64,000 nt of DNA from Symbiodinium sp. CCMP2592 (taxonomy: Eukaryota > Sar > Dinophyceae > Suessiales > Symbiodiniaceae). The notes under the pieces were generated by a model, which saw nothing but the letters and a program-made list of their open reading frames with translations, was not told the DNA's origin and made no database searches. Within the stretch, counting starts at the first letter, position 1, and each line of letters opens with the position of its first letter. The position numbers and the translations under genes were made by a program. Below are positions 1 to 64,000 of this stretch, piece after piece. Where the stretch lies: contig CAJNDT010000941.1 of the NCBI GenBank assembly GCA_905221615.1, positions 1-64,000 of the forward strand, in the 5' to 3' direction.

Positions 1-1878
1 TCGCCGCACAAACAGAAATCCCCTTCACAGGTGCCGACACCAAAACCTAAACCGAAGGCACATCCACAGGGACCCATTCTTCCGTTACAACAAGATGAAG
101 AAGATTCTGAAGAAGAACTGGTCCCGGACGACCCCGGACAACCGTCCGCTCCTCCTCACACCTCTGGTTCACCAGAACCGGAGAGCGATGCCGAGTCAGA
201 AGACACAAGTTATTACTCTGATGAGGAAGGTGACCTGGTCGTAGATGAGAAGGACTGGATCCTTCTCACAGAAGAACAGAAACTGTGCAGTAACACAGGT
301 TCTTTCTCCATGCCTCGGTACATGCATGGCGGACCCGTAGACATCAGAGAGGTAACATCAAGATTGAGGTCAGACCGAACACGGTATAAACCCACCAAAA
401 GGTTCCGATCTGACATCCGTGAAGAGTATGATCTTCTCACGGAAGAGGACAAGGCCTTATCCCTAAGTTCCCCCAGGAACTCAGCAAATCTGACCCAGAA
501 GGCACAACGGAAGTAGGCAACCGCCAAGGAAAAGCGTGAGATGAAGAAACAGTTTGATGAAGCGAAAGCAGCAGAATATCAGAGCTGGCTAGACAATGAT
601 GTCTTTGAGCTCGTCGATACACGGAAACTCGGAAACATCCGAAATTATGTCACTGGTCGATGGGTCCTGACCCTAAAAAGAGATAAGGACGGAAACTTCC
701 TTAAGTGCAAGGCCCGATGGGTCCTAAGAGGTTTCCAGGATCGACAAAAGGACATACAGCAAACTGATAGTCCTGCTGCGAGTCGCCCAGGTTTCCGCTT
801 GGCGATTCAACTAGCAGCTAACAAGCTGTGGAGACTGACACACATCGACCTTAAGACTGCTTTTCTGCAGGGTGAAGCCTATGATGAGTCGAGAGACATA
901 ATCTGTCAGATTCCTCCTGAAGCAGGTTATCCTCCCTACATTGCAGCGAGGATGAAGAAACCCGCTTATGGACTTAACGATGCACCTCGAAGATGGTGGA
1001 ACATCGTTGATAAGGCAATCCTGTCTTACGGCCTGGTGCCAACCCGTGCGGATCGCTGTACATATGTTCTGTATGGTAAGAAGTCTGCAACAGCAGATGC
1101 TGAGCTCAAGAAGTCTCAGCCCAAGACCATGGAATCAGCGATTGACTATCTCCTAGATCCCATAGCAGGCAACAATGCCAAGGGTAGACAGGTACATGGA
1201 GTAGTCTGTTTACATGTAGATGACCGGTGCATGGCCGGTGATGACACCTTTCGTAAGGCCGTGATTGAATCGATCAAAAAGGAGTTTGCAGTCGGTTCTG
1301 AAGACACGAACGATATTATGTTTGTAGGACAGAGATTAGTCTGGAAGGATGCTACAGCATCAGTACCAGCACATATCTCAGTAAATCAGAACCTAGCTGT
1401 TTAAGCTCTAGAGGAAATTGTTTTTGATAAGAAGCTCAACAATGAGCAACAATGCACACCACAGCAGCACACTGCTTACAGAAGTGTTTTAGGACAGATC
1501 AACTGGCTACAAAGCCGGACTCAAGCTCACATCTGTTATCGCTTCAGTCGGTGTGCGAGTAAGGCTGCCAATCCTACTATCGGTGATATTCGAGAATTGA
1601 ACAAGCTTGTTAGGATTTTGAAGTCTACTGAAGTAGAACTGCGTTTTTGGCCGCTGAAAGGAAATCTCAGAATCCTCGGTTACCCTGATGCTTCCTACAG
1701 GAACAATGATGACAAATCATCTCAGAGAGCACATGTTATTTTCCTTGCTGAAGATCGAAATCCAAAGCTAAAGGGAATGAAACAATCAGCAGCAGCTGCT
1801 TCTTCCAAGAAGAACGATTTCTGTGAATCCTCTATTAAGGAAACATCCTCGAGAGGTAGAATGCCGCCACAGCGGTAG
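1..1878 (+). pseudogene. Ty1/copia-type pol fragment: reverse transcriptase and RNase H (degenerate)
   Basis: One reading frame runs from the window edge to 1878, broken only by TAG at 514 and TAA at 1402, so this is the 3' part of a copia pol gene with two stops. The first part (to ~516) is an acidic, Pro-rich linker. From 541 the RVT_2-type reverse transcriptase is clear: GRWVLTLKRD near residue 39, the catalytic Asp of HIDLKTAFLQGE at residue 103, YGLNDAPRRWW at 143-153, and LHVDD at 224-228 in place of the usual YVDD. After the second stop the same frame gives QINWLQSRTQAH and the RNase H-like GYPDASYRNNDDKSS (about 1678-1722). This enzyme would copy element RNA into cDNA in virus-like particles. 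Gag, protease and integrase lie outside the window or are lost. Family assignment is firm; the stops make this copy inactive. Confidence 0.9.
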
Positions 1879-1997
1879 CCTTCCTTGGAATTGATATCTC
1901 AACAGAGATTTACCGATTATTTTACTGCCAAGGAATATGGTGGTAGTCTCGTTTGCTGGTAGCACAACCATGTGCTGGATTTTCTATTTAGACTGTT

Positions 1998-2026
1998 TTC
2001 CGTCTAAAAGAAAATTTGTGTCTGCG
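1998..2026 (+). repeat. Polypurine-tract-like segment, copy 1
   Basis: TAAAAGAAAATT followed by GTGTCTG, 120 bp after the end of the RNase H frame. The match at 9359-9384 differs by a small indel and one base. A role as plus-strand primer site and LTR edge is inferred from position and composition. Confidence 0.5.
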
Positions 2027-2170
2027 CGCTGCGTTTTCATTAAGATCGGACATGTTCATGAGAATTATATGTTCTGTATCATCCGCAGCCGCTTTCAGCC
2101 TCGAGCCTCACAGCAATCAGCCTTTCGAGCTAACCAAGCGTTCCTGATCCTGTTTGGTCATTGTGCCGTA

Positions 2171-5100
2171 ATGAGCACACGATCAAACTTCCGTAGCCGT
2201 GATGGACACGCCCTGCCCAGGGCAGTGCAGGCGTACCATGAGCGACATCCACACATGGATAGCTCGTACCCCGAGTCTCGTCGGGAAGCATCACGTCGAA
2301 ACACCGAACACGGTGGACACCGAATTCATAAACGTGAGAAAAATCATGAGCCTCAATTCATCATCATGGATCACCAACAGGTGTTTAATCCGCATCCAAG
2401 AGATCTTGCTCAATTGATCTCACGATATGGCCATGCGAGTAGAGCAAGGCTCACTCTGAACTCCAGACATGGAGTCAGGCTCTACGAAGGAGTCCTTCAA
2501 GGACCATGGGACAACAGTCCCCTTGTATACTGGGATAACAACGTCGGTAATCACGCTCGTGATCCACGCCAGTTCTTTACGATGCTTGCACATCACCTTC
2601 AGACAGGCCTCCCACCGGAGGTAGAACAATGTGTGAGCCTTGATGGATCCGGAGAATATGACTATTCCTCCTCAGTGCCAAAACTGGCAGATGTAACAGG
2701 TCTCTGACCAGAGATGTGCTTCCACATTCTTTCCAAGACCAACAGAGTCGGAAGGTGGTTGGCACACTCAACAAGACACCTTCAGAACCAGCGCCCAGAT
2801 CTCTTTGCTGGCCAACACAATTATCTTCTGGACATGTTCAAGTTGGCCGCTGCAGAGCTCGCACAGTATACACCACAAGAGATCGCGCTTGGTGTCCTCC
2901 TCAACACTAAGTCTAGGTTTGTGGTCACCATGGTTTATAACAAAGATGGCAAGGCCGAAACCACAGATGCCGCCGTTCACATCCCACCGGATGCAAATGT
3001 GTTGACCATGAGCAAAATTTTCCTTTCGGCAGTGGGAGGACACGGTTCACGACGAACTCTACCAAGAGCTGAAGAACCAAATCCTGAAGAAGAGAGACCA
3101 AGGTCACACATGACCATCTCAGACTTCATGGCAACGGGGAGCAATCCAGTGCAGTCCCATGCACAGCGTCTCTCCACTAACGCGCCGAGGCCCGTCGGCA
3201 TGGAGGATTTTGTTCGACAGAACAACCCTTGTTACATCATGCATGCCACGGACATACAGGCATTATCCTCAATCCTGAGGCACGGTCTGGTACCATCAAA
3301 CCTCCTAGCGCAGGTGGTTACAGCACCAGATTTCCAAGCTCTTGTGAATGAAAACAGTCGTTCCAACAGGGACACTGTTCAGTTCTCAACGCTAAACCTG
3401 GCGAATCCCAATCCGACCATGTTGCGTGCCAACAAGGCACTGCTTCTAGTATTCGATGCAAATAACGTAGTGAACGAAGTCACAAACCTGTGGCAGTCGC
3501 AAGTAGGGATGTCTGCTACACCAGATGTAGTGCATGCCCGTACTCTTAGCGCCGTATTCGCACCCTCTGAAACACTCTGGGTATCATCGCAATACGATGA
3601 GCTCAAGAGCATCGGACCATGGTGGGCAGACCATTGCTCCGAACAGATGCCGTCAGCGACTTACGAGTCGAAGAAATGGTGCTCAAATTACGGCCGAGAA
3701 ATCGAATCGGCACTTCGAAAAGTGGCAAGGCGAAATCTGCCACCAGAGCCTCCCAAGGCTAGATCTTCTCACAAGAAGTCTTTTTCTCTGCCAAAGACAG
3801 AGGCTGACACAGCTCAAAACCTGGAGCAAACCGCTTCTGCAGGTGAGGTACCTCCGAAAACGGAGACTACTGCAAAGGAGATCCATCCGAGATCCAAGCT
3901 CGCCCGGCAGGCCGAGGCTGACAAGGATCCGGACAGTCTTATGGGACAGCTCTGGAACTCCGACGGCACAAGAAGCGCCACCGAAGTTCTTAAGATAACG
4001 ACAGGTCACAAACCTCCAGAACCTGTTCAGGATACTTCCGCCAACGTAGTTCCTCCCAAGGAAGAATCTTCTGGAACAGAGACGGAACCTGAGGAACCGG
4101 ATCCTAACCAGGATCATGACGAAGAATCAGACGATGAGTCGGCATCAAGCGAAAAGAGCTCAAAATCTTCGTCATCCTCAGAACTCCGAGTTTATGTTAA
4201 TCCGTCTCACAAGACGAACTCTGCACCTGCAGCGTCGGAGGAGAAGAAAGAATCTCCCACGGAAGAGATCACAGAGGAACTTAAGAAGGTCAAACTTGAC
4301 CAACCAAAGCCTGAAGCAGAATATGTTCAGAGTTCAGACGAAGAGCCACAGAAACCAAAATCTCCTAAAAAGGAGAAGGAGAAATTCCTAGTTCTCTTCG
4401 ATCCTGAAACAGAAAGTAATTATCGAGTCAACAGAAGCAAGCTCAACCTCGAATACGAGGAACCTGCTGATGAGGAAGATCTCGTAAGAGAACATGAGCG
4501 CATCAGCGCTCGACTTCGAGAAAATCGCAAGCACCGAATCTCAAAGTCATCGTCTAACCCGGCTATGCAAGAGGAAATGAAAGAGAGAATCTGGGTTAGT
4601 CGATGGAATCGAAAAATCCGAAGTCCACTCATGATCAAGGATTCTGAGGCTCCTGACGAAGAGGAGTGGGACAGACCCAGAGATCCGGCATCTTCCTCCT
4701 CTGAACCTCCTACCAAGGAGAGATTTGTAGGAGTACGCAGGACAGCCATGAGTCTTAACCAAAGGATACGGCTGATGACACGACCAGATAATCCTCTCTG
4801 CGATCTTTGCAATCAGCCTACAGGCTATTTTTGCTATTCCTGTGGTACGATTGTATGTGCAGACTGTCGACTTACCCCACAGGGTAAACAACAGATGTGC
4901 GAGTGCGTCTTGCCAATCGATTGCCTCGAGACCTCTAAAGTGTCAGCAGGAATGACATCAGAAGAGCGTCAGTTTTTATACGAGGCCATCCTCACACCTG
5001 AGGACGTAGATTTGGCAGTCCAGAAAATCAACATGTACTGTGACCACGCAAGGAATTTGTTCATGAGAGCCCATCCAGGCGTTGATCCATGTAGCTTTGA

Positions 5101-6649
5101 TGATATTAGGAATAATCCTCCTAATACTTACACCAGCTCCACAGAGGCTCCAACCCTGGAGGAATACAAGAGCATCAACAAGGGTCACATCAATATCAAG
5201 GACTCCAGAACAAGCCACCCGGCGTCTTTTCTCTCTCTTACTGGCTACGAAGACAAACTGGTGCTCGACGCACATTACGAGATAGTTCGTAATAGGATGG
5301 CCGGTGTTAACGAAAAGAGAGAACACATAGAGGGCTCAAACCCAGACAGCGTATCACTAAGCCTAGTGGTATGCAACTGGGGAAATATGGATCGAGCGCC
5401 GGTGCCAGCAGGGAATCCCAAAAAGAAACTCAAACCTGAGAAGGGATTCGATTACCACCCTCTTATTGACATGTGCTTCAACAATTCAGCACATATTACC
5501 CTCGTACTCGAGGCAGGAGCACTTGCGTCAAAGTATTCGATCGCAACCATGCGAAAACATGAATACAGAGGGATGCTAATCCATTCTCCTCCCAAGGAGC
5601 CTGAGGCACCCTCAATGTATATTGGAGTCAAGGGTGACCCAACAACAGACATCTCTCTCGTCCACCACTTTTACCGTCACCGAACAATGAAGCCTAAAGC
5701 TGGTGGTCCCAAGAAGCGACTGTGGGCATGCCACGGTGCGGTATGCCGCCTCACCTTTGGGTACCACAGTACCATCAAGGAGGCAAAAGAATGGGTCCAC
5801 CCATATTCCGGCCAGAGGATGACGAGAGATGAGTTCATGAAGATTATCGGATATGACCCTCTCAAGGGTAAAAATCCTGACAAGGATGGACCCACTGATG
5901 GCTCTTACCTCTCACCAGAGGCGTGTCTGACAATGTCGGACCTCGACCCTGCGCCGGTTCTCTGTGAATGGAACGGCCATGTCGAGGGTGATGAGCCACC
6001 AGAGGAAGACTTTGAGTCATACGCAGAGATCTTCTCACAAGAAGCATCAAACGATCTTGACGAGATGTGGTGTACAAAAGGGCCTTACAAGGTCATCACC
6101 ATCGCGATCGTCCATTTCAACTCATACATGACTCATAAGGAAGAACAGAGGCGCGAACTGGTGAACGCGTTCCTCAACGAGGTTCTCCCTTTCAAACCGG
6201 ATGTAATTGCGGGGGATCTCAATAATATTGCGTCGAGGCTCACCTTAAAAGGTGGAGACGTTCACCCGCGAAACGGTTTGTTTTCTCTATACCTGGAGAA
6301 GAAACTTGCAGCATTCAACAGAATAGCAGGAAGGCACTCACAAGTGCGACACCTCTGCTTGAACAACTCTGACCAGCACAGACTGGCACGTGCAGATCGT
6401 CTACCGCCGGACCCGGCGAAGAAAGTTGCTGACCTCGACTGTATCAACAGTTATATCCTTGACTGGAGTAAAACGCCGCACACGGCGTCACCTAGTCCAA
6501 GAGATGCTACACCTGCCGCCGAAAGAACATACTGGGAACGAGTCTCAGATATGTGGCAGGACATGAACAAAACAGGGATATCGATATCCGTCTGTTTGTC
6601 TCAGTCAAGCAGTACTATTCAACTTTTTCTAACCTTGACCTCTGGTTGA
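2171..6649 (+). pseudogene. Large retroelement-linked polyprotein with Tpt1/KptA-like and EEP-nuclease-like regions
   Basis: The frame opens at ATG 2171 and runs to ~6590, with a single TGA at 2705 just before 2714. Nothing recognisable is seen in the N-terminal ~350 residues. At 3218-3600 MHATDIQALSSILRHGL, then a QFSTL segment, ALLLVFDAN and FAPSETLWVSSQ follow the order expected of an RNA 2'-phosphotransferase (Tpt1/KptA) fold, which removes a splice-junction 2'-phosphate using NAD. The middle (3720-4700) is a long acidic/Ser-rich linker. At 4795-4910 there is a Cys-rich knuckle (CDLCNQ...CYSCG...CADC). The C-terminal third (5360-6500) has VVCNWGN, AIVHFNSYMTH and DVIAGDLNN, resembling an endonuclease/exonuclease/phosphatase core. 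From ~6560 the sense frame continues in another frame (6553-7119). Both domain calls are by motif only; enzymatic activity is unproven. Confidence 0.65.
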
Positions 6650-7119
6650 GTCCCTCTGACAAAGATTGGCACAGCCCTTTGGGCTTCACGATACAACCAA
6701 TCCTTACAAAAGGGAAACACAACCGGTCAGATGCCCAGGTTCAGAAGATCGCTGACAAGCGACAGGCTTACAAGCAGCGTAATGCTGAATACTGGGATTA
6801 CAAAGACTCATTTGTGTATTCATCCGGCAACAGCTGGTACGACAGACAGCAACCACAAGGTAGCTATCACAGATATGGAAGATTCTGGGAAAGGCCACAG
6901 CCTGAACGTCCCAGCGAGCCTGAAGGCTCTCCTCCAAGAAGGAGCCAGGCATCATCGTCCTCTTCACAACAAGATCTACCAAGATCAAGGTCCAGACCTC
7001 AAAGAACCAATATTGTTGACAAGCTCAACATGTCTTTGGAAGAGCTGGATGGACTAGAAGAAGAACCGTCACAACAAAAAGTGACATCGAAGAACACGAA
7101 AGAGAAACATCAAACTTGA
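6553..7119 (+). pseudogene. Frameshifted continuation of the EEP-like polyprotein
   Basis: The upstream frame degenerates after DMWQDMNKT, whereas this frame carries on sensibly (DIDIRLFVSVKQYYSTFSNLDLW, then SDKDWHSPLGFTIQP). One frameshift near 6560-6590 therefore separates them. The tail is Arg/Ser/Pro/Gln-rich and low in complexity (SPPRRSQASSSSSQQ). No domain is recognised. The stop TGA (7117-7119) shares its last base with the ATG of the next ORF, an arrangement that could allow reinitiation or frameshifting, though decay is just as likely. No independent promoter or start is supported; treat it as part of the preceding gene. Confidence 0.55.
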
Positions 7120-9074
7120 TGTCTGCTCAGAGAGATGAAGAGGAACAAGAGGACGAATCCTCCAGCCGGAGGAGAAGAAGGAAGGCATCACGCCCACCGT
7201 CTGCTCCGAGCGGCAAGGCACTCAGAACAGCTGCCACAGCAGCGGGGTTGTCGGGCTGGTTCGGACACCGTAACCACGGTGGAGCGAACGCAGAGTCTAT
7301 CAAGACTGATGAACCTTCACTTCCCAACTCACTAACCAGTGAGCAAGACTTCTCCGTCTTCAGCATCGCGTGGAATGTGTTTCTGCTGCTAATGGGCCTA
7401 CACTGGATGTGGAAGCAGTTCACCAGGGCTCCCATCAGATGTATGGACCGCCAACAATCAAATGCAAAAGCAGCAGCGAAACGACCACCACCATTTCTCG
7501 AACCCGAGGATGAACCACAGACGCGTGAACCTTTAGGACCCAACAGGGTCAATTCTGGAGAAACAACGGATTTGCGACCTGTGTGGCACACTTCCCGAAG
7601 CGAAGTCTACCATCTTTCAGACAGCTGTTACCAGCTCAAGCAAGCAAAAGATGTTTCAAGGAAGGTGCTGTGTAAAACCTGCCTCCAGGCAGTACAAGTT
7701 GCGGAGATTCGCAGGAACGATCCTTTTCAAAGAGGTGATACACGATCACGTGGCACCGAAAGGGACATTGAACGGTTTCAAACCTATGACGATGCAAGTA
7801 CTACTCCTCATATGAGGCAATTATTCAGTGATGCATTGCATTCACAAATGGCCGAAGAAGCCATGCAGATTACCTATACATCAATCCCTAAGGGATCCTC
7901 GGCAAGAGCCAGAGGTACATCTGCACTCGCAAGTGCCTCATCGTCGTCAGTGCCCAAGGCAATGCCACCAGTGCCTAACAAGGCAAACATGTCACCTCCA
8001 CCTAAGACTCCTCCGCCAAAGGCGAAAGGAACAGTACCTTCAGATCCTCCGAGACCAAAAGGTCCTACCAGAAGAGGAGGTCAAAATCGGCGCATTCAAC
8101 GAAAAGCAGCTAGAGAAGCCCATAACAGTGGACTCTGCAACCATGCAGACGCTGCACTTGGCGAAGCCAATCAAGGCCAGGCCATTAACACTATGTGCCG
8201 AAACATGGCAGTAAGACACGTCAGCTCTATCGATGCAACGGTAGAAGCAGCCGAGCAGTTTACACAACGCGTGCAACAGCACGTAGAAACATATGATGAA
8301 GAGGAACCGTGGAGCACGGAGTTTCTACCAGTCGTGGAAGTCCTATTCAGGAACTTGAGCAGCGACGAAACAACTGTCATACATGACAATCATACGGCAA
8401 CTATGCCTATTCAGAAATATCTCGACCTCCTCAGAATCGCACAATCATTGCGAAACTCTATCCAGAGAGACAAGGAGGAAAGAAAGGATCATCTTGACAC
8501 CATCCAAGATACTCTATCCAGAGTGGAAATCCTTCTAACAGCACTGAAGGACTCAAAAACAGTCTTCAATCAATTGGTCCATTCCTCACTAGAGATAGAG
8601 CGAAGACATAAAAACCTCAAAAATGTCCTTGAGACACTTTTTGACGACCAAAGCTCTGAGGAAGACCAGTCAGAATCTGACCATGAAGAAGTCCTAACTC
8701 CTTCTGCAGCACAGTACTGGAACAGCCTTCATGCCCACGCCTTATCTCCCTCAGGAGATGAAAGTGAAAGATCATGGGCGTCCTCAGACGGACAGCTTGA
8801 AAGAAGAAGGGCCGAACGGGCAAAGGCTAAGCAGCCACAACCGGCTAAAGCCGAGGCAACTCCAATCAGCTCACAAGCTGCACCAAAGGCCGAGCCAAAG
8901 GCGACTACATCCAACCATGGATATGAAACTGCAGACGCCGCCTTCACCAGGGCTGAGAACAGATTACTCGGAATCTTTTCAAGTTCCGAAGAAGATCACT
9001 CAGACCCGGATGAACCACATCCGAACGTCTATGCTCGAGCCTATGATCCAAACCTGGATCCAAATCTGAGATAA
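7119..9074 (+). CDS. Acidic membrane-anchored protein downstream of the copia-type polyprotein
   Basis: The ATG at 7119 overlaps the previous stop by one base and the frame is uninterrupted for about 650 codons. The N-terminus is charged (EEEQEDESSSRRRRRK). One hydrophobic segment (FSVFSIAWNVFLLLMGLHWMW, ~residues 82-102) can span a membrane. Next comes a compact His/Cys motif, VWHTSRSEVYHLSDSCYQL...RKVLCKTCLQAV (~residues 155-192), which could bind zinc. Then a Pro/Lys-rich linker, a helical stretch (8400-8640) and a long acidic C-terminus. No enzyme domain is recognised. Position before the second purine tract suggests it is the last ORF of the element. Function unknown. Confidence 0.6.
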   Translation: MSAQRDEEEQEDESSSRRRRRKASRPPSAPSGKALRTAATAAGLSGWFGHRNHGGANAESIKTDEPSLPNSLTSEQDFSVFSIAWNVFLLLMGLHWMWKQFTRAPIRCMDRQQSNAKAAAKRPPPFLEPEDEPQTREPLGPNRVNSGETTDLRPVWHTSRSEVYHLSDSCYQLKQAKDVSRKVLCKTCLQAVQVAEIRRNDPFQRGDTRSRGTERDIERFQTYDDASTTPHMRQLFSDALHSQMAEEAMQITYTSIPKGSSARARGTSALASASSSSVPKAMPPVPNKANMSPPPKTPPPKAKGTVPSDPPRPKGPTRRGGQNRRIQRKAAREAHNSGLCNHADAALGEANQGQAINTMCRNMAVRHVSSIDATVEAAEQFTQRVQQHVETYDEEEPWSTEFLPVVEVLFRNLSSDETTVIHDNHTATMPIQKYLDLLRIAQSLRNSIQRDKEERKDHLDTIQDTLSRVEILLTALKDSKTVFNQLVHSSLEIERRHKNLKNVLETLFDDQSSEEDQSESDHEEVLTPSAAQYWNSLHAHALSPSGDESERSWASSDGQLERRRAERAKAKQPQPAKAEATPISSQAAPKAEPKATTSNHGYETADAAFTRAENRLLGIFSSSEEDHSDPDEPHPNVYARAYDPNLDPNLR

Positions 9075-9358
9075 GGAAAATCTCAGAGTTTCACAACAGT
9101 GACTCACAAGGCTCTAACAAGAGCACAGTGAAGGGCTGCATAATTCGATAGAAGAACATTACCAGACCTGATCCTGTACAGACGATCTCTCTGACCAATG
9201 TGCATGAAAGAGTTCAAAAGGAGTGATTTCAAGAGTGACTTCAACAGTGTACTTCAGTGCTATACCTAGCATAAACAATATGCTGTTTTTATCATGAGTC
9301 CAAACTCCGCAACTGTGACAGTGGGCATAATAGTATATGTGTGAATGTGCGGCCATGC

Positions 9359-9384
9359 TTCCGGTAAAAGAAAATTAGTGTCTG
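9359..9384 (+). repeat. Polypurine-tract-like segment, copy 2
   Basis: TTCCGGTAAAAGAAAATTAGTGTCTG, ~285 bp after the stop at 9074. It matches the segment at 1998-2024 and probably marks the end of the internal region of the second retroelement block. Confidence 0.5.
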
Positions 9385-9982
9385 TTTGTTTGCGTAAACC
9401 TCTAAAGGGGTAGCTCTAACAGGTACCTACAGCAATGGCTGCATGCTCATACATATACATTCCGCTGCCCATTGGCTCACAGTGGTTTTACCATATTGAG
9501 ACAAGACAAGCTCTCCTTGCGTAGCAAGACAAAACAACTACTGTCCGTGTGCAGGGCGCTGCCCTTTGATCCTTAGGGAATAAACTGGTCATACACCTCC
9601 TAACAAGGAGCATTTCCTTGTGGGTGTATCGGCTCACCCCCCCTTAAAGGGGGGCTTCAAGGGGGGCTTAAGCCCCCCTTTGTCAAAGGGGGTGGGGCCC
9701 ATCCTCGCGCAAGGTCTCGACAAGAGGCATTGCCCCTTGAACGGTTGCTATCCCGGTGCGAGGCTGCCATGGTACCCGCAGCTCCGCCCCTCCTGCAGGA
9801 CCTCGTTCTACATAGCGTGAACACCTTGTGCCGCGAAGGCAAGGTCTTCCTCACCATCGTAGATGACTTGCGTTGCACTTCACAAGCTTGACGGCAACTA
9901 ACTGGTGCTCCCTGATGCTTCATGCCAGACATGCACTGCCAAGTGGGAAAAGTTAGAGTCGACGAGCAGCTTGCGTTGTAGT
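9385..9982. other. Non-coding stretch with a GC-rich palindrome
   Basis: No supported gene. Inside lies a G/C-tract cluster (9637-9700) described separately. The first ~200 bp may be LTR remnant, judging only by the purine tract before it. Confidence 0.5.
9637..9681. repeat. G6/C6 palindromic hairpins
   Basis: Two adjacent self-complementary blocks. CCCCCCCTTAAAGGGGGG spans 9637-9654. AAGGGGGGC-TTAA-GCCCCCCTT spans 9659-9680 and is a perfect 22-bp palindrome. A further AAAGGGGGTGGGG follows. The strands could form stable hairpins or G-rich structures. No terminator or operator function can be claimed. Confidence 0.8.
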
Positions 9983-10052
9983 CTTGCTTCTATCTCATGT
10001 GTAGTGGTTGCTGTGTGGTTGTGCTCCTCCTATTCGCAGCGCTGCTTGTCGT
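9983..10052 (+). repeat. Isolated unit of the 74-bp minisatellite
   Basis: TCTTGCTTCTATCTCATGTG followed by GGTTGCTGTGTGG...CTATTCGCAGCGCT matches one dimer unit of the array that begins ~630 bp downstream, so the array once extended further or was split. Confidence 0.75.
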
Positions 10053-10680
10053 GAGTTTGTTGTTTTGGTCGACAGTGTTTTCAGTAAGTACTTGAGCTTG
10101 CATTGCTTCGCCCTGCGCCGCACTGCTAGCTCAAGCTGTCGACCCGGATCGATTCCGTATATAGCTTTTTTTTTTCACGCATTTTACGCAGGGCTTCAGC
10201 TTGGGTTTGCTTTGCATTTCTAGTCTTACTTTGACTTTTTCTTGCTTCGCTAGTCTTCTAGCTTTGCTCCACCTGCTCCGCGCCATGGGCCGCCAAGGAC
10301 AACTCAAACGGCCGCGCACCGAGCCCGCAGTCGCATCTGCTAGCACCGCAGTGCATTCGCCTTCACATGCTCAGCTTGTTGTTGCTCGATGGGCCCTGTG
10401 GCGCAGCTTCCCAGGGTCTTTCAGCATGCCCAGCACAGCTACGTCACGTGGCTGGAGTGCATTGAATCGGCCCGCTCGGCAGGCTACTTGCTCGGCTTTC
10501 TCTGCTTTTACGATTGCCGGTGTCTGGCTCAGCTCTGCATCGCTTCTCACAGGCATCTTTGCACCTCCTGGGATGTGTCTCCCTCTTGCAGACGCATTCT
10601 GCTCAGCGTCGCATTTCGCATCGGTACCCAGCCTGAGGTCTTCTGCTGGCGTTACCAACAGCCCCGACCCTATCCCTGTG
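10053..10680. other. Spacer between isolated unit and main array
   Basis: Open frames exist (for example 10201-10755) but show no recognised domain, and they continue into the repeat array. I see no supported gene. Confidence 0.4.
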
Positions 10681-13435
10681 GTCTTGCTTCTATCTCATGC
10701 GCAGCGATTGCTGTGTGGCGTTGCCTGTTTCCTTTTCGCTGCGCTTGCTGCGTAGTCTTGCTTCTTCTTCTTTTCACACTGCTGTTGGAGGGTGGCATTG
10801 CCTCTCTCCTATTTGCAGCGCTTGCTGTGTGGTCTTGATTCTATCTCCTGCGCAGTGGTTTGCGGTGTGGCAGTGCCCCTTTCCTTCTTGCTGCGCTTGC
10901 TGTATGGTTTTCCTTCTATCTCATGTGCAGCGTTTGCTGTGTGGCAATGCCCTTTTTCTTTTTGCAGTGCGTGCTGTGTGGTCTTGCTTCTATCTCACGC
11001 GCAGCGGCTGCTGCGCATTGCCTAGTTCCTTTTCGCAGCGCTTGCTGTGTAGTCCGCTGTTGCCGTGGGGCATTGCCCCTTTCCATTTTGCAGCACTTGC
11101 TGTGTGGTATTTCTTCTATCTCTTGCGCGGCGGGTGCGGTGTGATACTGCCCCTATCCTTCTCGCAACGGTTGCTGGGTGGTCTTGACTCTTTCCCATGT
11201 GTAGAGGTTGCTGTGTGGTATTGCCCCTATCCTTATCGCTACTCTTGCTGTGTGGTCTTGACTCTATCTCATGTGCGGAGGTTGCTGTGTGGCATTGCCC
11301 CTTTCCTACTCGCAACGCTTGCTGTGTGGCGTGGTCTTCCTTCTATCTCATGTGCAGCGGTTGCTGTTTGGCATTGCCCCTATGCTCTTCGCAGCGCATG
11401 CTATGTGGTCTTGCTGCGCTTTTTTCTCATGCGCAGCGCTTGCTGTGTGGCAATGCCATTTTTCCGCTTGCAGCGCGTGCTGTGTGGTCTTGCCTCTAAA
11501 TCATGTGCAATGGTTGCTGTGTGGCATTGCCCCTATCTTTTTCCAGGCGCTTGCTCTGTGGTCTGGCTTCTACCTCCTGTTCAGTTGCTGCTGTGTGGCT
11601 TTGCCCCTAGCCTTTTCGCAGCGCTTGCTGTGTGTTCTTGCTGCTTTCTCATGTGCAGCGGTTGCTGCGAGGCGTTGTCCTTTTCCTTTTCGCTGTGCCT
11701 GCTGTGGGTTCTTGGTTCTTTCTCTTGTGCTGCGGTTGTTGTGTGGCTTTGCCCCTTTCTTTTTTTTGCGGCGCTTGTTGTGTGGTCGTGCTTCTGGCGC
11801 ATGTGCAGCGGTTCGGTGTGGCATTGCCCCTTTCCTTTTCGCCGCGCTTGCTGTGTAGTCTTGGTTCCTTCTCTTTTCACACTGCTCTGTGTGGTCTTGC
11901 TGTGTCTTGCCTCTTTCTCACGCGCGGCGGTTGTGGTGTGGCACAGCCCCCTTCGCGCCACGGTTGCTGGTTGGTCCTGCTTCTATCCCATGTGCAGCGG
12001 TTGCTGTGTGGCATTGCCCCTATCCCTTTCGCAGCTCTTGCTGTGTGGGCTTGACTGAAACTCATGTGCTGAGGTTGCAGAGTGGCAGTGCCCCTATCCT
12101 ACTTGCAACGCTTGCTGTTTGGTCTTCCTTTTATCTCATGTGCAGCGCTTGCTGTGTGGCATTGCCCCTTACCTCTTCGCTGCGCTTGCTGGGTAGTCTT
12201 GCTTCGTTCTCATGTGCAGCGTTTGCTGTGTGGCATTGCCCTTTTCTACTCGCAGCGCTTGCTGTGTGGTCTTGCCTCCAACTCAGGTGCATTGGTTGCG
12301 GTGTAGCATTGCCCCAATCCTTTTCGCTTCGCTAGCTGTGTGGTCTGGCTTCCACTCATGTGCAGCGGCTGCTGTGTGGCTTTGCCCCTTTCCAGTTTGC
12401 AGCGCTTGCTGTGTGGTCGTGCTTCTGGCGCATGTGCAGCGGTTCTGTGACGCATTGCCCCTTTAGTTTTCGCAGCGCTTGCTGTGTGGTCCTGCTTCTT
12501 CTCTTGCAGTTGGATGGGTGGCATTGCCATTTCCTTTTCGCCGCGCTTGCTGTGTAGTCTTGGTTCCTTCTCTTTTCACACTGCTCTGTTTGGTCTTGCT
12601 GTGTCTTGCCTCTTTCTCATGCGCGGTGGTTGCGGTGCGCCACGGTTGCTGGGCGGTCTTGCTTCTATCCCAAGTGCAGCGGTTGCTGTGTGGCATTGCC
12701 TCATCCATTTCGCAGCTCTTGCTGTGTGGTCTTGACTGAAACTCATGTGCTGCGGTTGCAGAGTGGCATTGCCCCTATCCTACTTGCTTCGCTTGCTGTG
12801 TGGTCTTCCTTTTATCTCATGTGCAGCGCTTGCTGTGTGGCATTGCCCCTTACCTCTTCGGTGCGCTTGCTGGGTAGTCTTGCTTCGTTCTCATGTGCAG
12901 CGTTTGCTGTGTGGCAATGCCCTTTTCTTCTCGCAGCGCTTGCTGTGTGGTCTTGCCTCCAACTCAGGTGCATTGGTTGCGGTGTAGCATTGCCCCAATC
13001 CTTTTCGCTTCGCTAGCTCTGTGGTCTGGCTTCCACTCTTGAGCAGCGGCTGCTGTGTGGCTTTGCCCCTTTCCTTTTTGCAGCGCTTGCTGTGTGGTAT
13101 TGCTTCTTCTCCTGTGCCGCGGTTGCGTACTGTGTGGTCTTGCTTCCATCTTATGTGCAGCGGGTACTGTGTGGCACTGCCCCTTGCCTCTTGCAGCGCT
13201 TGCCGTGTGGTCTTGCTTCTTTCTCATGTGCAGCGGTTGGGGTGTCTCTTTTCCCCTTTCCTGTGTGCGCTTTCTGTATGGTCTTGCTTCTTTCTTTTGT
13301 GCAGCGGTTGCTGTGTGGCATTGCCTCTGTCCTTTGCTTCGCTTGCTGTGTGGTCTTGCTTCTTTCTCAGGTCTAGCGGTTGCTATGTGGCATTGCCCTA
13401 TCCTATTTGCAGTGCTTGCTGTTTTGGTCTTGCTA
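10681..13435 (+). repeat. ~74-bp tandem minisatellite array (two related ~37-bp halves)
   Basis: Some 37 units alternate two half-units. One is of the type CTTGCTGTGTGGTCTTGCTT...CATGTGCAGCG and the other is of the type GTTGCTGTGTGGCATTGCCC...TTTTGCAGCG. Each is about 37 bp and both share the TTGCTGTGTGG core and the GCAGCG end. Spacing of successive CTTGCTGTGTGG cores is 74-75 bp (for example 10821, 10896, 10970). Units are diverged by substitutions and small indels. Forward frames stay open for hundreds of codons (up to 453), which follows from the lack of stops in the unit and should not be read as a gene. Confidence 0.9.
12531..13070 (+). repeat. Recent segmental duplication inside the 74-bp array
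   Basis: This block repeats 11832-12390 with very few differences, including idiosyncratic stretches such as GACTGAAACTCATGTGCTG (about 12054 and 12736). The offset is 699 bp at the left and 681 bp after an internal deletion. It shows the array grows by multi-unit duplication. Confidence 0.85.
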
Positions 13436-14772
13436 TTACAGCAGTGCCGAGCTGCCAGGGTGATTCAACATGCGCATGTGCAGGCGTGCCTATCCGCAGC
13501 CACATCCTTACGATGTTGGGACACCTGTGTTTTTCTCTCTAATTTGAATTGTCTGATGAAAGTGGGATGATTATCTGAATTGCGTCCTGTAGCCCTCGAG
13601 CTTCCATATATATGTAAGTTTGCCAGCCTGGCTGGTACAAGTCTCCGGTTACCCATTCTTAGCTGGCGTTGGAGTCGGACTCACTCAAACAGACATGCAG
13701 CCTGAATAGCCGGCTCTCGTTTTCCATCCGCGGCGGCCACTGCGGCCACCTTTTCGTGGTTCGTGCGTCCTATGACGAGGCCCCGGAACGGTCACGCTGG
13801 TGTACTTCTCTCTGATTCAGGAAGGTTGCTTGGAAAGATTTCGAAGGTCAGAGGAAAACGCAGTCCAGCGACCACTACTCGTCTGCCGATTACTAGCGTT
13901 GTAAGCTTCTCTGGTGATACGTCGCAGTAAGGCAGTGCCGGCATTCTCTGTGGGAAAATTCGCTGACCTATGGACGGACAGTGTTAGTCAATGAAGCCCT
14001 GTCACCCATGGTAGGAGTGGACGTTCAAGAAGTTTTTTGCCGGTACACACTGCTGGCATCGCTTCAGCGGCTCACTGAAGATCATCTCCGTTGAGTGGCA
14101 GTATTGTTGGTGCCCTCTTTTAGGTTAGTGGTTGGGTGTTTTTGTTTGGTTGCTTCTCTGTTTGGAGTTCGGATGGAGGCTGGCCAAGTCTGTTTTATGG
14201 CAACTTGTCCAACCAAAGTTGAGTGGAGGGCACCCACCTGCCACCGCCTGCAGGGCGGTTGTAGTTCAATTGCTCCTCCAACCAGTGTTTGCGGGGCAAC
14301 CGGCTATTTGCAGTTTGCAAAGTCCGAGGCATGTTTGCTGGTTAGTTGTTGGAGGGCAATCTGCGGCTTGGCTCACCCAAGCTCGGAGGGCATCCGCACG
14401 CCCGGCGCTTGTAGAGCTTGAAGGTCGGCAACTTGTTCAACAGGATTGCCAGTTAAAGGTTTATTTTGGCAATTGTTTTATTCAAGTGATCGGTTTACGG
14501 ATGCTGTCTGGCTGCTTGTTCAACCAGAGCCTGGAGGGCACCCACATGCCCTGCGGCCGCGGAGTCGGACAGATTGGCAGATAGTTCTTGATTGCTGGAG
14601 CAGCATAAAAGGAACTGTCCCAGGGGTTGTTGAAGCGTGACTTGGCTGCAGTAGCTAATTTCCCCCCACTTGAACTCTGTGATGGAGGGGGGCAATGACG
14701 TTTTCGGAGCCCCCCTGCGAAGTCGAGAGGGACGTGGGCGGCAGGCTGCACCGTATGTGCTAGTCGATTCTC
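13436..14772. other. Non-coding stretch after the array
   Basis: No supported gene. A weak dispersed repeat is visible: CTTGT(T/C)CAACCA followed by TGGAGGGCACCCAC near 14204 and 14517, with a shorter echo near 14430. ORFs of 108-150 codons here have no recognised features. Confidence 0.45.
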
Positions 14773-15570
14773 ACTCACTCACTCACTCACTCACTCAATC
14801 ACTCACACACACACAGACACACAGACACACACACACACACAGACAGACACACAGACACACACAGACACACACAGACACACACAGACACACACACAGACAC
14901 ATACAGACACACACAGACACACACAGACACACACAGACACACACAGACACACACACAGACACACACACAGACACACACAGACACACACACACACACAGAC
15001 ACACACAGACACACACAGACACACACACACACACAGACAGACACACAGACAAAGACAGACAGACAGACACAGACACAGACACAGACACAGACACAGACAC
15101 AGACACAGACACAGGCACAGACCCAGACCCAGACGCAGATGCAGACGCAGACGCAGACGCAGACACAGACACAGACACAGACACAGACACAGACACAGAC
15201 ACAGAGACACACAGACACGCAGACACACAGACACACAGAGACACAAACACACAGACACAGAGACACACAGACACAGAGACACACAGACACAGAGACACAC
15301 AGACACAGAGACGCACAGACACAGAGACGCACAGACACAGAGACGCACAGACACAGAGACACAGAGACACAGAGACACAGAGACACAGAGACACAGAGAC
15401 ACGCAGACACGCAGACACACAGACACACAGAGACACAAACACACAGACACAGAGACACACAGACACACAGAGACACACAGACACAGAGACACACACATAC
15501 ACAGACACACACACACACACACATACAGAGACACAAACACACACAGAGACACACACACACACACGCGCAG

Positions 15571-15604
<34 letters not shown>

Positions 15605-15633
15605 ACACACACACAGACACACACACACACACA
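14773..15633. repeat. ~860-bp (ACTC)n then (ACACAG/ACAGAC)n microsatellite
   Basis: It starts with a short (ACTC)n run, then almost pure C, A and G on the plus strand as CACAGACA, CAGACA and CAGAGACA variants, with local GACGCAGA and (CA)n blocks. One strand is essentially free of T. Long ORFs on both strands (up to 446 codons, Thr/His/Asp- or Val/Cys/Ser-only) are artefacts of the repeat. Confidence 0.97.
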
Positions 15634-16983
15634 CCGTCCAGTTGCCGTCACGCAAAAACTACAGGGCACTTGGCCCTGCAGGAGTTTTTCCGTGGTCAGA
15701 ACTTGGGCATGCGGATGATGCCGGATACAAACCGAAGCCAGCAATTCAAGCTGTCCTGGCGGATACCATCTGCGAGATTTGTGGTGCTCCGTGCAGTGTG
15801 GAGCACGTGGCTGCGTGCAGCAATGTGATAACCAACACGTTCAAGGTTTTAATCTGTTATGTTCCGGCACGCACGCAGGCACGCCCCGTGAGCAAAACGA
15901 TGAGCAGTTGGGCCTTGCCTCGTCGACGTATGTCGACGGAAGAGATTCGTTTGTGCGATGCATCAACTTTCGATCAGGCTGGCTGCGTCGCTGATTGGAG
16001 CGGCGCATGAAGCGAGCGGCGCCGACGTCTTGCTTGCTGGCCCAGCCCAAAGATCTGTGCTACGGCGCTTAACCGCGATGCCGGACACCGCTGCCACGAG
16101 CAGCAGCAGCACCGACACCACCACCTGGACCACCTGGACCACCACCACCACGACCACCACCACCACCACCACCACCACCACCACGCCATTGCTGACGACG
16201 CACGACGCCGCCGCCTAGATGCGGTGGATGCAGCGGTGGAAGTGCAGCACTGTCCACGAGCCGCGTGACGCTCGCTGGTCGTTGGCTTGAATGACCCACT
16301 TTGGCGGCGTTGCTCAAGCAGATTCGTCAAAATTATACAATTTGGGAAAATTGGTTGACGAAATCATCGGCTTTGCGTTTCCAAGCACTGCTTTCGCGTA
16401 CGTACATCCTTCATTGCGTTTCGGAAAACCCTACCATGCAGGAAACTCGTATTTTATCATCCATCGAGTCAGTGGACGTCCTTGTCGGCACTTGGGTGCT
16501 AGGGAGAAGTTGTCGTGCCAGTTCAACTCGGAATTCTACATGACCACGTGTGCCTCCCAACCATTTGCTTGTTCAACTCGGCAAGCGAAGGAATGTTGAC
16601 GCTTGGCTAATCATGTTGTCCATGTTTTCGATGGGGTGTTGACGTAATGCCGTGGCCACTTTCGTATTCATGCGACTCATGGTGTCGTGCCAAGTCTCGT
16701 TTTGAATTCTGGTCCAACCAATCATTGATCGCAGCATCCACCTTTAATGGATTCAAGATTGGATAGTTGCACGGCCGTGAGGGCCGATGTGTGTAAGCCG
16801 AACAGCATCGTCTGCGTCACGACGGCATCAAAAAACGTCGACATGCTTGTTGACCAGAACACGCGGATGTCGATGGAACGTATTCCATGCTAGCCGGACT
16901 CGATGGTTAGGCTGAACCACACATGCGTCGTCCCACATATTTGTGTGTTCTATGACCGACGAACCACCGCGCTGAGTGACAGT
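15634..16983. other. Mostly non-coding, possible LINE 5' remnants
   Basis: A short motif [16 protein letters not shown] (plus strand, ~15769-15816) resembles a CCHC-type zinc knuckle but is isolated. A (ACC)n tract lies at 16141-16184. It precedes the LINE relic at 16984, so part could be decayed LINE sequence. No gene is supported. Confidence 0.35.
16141..16184. repeat. (ACC)n trinucleotide tract
   Basis: ACCACCACC with one CGA interruption; it extends a looser ACC/AGC-rich stretch from 16098. Confidence 0.9.
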
Positions 16984-17660
16984 GGTGTCGGGGCGTACGA
17001 CCACATGTCGCGCCAAGGCATGCTTGCAGCGCTAGCGCACTGAGTGGTATGTTGCGGTATGCAAGCATGTTCTATAGATCCCCTAGCGCCTACTTGTTCA
17101 CAACGGCCAAAAAACCGTGCACGAGGTACACCAAGGAGAAAGGTCGGAATGGGGGAACCCCTTATGCCAGCCTTGTTGGCATTGGGGCAACATGCTGCAT
17201 TGACGGAATTGACCCACCCTCGACATACCTTGGTATAATAACCAGCCAGATTAGGCATTCTTCGGCGACAGGCCCGCCAGACACCATGGCAAGGAGCAGA
17301 ACCGCCGTGCCCGCGAACCCATGCTGGACAGGAAGTAAGCCCCCCCCGTGCATAGCAAACGATCGTAGTGCCCGGTAGCCCGATTGGGAGCCGTCCGTTC
17401 AAACAAAACTTGCGCGAGCACAACCGGTGCTTCAGGGACTCCTGCGCATTCCTCATTTACAGCAAAGTGCGTGGCTGCTACTCCTTCACTGTGCCTTCGC
17501 GTTGCGTGCACTTGTTCCAGACATTCACCCGCTGACACGACGGTTTTTTTCTCCTCCACACCGCGCCGTCCCAGTGCAAGGGGCCCAATACCAAGGCGAC
17601 AACCTACGGCGGCGGTTAAAGGAGGCGGCTTCAGATGGGGATTTCGCAGTCCAGCATGAC
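16984..17660 (+). pseudogene. LINE reverse transcriptase relic 1 (frameshifted)
   Basis: Four LINE ORF2 pieces occur in the right order but in different frames. GVGAYDHMSRQGMLAAL (16984-17034) holds the first catalytic Asp region. LRYASMFYRSPSAYLF follows at 17052-17099. EPLMPALLALGQHAAL (~17157-17204) corresponds to RT motif B (usually QGDPLMPALFALGQH). LQGLLRIPHLQQSAWLLLL (17430-17486) is the post-RT region of this family. The FxDD catalytic box is not recognisable. At least three frameshifts and an in-frame stop after AAL-AH show an old dead copy. An antisense 298-codon ORF (17251-18147) overlaps it and is a shadow. The family, by motif memory, is the abundant dinoflagellate LINE with DAVGAFDHVSR and ALLLSQAGPH signatures. 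Confidence 0.75.
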
Positions 17661-18412
17661 GCCTGAGTCCGCAGCTGCTTAGCGGCACTGCCCCCTGGGG
17701 GCGCGAACGCAGGGAAACTGCCAGGACTGAGCTCTCGGCGAGCCCTTCGATTAGTAGGCCTCGGGCTTGGGTCCGCCGACAGGCCATGCTGCAGGTCTTG
17801 TGGAACCGACAGCCGGTTGTGTTTGTTGAACTTGTCCGCCCACTTCTCGATGCGGAGGCGGTTGGCACACCCCTCAACAGTCGCGCGGCAGCACTGGCCG
17901 AAACATACTTAGAGCACAAGGCTTCCGAGCACCATGATGGGCGATGCCTTTCGAAAACAACTCCGACACACCTAGGGGGCACCTCGCATCGGACGGCCGG
18001 GCTGGCAGCACCCGGCAACGGCGGCCACTGATACGCGAATGCTCGGGGGACACTGTGCGTCTGTAGCACGGCTGCTGTCGCCGGGCGGGGACGCTGCGAG
18101 CTGTGTGAAAACGTTCCCCTACGAGCTTGGAAATAGATGTGCCCCATGCATGCCAGGTACCACCACTGCCGCTCACAACAGCGCGATGTGGTGTTAGCTC
18201 CTCGCGCTGGCCGCCTCCAACGCGCAGCAGCTCGACGCAGTGTTCGAAATCAAAGGTGGGCGCATCCTAGCACTGTGCCCCTCCCTATCTTATATTATGA
18301 GCCTCGGAATTTTTTGCGTCGCTAATTTGATTGTCGTCTCGATTGTTGTAGCTATAATTACGTGACAGTTAGCACCTGCACGCGATTGTGGCGTTTGTTA
18401 GCACTACTTGTT
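17661..18412. other. Unassigned, probable LINE decay
   Basis: I see nothing specific here except an overlapping antisense ORF without recognisable domains. Confidence 0.35.
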
Positions 18413-18716
18413 AGGTACCACGCAAGCCCCTGGTACCACCCAAGCCTGGTACCACCCAAGCTTGGTACGAGGAGCGCTCCGACTGTCCGCAGACAGAAAA
18501 AGGTGTGTGTGAAAAAAAAGTACCAGGAAAGCTGGTACCACCCAAGCCTGTACCAGGCAAGCCTAGTACCACCCAAGCCTGGTACCACCCAAGCCTGGCA
18601 CCACCCAAGACCTAAGCGTGGTACCACCCGAGCCTGGTACCAGGCAAACCTGGTAGCAGGCAAGCCTGGTGCCACCCAAGCCTGGTACCACCCAAACCTG
18701 GTACCAGGCAAGACCA
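18413..18716. repeat. GGTACC-containing minisatellite
   Basis: About 15-16 bp units of GGTACCACCCAAGCCT, mixed with GGTACCAGGCAAGCCT variants. Each carries the palindrome GGTACC. The array is interrupted at about 18459-18530 by unrelated sequence with an A8 run, then resumes. Units repeat imperfectly in short blocks. Confidence 0.9.
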
Positions 18717-18861
18717 GAATATGTCAACAGGATGACGCGGTCTGCCGCTACAGGAACATGTTATTTTGGCTCGAGACGCCGTTCTGCAGCTGCTTCTGAT
18801 ATCGCTGCGGACACGGAGTGTTAATGGAGAAACACAACGAAACGACATGGCCTGAGCACGC

Positions 18862-19035
18862 GAACTGGCACCGAAGCCGTTGCCCGGGTTGTTCGTGGAC
18901 GCCGTCGGTGCGTTCGACGACGTCTCGCGGGAAACCATTCTCGGTGCTTTGCTCCGTCACCCTGACCTGCGAACACTCGTGCCCCTCGCCCGGCAATTGT
19001 ACGGCACGCCCAGCTCCTACACGTCTTTGTATATA
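18862..19035 (+). pseudogene. LINE reverse transcriptase relic 2, motif A segment
   Basis: A clean stretch of frame reads RELAPKPLPGLF then VDAVGAFDDVSRETILGALL and RQLYGTPSSYTSLY. This is the palm-domain motif A region of a LINE ORF2 (catalytic Asp in VDAVGAFD). It ends at the TAA at 19036. The fragment is of the same family as the relic at 16984 but from another copy, since both contain motif A. The downstream C-terminal part of the family appears only at 20.3 kb. Confidence 0.8.
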
Positions 19036-20299
19036 GTTCCGTTTCAATAACTTGCAGGGTCGAGTTTCTCCTCTGCTTGCTTCGAAGCTGCGTTTGGGCT
19101 AAGGTTTCCTCTTGAGAGTGCGTGCAGGGGCTCCCCAGCTCTGTAGTCTGGCGGGCGCCGCGAACTGTGCTGGTAGAGCTCTGCTCCCGTAGGGTTGATA
19201 GTAAACCCACGCCTCAAAGTAAGGTTAAACCAGGGCCTACTGTGGCCCAGCCTCTATTCCAGGCCCTAAGGCCGTAATGAGCTGTCTTGTCACCATCTGC
19301 TCAATGGTAGCGCCCAGGTTTAGACCCGAGCCTTGTCGGTGGGGCTCTGTTGTTTGTTGGGTGTGGCGGAGGCGGAAAACGTTAGAACCGATCATGTATG
19401 CTGTTGAGTTTTCTCCTCATACGGTGATGAGCGTGTGCGGTTGGGATTGGGCCAGGCAGGGGGTGCTTATTTCGGCTTCACATCTGTTGGTTTGGCAGTC
19501 TGGGTTGTTAAACGTTTCGATTGCTCACATGTGCCAATGGCAAGCTTGGCGTGTGTGAGTTTGCCAGTCTCCAGTTTTTGGGGCTCCGTCTGCATGTGAG
19601 CTACTCCCCACTGAGCTTTTTAGGCCTTGTCTGCTACTTTAGACGGACGGCCAAAGGCAACACTGGCTTTGGAGCATTACTTACAGGCACGGGGCTTCTG
19701 TCTGGGCTCTTCCTGGTTTTGAATTTCTGAGGGAAGCAAGGCAGCTCTAAACCACGGTGAGCCGTGCAGCCACAAATCCCCAAAGCATCTTCAGGAAACT
19801 TTTCAGTGAATGCCAACCGTGTAGGGAACACGTAAAAGCAGCTGGAATCATGCAGCGCAGAGCTCTTTCCACCCATAACCTCACTGCTCGGTGATGGGTG
19901 CGGGTCAGGTCCAAAGGCGAGCTACTCGCTGGCGGACTCTCAAGCGAGTTGCCGGGGTGAGGTTTTCCTGCGGTGCTGTTGAGCTCACGTGGTGAGTAGC
20001 AGAGAAGGACGTGCAAGGTGAGTGTCTCCCTTGATCGTGCAGGTGAGCTTCTCCCCGCCCCAGGCGTAGTCTAGCAACCGCTTTTTCGGCACCTGCGTTA
20101 CGTGGCTTTGGAGCTTCTCCAAGCTGCGTAGAGTGCCTGTAGGTCAATTTCGCAACTTATCCTTCCCCGTTGAGCCCTGCTCCGGGATGGGCCAAATGGC
20201 CGAGACCGTCAGTTCGCGTGAGTAACAGGTGAGTAACAGATGCCTGCGTGCCACGCTCGGCTCTGCGAACACCCCGGCTGCCTGAGCTTTCCATGCTCA
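19036..20299. other. Unassigned stretch between LINE fragments
   Basis: No gene supported. It separates RT motif A from the LINE C-terminal relic, so it is either decayed RT or a later insertion. Confidence 0.4.
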
Positions 20300-21000
20300 G
20301 CGCCCGTCGACCCCTGCAATGCGGCGGGCTCGGCTTGCGAGCGGCCACACCGGCACGCCGCGTACTGGGCATCCTGGTTTGACATGTTGCCCATGCTCCG
20401 GGACCGTGCGCCTGCAGCCGCGGTGCGGTTCCTCGCCTTGCTCGCGGACCCTGATGCCGGCCGTGCGCCAGTCGTCGCGGCAGCGGCTCAAGCTGCAGCT
20501 CACCTTGTCGGCCAGGACTTTCGCACCCCTGCTTGGGACACCGCCCTCGGCAACATCGTTTTTTCCGCCTGGCACGGCCGCCGAAAGCGGATGGGGTTGA
20601 TTACTTGCGTGGCTGGCAATGCCGGGCTAACCGAGCCTGGGACGAGCGCGCGCTCGAGAAACACTTTACTAACCTTTCGCCTTCGTCTCGTGCCCTGCTG
20701 CTGTCCCAGGCCGGGCCACACTCTGGCCGTGTGTTTACTGTTCTCCGAGTTCTCCCCACCTCCGATGATGTCACTATTGCCAGCGCGCAGTTCCGGGTCC
20801 TGCTATGGCTGCGCCTTCCCTTAGCGCTCTGCCCCCGCACTTGCCGCTGCTGCCGTCACAGCCTCGGCCCTCTGGTGGACTGCGGGCGTCCTTCCGACTC
20901 CGGTGCTGCCGTTCGAGCATGCCCTTGCCCGTGTGCTGCCGCGAGGCCGGAGCGCGAGTTGCGCGCAATGATGGATGAGCGATGTTGCAGTGTTTGGCTC
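20300..21000 (+). pseudogene. LINE ORF2 C-terminal relic
   Basis: Plus-strand pieces in two frames match the C-terminal region of the same LINE family. AYWASWFDMLPMLRDRAP (~20357-20410) in one frame is followed, after a frameshift near 20530-20600, by LRGWQCRANRAWDERALEKH and ALLLSQAGPHSGRVFTVL (~20690-20743). TSDDVTIASAQFRVLL and LPLALCPRTCRC come next. The usual GxLDxxGDHRxAC zinc-like tail is decayed to GRPSDSG. This part follows the RT and is thought to bind nucleic acid. Inactive. Confidence 0.75.
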
Positions 21001-21820
21001 GTTGCGGCTAGTTCGTTGCATTCAGGCTCGGCGAATTGATCAGACCCGGTACTGCGGGCGCGTTTCCCGGAATTTATAACGACCATTGTAAGCACAGATG
21101 GTCGTCGAAGATCGGTTTACAAAGATGAGAATTTGCAAAAACAACAGAAGCTTCGGAACGAAGGCTTTCCCGGCTCGCATCGAACATGAAAAGTCGACGA
21201 CACATCCATTTAGCTTCCGACAGAATTTAATCTTGCTCCTTTGCAAAGTGAAAGGATCAACTCGTGCCTGCAACTGTGACTCATGCATGAGTGAATGACG
21301 GGTTGAATCCAGAGCGCTTTGGCCCCGCATCTGCCAATATTTGCGATCTGTCGGCGCCATGCTGTGGAGCAAGTGTGGTTGCGGCGTTGTCCTTGTGCTG
21401 GTTTGGAAAATCGCGGCTAGCTGTTTGAACGAAAATTGCGCGAAAGAGGAGACAGGTCTGGTGCAAGTTTCCAGGCACACCCGCACGTTCCGATTACATT
21501 AGGAGAGTACGGGTGCGAGAGGACGCCGGGTTTGGAAGACTATAAGTCAGGTGTCGTGGCAGCTGATCAGTTGTAGTATGCGATGTTTGCGTCCCTTTAC
21601 TAGTTGTTGTCGCTCTGATGTGATTTGCAGGCCTTGGAAGCGTTCTGGATGGTGGCCACGTGGCGGCAAGCGTTATGGTTACTATGGGAGCAAGGACGGC
21701 CAACAACGATTGTGGATAGTTGAGCAAAGGGTTCCGTATTTGATGCGGAATTTAGACTCGACTTTTGCCGAGGCATGGAACTGGTGTGTTTGCAATCTTC
21801 AATTCGGGTGAACGTAGTGT
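21001..21820. other. Unassigned; possible introns or 5' part of the next gene
   Basis: No domain seen. It lies directly upstream of a credible exon, so earlier exons could be here, but none can be supported. Confidence 0.35.
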
Positions 21821-22441
21821 GGAGACGGACACAGCTGCCAGGACAACGATGATGGCGACGACCCCTCTCCTTCCGATCCTTCTGATGGCGTTGCCTGCAC
21901 GTACAGCCGGACTTACAGGTACCCTGAGGACGAGGATCAAGTGGCGACTCCGGATGATACCACAGAAATGATAAGCCGATGTTCGAGTGCAGGAGTTGAT
22001 TATGTGAACACTTCAGAAGACGCTACATGCATCATCAACTCCAATGGAGATGGGTATGACTACGGCAACGTTGCAAGCTCAAGCGCATGCCCTTACCCAG
22101 CTGGGGCCACGCCATGGATGTCGTATGACGAGTGCCTCAGCAATTACACGAAATGGATCGACAAGGGAGCCACAGAAGTCACGTTGGCAGACGGTACCAC
22201 GGCTATGACCGGCATTGGCCATGGAGTTTTGGATGGGGTTCGTGGGTTGTGTGCAATCATTTACTACGCAACGACCGGCAAAACGGTGGTGGTGTTCCAA
22301 GTGGACATCCGGTCCTGGTCGTTGGAGATGACGCAAGCCACATGGGAGTATTTGACAGAGATCACAGATCCAGGCAACACATGCATCGTGCCCACGGTAA
22401 CATCCATCAACTGCACGGATGTGCCCTTTATGACAGAATAG
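21821..22441 (+). CDS. Cys-rich, probably extracellular protein, last exon
   Basis: The frame is open from just after a TAG at about 21819 to TAG 22439-22441. It begins CGDGHSCQDNDDGDDPS, then has Cys residues spaced through VACTYSRTY, ISRCSSAGVDY, DATCIINSNGDGYDYG, SSACPYPAG, YDECLSNYTKW, RGLCAIIYY, GNTCIVP and SINCTDV. Several N-x-T/S sites (NTS, NYT, NCT) occur with the Cys pattern, suggesting a secreted or lumenal domain. AG acceptor candidates lie at 21834 and 21841. I do not recognise the family. Codon use and motif quality are far better than the flanks, so I take it as a real exon, but no upstream exon or signal peptide could be placed. Confidence 0.5.
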   Translation, partial: GDGHSCQDNDDGDDPSPSDPSDGVACTYSRTYRYPEDEDQVATPDDTTEMISRCSSAGVDYVNTSEDATCIINSNGDGYDYGNVASSSACPYPAGATPWMSYDECLSNYTKWIDKGATEVTLADGTTAMTGIGHGVLDGVRGLCAIIYYATTGKTVVVFQVDIRSWSLEMTQATWEYLTEITDPGNTCIVPTVTSINCTDVPFMTE

Positions 22442-23449
22442 TAGATGTTCTAGTCGAGAAGGGCATGGCTTTTGAAGAGCAAAGGTCTCTTTGTGCCGGT
22501 GTGTGCACACCTGTTTGTACACTATTCCGGCTATGAGCGGGGATAAGAAGCGGTTGACAACAGGTCAATTCTGACAAGCAGCTGTGTTTTAGGCGTGCTG
22601 GAGGGCTTGTGCAATGCGCAGGTCCGACGACGGTATGTTGCAGCTCCAAAACAGACTTATGAAAGGCTGTGATCCGAATGCCGGACATGTTTGCTTGTTG
22701 CATTTTTAAAATTATATTAACTTGCACTGCTGGTTGCAGAGCCAGGCTGCACTGCATGCTTGGCTTTTTGCTGCAAATCGAAGCTTATGTCGCATTCACA
22801 GCCATCTCCGCAGGTTGCGTGAAGCCATCAGGCGTGTAGAACACGGCGAAGAGAACTTGTCATGTCTTCTTTCTTTACAGCAACGTGGGTTGCCAGAGTC
22901 CTGTGGCCATGTGCGGCGCTCGCATCCTGGCACTTCGGCTCATATCGACCTTGGCGTACCCACAATTCTGGCAGTTCAAAACGGCTGAATTCATGAGAAA
23001 GCTCCAGCCAGGTGACCCGTTCGAAATCATGAGCATAGCATCTTGCAGGCATCTGGCCCGACGTTGTGACGACCCAGGTTGCATGAACGGGGGATTGCAT
23101 AGTGCCCCACCAGCCTCCTAGTGAAGAAGCCTGGCTTTGGAATTGCGCCAGATGCCGTAGAACCAAGGATCGATTCCAGAACAAGTCGTTCCGAACGAAC
23201 TGCAGGCTTTCAACGAGCATTCCGCCCACTGGAAATCTAGGCTGAGATTGGCGCCTGCAGATTTTTTCTTGTCTGTTTCTGGTGCATCCTTGACGGTATG
23301 AGGAAGAGTTCTGGACGAAGCAGGAAAAACACAGGCCACCACAGCATCCCTTTCTGAAGAGAACCAAAGCACCCTTCGCACAAGTCCCATAGCTAAGCAG
23401 CGACGAAAGTCTGCTCAATGCTCTATTCGACTGTGATTCTTGAACTGTT
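22442..23449. other. Intergenic or intronic, nothing recognised
   Basis: Short ORFs on both strands lack recognisable domains. A sequence around 22900-23120 reads plausibly (ALRLISTLAYPQFWQFKTAEF) but cannot be assigned. Confidence 0.35.
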
Positions 23450-24459
23450 GAAGCGTTCGCACTTCAGGATTTGAAGTCAATACGCTGTACTCGGTTTCTG
23501 TGGAGACGAACGAGCCCGGCGGAGTCGGCCACGTGATCATTTCGAGTACAGGCGCCTTCCAGCAAGAACCATCCAGGCCTTCGGCAGCATGCACCATGTA
23601 CGCAGAAAAGCATTCATTGAGGAGTTGGCAGTGGATGAGCCCGACTGACGCAAACAGCAGCAGCTTCTTTGCTGTTTGCGTTACAGGGTACGGTGGCCTT
23701 GCGTACGTGGCTGATGCCTTGACAGTGTTCAGGGATGGCCAGCCGCAAGAGATTTGCAGCCCGAGTAACAGCACTGCGGTCTTAGCAGATTGTCATTGTT
23801 TGGCTGTAGACGGCGATTTTGGAAACTCCAAGATCTGTTCAGCCGGCGCGTGTTGTTGGGAAGACCTCCAGTGTCGACATTGCTCCGGAGGCTCGAGACC
23901 TCAACCCATTCTTGCGAGTTGGGGGGCCCTTCTTCACTGCTTGTTGGCATCCTTCGGAGTTGCTCTTCAACTGATTGTGCATGCAACGGAATCAACTTAC
24001 AAGCGGCAGCATTTAATTGTGGCAAGCTGCGTTTTTCAGTGTGTTGGTGCAGGATTCAGCTTTGGACCCTTGGCAAACAGCAGCGTAAACGCTGGAAGCC
24101 TTGGTGAATGGCATGTGGGTTTCGGCTCAGCTGCAACATGCTGCAACATATTTCTTGTCATATTCAGCAGGGTTCGGGACGATACAAAAAGTGCGCTTGC
24201 TCTGCTGCAATCGGGTGTAATTCTGATACTGGGCTGGCTTGCAGCAGGTCTTGGCTGCCTTGCAAAGGCAGAAAGACCGTGGAGAGCGTTGAACTATGTT
24301 CTCGTGTTGGTCTTCTTTGTTCTCAGTTGCGTGCACGCCACGGTGGTATGGAATCATAAGCGAAGACGTTTTGGCCAGCTGGGCGAAGAACATGGGCAGC
24401 AGATTGAAATCCCACACTCAGATTCACACTCTTCGTGTCGAGCCGTGCAGAGCAGATGA
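23450..24459 (+). CDS. Multi-pass membrane protein with extracellular Cys-rich head, terminal exon
   Basis: The frame opens after a TGA near 23448 and runs to TGA 24457-24459. AG acceptor candidates are at 23465-23466. The first half has a compact domain: VETNEPGGVGHVIISSTG, SAACTMYAEKHS, FFAVCVTGYGGLAYVADALT, then a Cys cluster (ICSAGACCWEDLQCRHC). The second half has five hydrophobic spans: ILASWGALLHCLLASFGVAL, LIVASCVFQCVGAGFSFG, GSAATCCNIFLVIFS, LLQSGVILILGWLAAGLGC and YVLVLVFFVLSCVHATVVW. A short basic/acidic cytoplasmic tail follows. An extracellular head joined to five helices suggests a receptor- or cytochrome-b561-like layout, but no diagnostic residues identify a family. Not recognised; real gene likely. 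Confidence 0.55.
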
Positions 24460-27400
24460 GTGCTGCCTTGGCAGCAGTTGATTGCTCGACACCCAGTGGA
24501 TGAAGCGATGGAGCAAAAGAACAGATGCCGTTCGCACATGCTCGCACGCCAGTCTCCGAGGATTTTGGAGGGGTCACATCGCTAGGATGCAATCTCTCGA
24601 CTCAGCATCGGCTCCTCGCTCAGGAGGCTCAGTGTAGTCACTGTTAGTGAGTGTGGAAAGGTGGGGACACTTGGTTGTGCTGCTGACTTGTCCATGCACA
24701 ACGCATGAATCATGCCTGCTGCTGGGACCCCGCAAGCAGTTTGCGCTTCTGGCGAGGCGGGGCAGTACAGGGCTTAACAGACTGCATTTCATTCCGCTGT
24801 GCTGGCTGACAGATTGTCTGACAGGCTCCTCCGTCATGGACATTCCTTTTTCACGTGCTCGTTGGTGCTTGGAGCGCTTTCAGCCTTTCTGCTGTGGCGC
24901 GGGCTGCTGCCCCCGAGTTCCTGCACATTAGCTGCACGTCGAGGTTTCACGGTTTGAAGGCAAGCGGGAGCTGGGAGCTCTTGTCGTGTTTGAGCGCCGA
25001 GGTCTGGAATGGATGACGAGGTGCCCTGGGAAGACGTTTTTTGCCGTCAGTGGCTGATTCCTGCAGGTCATGGTGATGCGGGTCAGAGAAGCCAAGGCCG
25101 GATCGGGCTTCGCAAATGCAGCATCCCATTCTGCAAGTTTCCGAAGGTAGTGGACACATTTCCAGGCAGCAATACCGAGCACTTAATTGAGCACATCATG
25201 TTAGTTTTTATGCATGGACTTTCGCAGTGAGCCGGCTGTCAGGATTTGGGGTTGGTGCCAGTGGTGTGGATGGCTAGCTGTCCTGCAGATGCCGCGGTCA
25301 GTTCGGTTCCCAGTAGCGGTCAGTAGCGATTCTTTTCGTCATTCCGATGATGCATAGAAGACTTTCACAGGCGTGACAGATGGTGGGTGTTCATCCCCGC
25401 AGCGCTACTGCTCACTTAGCCCCCAGACAGGGCTTTTGGCGATGTGCCATGATTGAGAGACTCCCGAAACCGCTTCCCTCGCCGAATGGAAGCCATCGAA
25501 GAGGCCATTCAGTTTTGTCAGCATTCAAAGTTCTCGAAGCTGTCATGCACTGTACCCGCTTCAGTGTTCGCAGGCCCGGCTTTTTGCACAAGGCAAAGTC
25601 CATGATCGTATCGGGAGCATCCGTGCAAGAACCCGAAGGAGAGGATGCGAAACAGATCGCATCAGCCACATTCCAACAAGCGGTGCAAGAGCAGTTTGCT
25701 AGACCTTGCTGGACAGGTTAAGACAGCTGGAGGAGGAGGGGGAGCACCCTCCATCCATGTCGAAGGAATGTGATAAGGTGCACTCTTGCTGGCGTGCATT
25801 GTTGCGCTTGAGTCTCGAGTTGAAGTCCAGGTTTCCGGCACCGGACGAACCCTCTGCCCTCCTGCAGGTAGATGAGTCCAACCTCAATCAGCGGCGAGCA
25901 TCAAGCCCGGTAACGATGCAGGACTGCCACAGATTGAAATTTGACACCACGCAGCTGCGCAGCTGTGCTGTTCGCTATCCGATAGCAAGAGCCTTCGACA
26001 GGGTCATTGCGCCGCAGAGCTCCAGTCCGAGTGCACCAGAGATCGCGCCCTCGGCTTTGTTGAGATCTCCCGCCGAGTTGTGTGCCGTTTGTTGCGGAGT
26101 TCAGGAAGCGCAGCTGGAAAGTGCCGGCCTCGACCACGGCGACTGTCAGAACCCGTGGCTTGGCTCCAGTCCGGCTTGTGTGGTCCGGCAAGTGCTTCGG
26201 GAAAGAAATTCTTACACGGTTTTGAGGTGCTGGCATTTTCCTTCAAGACACCTCGGGCACCAAAGCCGCTGTTGGAACGTGATGGCTCTGTCAGCACCAC
26301 CTTCCACTTGACTCTGCCACCTCCAAGTGCGACGAGACCGCAGCTGAACTTCAGGCACGTTCTGGGACAACGGTCCATGCAAAACCAGAAAAGGTCTTGG
26401 AGCACGCTTAAACGGCGGAAGCAACAAAAACTGCCCTTCCTTGGTCATGCCTCTGAACGAGATGCGAGACGCGGCAAATTTTGAAGAGGCTTGAGCGGCG
26501 TGCTGCCTGGAAGCCATCGTGGATCTCTGAGCCTGAGCGGTCTGAGCGAGTCGGGTCGTCGGCTTTCGGAAGCTTTTAATTCTAACTACCCGGGTACTGA
26601 GACCTCCAGCTCGCCGGCTGTCGAGAGACTCTTCTGTGAGCTCGGCGAGAGGCTCCGAGTGTCTGTGATACGCTTCTTGTGGCCTTGGGGACTACTTGAC
26701 TACTCTCTCTGCTCATGCAAGTCCTAAGCCTTTTTCCCCAGTTTTGAGCCCAAGCTTGCTATCAACAGTGCTTTGCTAGCCTGTGGCGCTCGGTCTGGAG
26801 CACTGTCACATGGAACCGTCTCTCCCTTCATTTTCTTTTGATTCGTCTTTCTAGCTGAGCATGAGATGCTGAGGTTGGCTGACTCTGGTTGAGATTTCGC
26901 GGGGCATGTGTCTTCTCACTCAGTTGTGACGTCCTCCGAGCCGAAGCTTGAAGCATCGTGCGTGGATGCCGTCCGAAACATACGGCACGGAGCACTTTAC
27001 GGTGCTATGTTTCGGATTGTGCACACCATTCTCTTATTCTGTGCACTGCAATTCATTCTATGCCTGAGCTGAGTTTGATTGCTTGCTCCATGCTTTGAGG
27101 CTTTGTCGAGATCAAGCGGTTTCCTGCTTTCTTCCCGTCAGGATGCTTGCTTGTAGGAGTACATATGCGTACAGACACGCCGGCATGTCACACATCACTC
27201 CGGCAATACATTTTACAATCAAGCAGTCGGCCTATACACATCACAGATCGATTTTCTTTTGCCAGCCTTGAGAAATACTTTTACTGACGTCGTGGACATG
27301 CCACACTGTGTATCGTAAGTTCCGACTCGTCGCACCTGGAGTAAAGACGTCTTGAGCACTTCGTCTTTTGATTCGAACATGAAACGCCAGTTCAAGAGGG

Positions 27401-28930
27401 CATCCTTACATGCTCATTGTATCTAGATTCCGCAGGAAGAAGGCAAGAAGCACGCGACAAAATGATGGGCAGCCTCCCGCGGGCCTTTATTATGATTTTT
27501 TTCGCCCCCCCCCGGAGAGAGTTTACTACTATTATTATTATTATTATCATTATTATTTCCTTTTCTTCTTTCAAGAGAACACAATAACAATCATACTGCT
27601 CCTGTGGGTGGGGGGGGTCCCTTCCCTTCCTTGCCCGATCCCTAAACACAATGCACACTACTTTCGGCGGTAAGGGTGCAAACATATACAATAATAGTCA
27701 CTCCGGTGTTCCGTCGCAATTTGCAGAGCCGAGAGGAGTCCGAGGAAGGAGCACCTTCAGGGAACAGTCAGGTTCTAATCTAGCTGAAAAGACATCGCCA
27801 TGTGACTTGATGATTGTAGCTCCCTTTTGCTCCTCAGACTGCTCGCATTGAAGTCTGAGCGACAAACCCGGGGTCCTGATCTGTACATAAAGGCGGATGG
27901 ATGGGCATGTGGACCAGCAGAGTAGCTCTTGGGCTGCAACCCCTTTGTTTGCAGGCTCCGCCTCCAAAGCGTGCGCACCCGTTGCCGGCTTGGAGTTCTT
28001 GTCTTGCACGAATCTGGGGTTTGTAGCGGGGTACGAAAATACGATCCAGGATTGCAGAGCCAAGGTGAGGCAAGTGAGCCGAAGGGACACCTGGGGCGAG
28101 ACAGGGTTCGCCGGTCTTCTGGGCAGCGAATCAACGGAGTGTTTGGACTGAATTGGCTTGTGTTTGAGATTGTCCGCTAAGGGACAGCCGAAAAATCAGT
28201 AGAGCTCGCCAGCCGCCAGCCATCAAGAGAGACTTCAGTGGGCGCATTTCTGAAGCGCCTGCCGATGCCAACTAGGTCAACAAGGGGCGCTCACGGTACA
28301 GCGTCAACAAAGATGATCCAAGGTTCGGTGGCCTCGGTACGCAGATGCAGGAGTCGAGACCCGCTACTCGTCAGTGACGGCTTGCCAGCCTTTAGCAGGT
28401 TTGCTTTCAGCACAGTTGCAGCCTTGACTGGGTGCTAGCTGCTAGCTGCTAGTGAGGACGACAATCCTGACGGGACGGCCAGTCAATGCTGTGCTGCACA
28501 GATGCCACAAGGCGCAAAGCATCAGGACGGCCCTCGCTTCTGTAGTGGTGCATCACCTGAACGCCCTGCGTCGCCCGTACAGTCACGGTTCGAAGTATGT
28601 CGATGTGTAGACAAATTCTCTGCGATCTTCCGTGGCGTGCAAGCGAGGACTCCGATCGAGACGGGCATGAGCGTCATGCTGCCAAGGCACAGCCGTTCAG
28701 TCTCTATTGGGAGGCCTTGTCACGTCTCCGCATGATCCCTGCCGGAGGATGAGTGGCAATTGGACAACGATACCAGGGAGGCGGGACCTGCGCTGGCACC
28801 AGAACAAATGAGATGGCCACAGCATCCAAGGATGTTCGCCGGTTGTCTTCAGCGGAGCATGCCAAGTGGAGGTGGACTTGCATAAAAAGTCATAGTCATT
28901 CCTCGTCCTTCTATTCTTGCCGGTTCGTTT
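24460..28930. other. Long stretch without a supported gene
   Basis: ORFs of 60-200 codons on both strands (for example 25706-26311) show no domain and no consistent codon pattern. A (ATT)n tract is at 27528-27557. Part is likely intronic or intergenic DNA between the membrane-protein exon and the EF-hand gene. Confidence 0.4.
27528..27557. repeat. (ATT)n microsatellite
   Basis: ATTATTATT repeats with one ATC. It is flanked by C9 upstream (27504-27515 region) and T/C-rich sequence downstream. Confidence 0.85.
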
Positions 28931-31735
28931 TTGGATAGACGAGCGGGGCAAAGATGCAAAGACTGTGCAGCCGCACTCGGAAGGTCCAGCTTCAACCGGT
29001 ACCGACATGATGGCGAAATCCATCTGGACGACTTGTCAAAGGCTTTAGCGCACTGTGGACCTTGTGTATGCATTAGACGAAACCGTTCTCGGCACGGTTT
29101 GCCAGTAGAACCATCTAATCTTGTGCATGGCGGCCTCGCTGGCATAAGGATTTCGTGATCGGCGGCCTGCACTAATTGAAGAAGCGTGCAAACAAGTAAC
29201 CCGCTTTGCAACGCTAGACCGCCGCTCGGGCAGCATGATCCGCCATGCTAATCTGTTGCCGAAGAGATCTCCCAGTCTTCTGCCGAGCCTGTAGTTCCTT
29301 GGACTGGCGGGCATTGCTTCACAAGTCGTGACTGAACGGCGCCAGCATTGCGTGCTTACCTTACAGTTGCTCAGGAGACGAATTCACGAGCTTCGTGTGC
29401 CTCTACGAGTCTGGGCTGTTAAATCTCTACCGAGCTGAGTTCACCAAATATGAGGATGCAGGTGCCTTGGCTGGATTCCGGCACATGCAGGCATCCGCCC
29501 TTACAGCTCTCATCCTAAGGAACGTGTTTTGACGGTTTGAGATGTCGGTTGTCACGGTCAATCTGGGATTTACTCTCGACAGTGATCAGGCCACATTGTA
29601 GTAGACAGCTTCGCGCCGTTGTTGAAAGAGCTTGGGCTGGAACCACGCCGCCCGGCCGAACACATTGCGTGTGGGTGCATGTCTCGGATTGCACGACTGT
29701 CAGTGGTTGCTGTGGCTGCAGGTCAGATCGTCCTGGATGAGCTTGTGGCGGAAGTCTGTGGCTGCGGGTCGGCCACGCATGTATTTTTAGTTGTCGGACA
29801 ATGCCTTGAAAAGCCTCCAAGAGCCAGAGAGCCAGAGGCAGCAGCTTCTAAGCTTTCCTGATGTCGCGAACATGATGGAACTGCTTCGAGAGCGCGAAGG
29901 CCGGCCAAAGAGCCAATATTCAACAGCCCTGTTGGGCCATTGCCGCAATGCAGCCCTGATGAAAGTGTACGCCTTGCAAGCTTCATGCGTGTGCTGAGCT
30001 TTGTGCTGGAGGCTTTCGGCTGACGGAGCTAGAGAGATTTCGCAAGGTCTTTCAAGACTTTGACAGCGATGACTCTGGAGACATGTCCGCAGGCGAACTT
30101 GTCAGCGCGCAGCTTTTCCGCATCTTGAGCTTGGCAAACTTTCTTGGACTGGGACAGAGTCAGGGTGCACGTGCTGCATGACGGGCTAAGGATGGGCTGG
30201 CTGGGGTTTCCGACTGCCAATGAGCTGGTTCGTGACTTTTATCAGACGAGCGACCTCAACGGCAGCTCAGTGGCAGACTTCCGGGAGGGGAAGCGGCTTA
30301 GATTTAGACTTAGGCCGGTCTTGAGGTCCGCCCTGGTCCTGCCAGTGAGTTGCACCTGGACTCGGTCCGGTCACGAAACTGTTCAATGGGGGCCTGACCT
30401 ACCGTCTGAAAATGTCTGAAAGCCGTCCCACATTTCTTGAGCGTTTTCAGGAGTCGCCCGGTACTGTTTGCCTGTTGTGTACCATGCACAGAAGCCTGGC
30501 TATGTCATTTTGAGTATATTGGCTGCAGGCAACGGTGTCTTGAGCTTTTCCGAGTTTGTAATTTTCTTGAGCCACATCCAGGCCGGACTCTTCATGCAGA
30601 GATGAGCGAGTGTGCTCACAAGTAGGGACGGTGGGCCAACAGCGTTTTGTGCTGGATGCAGGACCGAGAGCTGGTCTCGATCCGTAATTTCCTCGCCCTG
30701 AAGTCGAGGGATGGCAAAATCTCCACCTTGTTGGAGCTGGAGGCCTTCACGCAAGCTGGAGGAGTGCACCTTTTGCGTGGGCCCATCCACTCGCTCTGAG
30801 CTTACGAGCTTGAGCAGCTGTAGCTTGCAGGCGGTGCTGCGTTGCCTGGGGTACTTCACCTCTACTGCCGCGATTACCGAACCCGGGTTCAATTCGCCGT
30901 GGTGACGTTGGTGCATTTTCTGAAGTGTGCCGTGTGCCCTCTCTGATTGCGTTTTCCCTTCGTGCGCTGGAGGATGCTCTGCAGCAAGCCGGTTTTTGCA
31001 CCAAAGCAGAGGTTGCCGTTCTCCGCCTGGAGACGCGGCTGAGATAGAGTTTTGACACGTTGATCTCCACAACTCTGGGTTCGAAGCAGCGTCGGGAATC
31101 ATGTAACCTACGCGGAAGTTTGTGAATTGCACCATATGCAGTACTACGGCAAAGTGCAGAACTGTCCTGCCCTGACGTCTTGCGCTTGACACAGAGAATG
31201 AGCTGCGAGGATTGGCAAGGCATGCGACTCGATGTCGATGACATCTGCGCTCTGCTGCAATGCCTGCGAAGTAGGGAAGGCAGCGAATCGGAACGCGTGA
31301 GGGCCAGGAAATGCTTCTCTCACTTCCCCCTGAGGTTTCACAGATGCACAGATGGATGACCTGCGGCAGGCTTTCTGGCAAAGTGAGCCGAAGGATGAAG
31401 ACAGGCTGCTCGACCTGCTGCAAATATCTCGGTCAGCTTAGTGTAGTCACTCCTGCTGTTGCTCCAGGTTCCGATCCGAGCATCATTACATTGGCGAAAT
31501 TCTTGTCGCATGCACGTGGTCCCACCTCAGGATTTCTACAAGTGGTGGGTTACACAAGGCAGGACGTCTCAAAGGTTCCGATACGTCGTTCTCCTCTTGG
31601 GTGGAGCGCCTGCCTAGTTCTGGCAGACTCTGCGCTGGCTCGGGCACTGCCATTCTTTCGAGCGTCTGCAGCAGCTGATCTACGAGGCTGGGCAAGTGTC
31701 CGAAGCAGTTCCAGCAACGGTGTCTCTTGAACAGG
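28931..31735 (+). CDS. EF-hand (calmodulin-like) multi-exon gene, possibly decaying
   Basis: Successive plus-strand pieces fit a dinoflagellate EF-hand repeat protein. They are FNRYRHDGEIHLDDLSKAL (~28991-29047), APLLKELGLEPRRPAEH (~29613-29663), NMMELLREREG (to 29899), FRLTELERFRKVFQDFD then SDDSGDMSAGELVSA (30014-30108), MGWLGFPTANELVRDFY then SDLNGSSVADFREG (30192-30287), NGVLSFSEFVIFLSH (~30529-30573), ELVSIRNFLALKSRDGKIST (~30668-30727) and FTDAQMDDLRQAFW (~31336-31377). Only DFDSDDSGDMSAGE keeps a full calcium loop (Asp/Asp/Ser/Asp...Glu); the others lack one or more ligands. Two GC-AG introns restore the frame. The protein would sense Ca2+ in the cytosol or on a membrane. Several expected exons are missing or broken, so pseudogene status is possible. 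Confidence 0.6.
29900..30011 (+). other. GC-AG intron 1 of the EF-hand gene
   Basis: Exon end ...GAGCGCGAAG, intron GCCGGCC...CTGGAG, next exon GCTTTCGG. Joining gives GAA GGC TTT CGG (E-G-F-R), the expected REREGFRLTE continuity. 112 nt, GC donor, AG acceptor, with a G on both sides of the junction. Confidence 0.7.
30109..30190 (+). other. GC-AG intron 2 of the EF-hand gene
   Basis: Exon ...GTCAGCGC, intron GCAGCTTT...GGCTAAG, next exon GATGGGCTGG. Joining gives GTC AGC GCG ATG GGC TGG (V-S-A-M-G-W), continuous with GELVSA...GWLGFP. 82 nt. Confidence 0.65.
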
Positions 31736-32507
31736 GCTTGGGGGGCTTATCCTCGAGACTTCACTCAGCTAGAAAGGACGGTAAGTGCGAGGTGGATCCT
31801 GAAGGCAGCCAATGCCTGGACTTCACAACGTTCCGTGGCTGGAAGACTTTTACTGTGGTGATGTGTTCGGATCCGTTGTCAACGTCTACGGACAAAATTG
31901 CTTTGCCTTTGATGGCTATATCAAACATAACATAACCCTCGCTTCTTGTCTGTCCTTCGTCTAGTCTTCGCCCGTTTCGCTTCCACAAGAAGTTGGTCTT
32001 GCATAAGAAAGGATAACAAGAACAAGCGACAATGCCGTTGTGTCGGGTACCGGTGGTTGCTCAAGTCAACCGAAGACCCATGAACAAAGTGCCAGCCCAA
32101 TGTCAAGTTTGTGGAGCGCAGCCCATCCTCTTACGCCCGAGAGCTCTGCGGCTTCGTTCATGAAGTTCTGGGGTGTTACTACGATTACAGAACAATTATC
32201 CCGCACGGGTGGCTTGCACATTTCGCTCGTTTCCGTTTTGGCAGCTGGACAGGGGGGGGTGCGGGGGTGGGGCGGGGAGTTCCATCGTCCTTCCTCATCC
32301 CTACTAAAAACTGAGAATGGACATGTCGAACACAAGCGGATGTGAGTCTTTCTTGTGCACAGACCGGAGGACACCTCCAAGCCGTGAGTCAGCCGCACCA
32401 AACCAAGAAAAGAACTCCGATACAGGCTGTTCTGATGTCTTTCTGATGCAGTGCATGAGCTTGATTTTATTCGCATCCATCAACCTTTCCCTCGACACCT
32501 TAGCTTG
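31736..32507. other. Intergenic, nothing recognised
   Basis: No supported gene. It ends at the target-site duplication of the LINE. Confidence 0.4.
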
Positions 32508-32533
32508 GAAAGCCTGCGGTGATCATAAGACCT
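32508..32533. repeat. LINE target-site duplication, left copy
   Basis: GAAAGCCTG, then CGGTG, then ATCATAAGACCT. The right copy (37126-37146) is the same but lacks the 5-bp CGGTG. The last 14 bp (TGATCATAAGACCT) are identical and uninterrupted in both. Confidence 0.9.
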
Positions 32534-32543
32534 TTTTTTTTTT

Positions 32544-35500
32544 TCACTGCCGTGGGGCACCGTCGGCATCCCGTGGGCGACGCCAGGAACTACGGACACG
32601 CTGAATAACCGAAGACCAAGTCTGTCTGTTTTGCGACACCTCTAACAACTTAGATTTGATTTCACGTTCCCCCACACCTGCTCTCGCCCCGAAGTAATGG
32701 TCGTGAGTAACGGTCATAGCTAACTCCAATATTTTGGCGTTCCACTTATGTCTTCTTGCGCCAGCTCTATACGGGCCTCCTAATGCTTGTGGTTGAAGAA
32801 AACGATCGAAAGAGAGAACCCTGGCTGGATGGGTCAAAGGACGTCTCAAAACGTGACCTAGCAGAGATAACTGTTGTAACTTGACCTCGTCAGAGAGATA
32901 CAGCACTCCCAATTGACTACGAACCTGTTCGTTGGGGATCCTTTCACAACCGATGACCATAGCTCCCCAAGTGGTGGGAATGCCTGCAATTGAACGCAAA
33001 CATTTAATATGAAAAGCGTCCAACATCTTGTTATGCTTCTCTGTGAGCCACATGGTAGACATGCTGTAGGTCAACTTACTGACGACACAAGCATAATAAA
33101 TGCGTAGTTTTCTCTCGCGCGAAATGCCTGTGTGTTTCCAAACCCGCATTAGCTTCTTGAAGACCTGCCTGCATTCCCCAATACGTTTAGAGATTTCGTT
33201 TCCCGGCCTACCTTGCGAGTCAATGACAGCTCCCAAGTAAACCACAGAGGTGGCCTTAGGGACTTTACTGCCATCAATAAACTTGATTTCCGCCTGACTG
33301 TTGTATGACACAAGCTTGCACTTACCATGATTTAGATGCAAGTTGTACTTCGCAGCTTCCGTTTGCACAATCTGCAGCAGAGCTTGCAAATGATCACAAT
33401 TTCTAGTCATCAAGACAGTATCATCAGCAAACTCAATATCAAACATGGAAACGGTAGGGGTGACAGCGAGCGGGTGCTCTGCAAGGAAGGTCCTTTGAAT
33501 GTCATGAAACATGACAGTCTGCATTGCGATAAACAGCAAAGGTGAAAGTGTACATCCTTGTCGTATTCCGCTGGACTGAGTTTTAAGTCCTGAAACCTCA
33601 CCATCTACAACAACACGGAAAACTGGAGACGCCGTAAGGTCCAAGATTGCTTTGCACATGGTTGGTGGCACCTTCAACCTACGCAGTGCCAGGTGTAATG
33701 CAGCGGGTTTGATCGTATCAAAGGCCTTACTCCAATCCAAAAACAGCAAGTGCAGAACTTGATTGCGCTTTGCATCTACAAGGTCTTGCATGCGTCTTAC
33801 AAGAAAAATAGCATCGCTCGTACTCCTAGCTTGCCTAAAACCAAACTGATTGTCGCGGAGCACAGGATCCAGACCTGCATACAACCTTGCAGCCAGCACC
33901 CTAGCATACAGTTTGTAACAAGTCTGCAACAGAGAGATGGGCCTAAAATTTGAAGGGTCGCTCTCGCAACCTTTCTTGAAGATGCCTATAACCTGAGACT
34001 GCTTCCATGTCGATGGGCTCTTGCCGTGACTCCAACAGTCTTGAAACAAGTCCAAAAGAGCCTCTAAGCCTTTGCCGGAAAGGTTCTTCCAAAACTCATT
34101 TGGAATATTGTCTTGGCCCGCACTCTTACCGGATTTGAGATGCTTAATGGCCTGAATGAGTTCGGCCATGGTCAAAGGGCCCTCTTCAATATCCGGGGCA
34201 GCATGTGGCAAGAGATCCGTGCTGAGATCTTCAACCCCAAGTGATGCTGCAGGAGCCCACTGCACCTGCTCTAGATGCGCGGCATAGATATCTGCATTTG
34301 TGGCTGTTGGTGAAATCCCTAAACTTGGTGATGGCTCAAGTCGAACCATCTTTGTAGGGAGCGATTTCTTGAGCTGCTTTATCGGCTCCCACGAATTCGA
34401 TTGTAGTTGCTCTTCGAGCCAATTTTTCTTGTCCCGTTTGGCAGAACGCTTAATGTCTTTATTGTACTCGGCCACCTGCTGGAGGTCGCCTTGGCTGCGT
34501 AGGACACCTCTACGCGTAATCAGATCCAAGGTGCTCTGGCTAATCCAGGGTTTCCTAGGTGTAAACTGGTATTTGGGTATGTGCTCTTCCATGGCCTGAA
34601 CAAACACTTCCCGGAGAAGGTCCCATGTTTGTGACACATCATCACTACTTTGTATGTTGTCCAATCGAGCTTCCAGGGCTTCGTTCATCTCGCGGATGTT
34701 CCTGGGCGAGGCACTATGGAAATCCCAGCGAGGGCGCGGTGCCTGTTGGCGCCTAGCACCCAGTTTGAGTCTCACCTTTGCAAGCAGCGGGAAATGATCA
34801 CTGTCTACATTCGCCCAAGGATCGGAAGATACGTCCCTCACAATATTTCTCCATCTCCGAGGGGCAAGACACAGATCCAGTTGTGCAAACAGGTTGGGGT
34901 CCCAAGCGGCAGAGGCATGGGGTAGGGCAGTGGTTCCTACTTCCCTGTAAGTGACCTGCCTGGCGGAGTTATGTTTGAACCACGTGTTGGAAACCAAGAG
35001 CTGGTTTTGGACGCAGCAATTGATAAGAAAACTCCTGTTATCTGACTCGCCTCCAGCTGAAGCTACACCTTTCCCGTACAAGTGGGGCCCCAAAACAAGA
35101 TCCTCATCGTGCATTCTACCATGGATGCGTGCATTGAAGTCTCCCATAATGAGATAAGGGCCTCGGTTTTCCACCTTATCTACGAGCTGGTTGAGTTCTT
35201 CGTAAAAAGCCTGCTTGGTTTCTTCAGTGTGCTGGTTATGCGGCGCATGACCTGTGATGACGGAAAATTCCCCTGCTCCCGTGTGTAAACTGATTCCGGC
35301 CACTTTACTACTGCTAGGGAGTGTGCGTAAGAGCGCTCGTCTTGCCGCAGGCGACAAAACAAAACCCGTTCCATAGTGCTCCTGCTGGTCGGGGCTCGCA
35401 TTACTGAATGTGTAGAAGGTAAACGAATCGATCATGTAGTATGATGTACGCTTGGCTTTTGTTTCCTGTAAACAAAGGACGTCAATGCGCTTTGATGTCA

Positions 35501-36095
35501 TGTAGTGGACAATTTGGTGATGCATTGAAGGTTTCAAGAGGGAACAGGCGTTGAGGGTTGCAATGTTGAGTGAACTACCATGAAAAAGCTTGGTTAACAG
35601 AGGTGAACGCTTTCTGTTCTCAGTATGGTCTTCGTAGGCAAACAAACCCGCGCTCCGGGTGTCTTTCAAGGGCTGAGAGGCAGTTGATTTCGAGCAGGTG
35701 AGGCTACCGTTGCCCGGACGGCGCCTGTCTAGGCCTTGTTCAAAGTACCCAACATTCGATTTACACCATCTATACCACCGGCGGTGCTGCGACCGCTTGG
35801 TGGCCATGTTTGCTTTTCTCTGTATGATTGCAAGTGTAGACCTCCTACCTCTCTTTTTTGCTGACCGAGTGTGTCTCTGTAGCCGCTGAAGCGTGTGATT
35901 ATTGCATACAACATGGTCGTCAAAAATGGTCGTGAAACGATTCTCCTTTAAAGATTTGCTTCGCGGTGTGCCCGGCTTGCCTGCTGGGCGGCGCATTGGC
36001 AGGTGTGAAGAAGTAATGGTCGTGCAAGAAGTGGTCGTATGTGAACATTGTGCACGAGGTGAATGACTGTTACGGTCTGCGGTTGCACTGTGCAA
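32544..36095 (-). CDS. LINE ORF2: apurinic-type endonuclease and reverse transcriptase
   Basis: 1183 aa, complete. The N-terminal ~170 residues are basic and unassigned. The APE-type endonuclease spans ~175-445: LNIATLNACSLL, LCLQETK (Glu211), YGTGFVLS, VITGHAPH, LIMGDFNARIHG (Asp319, Asn321), QLDLCLAPRRW and DSDHFPL (431-437). The reverse transcriptase spans ~640-960: SAGQDNIPNEFW, FRPISLL, QFGFRQARSTSDA, LFLDWSKAFDTI (Asp787), GIRQGCTLSPLLF (844-856), FADDTVLM (Asp891-892), NHGKCKLVSY and VVYLGAVIDS. A C-terminal region of ~220 residues follows with no RNase H and no clear zinc knuckle. It nicks the target and copies its own RNA there. All catalytic residues are present. The start at 36095 is the first Met in frame, 24 bp after ORF1; reinitiation or a later Met is possible. 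Confidence 0.95.
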   Translation of the reverse strand: MHSATADRNSHSPRAQCSHTTTSCTTITSSHLPMRRPAGKPGTPRSKSLKENRFTTIFDDHVVCNNHTLQRLQRHTRSAKKRGRRSTLAIIQRKANMATKRSQHRRWYRWCKSNVGYFEQGLDRRRPGNGSLTCSKSTASQPLKDTRSAGLFAYEDHTENRKRSPLLTKLFHGSSLNIATLNACSLLKPSMHHQIVHYMTSKRIDVLCLQETKAKRTSYYMIDSFTFYTFSNASPDQQEHYGTGFVLSPAARRALLRTLPSSSKVAGISLHTGAGEFSVITGHAPHNQHTEETKQAFYEELNQLVDKVENRGPYLIMGDFNARIHGRMHDEDLVLGPHLYGKGVASAGGESDNRSFLINCCVQNQLLVSNTWFKHNSARQVTYREVGTTALPHASAAWDPNLFAQLDLCLAPRRWRNIVRDVSSDPWANVDSDHFPLLAKVRLKLGARRQQAPRPRWDFHSASPRNIREMNEALEARLDNIQSSDDVSQTWDLLREVFVQAMEEHIPKYQFTPRKPWISQSTLDLITRRGVLRSQGDLQQVAEYNKDIKRSAKRDKKNWLEEQLQSNSWEPIKQLKKSLPTKMVRLEPSPSLGISPTATNADIYAAHLEQVQWAPAASLGVEDLSTDLLPHAAPDIEEGPLTMAELIQAIKHLKSGKSAGQDNIPNEFWKNLSGKGLEALLDLFQDCWSHGKSPSTWKQSQVIGIFKKGCESDPSNFRPISLLQTCYKLYARVLAARLYAGLDPVLRDNQFGFRQARSTSDAIFLVRRMQDLVDAKRNQVLHLLFLDWSKAFDTIKPAALHLALRRLKVPPTMCKAILDLTASPVFRVVVDGEVSGLKTQSSGIRQGCTLSPLLFIAMQTVMFHDIQRTFLAEHPLAVTPTVSMFDIEFADDTVLMTRNCDHLQALLQIVQTEAAKYNLHLNHGKCKLVSYNSQAEIKFIDGSKVPKATSVVYLGAVIDSQGRPGNEISKRIGECRQVFKKLMRVWKHTGISRERKLRIYYACVVSKLTYSMSTMWLTEKHNKMLDAFHIKCLRSIAGIPTTWGAMVIGCERIPNEQVRSQLGVLYLSDEVKLQQLSLLGHVLRRPLTHPARVLSFDRFLQPQALGGPYRAGARRHKWNAKILELAMTVTHDHYFGARAGVGEREIKSKLLEVSQNRQTWSSVIQRVRSSWRRPRDADGAPRQ

Positions 36096-36119
36096 AGTAT
36101 GCGTGTCGCTATGTACATT

Positions 36120-37070
36120 TCACGACGAACGCTTGCCTCCGCCTTTGGCGGGGGTGCGGGAACCAACCTCCTCATCAGCATTCGCCATGTCTACGTCGTC
36201 CGAGGGTCTGGAGCTGCGGGAGCGCGTGCTCATGTTTGCGTAGCGTTCGTTCAGCTCCTGCAAAGTGTCATCGGTGAAGGCGATAATGTTGATGCGAAGG
36301 TATTTTTGTGGACTGCCTTCCGTCTGGTTGCCCCGGTTTTGCCATGTCGGCCAATCCTCCGCAAACTGAGTCTCAAACTCCTCCTTCTTGTCATCGGGGA
36401 CGAAGATGGTCACTTTGGTGGCGTCGTTTGCGTCCGTAGCAACTGCTAGTACCCATTCGGTTTCATACCATAGGGCCTGCAATTCCCAGGTTGGTCGAAA
36501 TTTGGGGTTGCCGCCGTAGATGGTCGCCAATGCCTTCATAGCGCACTTCATGGGAGCATCTTGTTCACGGCGGTAGCGGGGTATCTGCGGTCTTCCTACG
36601 ATGGTGTTGCCCTTGATCTTGTGCGGGTCGTTCTTGACATTGTGCAGGAAGGTGTTGCGCGCGTCCTTGTCCCACATGTGCACAATGGTGAAGTGGCCAA
36701 GTCCTTGCTTGTTCTTCAGTGTGGTGGTGCCCTGCAACTTGTCAGCTACACCATAGTACTGTGCCATGCCACGGATTTCTTTGTCACGGTCTTGTTCGCT
36801 CATGCCGGTCGGCCATCCCATGAGAAGCAGCTGTTTTGACGCCTCAAGTTCTTGGTCTCTATGCAGAAGTGAAGCTGTTTTCGCGGATTTCCACTCAACA
36901 GTGTTCAACCTGGCATCCTGCTTCAAAACTGTGGCCTTCAGCGTGTCATAGTCTGCCTTCGTGAGTGCTAATGTTGTTCTCGCTGCTATACTGGCTTCGT
37001 CCTCCTCCGGTTCTGACTTCTGAGTCGGTACTTGTAGTGCATGTGCTGGTGAACGCGATCTTTCCCCCAT
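36120..37070 (-). CDS. LINE ORF1: RNA-binding chaperone-like protein
   Basis: 316 aa, complete. It starts with MGERSRSPAHAL, then an acidic stretch and a probable short helix/coiled coil (TKADYDTLKATVLKQDARL). Next is a fold with LLLMGWPTGMSEQDRDKEI and KQGLGHFTIVHMWDKDA, laid out like the two RNP motifs of an RRM (~residues 80-145). The C-terminus is low-complexity and charged (SRSSRPSDDVDMANADEE...GGGKRSS). Position directly before ORF2 on the same strand supports the role: binding element RNA to form the retrotransposition particle. The RRM call is by pattern only. Confidence 0.8.
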   Translation of the reverse strand: MGERSRSPAHALQVPTQKSEPEEDEASIAARTTLALTKADYDTLKATVLKQDARLNTVEWKSAKTASLLHRDQELEASKQLLLMGWPTGMSEQDRDKEIRGMAQYYGVADKLQGTTTLKNKQGLGHFTIVHMWDKDARNTFLHNVKNDPHKIKGNTIVGRPQIPRYRREQDAPMKCAMKALATIYGGNPKFRPTWELQALWYETEWVLAVATDANDATKVTIFVPDDKKEEFETQFAEDWPTWQNRGNQTEGSPQKYLRINIIAFTDDTLQELNERYANMSTRSRSSRPSDDVDMANADEEVGSRTPAKGGGKRSS

Positions 37071-37125
37071 CCCGTTGTGGCGCGAGTGTGAGGGCTGGGG
37101 GGACCTGCCTTGCTAGTCTCGGTCC

Positions 37126-37146
37126 GAAAGCCTGATCATAAGACCT
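37126..37146. repeat. LINE target-site duplication, right copy
   Basis: GAAAGCCTG followed directly by ATCATAAGACCT. It pairs with 32508-32533, minus 5 bp. Confidence 0.9.
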
Positions 37147-37756
37147 ACAGGCCGTTAATTCAAGAATTAAAGCATGTCTATCTGCTCCCGGTACCAAATC
37201 TGAGCATGATCTTTGTCCTGTTGGTATCGGTACCTGCTTGTCCCACGCATTCGGGAGATGTGCCACTCGTTCCTGAAGGGGCACCGAGTTTTGTACAGCT
37301 GAGCCCCTCCACTGAAAATCAGGGGTGGGGTACGGAGATGTCCTGAGGAGAAAGAGAGCGGTATGGAAAGCGTGGATGACCCGAGAGACATGTGTGGGGG
37401 ATGTTGAGTGGTGATGGTTTGGGAGGGGTGTTTGTTCTGGCAAATTAACGCAGGTACTCGGAGAAACACTTTCGGCCTTCGCGCCAAGGTGTCCAGCGCC
37501 TAAACCCCACGGGCTACCCCGACGCCTGGCCCCACGACCTCGCCTACGACACGAGCCCGGACCCCTCCGGCGGCACGACCCAGGACTATACCCCGGCAGG
37601 GAGGAACAGTCGATGCTTCGATGGGGCCAGCCACACCTAGCCAGGCCCCTGGATATGGTCCGGAATCGCGTATTAGTGCAGAGGCTCGGATGACAGCGCT
37701 CTCGTGCAACTACGCCCCTACAGCCCTCGACGACACCGGCAACTAACTCGCCTCCC
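37147..37756. other. Upstream of the interrupted host gene; no gene assigned
   Basis: GC-rich from 37500 on, with open frames that may be 5' parts of the host pseudogene. No domain recognised. Confidence 0.4.
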
Positions 37757-37996
37757 ATGGCTGTTGAGGCGACTGACTGCCTCCCCGGCACGGTCGGTCA
37801 CGGGATCAGCCTCCGACCGGTCTGGGTTGCTGCAAGCGCTCCCTGTGACTCACCTGACTCGATGCGTGCGGGCCACTCGCGCTCCAGATCGCGCCCTCCT
37901 GACCGGCTTCCGCGAGCGCTGCGGCCTGAGGTGGAACGCTGGTGGCCTGGAGCGGAGCTGCGCCTTCGGCTCCTCCAACATGGAGGGGGTGGTAAC
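37757..37996 (+). pseudogene. Interrupted host gene, 5' piece (dinoflagellate repeat-family protein)
   Basis: In-frame translation ends ...SRSRSRPPDRLPRALRPEV, ERWWPGAELRLRLLQHGGGGN. The last codons GGT GGT AAC belong to the 10-bp duplication. With the insertion at 37997-60029 and one duplication copy removed, the frame continues directly into HGLLRSFRQLAQNRGVRSYM, DYFNIFLEHLDGLR at 60040. I recognise this as a multicopy dinoflagellate family of unknown function (SRSRSP-type linker, WW...LR.RLL.HGGG.N, FFN.FLEHLD). The upstream start is not established; ATG 37757 is the first in frame. Confidence 0.7.
37987..37996. repeat. 10-bp target-site duplication (left) of element F
   Basis: GGGTGGTAAC, immediately before the element end GAGATTAACCC. 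An identical 10 bp follows the other end at 60030-60039. Confidence 0.85.
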
Positions 37997-38364
37997 GAGA
38001 TTAACCCGCTTTACAACCAGAATCCTTACTTTATAACCAGAATCCCCACTTTACAACCACAGACACTGTTTTCCGTGTGAGAATCCCCTCTTTACAACTG
38101 CCGATCGTGAGAACGCCCACTTTGCAACCCGTCTACCCATGATTAAGACTTATTGGGATTTCATGATTTCTTTACAACAAACCTACCTAGATTCCTAATA
38201 GTTTGTTGGTTCTTTGACCCCCTAAAGTGTTTTACGTGGCCTTCATCCGGCCGTGGCCCCAAACTACTAAGATCTCGAACATCCCTAAAATTGCTTCGTC
38301 GCATGATATCTTTGATCTTTGTCGTCTGTGGGTGCTTCTGTGCGCCTGGCTGGAGGCAAAGCAG
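37997..38364 (+). repeat. A module of element F (inverted copy at 59341-59706)
   Basis: Begins GAGATTAACCCGCTTTACAA and carries several copies of CTTTACAACCAGAATCCCCA. The reverse complement at 59341-59706 is nearly identical over its whole length, ending in CTGGCTGGAGGCA-AGC. Confidence 0.92.
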
Positions 38365-38374
38365 TAGTTGAGGG

Positions 38375-38550
38375 CTGCTCCGGATTATATGCACCCGAAC
38401 CCTTGTTTAGAATATGCACCCGAACCCTACGCCTTAAACCCGAAGCCCTAAACCCTCGTAAAGCCACTAGGTTTAGAATATGCGCCCGAACCCTACGCCT
38501 TAAACCCTAAGCCCTAAACCCTCGTAGAGCCACTAGGTCTAGAACCCTAA
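38375..38550. repeat. TTTAGGG-like interstitial repeats with a ~66-bp duplication
   Basis: CCCTAAACCC, CCCTAAGCCC and CCGAACCC variants. A unit beginning TTTAGAATATGC(A/G)CCCGAAC is present twice (about 38405 and 38471). It replaces a different sequence found at this place in copy R. Confidence 0.8.
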
Positions 38551-38614
38551 CCACGCTATCCTTGCACACTATACCCGGCCCGCAAATGCTGCAGAACCCG
38601 TATGGGAACCCCGT

Positions 38615-39035
38615 ACTTGTATGGCGTAAAACCGTAAATACAACATCAAATGGAATAAAATGTTCGGGTTCATGTATTGGCTTTAATATAAATATACATA
38701 TATATATATATATATACTAAGAAAATGCATACCTGCGCTCTGGTGAGAAAAGAGTCCGTCTGTGAAGCGTGGTGCTGTGGAGTTCGAGGGTAGGAATTTG
38801 GTTACATGTTACTGCGCTTTGCACTCTAGCCTTGCCTGTGGTGGGTCGGTGGGTTGGGGTTCGAAAAGGTCATGTTTTATGTATGCTTTCCTCAATACAA
38901 GCACACAAAAAAGGAAAACCATTTTTTGAAAGTACTTGTATGGCGTAAAACCGTAAATACAACATCAAATGTAGTAAAATGTTTGGGTTCATGTATTGGC
39001 TTTAATATAGATATAAATATAAATATAAATATATA

Positions 39036-39079
<44 letters not shown>

Positions 39080-39280
39080 TATATAAATATATAAATATAT
39101 ATAAACTAAAAAATGCATACCTGCGCTCTGGTGAGAAAAGAATCCGTTCTAAAATGGTCCGAGTTTGCCTGCAGGGAGTGAGTTGGATACAGCTTGACGG
39201 CCGCAAGTGCGTAAAGTGCAAACCACTATGCAACAACACGCTCGCTGAGGTGAGCATCTAAACAGTATCATCGATACCAA

Positions 39281-39312
<32 letters not shown>
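38615..39312 (+). repeat. Satellite modules C-D-C-E with (TA)n tracts in element F
   Basis: Module C starts ACTTGTATGGCGTAAAACCG (38615 and 38934) and runs into TTTAATATAAATATA and (TA)n. Module D starts TGCATACCTGCGCTCTGGTG (38728), and the same start opens E at 39116. E ends ATACCAAACCC before the last (TA)n. Reverse copies: C at 48058-48128 and 59033-59107, D at 48139-48330, E at 47790-48020. Confidence 0.9.
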
Positions 39313-39315
<3 letters not shown>

Positions 39316-39394
39316 TCAGGCGTCTGGTGTTTCCCAGCCCCCCCCCCCCCCCCCCCCCCCCCATGGTATGGTCGGATAGGGTGGGGGGGGGGGG
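39313..39394. repeat. Left terminal inverted repeat with poly-C and poly-G runs
   Basis: Includes C25 (39338-39362) and G12 (39383-39394). It matches the inverted right end at 47467-47510 plus 59707-59740. Confidence 0.75.
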
Positions 39395-40287
39395 CCAGAT
39401 GCGCGCACCGGGGGGTTTAACACACAGCAAGGCGCAGGAATATGCAACACCCAATGTAGACGCTGTTTTCAAGGAACCAGACATCAGTGCCACGCCACAA
39501 GCTCGTCAATCGCCACTCAGACGCAGTGAAATGGTAGAAAACCTATTCGATTCTGCATTTCCCTGGAACACCGGGCCAAAGCACCAAAACGCGGCCCTTA
39601 GGAAGCGGAACGGCTTTTTTGGAGGCAAAACCGCAGGCAGTAGCTGCCAAAACAAGAAGCCTCTGCAGTTTAGGCCTCCAAAAGAGCCGAGGGCCTTTGA
39701 AAGGGTTTTACCAGGGTTCTGGTAGGGCCGGGGGCCACATGCGCGCACCGGGGGGTTTAACACACATCAGGGTGCAGAAATATGCATCACCCCATGTAGA
39801 CACTGTTTTCAAGGAACCACACATCAGTGCCGGAATTACACATCACACCAACCGTAATCCCGAACGCTGGATTTTGTTGGTCGTTGCCAACTTAACGAAA
39901 CCTAACGAAACCTCGCGGACGCCAGTGATCTCGGCACAGACTGCTGCCATTTGGATGCGCGTTTTAGTGGCGAATCACGAAGGTGACGCTGGTTTCTGTT
40001 GTTGCACTACTGCAGCTGCATCTATCACATCTTACAACAACGTCACCAAACATACACCACAAGCTCGTCAAACGCCACTTAGACGCAGTGAAATGGTAGA
40101 AAACCTATTCGATTCTGTATTTCCCTGGAAAACCGGGCAAGCACCAAAACGCGGCCCTTAGGAAGCGGAACGGTTTTTTGGAGGCAAAACCTCAGGCATT
40201 AGCTGCCAAAACAAGAAGCCTCTGCAGTTTAGGCCTCCAAAAGAGCCGAGGGCCTTTGAAAGGGTTTACCAGGGTTCTGGTGGGGCC
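39393..40287 (+). repeat. Tandem duplication differing by a ~225-bp internal segment
   Basis: Unit 1 is 39393-39726 and unit 2 is 39733-40287. Both start GCGCGCACCGGGGGGTTTAA and end AAGGGTTT(T)ACCAGGGTTC. Unit 2 has ~225 bp (39832-40056) between CATCAGTGCC and CCACAAGCTCGTC that unit 1 lacks. No gene is recognised in either. Confidence 0.9.
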
Positions 40288-40919
40288 ATCACGGCTGATG
40301 TTTGGATGTATGCCAAGCCGGGCTCCGAAATGCTTAGCCGCAAAGTGGTCGCCGAAAGATGTGTATTTCCGCAACGCGATGCGAATTAAACCCTCCCTTC
40401 GTACCGCGTTTTAATCTTGTTTCGATTTCCCGCACCCCACATGTTTCCCACATAAGCAGCCAGACGCCTGTACCGTGTTTCTATTTTTTCTATTTATAAA
40501 TCCTCAAGGCTTCAGAAGCACATGGGGCAGGACACGGGGCAGGAAACGGTATGAAAGTACGAAGCCCTCAACCCCTAACCCTGACTTGAATACTAGACAT
40601 CAGCAGACGTGTAAACCGTAAAGTAAACCCCTGTCGGGGCTATACTACTTGACCCCAAATTGTTAGACCCTCACCAGACCCAAAACCCTTCACTGCACCG
40701 GTTCTTCTTGGGGCCTCATGATTGGTTCTGTACTGTTGGGTAAGTTGTCGGGGGTCGGAGGTTCTAGGATGTTCTAGGCTTCGCCTGAGATTCCTGGACT
40801 CGTCTTATGCCTCAAATCGCCTCTGAACCCTAATTATCAAGTTTCCAGATTCCTATATCCTTCGAATTTAAACTATGAGAAAACCCAACGCCCAAAGCCC
40901 CAACAGATACGCCTTTTGG
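40288..40919. other. Non-coding, with scattered CCCTAA-type motifs
   Basis: CCCTAACCC at ~40571 and similar short motifs; nothing else seen. Confidence 0.4.
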
Positions 40920-41821
40920 CTAGGATCGCTTCAAGCTCGCCTTACGGATGCCTGCAGCCTTGGCTTTGGCCTTTGTTTTGGCCTTTGCCTTGGCTTTTGC
41001 CTTTGCTTTGGCCTTGGCTTTTGGACCAGGCTTGATGGGAAGCGAGGTTCCCGGCTCTTTCAGAGCGAGTAGATCAAAGTGCACATTCCCACGCAGCAGT
41101 GCAATTGGACGGCCTCCAGCAACCCCGTCGTTGTTCTCAGTCCACACAAGCTCCAAGCCGTCGCGCCAAGAGTAGACTTCGACAGGGATGCCAGACATCC
41201 GCACAAACGCCGCCAGATTGCAGAAGGTGCCGTACGTGCGTGGTTTCATGGCGTGCGCAAAGTATGTGCCCCAGTTGAACCCTCCTTGGTGTTCTTGGGT
41301 CCACAGTGGATCGTCCATCATCTCCTTGGGTGCTCTGTCATTTCGCCGGACCGCCAAAAACCACATAATTATCCCGAAACGCTAAACCCCAAACCGTTGT
41401 CCGACATGGCATCCGAAGAAGCAAGCTCTAAATCACACAGAGGCTCCACGCATACGGCCTCTGTCACCTGGCGCAGGCGTCCGGGCGTCAGGGAGTCCAG
41501 GTACTTCTGCATGCAGCAGCAGACCTGGCTACGCAGGCTCTGCGCGCCAGCGTCGTCGTCCTGTCCAAAGGCCATTTTAGGTGCCTTATAGTTAACTTCG
41601 CTCTCTGAGACACGGTGTCTGTCCTGCAAAGCCTCGGCTGCGATGCCACCACGCAGCTGCATGCCCATGTGCAAGGCCCTGTAAAGGCAGGCGCCATCCG
41701 CCATGACCTTGATGCGAATCCAAGGGTCGAAGTCGGGTGCCCGTCGACGCTTTGCGGAATCAGGCGTGCGCAGACGAGGTGGTGTAGGCACTGTGTCATC
41801 CGCCTCCAGCTGGATTGGCAT
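40920..41821 (-). pseudogene. OTU-family cysteine protease, split by a frame break
   Basis: Two adjacent minus-strand ORFs make up one OTU domain. The first (41821-41369) has IKVMADGACLYRALHMGM with Asp42 and catalytic Cys45. The second (41366-40920) has WGTYFAHAMKPRTYGTFCNL then AAFVRMSGIPVEVY and the catalytic His in GNVHFDLL (His96). They are in different frames. The join contains GGTTTGGGGTTTAGCG, a TTTAGGG-like insertion or short intron, so the gene is either broken or spliced here. The C-terminus is an (Ala-Lys)n tail, probably nucleic-acid binding. OTU enzymes cut ubiquitin chains or polyproteins. Its place downstream of the integrase suggests either polyprotein cleavage or countering host ubiquitination; neither is shown. 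Confidence 0.75.
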
Positions 41822-42233
41822 GAGCTTGAGACTGGCTTCGTGTCTGACACACTCGTGACCTGACAGGGCAACAGGCAGCGATGTGCCTCAAATAATTACA
41901 AATAAGGGCCTTAGTAATTAGAATAGGGTTTTGGGCTTCTTTATAGTATGGTTGTAATAGGGAACCCTAAGGAATAGTATAGGTATGTGAATCGTGCTAG
42001 CTGGTCTTACGCTGCAGGGGCAAGCACAGCACCCCAACTGTTGTTGCTTCGCGTGACCGACCGCAGGCGTGCAGCTTGCAGAGCTACACCGAAGTACAGC
42101 CGTGCACACTTGGCGCGCCTAGTAGCTAGAACAAGGCACGTGAGCCAAAACGTTTCGTTTTTAACAAAACATACAAATTACAACAGCAGGCAAGACTGAA
42201 CTAGAGCTGGCAGAGGCAAGAGGCAGGTGGCAC
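41822..42233. other. Spacer between OTU and integrase ORFs
   Basis: No gene seen. Contains AGGGTTTTGGGC and similar TTTAGGG-like motifs. Confidence 0.4.
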
Positions 42234-43441
42234 TCACAGGTAGGCTTCTTTAGTAAATACAGGAGACGTCGTAGTGAGAAGAAGCGAAAAACATGATGGC
42301 GAAATCCAAGCACCGGTCTTGTTGTCTTTGAGGCTCACGAAACCCTGCGAGACTGAGAGGACTGTGAACTCTCGCACTTCACCGCCCAGGGTCTCGAACT
42401 TGCCACGCCCGGTCTTCGTCGTGTATTGGCTGTTGCGTGCGATGACACGGTCGCCCGACACCAGCGGCATAGTGCTGCGATGCGTCCTTTTCCTGGCATA
42501 GCGCAGGTGCCGCTTCATGGCCTCACGCATCTTCTTGTTGTTGAGGGCGCCAGCAATTGGGGCCACGGCCTTGTGAAGCGCCTCAGCTGCCTGCTGCACG
42601 TACTCTGGCGTGAGACCAGCCTGGCTCTCATCGAGGAAACGTAGCCAGTCGGCCTCGGAAATGGGTTTGGCCTCCCCATGGATGATGCGCGAAGCTGTAG
42701 ATTCTTCCAACGACTTTCGGTGGGTCGCAGTGAGCGCCACAAGCTTTCTGGGCTGACGCCATACCGCTGATGGATGCGGGAGTTTAGAGCCACCGTCGCC
42801 GCGAGGAGGCGGCTCCTCTGTCCGGCGTGCGCCAGGTCTAGCAGCCGGTTGTGGCATTCCACCAGCCCGTTTGCCTGGGGGCGTCCTGGCGGGATCGTTC
42901 GGGGACGGACTCCCAGTGTGGCCTCGATGGCAGTCGTGAGCAGGTTGCGGAACTGGCCACCATTGTCAGTCCAGCATATAGCTGGGAGTTCGTTGTCCGC
43001 ATACAACTTGAGCATCAGCTCCTGGACCTTGACGGCCGTGGCTTCACCGAAATCCAGAGCCCACGTCCAAGTCTTCCCGCTGGTGAAATCGAGCGCGAGA
43101 AGCATAGACCACTTCGGCTCATCATGCGGGGTCACTGTTTTTAGGTCCCAGCCGATGACATCACCTGCGTGTAAGGGCGTCGGCAAGTGTCGGAGGTCTG
43201 CCTTTCCCATCTCACGCGTGCTGTTGGAGCGGCAGAGCTCACAGCGTCGAACTATCCAATCTGCATCGAGGGCAATGTTGTTCCAAGTTTTTCCTGTCTG
43301 ATGTAAAAAGCCCTATACACCCTGTCGAATCGAAAAGTTTTACGAGAGCAAAGAAGCAGATTCTAGCTGCAACTTGGGACCCACTTCTTTCATGGCTCGG
43401 ATGACCGCGTGACGTCCGCCGGTGTGGCTACAATCTTCATG
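42234..43441 (-). pseudogene. DDE integrase (retroviral/Polinton rve type), frameshifted
   Basis: Reading the minus strand: an HEDCSHTGGRHAVIRAMKEV segment (~43440-43390), then after a break DWIVRRCELCRSNS, together resemble the HH-CC zinc-binding domain. The core (43210-42800) reads GDVIGWDLKT (Asp22), WTDNGGQF (Asp82) and RPQANGLVECHNRL (Glu118). Asp82 and Glu118 are separated by 35 residues, the exact D,D-35-E spacing. After YGVSPESL the sense shifts to the 42857-42234 frame (SLEESTASRIIHGEAKPISE, VQQAAEALHKAVAP, then a C-terminal GRGKFETLGGEVREFTVLSV small beta domain). Integrases join element ends to target DNA. Catalytic residues are intact, but at least two frame breaks make this copy inactive. 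Confidence 0.85.
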
Positions 43442-43558
43442 TGCAGCCTGCAGCAACGCAACCTGGACAGGCATGGGCCCCGGGTAGCATCCGAGGATTT
43501 TTAGGTTTAAGGGTTTAGGCTTGAAGGCTTAGGGTTAGGAATATAGAGCCAAGCACAG

Positions 43559-44248
43559 TCAAGCCGCTTTTTCCTTGGCGGGTATGCCCCCATGATCAGG
43601 GCCAAGCATACGAAGGTGGAAGTTCTTGCGCCCCTGCTGAGCAAGGACAGCTCTGTAAGATTGCAGGTTCTCACTGGGCAGGGCCTCGAGCGGCCCCTGC
43701 AAGATCCACTTGGCAACCTCGCCTCTATCAGGCGCAGCCTCGTCTTGGTCAGGCACATCGCCTTCGTCCGGATTCGCAGCGGCTAAGCTTTGCACCGATC
43801 TTTGCACCAGCTGATCGTGGGTCTCCTTGAGGCGTTTCTGTGAGCAGGCTGAGCACTGACTCCCATTGGCTTTACTTCGCTGCCATTGGGAAGTACTGAA
43901 ATCAGCCTTGGGTTTCACCACGCCGCAAGTAGCACAAGTCTTGGTCAGTTTGCACTGCTCCAGGGCAGCTGTCTCAACGCATTTTTGGCACTTGGACTTC
44001 ACGCCCGCGGCCCACTGCGTTTTGGTAAAGCCAGCCCGAGGAGTGTCTACATTGCAGCCAGCGCAGACTTTACTGTTCTTGGCACGCTTCTGCAGATTGG
44101 CATCCACTGGCTTGCACTCGAGACAACGGGAGACGGAGTCTTTCTTGGCCGATTCCGTCCTGGAAAACAAGGCCTGATGGGCCTGATCCTTCCGCTGCTT
44201 GCACTCCGAGCAGATCCTGCTAGATACCCGCTCTGCCAGCTGAGGCAA
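43559..44248 (-). CDS. Cys-rich protein with three Stc1/LIM-like zinc repeats
   Basis: 229 aa, uninterrupted. Three Cys4-type modules: ICSECKQRKDQ...CLECK, VCAGCNVDTPRAGFTKTQW then CQKCVE, and TCATCGVVKPKADFSTSQW then CSACSQ. The pattern CxxC...K..F...QW...CxxC is like the Stc1 zinc-binding domain, known from a fission-yeast RNAi/chromatin adaptor. The C-terminus (ILQGPLEALPSENLQSYRAV, then RKNFHLRMLG) is also found inverted at 44570-44695. It lies just upstream of the integrase on the same strand. Zinc-mediated binding of nucleic acid or chromatin is inferred. Start at 44248 is the first Met; the preceding sequence is repetitive. Confidence 0.6.
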   Translation of the reverse strand: MPQLAERVSSRICSECKQRKDQAHQALFSRTESAKKDSVSRCLECKPVDANLQKRAKNSKVCAGCNVDTPRAGFTKTQWAAGVKSKCQKCVETAALEQCKLTKTCATCGVVKPKADFSTSQWQRSKANGSQCSACSQKRLKETHDQLVQRSVQSLAAANPDEGDVPDQDEAAPDRGEVAKWILQGPLEALPSENLQSYRAVLAQQGRKNFHLRMLGPDHGGIPAKEKAA

Positions 44249-44394
44249 GCGACGGCCAATCTCCTATCGTGCCGGGAGGGACTCAGCATGATACGATGGG
44301 CTTGTAGTATAGTACAGTATCGTGTCGGGATAGGACAGTATAGGATAGTAGATGATATGATATGGTCTTGATGTATTCGCAATGATTTGCCTGT

Positions 44395-44500
44395 ATCTTC
44401 CAACCAAGTCAAATGACTGTTTGAAGTCAAACGAGCTTGGTCCGATGCAGTTAACTGGGAAAGGCAAATCTGACGAAGTTGATCCGATGCAGGTTTGACG
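44395..44500. repeat. Partial unit of the 157-bp repeat
   Basis: TTGGTCCGATGCAGTTAACT then GGCAAATCTGACGAAGTTGA, matching the array at 45376-45725. Confidence 0.75.
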
Positions 44501-44569
44501 TTGATATGGACTAATCGTTGCCCATCTATGCCAATCTGCAAGAACGTGCCAAGAACAGTAAAGTCTGCC

Positions 44570-44990
44570 GCCCTGCCCAGTGAGAGCCTGCAATCTTACA
44601 GAGATGAAAATGGGTTGAAGAACTTCCGCCTTCGTGTGCTTGGCGTTATGGCCCTGATCATGAGGGCCATACCCGCCCAGGAAAACGCGGCTTGACTGTG
44701 CTTGGCTCTATATTCCTAACCCTAAGCCTTCAAGCCTAAACCCTTTAGCCTTCAAGCCTAAATCCTCGCATGTTACCCGGGTCCATAGACGTCCGACACT
44801 TGCCGACACCCTTACCGCCGGTGATGTAATCTGGCTGGGCAAACCTTCGAAAGTCGTTGGAAGAATCTACAGCTTCGTGGCATCATCCATGGGGAGGCCA
44901 AGCGATGCGTGAGGCTATGAAGCGGCACCTGGGCTATGCCAGGAAGACGACACATCGCAGTGCTATGCCGTTGGTGTCGGGCGACCGTGT
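44570..44990 (+). pseudogene. Inverted, internally deleted copy of the integrase/Stc1-like locus
   Basis: On the plus strand, 44570-44695 gives SESLQSYRDENGLKNFRLRV, the C-terminus of the zinc protein. Then come the same AT-rich/CCCTAA spacer (TTCCTAACCCTAAGCCTTCA), the integrase start (VRHLPTPLPPV-like), and a jump to KSLEESTAS and MREAMKRHLGYARKTTHRSA then MPLVSGDRVIA of the integrase C-terminus. It mirrors 43690-42400 with the catalytic core deleted. It gives a ~1.2-kb arm-loop-arm inverted structure together with the minus-strand genes. Confidence 0.8.
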
Positions 44991-44999
44991 CATCGCATG

Positions 45000-45375
45000 C
45001 GAGCAGACCTTGATGCCTGGTCTAATTCGTAGGTGTCGCTATGTGAGCTATGAGCGCGATGTCATAGTCTACCATGTACATAGAGCAAGGCGCCGTTTTG
45101 CGAACCTTGTCTCATCATTTGTGTGAAAAACAAAGGAATCCACTCAACTCTCGGTCACAAAGCCGTGAAAAGCGGAGGAATCCACTTAACTCTCGATCAC
45201 AAAGCCCTGGGCAACCAATCGTAGATCGAAGCAGTGCAAAGCAAGCAAGCAGGACGATCGGAAATTGCTACCGTTGGCATAACAAACTATGGCCGTATTA
45301 GCTAACAAGCTAGTGGCCTGTGTAGGACCAAAAGGATTCGAGCCATTCCCCTTGCACAGACAACTACAAGCGATA
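45000..45375. other. Non-coding stretch with a short duplication
   Basis: AGGAATCCAC(T)(C/T)AACTCTCG-(A/G)TCACAAAGCC occurs twice (45134 and 45177). No gene seen. Confidence 0.5.
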
Positions 45376-45725
45376 GGCAAATCTGACGAAGTTGATCCGA
45401 TGCAGCTTCCACAATGATATGGACTAACTGTTGCGAATCTGTGCGAATTCGCATGTTTTGAACATATCTTCCAGTCATATCGGAAGAATGTTTCAATTCT
45501 GACGAAGTTGGTCCGATGCAGTTAATTGAGATAGGCAAATCTGACGAAGTTGATCCGATGCAGTTTCCACAATGATATGTACTAATTGTTGCGAATCTGT
45601 ACGAATTCGCATGTGTTGAATATATCTTCCAAGCATGTCGGATGGATGTTTCAATTCTGACGAAGTTGGTCCGATGCAGTTAACTGAGATAGGCAAATCT
45701 GACGAAGTTCATCCGATGCAAACAA
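45376..45725. repeat. 157-bp tandem repeat, ~2.2 copies
   Basis: Units start GGCAAATCTGACGAAGTT at 45377 and 45534, with a third start at 45691. Each contains TTGCGAATCTGT(G/A)CGAATTCG and ends TTGGTCCGATGCAGTTAA. GACGAAGTTG(G/A)TCCGATGCAG occurs twice per unit, so the unit is itself built from a short repeat. Confidence 0.9.
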
Positions 45726-45787
45726 TACTCTAGTATAGTAAGATATAGTATAGTACAACATAGGACATAGGACAGTATAGTAGAGCA

Positions 45788-46676
45788 GTAGCATACTATC
45801 AATGGAACGAAGGGAGAGCAGGACATTCCTGCAGATCTTGTCCTGCTGCACCAGGCGAGGAACGTACTCTTCCAGAATGGCTTGGATATCTTGTCCAACG
45901 TTTGCTGGGGCCTGGCCGGCAGATAGTACTGGCTGTCTACCGAAGCTTTCAGGGGAACTCTCCACCCAAAGCCCGCAAATCTGAGACCTATAACCCTACA
46001 AGAAAAAGCAGCCTAAGCTGAAATGCCTCCTGGTGCGACGAATCCACAACAGCGGCCGAAGCAGGCTTGCCAGGTAGAGCACATTTGCCGCGGACATGCT
46101 CCCGTGCTTTGCGTTGAATACCATGCGGTGTCACGGAAAGCACCGGGTTGGCGTTAAATCGAGGTAGCACTGCTCGTCCATGTCTTGTACTGCACTGTGC
46201 AAGATACTGACACTGCAACCCTTGGCAGGTTTGCAATTGATACTGCCGGGAAGCCGGCCTACCTGAGTGACCTTGGCGGATGCCATGTCCCCTCCCAGTG
46301 CTGAGGTAAGCTCTCGTGTAACGTCTAAGGCCGACTTGCTTGGGAGGTGTTGTGGCAGAACCAACCACAGCTGATAGCATCCTGGGGACGTCTCAACCAG
46401 CACACGCGGTCTCAGTGCCAGCAGTGTCTGCAGCTGGCCCTTGTAGTTGTCTAGGTCGACCATGACCAGGCCGGATATGTTCGGTCGGATGAAGAAATGG
46501 CCACCTATTGCGAGCCACCGCTCCAACTCACAGAAAATGAGCTCTTTTGAGGCCTGCGGTTTGGAAAGCAGGGCCTGCTTACGAGCAGGGTCTAGTATGA
46601 GCACATTGTAGCTGTTGGCCTCTGGGAAAGCCCGCAAAAATTGCAAGGCCGCCCCCGCACTGACAGCCATCAGCAC
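45788..46676 (-). CDS. RepB-like primase (archaeo-eukaryotic primase superfamily), probably with a broken C-terminus
   Basis: The main ORF (46676-46131, 181 aa) reads ALQFLRAFPEANSYNVLILD, GHFFIRPN, SGLVMVDLDNYKGQLQTLLA, PRVLVETSPGCYQLWLVLP, LTSALGGDMASAKVTQ and VGRLPGSINCKPAKG. The VDLD pair, the ETSPGxYQxW strand and the RLPGSxNxKP strand are the signature order of RepB-type primase domains, which make primers or fill in DNA during plasmid or virus replication. After TGA 46131 the same frame reopens and later gives QPVLSAGQAPANVGQDIQAI then LEEYVPRLVQQDKI (45965-45798), perhaps a C-terminal exon. It is the most upstream gene of the minus-strand set inside the 8.2-kb element. Assignment is by motif; primase activity is unproven. 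Confidence 0.7.
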
Positions 46677-46917
46677 TTCTCAATCCTTGGATCTCTCGAA
46701 GGGCCTGCGCGCGGCCATTCTAGCAGCTTCCACAGCCCTGCCACGGGCATGCTAGCAGCTTCCTCAGCCCTCGCACGGCCATGCCAGCACCCTCGTCGAA
46801 AGGCCATGCTAGCACCTTCATGAGCCCAACAGTCTCAGAAAAGAGTCCCGAAGTCATGCCACTCCAACTGCAGGACACTCGGACTCTAGCATTCCGTGTC
46901 AGAGTTGGGTCGTCGTT
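46677..46917. other. Upstream region with short GGCCATGCTAGCA repeats
   Basis: GCCAT(T/G)CTAGCAGCTTCC and (G)GCCATGCTAGCACC motifs recur between 46713 and 46818. No promoter element can be identified. Confidence 0.5.
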
Positions 46918-47235
46918 GTCGTCGTAGTGGTGGTGGTGAAGCTAGCAGCAGTAGTAGTAGCAGTAACCGTTGTACTGGTCCTAGTAGTAGCAGCAGCAGT
47001 GGCAGCAGTCCTAGTTGTTCTCGTCATAGCAGTACTAGTCGTACTCGTACTTCTTGTTGTCGTTAGTGGTGGTGGTGAAGGTAATAGTAGCAGCAGTGGT
47101 AGTAGCAGTAATCCTAGTGTCACTTGTCCTAGTAGCAGCAGCAGCAGCAGCAGCAGCAGTAGCAGTAGTCCTAGTTGCTCTCGTCACAGCCGCAATAATA
47201 ATAGTAATACTAGCTCGTCGTCGTCGTCGTAGTAA
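46918..47235. repeat. Mixed (GTA/GTC/AGC)n trinucleotide repeats
   Basis: Interspersed GTAGTAGTAGCAGCAG, GTGGTGGTG and (GTC)n tracts. The open frames of Val/Ser/Thr are repeat artefacts. Confidence 0.9.
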
Positions 47236-47510
47236 CGTCGTAGAATAAGAAAATCCGCTCCCACACAAGGTGGTTTGGCACGTTGGAGAAGCTTCACGAC
47301 CACAACGCGCACCGCGCAGCACGTCCTACGGGGAATAGAGGAGGATTCACCCCACACCAGAACCAACCACCCCACCAACCCACCCCACACCACAGGGGGA
47401 GGGGGGGCGGGCCTCCAGAGCCACGAGAAAGCCACAGAAAACCCACCACACCACACCACAGGGGGGGGGAGCCACCCTATCCAGGACCATTGACCATTGG
47501 GGGGGGGGGG
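47236..47510. other. Right subterminal region of the 8.2-kb element
   Basis: ACCACACC-rich and G-run sequence (G9-G10 at ~47395 and ~47461), leading to CCACCCTATCC and GACCATTGACCATTG, which is the right inverted repeat. Confidence 0.55.
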
Positions 47511-47760
47511 GCGTGTACCCCGCTTTACAACCGGAATCCCCACTTTACAACCAGAACCCCCACTTTACAACCCATGAGCCTTTCCGGAATCCCCACTTTG
47601 CAACCGGTTGGGAAAGCTTCTTAACAACCCTATTAACTGATAACGTCAAAGCCTAGAATCTCTAGCATCATCCTTTACGGCAACCATGCAGGTTGGAAAG
47701 TGATGTTGGTTGCAATGTGGGCGTTCTTAACCCGAAACCACGATAGATATGTGTGTGTAC
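47511..47760 (-). repeat. B module of element R (inverted copy at 59774-60029)
   Basis: GCGTGTACCCCGCTTTACAA, several ACTTT(A/G)CAACC motifs, then a long shared stretch including TGACGTTATCAGTTAATAGG (inverted) and TATCTATCGTGGTTTCGGGT. Nearly identical over ~250 bp. Confidence 0.95.
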
Positions 47761-47789
47761 ATATATATAGATATATATATATATACATA

Positions 47790-48365
47790 TTTAGATGCGT
47801 GAGGGTTTGGTATCGATGATACTGTTTAGATGCTCACCTCAGCGAGCGTGTTGTTGCATAGTGGTTTGCACTTTACGCACTTGCGGCCGCCAAGCTGTAT
47901 CCAACTCACTCCCTGCTGGCAAACTCGGACCGGGTGTGTTTGTATTGGGGAAAGCAGAAAGAAAACATGAGTTTTAGAAACGGACTCTCTTCTCACCAGA
48001 GCGCAGGTATGCATTCTTTAGTTTATACATATATATATATATGTATATTTATATTATAAAGCCAAGACATGAACACGAACATTTTACTACATTTGATGTT
48101 GTATTTACGGTTTTACGCCATACAAGTACTTTCAAAAATTGATTTTCCTTTTTTGTGTGCTTGTATTGAGGAAAGCATACAGAAAACATGACCTTTTAGA
48201 ACCCCAACCCACAGACCCACCACAGGCAAGGCTAGAGTGCAAAGCGCAGTAACATGTAACCAAATTCCTACCCTCGAACTCCACAGCACCACGCTTCACA
48301 GACGGACTCTTTTCTCACCAGAGCACAGGTATGCATTTTTTTAATTTATATATATATATATATAT
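47790..48365 (-). repeat. E, C and D modules of element R with (TA)n tracts
   Basis: Reverse complement of 38723-39290. The (TA)n junction at 48020-48060 is uninterrupted and serves as an empty site for the transposon that occupies the next such junction at 48366. Confidence 0.9.
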
Positions 48366-48396
48366 CCCAGAGGCTCGGTTATTGAAAAATAACAAT
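48366..48396 (+). repeat. Left terminal inverted repeat of the 10.6-kb transposon
   Basis: CCCAGAGGCTCGGTTATTGA followed by AAAATAACAAT; pairs with 58973-59003. Confidence 0.85.
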
Positions 48397-48560
48397 GAGC
48401 AAAGTCAACATCAACATCATATTGAAAAAGCGCTTCATATCAATATATGGTTTTCAGGCCCCAAGGGCTCATATCAATATACATGCTTTCGGAATTTCAA
48501 TACGAGGCCAGGCCAAAATCAATATGATAATCAATACATGCCATATATTGGCATATAGCC
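48397..48560 (+). repeat. Left subterminal TATTGA/TCAATAT motifs
   Basis: At least seven copies of CAATAT, TATTGA or CAATACA. Comparable motifs fill 58815-58972. Such clustered subterminal motifs are where many transposases bind; that role is inferred. Confidence 0.65.
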
Positions 48561-48692
48561 TAAACCCAAAACCCGCAAAAGAAGCCTAGGCCCGGGTTCG
48601 GCCCCATGCCTCGGCCTTAAGGTCCGATGCAAGGGTTCGAACCCGGTCCTGGGTTGGGAATGTCATCTTGGGACTTTTTTCTGCCGTGCCAC

Positions 48693-50542
48693 TCAGAGAG
48701 CTTTGAACTGCAGATGCTTCGCCACTCTGTATTTCGTACAGACAAGGGCTGGCACCTTGTGCGGTGGATTGCTAGACAAGCACGACTGAGCAAGAGCCGT
48801 GACACTGCCCACCATACTCTCACCGGAATAGCACCATTGAGCCTTGGGGCTGAGAAATCGTGCTTCCTCAGCAATGTGCTCTGAGTAGTGCAGCTTGGTT
48901 CGTATGGGCCACTTCTTCTCGTCTTTGTCGAAGCACATGTGTGACAGAGCAGCAAAATGAACTGCAAACTGGTGGCTCTTCTGTTTGTACAGCCGTGCTT
49001 CGGAGGTAGGCAGGAACAAATCGTTCCGATCCACGATCTTGTACATGCTGTCGAGGGCCTCAAGGCACGTCAATCCCAGCTTTCTGTATTTGTCACGGCC
49101 TGTATAGCGACGACACAGTTCGGCTGCCACAGGGACCAGGTACCGAACCTGCCTGGCTTTCACAGCTGCATGCGAAAGGTCTGGAAAGTTTTGGTGTGGA
49201 GCATTTTCTACAGAAAAGTAGGTATACTCCAGGTGGGTGATCCGGTTCTGCTTTATGTCGAGAAGGTCATAGATTTCGCGAATTTCTTCTGTCAACTTGT
49301 TCAACTTCTGAGGCTTTGTTCCAGACAGCTCGTTGTAGCACATGTCAAAGAAAACCGTGGCAATTGCTGTGCCTGCAGGGCCTAGCTCTAGGCAATGCAT
49401 CGGATCAAAAACGAAAGTGAAAGGATTGGTTCCGAGCACAGTGCTGACCCAGTGCTTCGTAAGCACAGTGTCGGGTGTGTAGCAAAGCTCTCTCCACTTG
49501 GCACTCGTCGACAAATCTCTCCAGGGAGCATCTGTTTGGTTCGCCCTGCACCTCATACAGGGCTGGGTAGCTGCATGGTGCGGCAAACCATACTTCAGAC
49601 TCAGGTGCTCACAGTCCGCCAGGGCTAGCCACAGCACCCCTCTCCTTTTTGTCTGGGGGTCTAGCAGGGAGCCTGCAAGACCTTCACGGCGAGAACCTGC
49701 AGGAAAGGCTTTACCGAAAGGGTCCCTTTCGGGGTGCCTTCCTTGGAAGACTGCATTCCAGGACCAGACCCACCACTTTCCCAACTCGTCCTTGGTATCT
49801 CCCAGGAATGGAACATCCAAGGTTTTGCAGGTTTTGCTTGAGCTGGTGCAAGCAGTTGGGATGCCTCCCAAAAGTAGGACAGAAGTGTTCACACCGAGAT
49901 CTGTCAAAGCAGATTTGAAACTCAAAACATCCATGGAATCGTGCTTCTGGTGAGGCCCTGCATCTCCGTGCAGCACAAAGGGATAAAACAATTCTCGCCA
50001 CATCTTCTGAGATTTGAGAGGATTGCCTTGAAGCGATCGTCGCTTTTCACTCGGCCCCAAAAATCTCGTATCTCGGACTCTGTGCCGAAGACAGCATCCA
50101 ACATGCCATCCGCCTGGGCCAAGGAAGAGAACCAGTCGTGCGGCAGAAAGATGGATAAAGGTGCTCGTTTGCTGCTCCTGCCAGCCGTCCCTTTCCGGAT
50201 CACAGCACAGTCCACTTCCACAGGCTCTGGAATCCAGCCCATACCTCGAAACAACTGCTGCAAATCCCTGTTGCAGTTTTGCTCGGAGTGGCCATGGGCC
50301 CCTAGGCGAGACAAACTCGAAACATCGCTCGCCGAATCGCCAAAGGTTTCAACCATGGACTTGGCGAACTCCTGCACCGAGCCAGCTGAGATCTCGCCCC
50401 AAGCCCAGGAGGACACGAGCTTGTGCCCAGCAGAGCTTGACGGGAAGTCCACATCTGCTGCAGGAGCATCCTCATCACCGAGAGCTCTTCGTTTTCGTCT
50501 CTGCTGGTGGCCCCCCCTGCCATCAGCGGCTCTTTTGCCCAT
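48693..50542 (-). pseudogene. Transposase-like protein of the 10.6-kb transposon, one frameshift
   Basis: The first frame starts MGKRAADGRGGHQQRRKRR (ATG 50542; a basic, nuclear-signal-like start) and reads to DWFSSLAQADGMLDAVFG, IRDFWGRVKSDDRFKAI (~50015). The sense then continues in the 50060-48693 frame with KSQKMWRELFYPFVLHGDAG, PHQKHDSMDVLSFKSAL, HHAATQPCMRCRANQTDAPW (a CxxC knuckle), FVFDPMHCLELG, RQVRYLVPVAAELCRRY, AQWCYSGESMVG and the end HLQFKAL. HGDAGP..., DPMHCLELG and GES are candidate acidic catalytic sites, similar in layout to CMC/Plavaka-type transposases. I recognise this as a multicopy dinoflagellate family; transposase identity is inferred from it being the only enzyme-like gene between the TIRs. 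One frameshift near 50000-50030, or an unseen intron, breaks it. Confidence 0.65.
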
Positions 50543-50904
50543 GGCAGCTACAAGGCTGCAAGGCCATAGCTTTGTTTGAACATGAGGTAGCTTCGAGGTG
50601 GTTGCCCTCAACACAACAAAAAGCGCCGAAGGCAAAGACCCTGAGCTGCAACACTGCATCGCCCTGACGACTTCTTTCTCGGGAACTGCTCACTGCAGTG
50701 GGCTCCGCACCATCGACTCTTCGTCGGCAGCAGTGTGGCAGGTCTACTGTCGGATGAAATCTTAGATCAAATCGGATCTGGAGGCCAGAATCTCAAAACG
50801 GGATCACTCAAGCTGTGCTTTACCCTGGCGGCTTACAAGTCTTACAGTTTGAAAGGTGCAGGCGAAAACGAAGTCCCTAGAAACAGCCTCCTCTAGAAGA
50901 GCTC

Positions 50905-52080
50905 TCAGCTGTCGTCCCCGAGGGACAAAACCTCAGAGCAGGACTTGGCGACCTTGGCCGACCGGCGGACCAGAGCGACAAGCTTCTTGTCGTCCAGCTT
51001 CTTGGGCCTGAAAAGCTTGAGCACTTCCTTCAAGTCAGTCATCTTGCCCTGGATCTGCTTATTCTCCTTGCCATCGACCTCAAGCAGCTTTTCCTCCAAC
51101 AGCGATTGGACCTCACCGCAAGCACCTTTGGCACGAACAACAGCAAGCTGCAGCTTGTCCTTGGACACCGTCTTGCCTGACACGAGGCCTTCGCAGTTCT
51201 CCAGGGCTCTCAAAGCTTTGCTGTCAGCTGTAAAGGCCTGCGACCCCGTTCCCGCTTTGCCAAAGCCGAAGTCGTCGAAGTTCTCGGCCTTAGTCTTCTT
51301 GTTGCCGATGAGAGCCGTGAGGTGGTCCTCGGTCTCTTCGGCCTTCTTCTTGGGGTCCTTCTCGTCCTTGGGGAGCTCGAACTTAAGCTCCTGCTTCTGG
51401 TTGTCCAGGTCGTGGAGAACCTTGAAGTCGCTCCAGGTGCACTTCCCCGAATGCTGGATCTGCTTGGCCATCTCCTTCTTCTGCTCCGTCGTCTGATAGT
51501 CCGAGGTTTCGAGGAATTCGGGGAATCTCTCGTCTTGGGGGCACTTGCGAACAGCAATGGTGCCAGCCAGCACCCTCGCCTTCAGCTCTCTCGCTCCATA
51601 CTTCATGTTGAGCATGAAGTGAAGAGGCTGCCAAACCGCTTTGCTGCCCTTCACCTCCGAGGTGGAGAACTTCGCCATGTGCTCCATGTAGGGTGTCGAC
51701 TTGCTGCTGCAGCCGCCCTGAAGCCAGGAGATCAAAAGGGCTCTGGCCTTCTTCTTGGAGCCAAATCCTTGGGTTGCCATCACATAGGCCTCCTGGTCAC
51801 CGCTGGACTTTCGGTCCGATTCGAACTTCTTCCACAACCGCATCTGCTCTTTGTCACCCAAGTTCTGGATGTACTCCGAGACGTAGTTGGGGTCCTTGTT
51901 CTCCAACTGTGCCAGGGCAGCCTCGGTCAAGGCTTGGTTGTCCTGGGGCTTGCCGGTCTCGCCTTTGTTCCCTTCCTTGGGCTTGGTCGTGTTCTTCTCT
52001 TGGTTCGGCTGCTTCTCGTTCTTGGTCTTCTTCAAGATGCCCTGCTGCGCGGAAGGCTTCTTCCACACACCCTTCCCCAT
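50905..52080 (-). CDS. Lys-rich protein of unknown function (transposon cargo)
   Basis: ATG at 52080 (MGKGVWKKPSAQQGILKKTK) is preferred over the first in-frame Met at 52110, because the basic start fits related dinoflagellate ORFs. About 390 aa, no breaks. The N-terminal ~60 residues are a Lys/Gln/Asn-rich linker. The middle has VSEYIQNLGDKEQMRLWKKF, KKKARALLISWLQGG and a Trp/Lys-rich ARELKARVLAGTIAVRK. The C-terminal third is helical and charged (KLFRPKKLDDKKLVALVRRS). No catalytic motif. Basic charge and location next to the transposase-like gene suggest DNA binding, perhaps an accessory transposition protein; this is inference. Confidence 0.55.
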   Translation of the reverse strand: MGKGVWKKPSAQQGILKKTKNEKQPNQEKNTTKPKEGNKGETGKPQDNQALTEAALAQLENKDPNYVSEYIQNLGDKEQMRLWKKFESDRKSSGDQEAYVMATQGFGSKKKARALLISWLQGGCSSKSTPYMEHMAKFSTSEVKGSKAVWQPLHFMLNMKYGARELKARVLAGTIAVRKCPQDERFPEFLETSDYQTTEQKKEMAKQIQHSGKCTWSDFKVLHDLDNQKQELKFELPKDEKDPKKKAEETEDHLTALIGNKKTKAENFDDFGFGKAGTGSQAFTADSKALRALENCEGLVSGKTVSKDKLQLAVVRAKGACGEVQSLLEEKLLEVDGKENKQIQGKMTDLKEVLKLFRPKKLDDKKLVALVRRSAKVAKSCSEVLSLGDDS

Positions 52081-52479
52081 GACTTGCAAAGGGCTGGAAA
52101 AGGAAGGCAACTTCTACTCTGGGAACCAAAAGCTGCAGACGAGATAGTCCTTGCAATCTTTCCTTCACAAATTCTCTGTCCCACCCCTTCCTTTTGAAAT
52201 TGCGAAGGGAAAAATGTTTGTCTTCTGAATCCCAGCCACAGGCTCTTTTTAAGGCCAGGCCCCGGCCAGGCCCCAGACCCACGGGTCCTGGCCGGGTTCT
52301 GGCCTCCCACCCATTTTCAATCGTGCTTTCGGGGCTTGGGTGGCGGGAAAGCAAGCAACCATGAAGAAACATCCAATAAGTATGTATTGCCATGTTAAAT
52401 ACTAAATAGCTTTTAGGTTATGTCAAAGTCACATGAAGAATACCTCGTAATAATGCTTTCGTTTAATTACTACAGGTAG

Positions 52480-53310
52480 CTTTTAGGTTTAAGGGTTGGG
52501 GAGGTTTGGGGTTCGGGGCTTAAGGGGTCTTGGGTTTGTAGACCGGGCTGAGGTTTTCTTTAGGGTTCTGCCGTTCTGGCTTCAATTTCGGGGCTCGGTT
52601 TTGCTTAAGTATGAGGTAGTTTTCTTAAGGGTTGGGGAGGTTTGGGGTTCGGGGCTTAAGGGCTTTGGGTTTTAGTTAGATAGGGTTTCAGTTTGGGAAA
52701 GGGTGCTGCCGTTTTGGCTTTTATTTCGGGGCTTGGTTTGGCTTAAGTACCAGATAGGTTTTAGGTTTAAGGCTTGGGGAGGTTCGGGGTTCCGGGCTTG
52801 AGGGGCTTTGGGTTTTTACTTAGGGTTTGTGTTAGATAGCTTTTGGGCTTAAGGGTTGGGGAGGTTCGGGGCTTAAGGGGTTTAAAGGGCTTTGGGCTTT
52901 TTAAGCAAGATAGAGTTTAAGTTGTTTTTTTGTGTGAGACAACTTATGGGTTTAAGGGTTGGGGCGGTCTGGGGTTCGGGGCTTAAGGGGCTTTGGGTTT
53001 ATAGTTAGATAGGGCTTAAGGTCTTTAGCATTAGATAGTTTGTTGGTTTTAAGGGTTGGGGAGGTTTGGGGTTCGGGGCTTAAGGGCCTCTGGGCTTGTA
53101 AGCTAGATGGGCTCTAAGTGGGTTTTTAGTACTAGATAGCTTTTCGGTTTAAGGGTTGGGGAGGTTTGAAGTTCGGGCCTTGGGGGGCTTTGGGCTTTTA
53201 AGTTAGTTTAGAGTTCTGTGGTTTTGGTTTTTATATCGGGGCTTTTTTTTTAGTGCTACCTTTTCCGTTTCAGGGTTGGCTAGGTTTGGGGTTCAGGGTT
53301 CTAGGGTTGT
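52480..53310. repeat. TTTAGGG-like degenerate minisatellite, ~100-bp period
   Basis: About seven copies of a unit with GGTTTAAGGGTTGGGGAGGT, then TTGGGGTTCGGGGCTTAAGG and GGCTTTGGGTTT, separated by TTAGATAG-type spacers (52480, 52625, 52760, 52850, 52945, 53045, 53145). It is inside the transposon, so these are not a telomere. Confidence 0.85.
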
Positions 53311-53597
53311 GGCTTTAGGTCTTCCATCATAGTGTTTGTTTTTGTTGCCGGCTTCTGTTCCTGGGGTTGTGCTGTGGTTGGGTTCTGGCTCGGGTCAGTT
53401 GCTTCGGTTTGTTTTTTGGCTCGGCGGTTTGGTGGTTGTGTGTTTTCCTCGCCCCGCCTTAGGCCCGGACTAGGCCCCAGCACAAGTCCTGTCCGGTCCT
53501 AGGCGCTTTTTTTTTTGGAGGGCCAGGCCCCGACCAGGCCCCATACCCGCCCTCTGTCCCACGGGTCCTGGTCGGGTTCTGGCCCACACAGATCAGC

Positions 53598-53730
53598 CTT
53601 CATGAAACATCATATGAATTCATATGTGTTCATGGGTGCTCATGAACATTCATAAGTGTTCATGGGTGATCATGAATGCTCATGAAGCTTCATGGGATAT
53701 CATAAAACTTCATGTGATATCACATGAAAA
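53598..53730. repeat. TTCATG/CATGAA short repeats
   Basis: TTCATGG, TCATGAA and CATATGA motifs recur every ~10-13 bp. CATGAA and TTCATG are mutually complementary, so hairpins are possible. Function unknown. Confidence 0.8.
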
Positions 53731-53806
53731 ACCCTTGCATTCCGGATGTCTTCGTTTTTTTCTCGCCCTCCTTCGGAAGAGTCTGTGCAGCACCACCGGC
53801 CATCGG

Positions 53807-54738
53807 CTACTCCAAGTCGTCTTCTTCTTCACGGGGCTCACGGGACTTGCGACGAATCCTTCTTGGAATGTGCCCACGACCCTCGGCTGCATCTCCTTCG
53901 CTTGTGCCACTTGCTACAGTCTCAGGCCCGGCGGCTGCAGCACTCGTTCCATCTGTGCCCGCATCTGTAGAAGACCCGGCGGCTGCAGCATTCGTTCCAT
54001 CTGTGCTCGCATCTGTCGAAGGCCCGGCGGCTGCAGCATTGCTTCCATCTGTGGCCGCATCTGTCGAAGACCCGGCGGCTGCAGCATTGGTTCCATCTGT
54101 GGCCGCCATAGACCCATGTGATGCAGCAGCATCGGCTGCAGCATTGCTTCCATCTCCGGCCGCCATAGACCCATCTGTCGAAGAGCCGGCAGCCGCAGAG
54201 CTTGGGCGGTCTGTCGAAGACCCGGCAGCTGCATCTGCTTGGTTCTGAACCTGCCAGGTGTTGCTTTGAGGATGGTCGTAGGATTAAGCAATTAAGCTGT
54301 TCCGGTTCGGGTTGTTGTTGGGGGCACCCACGGGCAAGTCGGGCTATTTACAACACAAGCCTCCCTCTGCAATTGAAACAACCGCTTGCCAGCTCGACCA
54401 AGTCGGTTGACATCTTCTATGGTTTCAGCGGCGGATACAAGACTTCGGAACTCATCTCTGATCCATGCATCAATGTCGACCCTCGCTTCACCCGTCACCG
54501 GCCATTCGGGAAGCGAGTGCAAAAATCTATTGAAGGAATCGGACGAGCTGAGAGTGGCCTCGGCCACTGCAGGTGCTGCTGTCACCATGGACACCGCCTT
54601 TGGCTCCGCTGCCTGGGCTAAACTGGTAAACGATATGTTTGGGTTTGGGGTCCAGGGTTTCGAGGTGCTGCCGTGTTTCAGCAAGTGCCGGTGGTGCAGG
54701 TGCCGGTGGTGCAAGGCCCGCTTTTTGCCTGGGGTCAC
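53807..54738 (-). CDS. 16-residue repeat protein (uncertain frame)
   Basis: A 48-bp unit (53933-54225), about six copies, is open in several frames on both strands. On the minus strand one frame (54166-53807) reads TNAAAAGSSTDAATDG repeats and ends RRIRRKSREPREEEDDLE. Another (54738-53914, one TAA at 54292) reads a non-repetitive SSDSFNRFLHSLPEWPVTGE, RVDIDAWIRDEFRSLVSAAE, IEDVNRLGRAGKRLFQLQRE followed by QPPGLRQMRAQMERML repeats. The second has the more protein-like N-terminal segment. The plus strand also has a 174-codon ORF. Other genes of the transposon are on the minus strand, so I favour minus, but coding is not certain. Confidence 0.35.
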
Positions 54739-54739
54739 C

Positions 54740-55144
54740 GAACCCTTATGCTATCAAACCCCTAATAACTCTTTCAAAAGTTACTCCCAGGCCTTCGGTG
54801 GAGGAGCTGGCGGTGCAGCAGACCCTTTCGGCTTCGGCTCCTTGGGCTCGTTTCTTAAAAGGGTTGGGTTTAGGGTTTAGGGTTAAGGGCGGGATTCTTT
54901 AACTAAGTGCTGCAAAGCTTCGGCTTGGGATGGCGGCCTCAGGGGAATAGCCTTGATCATCAGAGGCCTGTCCCCCCTGCTTGTCGGCCTGGGTGTCGCT
55001 TCTGCCGGCGGTGAGGCGGGAGCCAGCAGTGCCGACACACCCTCCTGGGCTGTGGAAGAGTCAGGTCTTCTATTTCTGCTGGTTTCTAGGAGCTTTAGGG
55101 TTCCGGGGCTTCAGGGTTGAAGGGTTAAAAAAACTGGCCTAAGC
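54740..55144. other. Spacer with TTTAGGG-like motifs
   Basis: GGTTGGGTTTAGGGTTTAGG at ~54859 and AGGGTTCCGGGGCTTCAGGG at ~55095. No gene recognised. Confidence 0.5.
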
Positions 55145-55309
55145 TCATATGAGCCAAGATTCCCGCGACTGAAACATATTCCTGCGGCAGATGGGGCATT
55201 TTCCAGCCGCACGAACCCGCAAATTTCGAAGGCAGGAGATGCAGAAGGGGCCGTGTGCACACAAGCTAAAGGACATAGGAGCTGGGTCCGTCTGCAAGCA
55301 GACGATGCA
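55145..55309 (-). CDS. RING-HC zinc finger (C-terminal end of a transposon gene)
   Basis: The minus-strand frame reads CIVCLQTDPAPMSFSLCAHG, then PFCISCLRNLRVRAAGKCPI then CRRNMFQSRESWLI and TGA at 55147-55145. Spacing C-x2-C-x12-C-x-H-x3-C-x2-C-x11-C-x2-C meets the RING consensus for the C3HC4 type. Upstream in the same frame is GNRSHGSCYRCSPGGTSDAG, open to a TGA near 55400. The neighbouring frame carries an Ala/Thr-rich stretch (ATTESPASATAAENTAA), so the full protein may join this RING to the low-complexity region through a frameshift or splice. RING proteins act as ubiquitin E3 ligases. The longer ORF in this place (55449-55111) is in another frame and hides the motif. Confidence 0.7.
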   Translation of the reverse strand, partial: CIVCLQTDPAPMSFSLCAHGPFCISCLRNLRVRAAGKCPICRRNMFQSRESWLI

Positions 55310-55887
55310 CCTGCTGCCTGCATCACTTGTACCGCCGGGGCTGCAGCGATAGCAGCTGCCGTGACTTCTGTTGCCGCTGCTGTGTTCTCAGCTGCTGTCG
55401 CAGATGCCGGGCTTTCTGTTGTAGCTGCGGTGTCCTCAGCTGCTGTCACAGCTGCCGTGGCTACTGTTGCAGGTGCTGTCGCTGCTGCGGTGTTCTGAGG
55501 TGGCCCATCGGTGTTCGCAGCTGGCCCATCGGTGCTCGCAGCTGGCCCATCGGTGCTCGCAGCTGTGTTGTCTGCATTTCCATCACCTGATCCACCAGCT
55601 GTGCTTGTCCAATTGGCCTGGTTCCAATGGCCTCTCCCGCCGCCCGAACTCCACGAGCCCCACGAGTTCCACGATCCACGGCCCCGGTGTCGGTTTCCAG
55701 AGTTCCTGGTCCAGTTGCTTCCACTCCCGCCACCTCTGTTTCCGGAGCCACTGTTCCAGCTACTTGCACTCCAAGAGCCTGCACAGGGTTTCGGTTTCGG
55801 GTTTTAGGGGTTTAGCATTGAGGGTTTCAGGTTTAGTGGTTTAGTATTCAGGGTTTCAGGGTTTAGGGTTAAGGGGTTTAGAGCAAT
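55310..55887. other. Low-complexity region between RING and Gly-rich gene
   Basis: A 24-bp repeat (GGTGCTCGCAGCTGGCCCATC, 3-4 copies, ~55497-55563), Trp/Gly/Asn/Arg-rich minus-strand frames, and GGGTTTAGGGTTAAGGGGTT at ~55859. It may be coding for the N-terminal part of the RING protein. Confidence 0.4.
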
Positions 55888-56445
55888 TCAGCCGTTGCCT
55901 TGGTTCCAGCCACCACTGCCGGATCCGGATCCATGGCTTGCCCAAGCACTGCCGCCTCCACTGCCGCCGCTGCCAGACCCAGAGCTACCGTAGTTCTGCT
56001 GGCCTGCCCAAGCACCGCCACTGCCGCCGCTGCCAGACCCAGAGCTCCCGTAGTTCTGCTGGCCTGCCCAAGCACCGCCACTGCCGCCGCTGCCAGACCC
56101 AGCGCTCCCACCGTAGTTGTGCTGGCCTGCCCAAGCACCGCCACTACCGCCGCCCCAGCTACCACTGCCACTGCCACGGCCGCTGCCAGACCCAGAGCTT
56201 CCACCGTAGCTGTGCTGGCCTGCCCAAGCACCAAAGCCACCGCCATTGCCAGCATCGTTCAGCTGGCCTTGTTGGTCAAGGCGGCGGAGAAGGTTCTTTG
56301 CGACCCGTAGTCGCTTCCGCTTTCTCGAACTGGACGTCGACGAGGAGCTGGAGCTGGATGTATCCAGCAAGGCGATTGCCTCTTTCAACTTTCTAAATTT
56401 CCTCTTCCTCGCCCCACTTCTTTTGTCCTTCTTCTTTCGCCCCAT
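55888..56445 (-). CDS. Basic protein with 20-residue Gly/Ser repeats (GGAWAGQQNYGSSGSGSG)
   Basis: 185 aa, complete. The N-terminus is MGRKKKDKRSGARKRKFRKL, strongly basic and nuclear-signal-like, then an S-rich stretch, RKRKRLRVAKNLLRRLDQQG, and four or five 60-bp (20-aa) repeats built on GGAWAGQQNYGSSGSGSG. Repeats of Gly/Ser with single Trp/Tyr/Gln/Asn resemble the prion-like low-complexity tails of RNA-binding proteins, able to phase-separate. It is part of the minus-strand gene set of the transposon. The repeat could expand or contract by slippage. Function unknown. Confidence 0.55.
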   Translation of the reverse strand: MGRKKKDKRSGARKRKFRKLKEAIALLDTSSSSSSSTSSSRKRKRLRVAKNLLRRLDQQGQLNDAGNGGGFGAWAGQHSYGGSSGSGSGRGSGSGSWGGGSGGAWAGQHNYGGSAGSGSGGSGGAWAGQQNYGSSGSGSGGSGGAWAGQQNYGSSGSGSGGSGGGSAWASHGSGSGSGGWNQGNG

Positions 56446-57087
56446 GGGGCGATCGTGAGGTTATGCCCTAAGGGCAACCTCAAAAACACGAAGAATGGCC
56501 TTCCTAAGGTTTGAGCAATACATTTTGTGGAATATTGATTGCTCTTAAGCTTCTTGAGCACATGCGACTCCAGCAGAATTGACTTGAAGTCTTTGGCTGG
56601 CTCTGGTTCCGGGGTTGGCTTCAGGTCTCGCGTCTGGTCTCGGCCCAGCAGAGGCCCTGTCTCAGGTCCTCTGCCGGTCCGAGACCGATGTCTCGGCCCA
56701 ACCTAGTCCCTGGGGCTTGGTACTAGGTCGGTTCGAGACATGTCTTTCCCACCCCTCGCTCAGCACCCACCCACTCCCCAAAAAACCGCCAAGGATGTCT
56801 TGCAAGATCGCTACGAAGCAATTCCTAATATCAGTTAAGGGACTTTTCAAGCAGAACCCCTTGGAGAAAAAAAGCGCCAAAAACGTCTTTCACAATCGAT
56901 GCAAACAATTGCAGACCTATAAGGGACACAACTCCGAGGAAACCTTTGGGATACTTAGCCGATCGACCTAGGCTTCGGCTTGGACTTGCAGCTGGCAGCA
57001 GCGAAATTTTTTTGTGCTCTTCAGCTTCGGCCAGAAGCTCCAGTCAAAAGTGGTGCTGAGCACCGAGGATCGGCATCTTCTGCTGGA
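56446..57087. other. Spacer without recognised gene
   Basis: Mixed sequence with GGTCTCG(G/C)-type short repeats at 56620-56700. Nothing else seen. Confidence 0.4.
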
Positions 57088-58131
57088 TCACTCCGAAGCG
57101 ATCTCTTCGTCCCGAAGCTTCACAGCAAAGGCTTTGGTAATCTTACCCTTGGTCTTCGTCTTCCGCAATTTTTGCATGACAGCCTGGAGCACAGCATGAA
57201 ACTTCAAGCTCTGGGTCGTTGTGCAAGCCACGACGAGCTGACCATGCTCATCCAAAATGTAGCTCTTTTCCTTGAAGGGGCCTTTGAGAGACAAGAGGGC
57301 GACATTCAGGACTGTCTCCAAGCTCAAGGGCGTCTTCTTCAAGCTTCCAGCACTGGGCTTCTTCATGACCTTAGGCTTGCTAGCAGCAGGTTCCTCAGGC
57401 ACGGATTTCCCCGCTGGTCGCTTCATGCTTGCGGCTTTGGCTGCCAAGGCTTCGACATCGCCATCAGAATCGTCCTCTTCTTCTTCGTCTCCTTCTCCCG
57501 ACTTCCCGCCCTTGAGGAAGGACCACAGAGGAAGACCGTCGGAATCTTGAGAAAGAGGAATGTCCTGGTACTTCTTCAAGCCATAGATGTCGCTCTCCGG
57601 GCCTGCAGATCCTGCAGCTTCTGAGGGCTCTGCACCAGCAGCTTGGCGAACACGAGTACGAAGCTCCTTCAACTGGGCTAGCTTGTCACCCAGGCCGCAC
57701 AGTGCTTCTTCGCACTTTCGCCACTCCTTCTCGCTTGAGCCTCCCAAACAAAGTCGCCGAACATGGTTTAAGACGACGATGGTCCTGTCAGCCACATCCC
57801 CTGCCACAGTACCCAAAGGTCCGGACTTCGGCCTGCAAGCGGGGACGCTGGTGAACACGTTCATGAAAACCTCCTTGAGCTGGGAGTAAGACAAGTTGGC
57901 AGTCGGGCAAGCACTTAGAATGGCCATGAGGAAAGGCACCAACTTCGCCAGGGACTGGAACCTGATTGCACACGAACTCCAAGCACTTTCGTACTCGTGG
58001 AAGTTGAATGCATTGCCCGCCCCGACCTCATCCACATGATTCTTCAAGGCATCAGCAAGCCGTTCTGTCTCCACCCGAGCTTTGGGTGAATTGCGAGCAC
58101 CACCCCTCGGCACAGCAGCCTTCTTCACCAT
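57088..58131 (-). CDS. 347-aa protein with MKRPAGK/MKKPSAG motifs (transposon cargo)
   Basis: Complete ORF. The N-terminal half is helical: ETERLADALKNHVDEVGAGN, FHEYESAWSSCAIRFQSLAK, LVPFLMAILSACPTANLSYS, TIVVLNHVRRLCLGGSSEKE. Then an acidic linker (GEGDEEEEDDSDGDVEAL). The C-terminal third has MKRPAGKSVPEE, KVMKKPSAGSLKKT and a small domain (LETVLNVALLSLKGPFKEKS, DEHGQLVVACTTTQSLKFHA, MQKLRKTKTKGKITKAFAVK). The M(K/R)(K/R)P(A/S)x(K/G) motifs are common in dinoflagellate proteins of unknown role. No catalytic residues visible. Same strand as the transposase-like gene, ~200 bp upstream spacer to the next gene. Function unknown. Confidence 0.6.
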   Translation of the reverse strand: MVKKAAVPRGGARNSPKARVETERLADALKNHVDEVGAGNAFNFHEYESAWSSCAIRFQSLAKLVPFLMAILSACPTANLSYSQLKEVFMNVFTSVPACRPKSGPLGTVAGDVADRTIVVLNHVRRLCLGGSSEKEWRKCEEALCGLGDKLAQLKELRTRVRQAAGAEPSEAAGSAGPESDIYGLKKYQDIPLSQDSDGLPLWSFLKGGKSGEGDEEEEDDSDGDVEALAAKAASMKRPAGKSVPEEPAASKPKVMKKPSAGSLKKTPLSLETVLNVALLSLKGPFKEKSYILDEHGQLVVACTTTQSLKFHAVLQAVMQKLRKTKTKGKITKAFAVKLRDEEIASE

Positions 58132-58342
58132 GGCCCTGCAGCTAGAAAAAAACCTGGCGACCTAGAAGCTGCTGAAAATTAATGCTACGGCATGGAAAAC
58201 TTATGCAAAATCAGAGCTGGGCTGGTCACTTTGACATCACTTGCACCCGATTGGCAATTGGAGGCAGACAGTTCCTTAATCCGCTCTTTTGTGCTTCTGC
58301 TTCACTGGTTGGAAGAGTAAACCTGCCGAGCTGTACACTGAC

Positions 58343-58606
58343 CTAGTAGGTGCGGTTCAGCCGGTTCAGCAACCTCCGGTCGTCCACTTCAAGGTACCAC
58401 TCAGCTGCACAGGTTTCGCACCAGTGATTTTCATGAGCAATGCACAGACGGATGCAGGGCTTCCCATGCTTGGCGCATTGATCGCTGCATCGCACACCGA
58501 CTTCAGTGCTCTCTGGAGTCAGCTGCCTGCTCGACGGAGTCTGCACATCCATGTAGCTCTCATCACCGCCACGGGAAGCAGAGCAGCAGCAGCACACGGA
58601 GCCCAT
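58343..58606 (-). CDS. Small zinc-binding protein with lipidation-like N-terminus
   Basis: ATG at 58606 gives 87 aa starting MGSVCCCCSASRGGDESYMD. The longer in-frame Met at 58861 would add a stretch without protein character, so I prefer the shorter start. Gly2 followed by a Cys cluster suits N-myristoylation plus palmitoylation. The second half, CSDQCAKHGKPCIRLCIAHE, NHWCETCAAEWY, has C-x3-C-x2-H-x3-C-x3-C-x2-H-x4-C-x2-C ligands for two zinc ions. I have seen similar HGxxCxRxC...GHxxxC patterns in dinoflagellate transposon ORFs. It is the first minus-strand gene inside the right end of the transposon. Confidence 0.55.
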   Translation of the reverse strand: MGSVCCCCSASRGGDESYMDVQTPSSRQLTPESTEVGVRCSDQCAKHGKPCIRLCIAHENHWCETCAAEWYLEVDDRRLLNRLNRTY

Positions 58607-58814
58607 GCTTGCAAAGAAGGAAGGCGGCCCGGGCGATATACGTGAAATCTGCTGCAAAGATTTAACAGATGCGGCAAACATGAATGGAATTAGCCCATGC
58701 TCACAGCAGCTGCAGATGATGATGCAGACTATGCGGGACGACAGTAAGCTTGCCCTCGGCCCCATGCCAGTCCCCAATGCAGGTTCTGGCAGGGTCCGAG
58801 GGCCTGGGTTCTCA

Positions 58815-58972
58815 ACCCAAAAATCAATATCTATTTCAATAAAGAGAAGCATATGTTTCAATATGATGCATGATACAAATTCAATACAACATTGATATGA
58901 TCACAGGCCTATTATTGTTTCTTGCGCAAAATCAATATAGGACATTGATTTTGCGCTCAAAACAATATGTGG
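58815..58972 (-). repeat. Right subterminal TCAATAT/TATTGA motifs
   Basis: At least nine CAATAT, TCAATA or TATTGA motifs, plus the inverted pair GCGCAAAATCAATATAGGAC / ACATTGATTTTGCGC (58924-58956). Mirrors 48397-48560. Confidence 0.65.
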
Positions 58973-59003
58973 ATTGTCTTTTTTCAATAACCGAGTCTCT
59001 GGG
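58973..59003 (-). repeat. Right terminal inverted repeat of the 10.6-kb transposon
   Basis: Reads on the minus strand CCCAGAGACTCGGTTATTGA then AAAAAGACAAT. Followed outside by (TA)n. Confidence 0.85.
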
Positions 59004-59340
59004 ATATATATATATATATATGTATATTTATATTAAAGCCAGTACATGAACCCGAACATTTTATTACATTTGATGTTGTATTTACGGTTTTACGCCATAC
59101 AAGTACTTTCAAGAATTGATGTATTTTTTGTGTGCTTGTATTGGGGAAATCATACAGATAATATGACATTTAGAAACCCAACCCACCAACCCAGCACAGG
59201 CAAGGTTAGGAGTGCGGAGCACATAATAAAATACAACCAAATTCCTAAACCAGCCCCAAAAAACAAAATGGTGGAAAAGAAACGCTTTTTTTAACATTGC
59301 GGGAAAGACGAGACACAAAGATAACAATAAAAATAATGCG
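59004..59340 (-). repeat. Modules C and partial D of element R after the transposon
   Basis: (TA)nGTATATTTATATTAAAGCC, module C (59033-59107), then a diverged D-like stretch. It contains a 60-bp sequence (GTTATCTTTGTGTCTCGTC... inverted) not found in F. Confidence 0.85.
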
Positions 59341-59706
59341 GCTCTGCCTCCAGCCAGGCGCACAGAAGCACCCACAGACGACAAAGATCAAAGATATGAT
59401 GCGACGAAGCAATTTTATCGACGTTCGAGATCTTAGTAGTTTGGGGCCACGGTCGGATGAAGGCCACGTGAAACACTTTTGGGGGGTCAAAGAACCAACA
59501 AATTATTAGGAATCTAGGTAGGTTTGTTGTAAAAACTCATGAAATCCCAATAAGTCTTAATCATGGGTAGACGGGTTGCAAAGTGGGCGTTCTCACGATC
59601 GGCAGTTGTAAAGTGGGGATTCTCACACGGAAAGCAGTGTCTGTGGTTGTAAAGTGGGGATTCTGGTTGTAAAGTAGGGATTCTGGTTGTAAAGCGGGTT
59701 AATCTC
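59341..59706 (-). repeat. A module of element R
   Basis: Reverse complement of 37997-38364; ends GGGTTAATCTC. Confidence 0.92.
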
Positions 59707-59739
59707 CCCCTGGGGGGGGGGGGGCCGCGGAGCGCGTGA

Positions 59740-59740
<1 letters not shown>
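59707..59740. repeat. Outer part of the right inverted repeat of the 8.2-kb element
   Basis: CCCCT, G13, CCGCGGAGCGCGTGACCA, then (TA)n. Inverted it matches TGGTCA(G/C)GCG of the left end. Confidence 0.75.
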
Positions 59741-59782
<42 letters not shown>

Positions 59783-60029
59783 CACACACATATCTATCGT
59801 GGTTTCGGGTTAAGAACGCCCGCGTTGCAACCAACATCACTTTCCAACCTGCATGGCTGCCGTAAAGGATGATGCTAGAGATTCTAGGCTTTGACGTTAT
59901 CAGTTAATAGGGTTGTTAAGAAGCTTTCCCAACCGGTTGCAAAGTGGGGATTCCGGAAAGGCTCATGGGTTGTAAAGTGGGGGTTCTGGTTGTAAAGTGG
60001 GGATTCTGGTTGTAAAGCGGGGTACACGC
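59741..60029 (+). repeat. (TA)n and B module of element F
   Basis: (TA)n, a short (CA)n, then the B module 59774-60029, ending GGGGTACACGC directly before GGGTGGTAAC. Confidence 0.92.
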
Positions 60030-60039
60030 GGGTGGTAAC
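60030..60039. repeat. 10-bp target-site duplication (right) of element F
   Basis: GGGTGGTAAC, identical to 37987-37996. Confidence 0.85.
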
Positions 60040-61936
60040 CACGGCTTGCTGCGAAGCTTTAGACAGTTGGCTCAAAACCGCGGGGTGCGAAGCTACATGG
60101 ATTATTTCAACATCTTTCTCGAGCACCTCGACGGCCTCAGGAACAACCCCATCGACATGAGGACCACGCTGCCGACCTTGCGTTTGCCCTCTGGACCGAG
60201 GACCTCCTCTGGCAGGACTGGGCCTCCATGCATCTGCCCCCTCCGGGTACACCCTTGGCATCTGTCGGAATTTTCGCGGCTGTGACGGAGCAGAGTGGGA
60301 GAGGACACGTACACGACTCTGCAGCGACGTCCAGGGTCGGAGCTGGCTGTATCATCTGACGGGTCCTCGTCAGGGGTGGCACACTCCGAGCCGAGTGCGA
60401 GCCGTACCTTGGGCGAGGACACTGATTCCTCTGAGACCGAGTCGGACGATGCTAACTCTTTGGTGGAAAGGTCTCGGTCGCAACCCCGCAAAACGTCCCG
60501 CCGGCCCTCACAAAGCCTTGTAACAGGAGGTGGTGACCGAACCACGGCACGGGCGCCTACCGTACCGCGCTGTCGCTGGTGGACCAACAAATGGAAGACC
60601 CAGCAGCTATGCAACGGGAGGCGACTGCGGAAGTGGAAACACACTTGGAACAACTGGTGCAGGTAGGGCAGACTGCCCTGGCTGGGGGAACTTGCCCACA
60701 GACTCCGCTGCCGACTCCGGCTACCCCGCGCTGGAAGCATGATGGATCACGGGGTGCGGTGGATATCTGCACGCAGTATGCCAGTCGCTACCTTGAAGAA
60801 CCGGGGCGTGCTTTCCACCCGGGATGGGAGGAGACAGTCCGTCTTCTTGAGCTTGGCATTTACGAGTCGGCGGCGGCCTGTGTCCGCAACTTCCACCGCT
60901 ACCGTGCCCAACGCGCAGCTGGACTCCAGATTGCGCACCCGTCCCTGCCGAACACGGACGCTGAGGAGAGGAGAGGCGCGGTGCAGCTGCCTGCGGATAC
61001 GGACGCCTCCAGTGTCATGCAAGGGCTCAGATCCGCCGAGACAAATGCCCGACCGGGAGCCCTGCTACCGGTGGCTCATGGCCTTGACCACCGCCTGGCC
61101 ACACTAGAGACACCCCTTCGAGTCGGCCGCTCCCTTTATCTTCTACACCAACTTCGACGACACTACGGCGCAGATGTGGACCGAGTGAACTTTCCTGCTG
61201 TGGAAACCCTCGAGGCGGCGCTTGCTGCGCACGCCTGCGCGGATGGCGGGGACGACACTGTCATGGAGCTCGATAATGTGGACACGTCCTTCTTGGCCTC
61301 TTGGTGGGACCAGGTTCGAGCGGTTCTCCCGCCCCGGTGCTGCAGGTGTGGTACCTGTCAACTCCACCCTGACGGTGTCGGAGAGCAACGAGACGGCGAC
61401 GAGGTCCCATGCAGCCACTGAGGAGTGGCTGGAGAGGCAGGAGCTCTTGGCCTGCGAGGACGATGCTCGTCGGTTTGATGAGCATGTGGAGGAGAAGGCT
61501 CGGGCACCACCGAGAACAACTGGCTGCGCAACAGGCTGCCTCTGCGGCGCAGGCATGGGACGACTGGGCCATGTACTCGAGCATGCACGAAGCAGATGAT
61601 GCACGCAAACGTAGAAGGGTGACCGTCGCCGTGGCTTCGCAGCACGAGCCTGGGCCACATATGCGTCACTTCACGGTGCCGGAACAAGGGTGGACACAGG
61701 TCCAGTTCTGGATCGAAGGGGAGGGCAGTGCGTCATCGATGCCTACACCTCCGCCTGGAGCTGGAGCACTTGGTAGTGGAGGTCAGTGGCCTGAAGGAGC
61801 CCTGCTGCAACCCGAACCTGTGGCTCTGGAGGACTCCTTAGCTTCACATGTGGAACGACAGGAGGGAGATCTGCAGTCGAATGCCGGTGCCGATGACTCT
61901 AGAGGAACGACTGGGGCTCGGAAGGACGATGTGTAG
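60040..61936 (+). pseudogene. Interrupted host gene, 3' piece (dinoflagellate repeat-family protein)
   Basis: It continues in frame from 37996: HGLLRSFRQLAQNRGVRSYM, DYFNIFLEHLDGLRNNPIDM. The frame has one TGA (60283), then continues through an acidic Ser-rich linker to ~60640. Next the sense moves to 60579-61421 (MEDPAAMQREATAEVETHLE, QYASRYLEEPGRAFHPGWEE, AAACVRNFHRYRAQ, VGRSLYLLHQLRRHYG), then to 61222-61599 (TEEWLERQELLACEDDARRF), then to 61409-61936 (REQLAAQQAASAAQAWDDWA, KRRRVTVAVASQHEPGPHMR, VPEQGWTQVQFWIE). At least three frame changes and a stop mark a pseudogene. The family is repeated in dinoflagellate genomes; its AWDDWA...RRRVTV end is typical. Function unknown. Confidence 0.65.
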
Positions 61937-62129
61937 TTCGATAGCCTGTGCGAGGCTTGCTCATATCTTTTCCTGGGGTGGCACAGGTGACAACCGGCTA
62001 TACCACACGCCCAGCGGGAGACTGCTTTCAGACTCATTGCGAGGAGGAAAAGGGCCGTTCAAAAAAGCAACTAGAAGACAATTGGCCCGAAAGCATCATT
62101 AGCGAAGAGTTTTGCGCTACGTTATCGAA
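61937..62129. other. Spacer
   Basis: Nothing recognised. Confidence 0.4.
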
Positions 62130-62335
62130 TCCAGTGTATAGGATCATAGAGTCACAGATTCAAAAGCACAAAGTCACAGAGTCAGAGTGTCACGTACAGT
62201 CAAGAGTCATAGAGTCAAAGGGTCATAGAATCATAGAGTCACAGTGAGATAGAGTCACAGAGTCACAGTGTCATAGAGTCATAATGAGATAGAGTCATAG
62301 AGTGATAGAGTCAAAGTGAGAAAGAGTCATAGAGC
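62130..62335. repeat. TCATAGAG/TCACAGAG short tandem repeats (left block)
   Basis: AGAGTCACAG, AGAGTCATAG and AGTGAGATAG units of ~8-10 bp. The same type of repeat recurs at 63555-63745. Confidence 0.9.
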
Positions 62336-63480
62336 TGGAACCAGGCCAATCCCTGTGAAGGATTGCACGGGAACCTTAAAATGTGCAACTTTACCTAGCG
62401 TCTGGTCGAGCGTAAAAAGAAACACAAATAACCTTCCTGTCGAAGCCAGCGGCACCAAACGAAGACTCTGATGCAAGCTTCCGTCGCAGAGGGAGCCCGG
62501 ACTTCCTCCCAAATGCCCGAGTCCTCCTGCTCGAAGTCATTGAAGCACTCCGCTCTGCATCTTGATCTTGGGGCTGATTGGACCCCAACTCCAGCCTCTT
62601 CGATTATACAAGTAAACAAACTTGTATAGGCATAAGTAAAATCTTCATGAGGAGTGCTTTTCCTTGTTTCTAGGATTGGCTTTATGACACGCGGTCTCTT
62701 GTCATTTACGGATTCCACGAGCTTTTCGCAACCTTCTGCAAGAATCCTAGAATGTAGTCCCAAGAAGGAACTACTATGGAGCCTATGGGTAGGGACAGAA
62801 GAGTCGATCAACGCAAGAACTTGATCCCTGTCAAGGGCTGCGCGTCGACCGCAGAATGTGCAACTTTACCTAGCGTTTGGGCGCTCGACCAGGCCAATCC
62901 CTGTGAAGGGTTGTACGGGAACTGTTAAATGTGTAACTTTACCTAGCGTTTGGGCGCTCGACCAGGCCAATCCCTGTGAAGGATTGCACGGGAACCTTAA
63001 AATGTGCAACTTTACCTAGCGTTTGGGCGCTCGGCCAAGCCAATCCCTGTGAAGGGTTGCGGGTCGACCGCAAAATATGCAACTTTACCTAGCGTTTGGG
63101 CGCTCGACCAAGCCAATCCCTGTGAAGGGTTGCACGGGAACCCTAAAATGTGTAACAATGTGTAACTTTACCTAGCGTTTGGGCGCTCGACCAGGCCAAT
63201 CCAAATGCGTAACTTTACCCAGCGTTTGGGCGCTCGACCGAGGCCAATCCCTGTGAAGGGTTGCGCCGCGCGCCTAAAATGTGTAACTTTACCTAACGTT
63301 TGGGCGCTCGACCAGGCCCCAGGCCAATCCCTGTGAAGGGTTGCACGGGCATGCAAAAATGTGCAACTTTACCTAGCGTTTGGGTGCTCGACCAGGCCAA
63401 TCCCTGTGAAGGGTTGCACGGGGCGCCTAGAATGTGTTTGGGCGCTCGACCAGGCCAATCCCTGTGAAGGGTTGCATTCC
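62336..63480. repeat. 73-bp tandem repeat, about nine copies, split by ~430 bp
   Basis: Unit: CTTTACCTAGCGTTTGGGCG, CTCGACCAGGCCAATCCCTG, TGAAGGGTTGCACGGGAACC, then TTAAAATGTGCAA. Copies start at 62389 (partial), ~62867, ~62938, 63010, ~63083, ~63165, ~63212, ~63287 and ~63368. Some are truncated. Between the first and second copies lies ~430 bp (62430-62815) with an antisense 138-codon ORF without recognised domain. Confidence 0.9.
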
Positions 63481-63554
63481 CGATCGATGACGACGGTGCC
63501 ACCCTGGCTTTAAAAGAGAGATTATTTCCCGAGTAGATTCGTAGGATAGAGGAT

Positions 63555-63745
63555 AGAGTCAGAGTCACAGAGTCACAGAGTCATAGTGTCATAGAGTCAA
63601 GTGTCATAGAGTCATAGAGTCATAGTGTCATACAGTTTGTCATAGAGTCAAGTACATAGAGTCATACAGTCACAGAGCCATAGTGTCATAGAGTCATAGA
63701 GTCATGGAGTCATATAGAGTCAAGTGTCATAGAGTCATAGACTCT
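63555..63745. repeat. TCATAGAG short tandem repeats (right block)
   Basis: GAGTCATAGTGTCATAGAGT and variants. After 63745 the motif inverts to CTCTATG(T/A) and TCTATGTCTGTCATC, so the block ends in a partial palindrome. Confidence 0.85.
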
Positions 63746-64000
63746 ATGTACTTCACTCGATGCATGTCATTTATGTTCTCGATTCTATGTCTGTCATCTA
63801 TGTACTTCTCTAACCGGCTCCGCACGGAAGAACCCTTCGCGAGCTAATGTCATGGGGGCCTTTTCTGCGCCTTCGGAGACTAGGGATAGGCTTGACTCCT
63901 TGGGGATTCATGTGCCAGAAAGCCTGGAGGTCGAGCTTTCATTTCAACAAGTAGTTGGGCCCGGGCAGCCTCGTCAAACCACTTTGGCATTCAGAATTCG
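63746..64000. other. Window end, nothing recognised
   Basis: Open plus-strand sequence after ~63830 (CGAGCTAATGTCATGGGGGC) may begin a gene outside the window; no support here. Confidence 0.3.

What the first reader, a model, noticed from the sequence alone, without database searches (positions are those of the whole stretch)
37757..60285. Five-level nest of insertions in a host reading frame
A host frame ends ...LLQHGGGGN at 37996 and resumes HGLLRSFRQLA at 60040, with GGGTGGTAAC on both sides of the gap. Between them: element F (1.6 kb), split by an 8.2-kb TIR element, itself carrying reverse element R (1.56 kb), itself split by a 10.6-kb DNA transposon. Each boundary is defined by sequence: matched inverted ends, the same 10 bp on both sides, or an unbroken paralogous junction. 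Relative order of insertions can therefore be read directly, which is rare in one 22-kb stretch.
Basis: seen in the sequence. Interest (0 to 1): 0.88.

Follow-up and report, generated by a model that had tools for sequence, protein, structure and literature searches.

The report
Four-deep transposon nest in algal genome
Four mobile DNA elements sit one inside another in an alga's genome, the inner three each in or beside a simple-repeat tract carried by the element around it, and one of them is an unusual jumping gene that also carries a primer-making enzyme.

Summary
The nest is real. Four DNA elements lie one inside another: F, then X, then R, then T, 22.0 kb in dinoflagellate DNA (left flank single copy). 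Copies elsewhere in the same 1.1-Gb genome show the outer elements whole: F-family copies run unbroken through the X and T sites, and a second X has no R. Most F-family copies examined repeat the 10-bp target duplication. The "host reading frame" is not supported: the joined 182-codon frame is within chance. Reading the insertion order directly is mostly but not fully justified, because an inner element could have travelled as cargo.

Two things go beyond the finding. First, targets interlock: the F/R family tends to enter G- or C-runs and carries (TA)n tracts; X enters ATATAT and carries a poly-C run in its terminal repeat; T sits in a (TA)n tract. Second, X (8.2 kb; second copy 8,313 bp) encodes a RepB-type primase, Cys-rich repeats, a DD35E integrase and an OTU-like protease. 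Integrase plus OTU is the Ginger1 layout; the primase, GGTCA ends and ATATAT target are not. T's other copies could not be examined because that genome search stayed unanswered.

The parts
37147..37996 (.). outermost (host) DNA, left of the nest; 37700-37996 is single copy in the assembly
   Evidence: 37700-37996 searched in the 1.098-Gb genome: 1 match, itself
37987..37996 (+). 10-bp target-site duplication GGGTGGTAAC, left copy
37997..39313 (+). element F, left part (TIR, 20-bp subterminal repeats, (TA)n tracts)
39314..47510 (.). element X, main part; genes on the minus strand; terminal repeat starts GGTCAGGCG and contains C25
   Evidence: X2 copy in L062
40923..41887 (-). X: OTU-like protease, two overlapping frames read as two exons (Cys in DGACLYRAL, His in GNVHFDLL, by eye)
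42237..43489 (-). X: integrase (H2C2 piece, DD35E core), frame broken in this copy
   Evidence: X2 integrase frame open
43562..44263 (-). X: repeated Cys-rich region
44528..45000 (+). inverted, internally deleted copy of part of the X gene region, inside X
46134..46679 (-). X: RepB-type primase
   Evidence: Pfam RepB_primase E 2.2e-13; profile of 22 sequences hits solved Replication protein B at E 2.1e-28
47511..48365 (-). element R, right part (same family as F)
48366..59003 (.). element T, 10,638 bp, TIR CCCAGAG..., standing in a (TA)n tract of R
48696..50689 (-). T: transposase-like gene in two overlapping frames; relative P0022 has it as one 617-aa protein
59004..59706 (-). element R, left part
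59707..59741 (.). element X, outer 35 bp of the right end (last bases GCGTGACC), cut off from the rest of X by R; its first 5 bases (CCCCT) may be filler from R's insertion
59742..60029 (+). element F, right part
60030..60039 (+). 10-bp target-site duplication GGGTGGTAAC, right copy
60040..60285 (.). outermost (host) DNA, right of the nest (copy number in the genome not tested)
   Evidence: genome search unanswered

Best explanation
A nest made by four separate DNA-transposon insertions, most likely in the order F, X, R, T. F, a non-autonomous TIR element of about 1.6 kb, entered host DNA with a 10-bp duplication. X, an 8.2-kb TIR element with an integrase, an OTU-like protease and a primase, entered one of F's (TA)n tracts. 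R, a second member of F's family, entered the poly-C run inside X's own terminal repeat. T, a 10.6-kb TIR element with a transposase-like gene, entered a (TA)n tract of R. The choice of sites is not accidental: the F/R family favours G- or C-runs and carries (TA)n tracts, X carries a C-run and enters AT-alternating sites, so each element supplies a target for the next. Shown: the nest; the boundaries of F, X and R by other copies; the F-family duplication and target bias. Inferred: X's and T's target preferences (two sites and one site), the order of events, and that the integrase and the T gene are the enzymes that did it.
For: Self-alignment and F/R alignment. 10-bp repeat beside F only. F family: 41 matches listed, two of which are in the window besides F's own left end (R's left end, and a weak one at F's right end); only 40 of 124 first-look candidates were scored. 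Of 30 fetched copies (L002-L031; L002 is the window's F), 27 have a right end in the locus: 17 of 27 have a 10-bp repeat directly at both ends with 0-1 mismatch (14 exact, 3 of those 14 pure homopolymer), 3 are offset by one base, 4 have 3-6 filler bases, 3 have none (L030 and L031 look like one insertion on two contigs). 16 of 30 left flanks (20 bases) are at least 70% one base, G or C, against 3 of 3,199 window 20-mers. Five compared copies are unbroken at the X site (F halves meet). At the T site L027 and L030 join the R halves, and L003, L004 and L029 align to F straight through the same place. X2 at C5020: same two ends, ATATAT on both sides, an unbroken run of 21 G where R sits in the window. 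X's terminal repeat resumes on the inner side of R (22 matches, 2 gaps of 2 bases; 3 of 5,000 random window stretches score as high). All 8 (TA) runs of 14 bp or more in the window lie in F or R, and all 4 G/C runs of 12 or more in X or at R's edge.
Against: The six inner joints lie in or beside simple repeats, where assemblers err most; no reads were available. R has no clean 10-bp duplication (flanks CCCCCAGGGG and C10 on R's strand), though 4 of 27 other copies show 3-6 filler bases. The duplication made by X inside F cannot be told from the TA tract. T's ends rest on this one copy: its genome search did not complete. 14 of 30 F-family flanks miss the 70% G-or-C threshold, the window's own F among them (9 of 20). 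3 of 27 copies show no duplication.
Confidence: 0.9

Rival explanations
1. Assembly joins: unrelated pieces were stitched together at (TA)n and G/C runs, and the nest does not exist in the cell.
For: All six inner joints lie in or beside simple repeats.
Against: The halves of F and of R fit together in the correct orientation with no overlap or loss outside simple repeats, apart from about 16 bases missing in F, as judged against unbroken copies; X and T end at matched inverted ends on both sides; X2 shows the same X ends at another place. Random misjoins would hardly give complementary halves for F, R and X's terminal repeat alike.
Confidence: 0.05
2. Cargo movement: R with T already inside it (or X with R and T inside) jumped as a unit, so fewer separate insertions happened at this place and the order differs from outside-in.
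For: Both outer ends of R are intact, and its family looks non-autonomous, so a long passenger may not forbid movement (inference).
Against: X2 exists without R, and R splits X's terminal repeat, which should hinder a later jump of X. 27 of 30 fetched F-family copies have both ends within a 3.4-kb locus and so hold no T, but R was not used as a query and only 40 of 124 candidates were scored.
Confidence: 0.15
3. The outermost layer is a host protein gene split by F.
For: The duplication rejoins in frame to an open frame of 182 codons.
Against: 113 of 500 resamples reach that length; the frame's codon scores (-0.053 left, -0.050 right) are those of random stretches (median -0.041), and two other frames are open too. 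No homologue search was run with it.
Confidence: 0.08

Closest known systems
Ginger1 DNA transposons (Bao, Kapitonov and Jurka 2010, PMC2836005; abstract and passages seen)
   Same: For X: gypsy-type integrase with H2C2 and DD35E followed by an OTU-like protease in one protein; TIRs; introns in many members there and, as read from frame breaks, here.
   Different: X ends GGTCA, not TGTNR; target ATATAT, not CCGG/CCGT; no GPY/F motif seen by eye; longer (8.2-8.3 kb against 2.6-7 kb there); an added primase and Cys-rich repeats ('primase' does not occur in that paper).
Ginger2/Tdd DNA transposons (same paper, passages)
   Same: AT-rich target (RTATAY) and integrase-type transposase.
   Different: TGTNR ends not met; no OTU or primase mentioned for them in the passages that I saw.
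Polinton/Maverick and polinton-like viruses (PMC6431247, PMC12721341, PMC12220804; passages seen)
   Same: rve-type integrase in polintons; TIRs; replication enzymes carried by the element; some polinton-like viruses carry archaeo-eukaryotic primases fused to helicases.
   Different: No PolB, capsid or packaging gene recognised in X and little room for them (8.3 kb); its primase is RepB-type, with no helicase recognised in the 7 frames scanned.
Nested transposons of large genomes (for example maize; recalled, not from a call)
   Same: Elements inside elements, ordered by nesting.
   Different: Here all four are DNA elements and the target tract of each inner layer is carried by the layer outside it.

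Membership tests
Ginger1 | integrase-type DDE transposase with H2C2 zinc finger | tested here: met
   rve E 1.2e-6 on the window frame (29.1 bits, below Pfam's cut-off 32.6); H2C2 E 2.9e-4 and 3.4e-4 on relatives P0033 and P0031, also below cut-off; D-35-E spacing by eye
Ginger1 | OTU or Ulp1 protease at the C-terminus of the same protein | tested here: met
   P0029, P0031 and P0032 align over 99-100% of the integrase+OTU query. The OTU name itself is weak: Pfam 18.0 against 23.3 bits in P0029; best solved matches a viral polymerase chain (E 0.0013; that it is an OTU domain is recalled), OTUD5 (0.089), OTUD3 (0.23)
Ginger1 | termini TGTNR | tested here: not met
   both X copies start GGTCA
Ginger1 | 4-bp CCGG or CCGT target duplication | tested here: not met
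   ATATAT on both sides of X2
Ginger1 | GPY/F motif | tested here: inconclusive
   not seen by eye in alignment A3; no profile test
Ginger2/Tdd | AT-rich RTATAY target | tested here: met
   X2 in ATATAT, X in (TA)n; two sites only
Ginger2/Tdd | termini TGTNR | tested here: not met
   GGTCA ends
Polinton/Maverick | protein-primed PolB, ATPase and capsid genes | tested here: not met
   none among the 7 X frames scanned with Pfam; the gene-sense frames of 120 aa or more in X2 are listed, and the long ones are primase, Cys-rich region, integrase and OTU; the opposite strand of X2 was not listed
non-autonomous TIR element (F and R) | conserved ends, fixed-length duplication, many copies, no transposase gene | tested here: met
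   no frame of 150 aa or more is listed wholly inside the F or R parts of the window
Mutator-like (F and R) | Mutator-type transposase of the autonomous partner | not tested
   the 8-11-bp duplication of that superfamily is recalled; no autonomous partner was sought
known DDE superfamily (T) | Pfam or solved-structure match of the transposase-like protein | tested here: not met
   best Pfam E 0.1 over 7 of 7 members, no PDB match at E up to 10, no NCBIfam match for P0022, model pLDDT 51

The most novel reading that the evidence does not exclude
X stands for an undescribed group of eukaryotic DNA transposons whose gene joins a RepB-type primase, Cys-rich repeats, a DD35E integrase and an OTU protease. 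The primase would start copying of the element, so X would move by copying and not only by cut and paste. X and elements of the F and T kinds share interlocking targets (X's C-run receives F's family; the TA tracts of F's family receive X and T), so nests grow by themselves in this genome.
Probability: 0.35. Interest if true: 0.75.

Novelty: new variant of a known kind. Interest (0 to 1): 0.5.

Why it matters
It gives a checked example of why nested elements form: each inner layer sits in a simple repeat that the layer outside it carries. That can be tested by counting across the genome. X also joins a replication primase to a Ginger-type transposase within one TIR element. I did not find that combination in print (listings of searches, in an open-licence library only; one search listed 15 of 1,453). 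It bears on how integrase transposons and self-copying elements such as polintons are related.

Tried and rejected
Host gene split by F: rejected as unsupported. LTR-retrotransposon origin of X: rejected, since TIRs enclose the genes in two copies and no reverse transcriptase was found among the 7 X frames scanned. Fold prediction of the T relative (P0022, pLDDT 50.7) and of an X relative (P0031, pLDDT 46.5) was too weak to search with, so no fold search was made. IMG/VR: P0022 gave no relative, an F-end pattern no match, profile A3 no relative. Spliced copy as origin of the inverted mini-copy in X: rejected, because the missing pieces include open coding sequence.
Full report
What is there. 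The window is bases 1-64000 of contig C941 of a 1.098-Gb genome in 5,383 contigs. Between 37,997 and 60,029 stand four DNA elements, one inside another.

The layers. F is 37997-39313 plus 59742-60029 (1,605 bp). X is 39314-47510 plus 59707-59741 (8,232 bp; the first five of those last 35 bases may be filler). R, reversed, is 59706-59004 plus 48365-47511 (1,558 bp). T is 48366-59003 (10,638 bp). F and R are copies of one family, 96.7% identical over 1,116 columns in five segments outside long simple repeats; each also has internal stretches that the other lacks. Each has inverted ends with 20-bp subterminal repeats. Each is unbroken where the other is split, except that the X site in F is a longer TA tract and lacks about 16 bases that R has there.

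Support from other copies. The left end of F has 41 matches listed in the genome; only 40 of 124 first-look candidates were scored, so this is a lower bound. Thirty loci with 1.5 kb on each side were fetched; one is the window's own F. In 27 of the 30 the right end lies in the locus. A 10-bp repeat stands directly at both ends in 17 of 27 (14 exact, 3 with one mismatch), one base off in 3, with 3-6 extra bases in 4, and none was found in 3. Three of the 14 exact ones are homopolymers. Clear examples are CCCCTTCCAC, GGGGAGTGAC, AATCCTAAAC and CGGTAGACTG. L030 and L031 appear to be one insertion on two contigs. In 16 of 30 the 20 bases before the element are at least 70% one base, G or C, against 3 of 3,199 non-overlapping window 20-mers; 14 of 30 are not. 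Five copies, chosen for length, were compared with the halves (L003, L004, L027, L029, L030): in all five the F halves meet at the X site; at the T site L027 and L030 join the R halves and the other three align to F straight through.

X has a sister. A search with X's left end (40 of 94 candidates scored) found one other copy that begins at the same base, on C5020, 97% identical. The fetched stretch shows an 8,313-bp X with flanks ...CCATATAT and ATATATTACC..., hence a repeat of up to six bases, ATATAT. The two X copies are 98.4%, 99.5% and 96.2% identical in three long blocks. X2 has no R: its run of 21 G is unbroken where the window has 12 G, R, CCCCT and 13 G. The window's X lies in a TA tract of F. 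So R's entry into X's terminal repeat is supported by an R-free copy and by the terminal repeat resuming on the inner side of R.

What X encodes. The recognised genes are on the minus strand: a RepB-type primase (Pfam E 2.2e-13; a profile of 22 sequences, 21 relatives and the window's own, matches solved Replication protein B at E 2.1e-28), a Cys-rich repeat region, an integrase, and an OTU-like domain. A query joining the window's integrase and OTU pieces found single predicted proteins that cover 99-100% of it: P0029 (81% identity), P0031, P0032; P0034 covers 95% (12 proteins at E up to 0.001; only the 7,998 candidates sharing most words were scored). P0034 from Effrenium voratum begins with the end of the primase (59% over 46 aa to the window primase, E 2e-13; 50% over 103 aa to P0005) and goes on through integrase and part of OTU, so primase and integrase are one predicted protein there. 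The other relatives show no primase, but a gene model may start late. In X2 the primase, Cys-rich and integrase frames are open and in the same phase, the two OTU frames are open, and the primase frame includes a C-terminal part that the window copy lacks. Whether X2 is fully intact was not established. The window's X has a broken integrase frame. The OTU assignment rests on sub-threshold Pfam scores, weak profile matches to solved OTU domains, and Cys and His motifs seen by eye.

What T encodes. A transposase-like protein, 87% identical to P0022 (617 aa, 45 member sequences), in two overlapping frames in this copy. No usable Pfam or NCBIfam match and no PDB match was found. That it is T's transposase is inferred from its place inside matched ends.

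How it works, most likely. The families have interlocking targets. In the window all eight (TA) runs of 14 bp or more lie in F or R, and all four G/C runs of 12 or more lie in X or at R's edge. X and T sit in (TA)n tracts; R sits in X's C-run. Each of the three inner elements used a site carried by the one outside it. For T this is one observation only, for X two sites.

What does not hold. The outer 'host frame' is within chance. The left flank is single copy; the right flank was not tested. No allele without the nest was seen, since the left flank occurs once.

Limits. All six inner joints lie in or beside simple repeats and no reads were at hand. R's duplication is not clean. T's copies could not be searched. 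Order is most simply F, X, R, T, but cargo movement of R with T is open.

Literature. Ginger1 has integrase plus OTU or Ulp1, TGTNR ends and CCGG targets; Ginger2 targets RTATAY (PMC2836005, abstract and passages). X shares layout with the first and an AT target with the second, but not the ends. 'Primase' does not occur in that paper. Passages of PMC6431247, PMC12721341 and PMC12220804 mention primases in viruses and polinton-like viruses, often fused to helicases; none of the passages seen has one joined to an integrase with OTU. The listings of searches held no paper that I recognised as describing such an element; subscription journals are not covered, and one search listed 15 of 1,453.

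Noticed in passing
32534-37132: A LINE on the minus strand (endonuclease and reverse transcriptase frame of 1,183 aa, poly-A tail read as poly-T at 32534) with a 14-bp duplication TGATCATAAGACCT at 32520 and 37133, 850 bp from the nest.
   Followed up: partly
44528-45000: Inside X, an inverted copy of pieces of the X gene with several stretches missing; a transcript through both could fold back on itself. The second X copy carries at least part of it.
   Followed up: partly
L005, L006, L014, L026 and window 59707-59711: 4 of 27 F-family insertions, and R, carry 3-6 extra bases at the left end; in most of these they include bases complementary to the target run (G after C-runs, CCC after a G-rich site). 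Origin unexplained.
   Followed up: partly
39390-40287: In X's left subterminal region two segments recur in the order A B A' (222-bp spacer) B'; the same arrangement is in the second X copy.
   Followed up: no
541-1404: Copia-type reverse transcriptase fragment (RVT_2, E 1.1e-17).
   Followed up: no
2714-6649: 1,311-aa open frame with a weak, sub-threshold B-box match, followed by another long open frame at 7116-9074.
   Followed up: no
9969-13438 and 14770-15634: A long array of diverged direct repeats, and a CA-rich microsatellite that stays open in several frames.
   Followed up: no
38405-38544: A 66-bp repeat with telomere-like AACCCTAAACCCT motifs inside F, expanded in L016.
   Followed up: no
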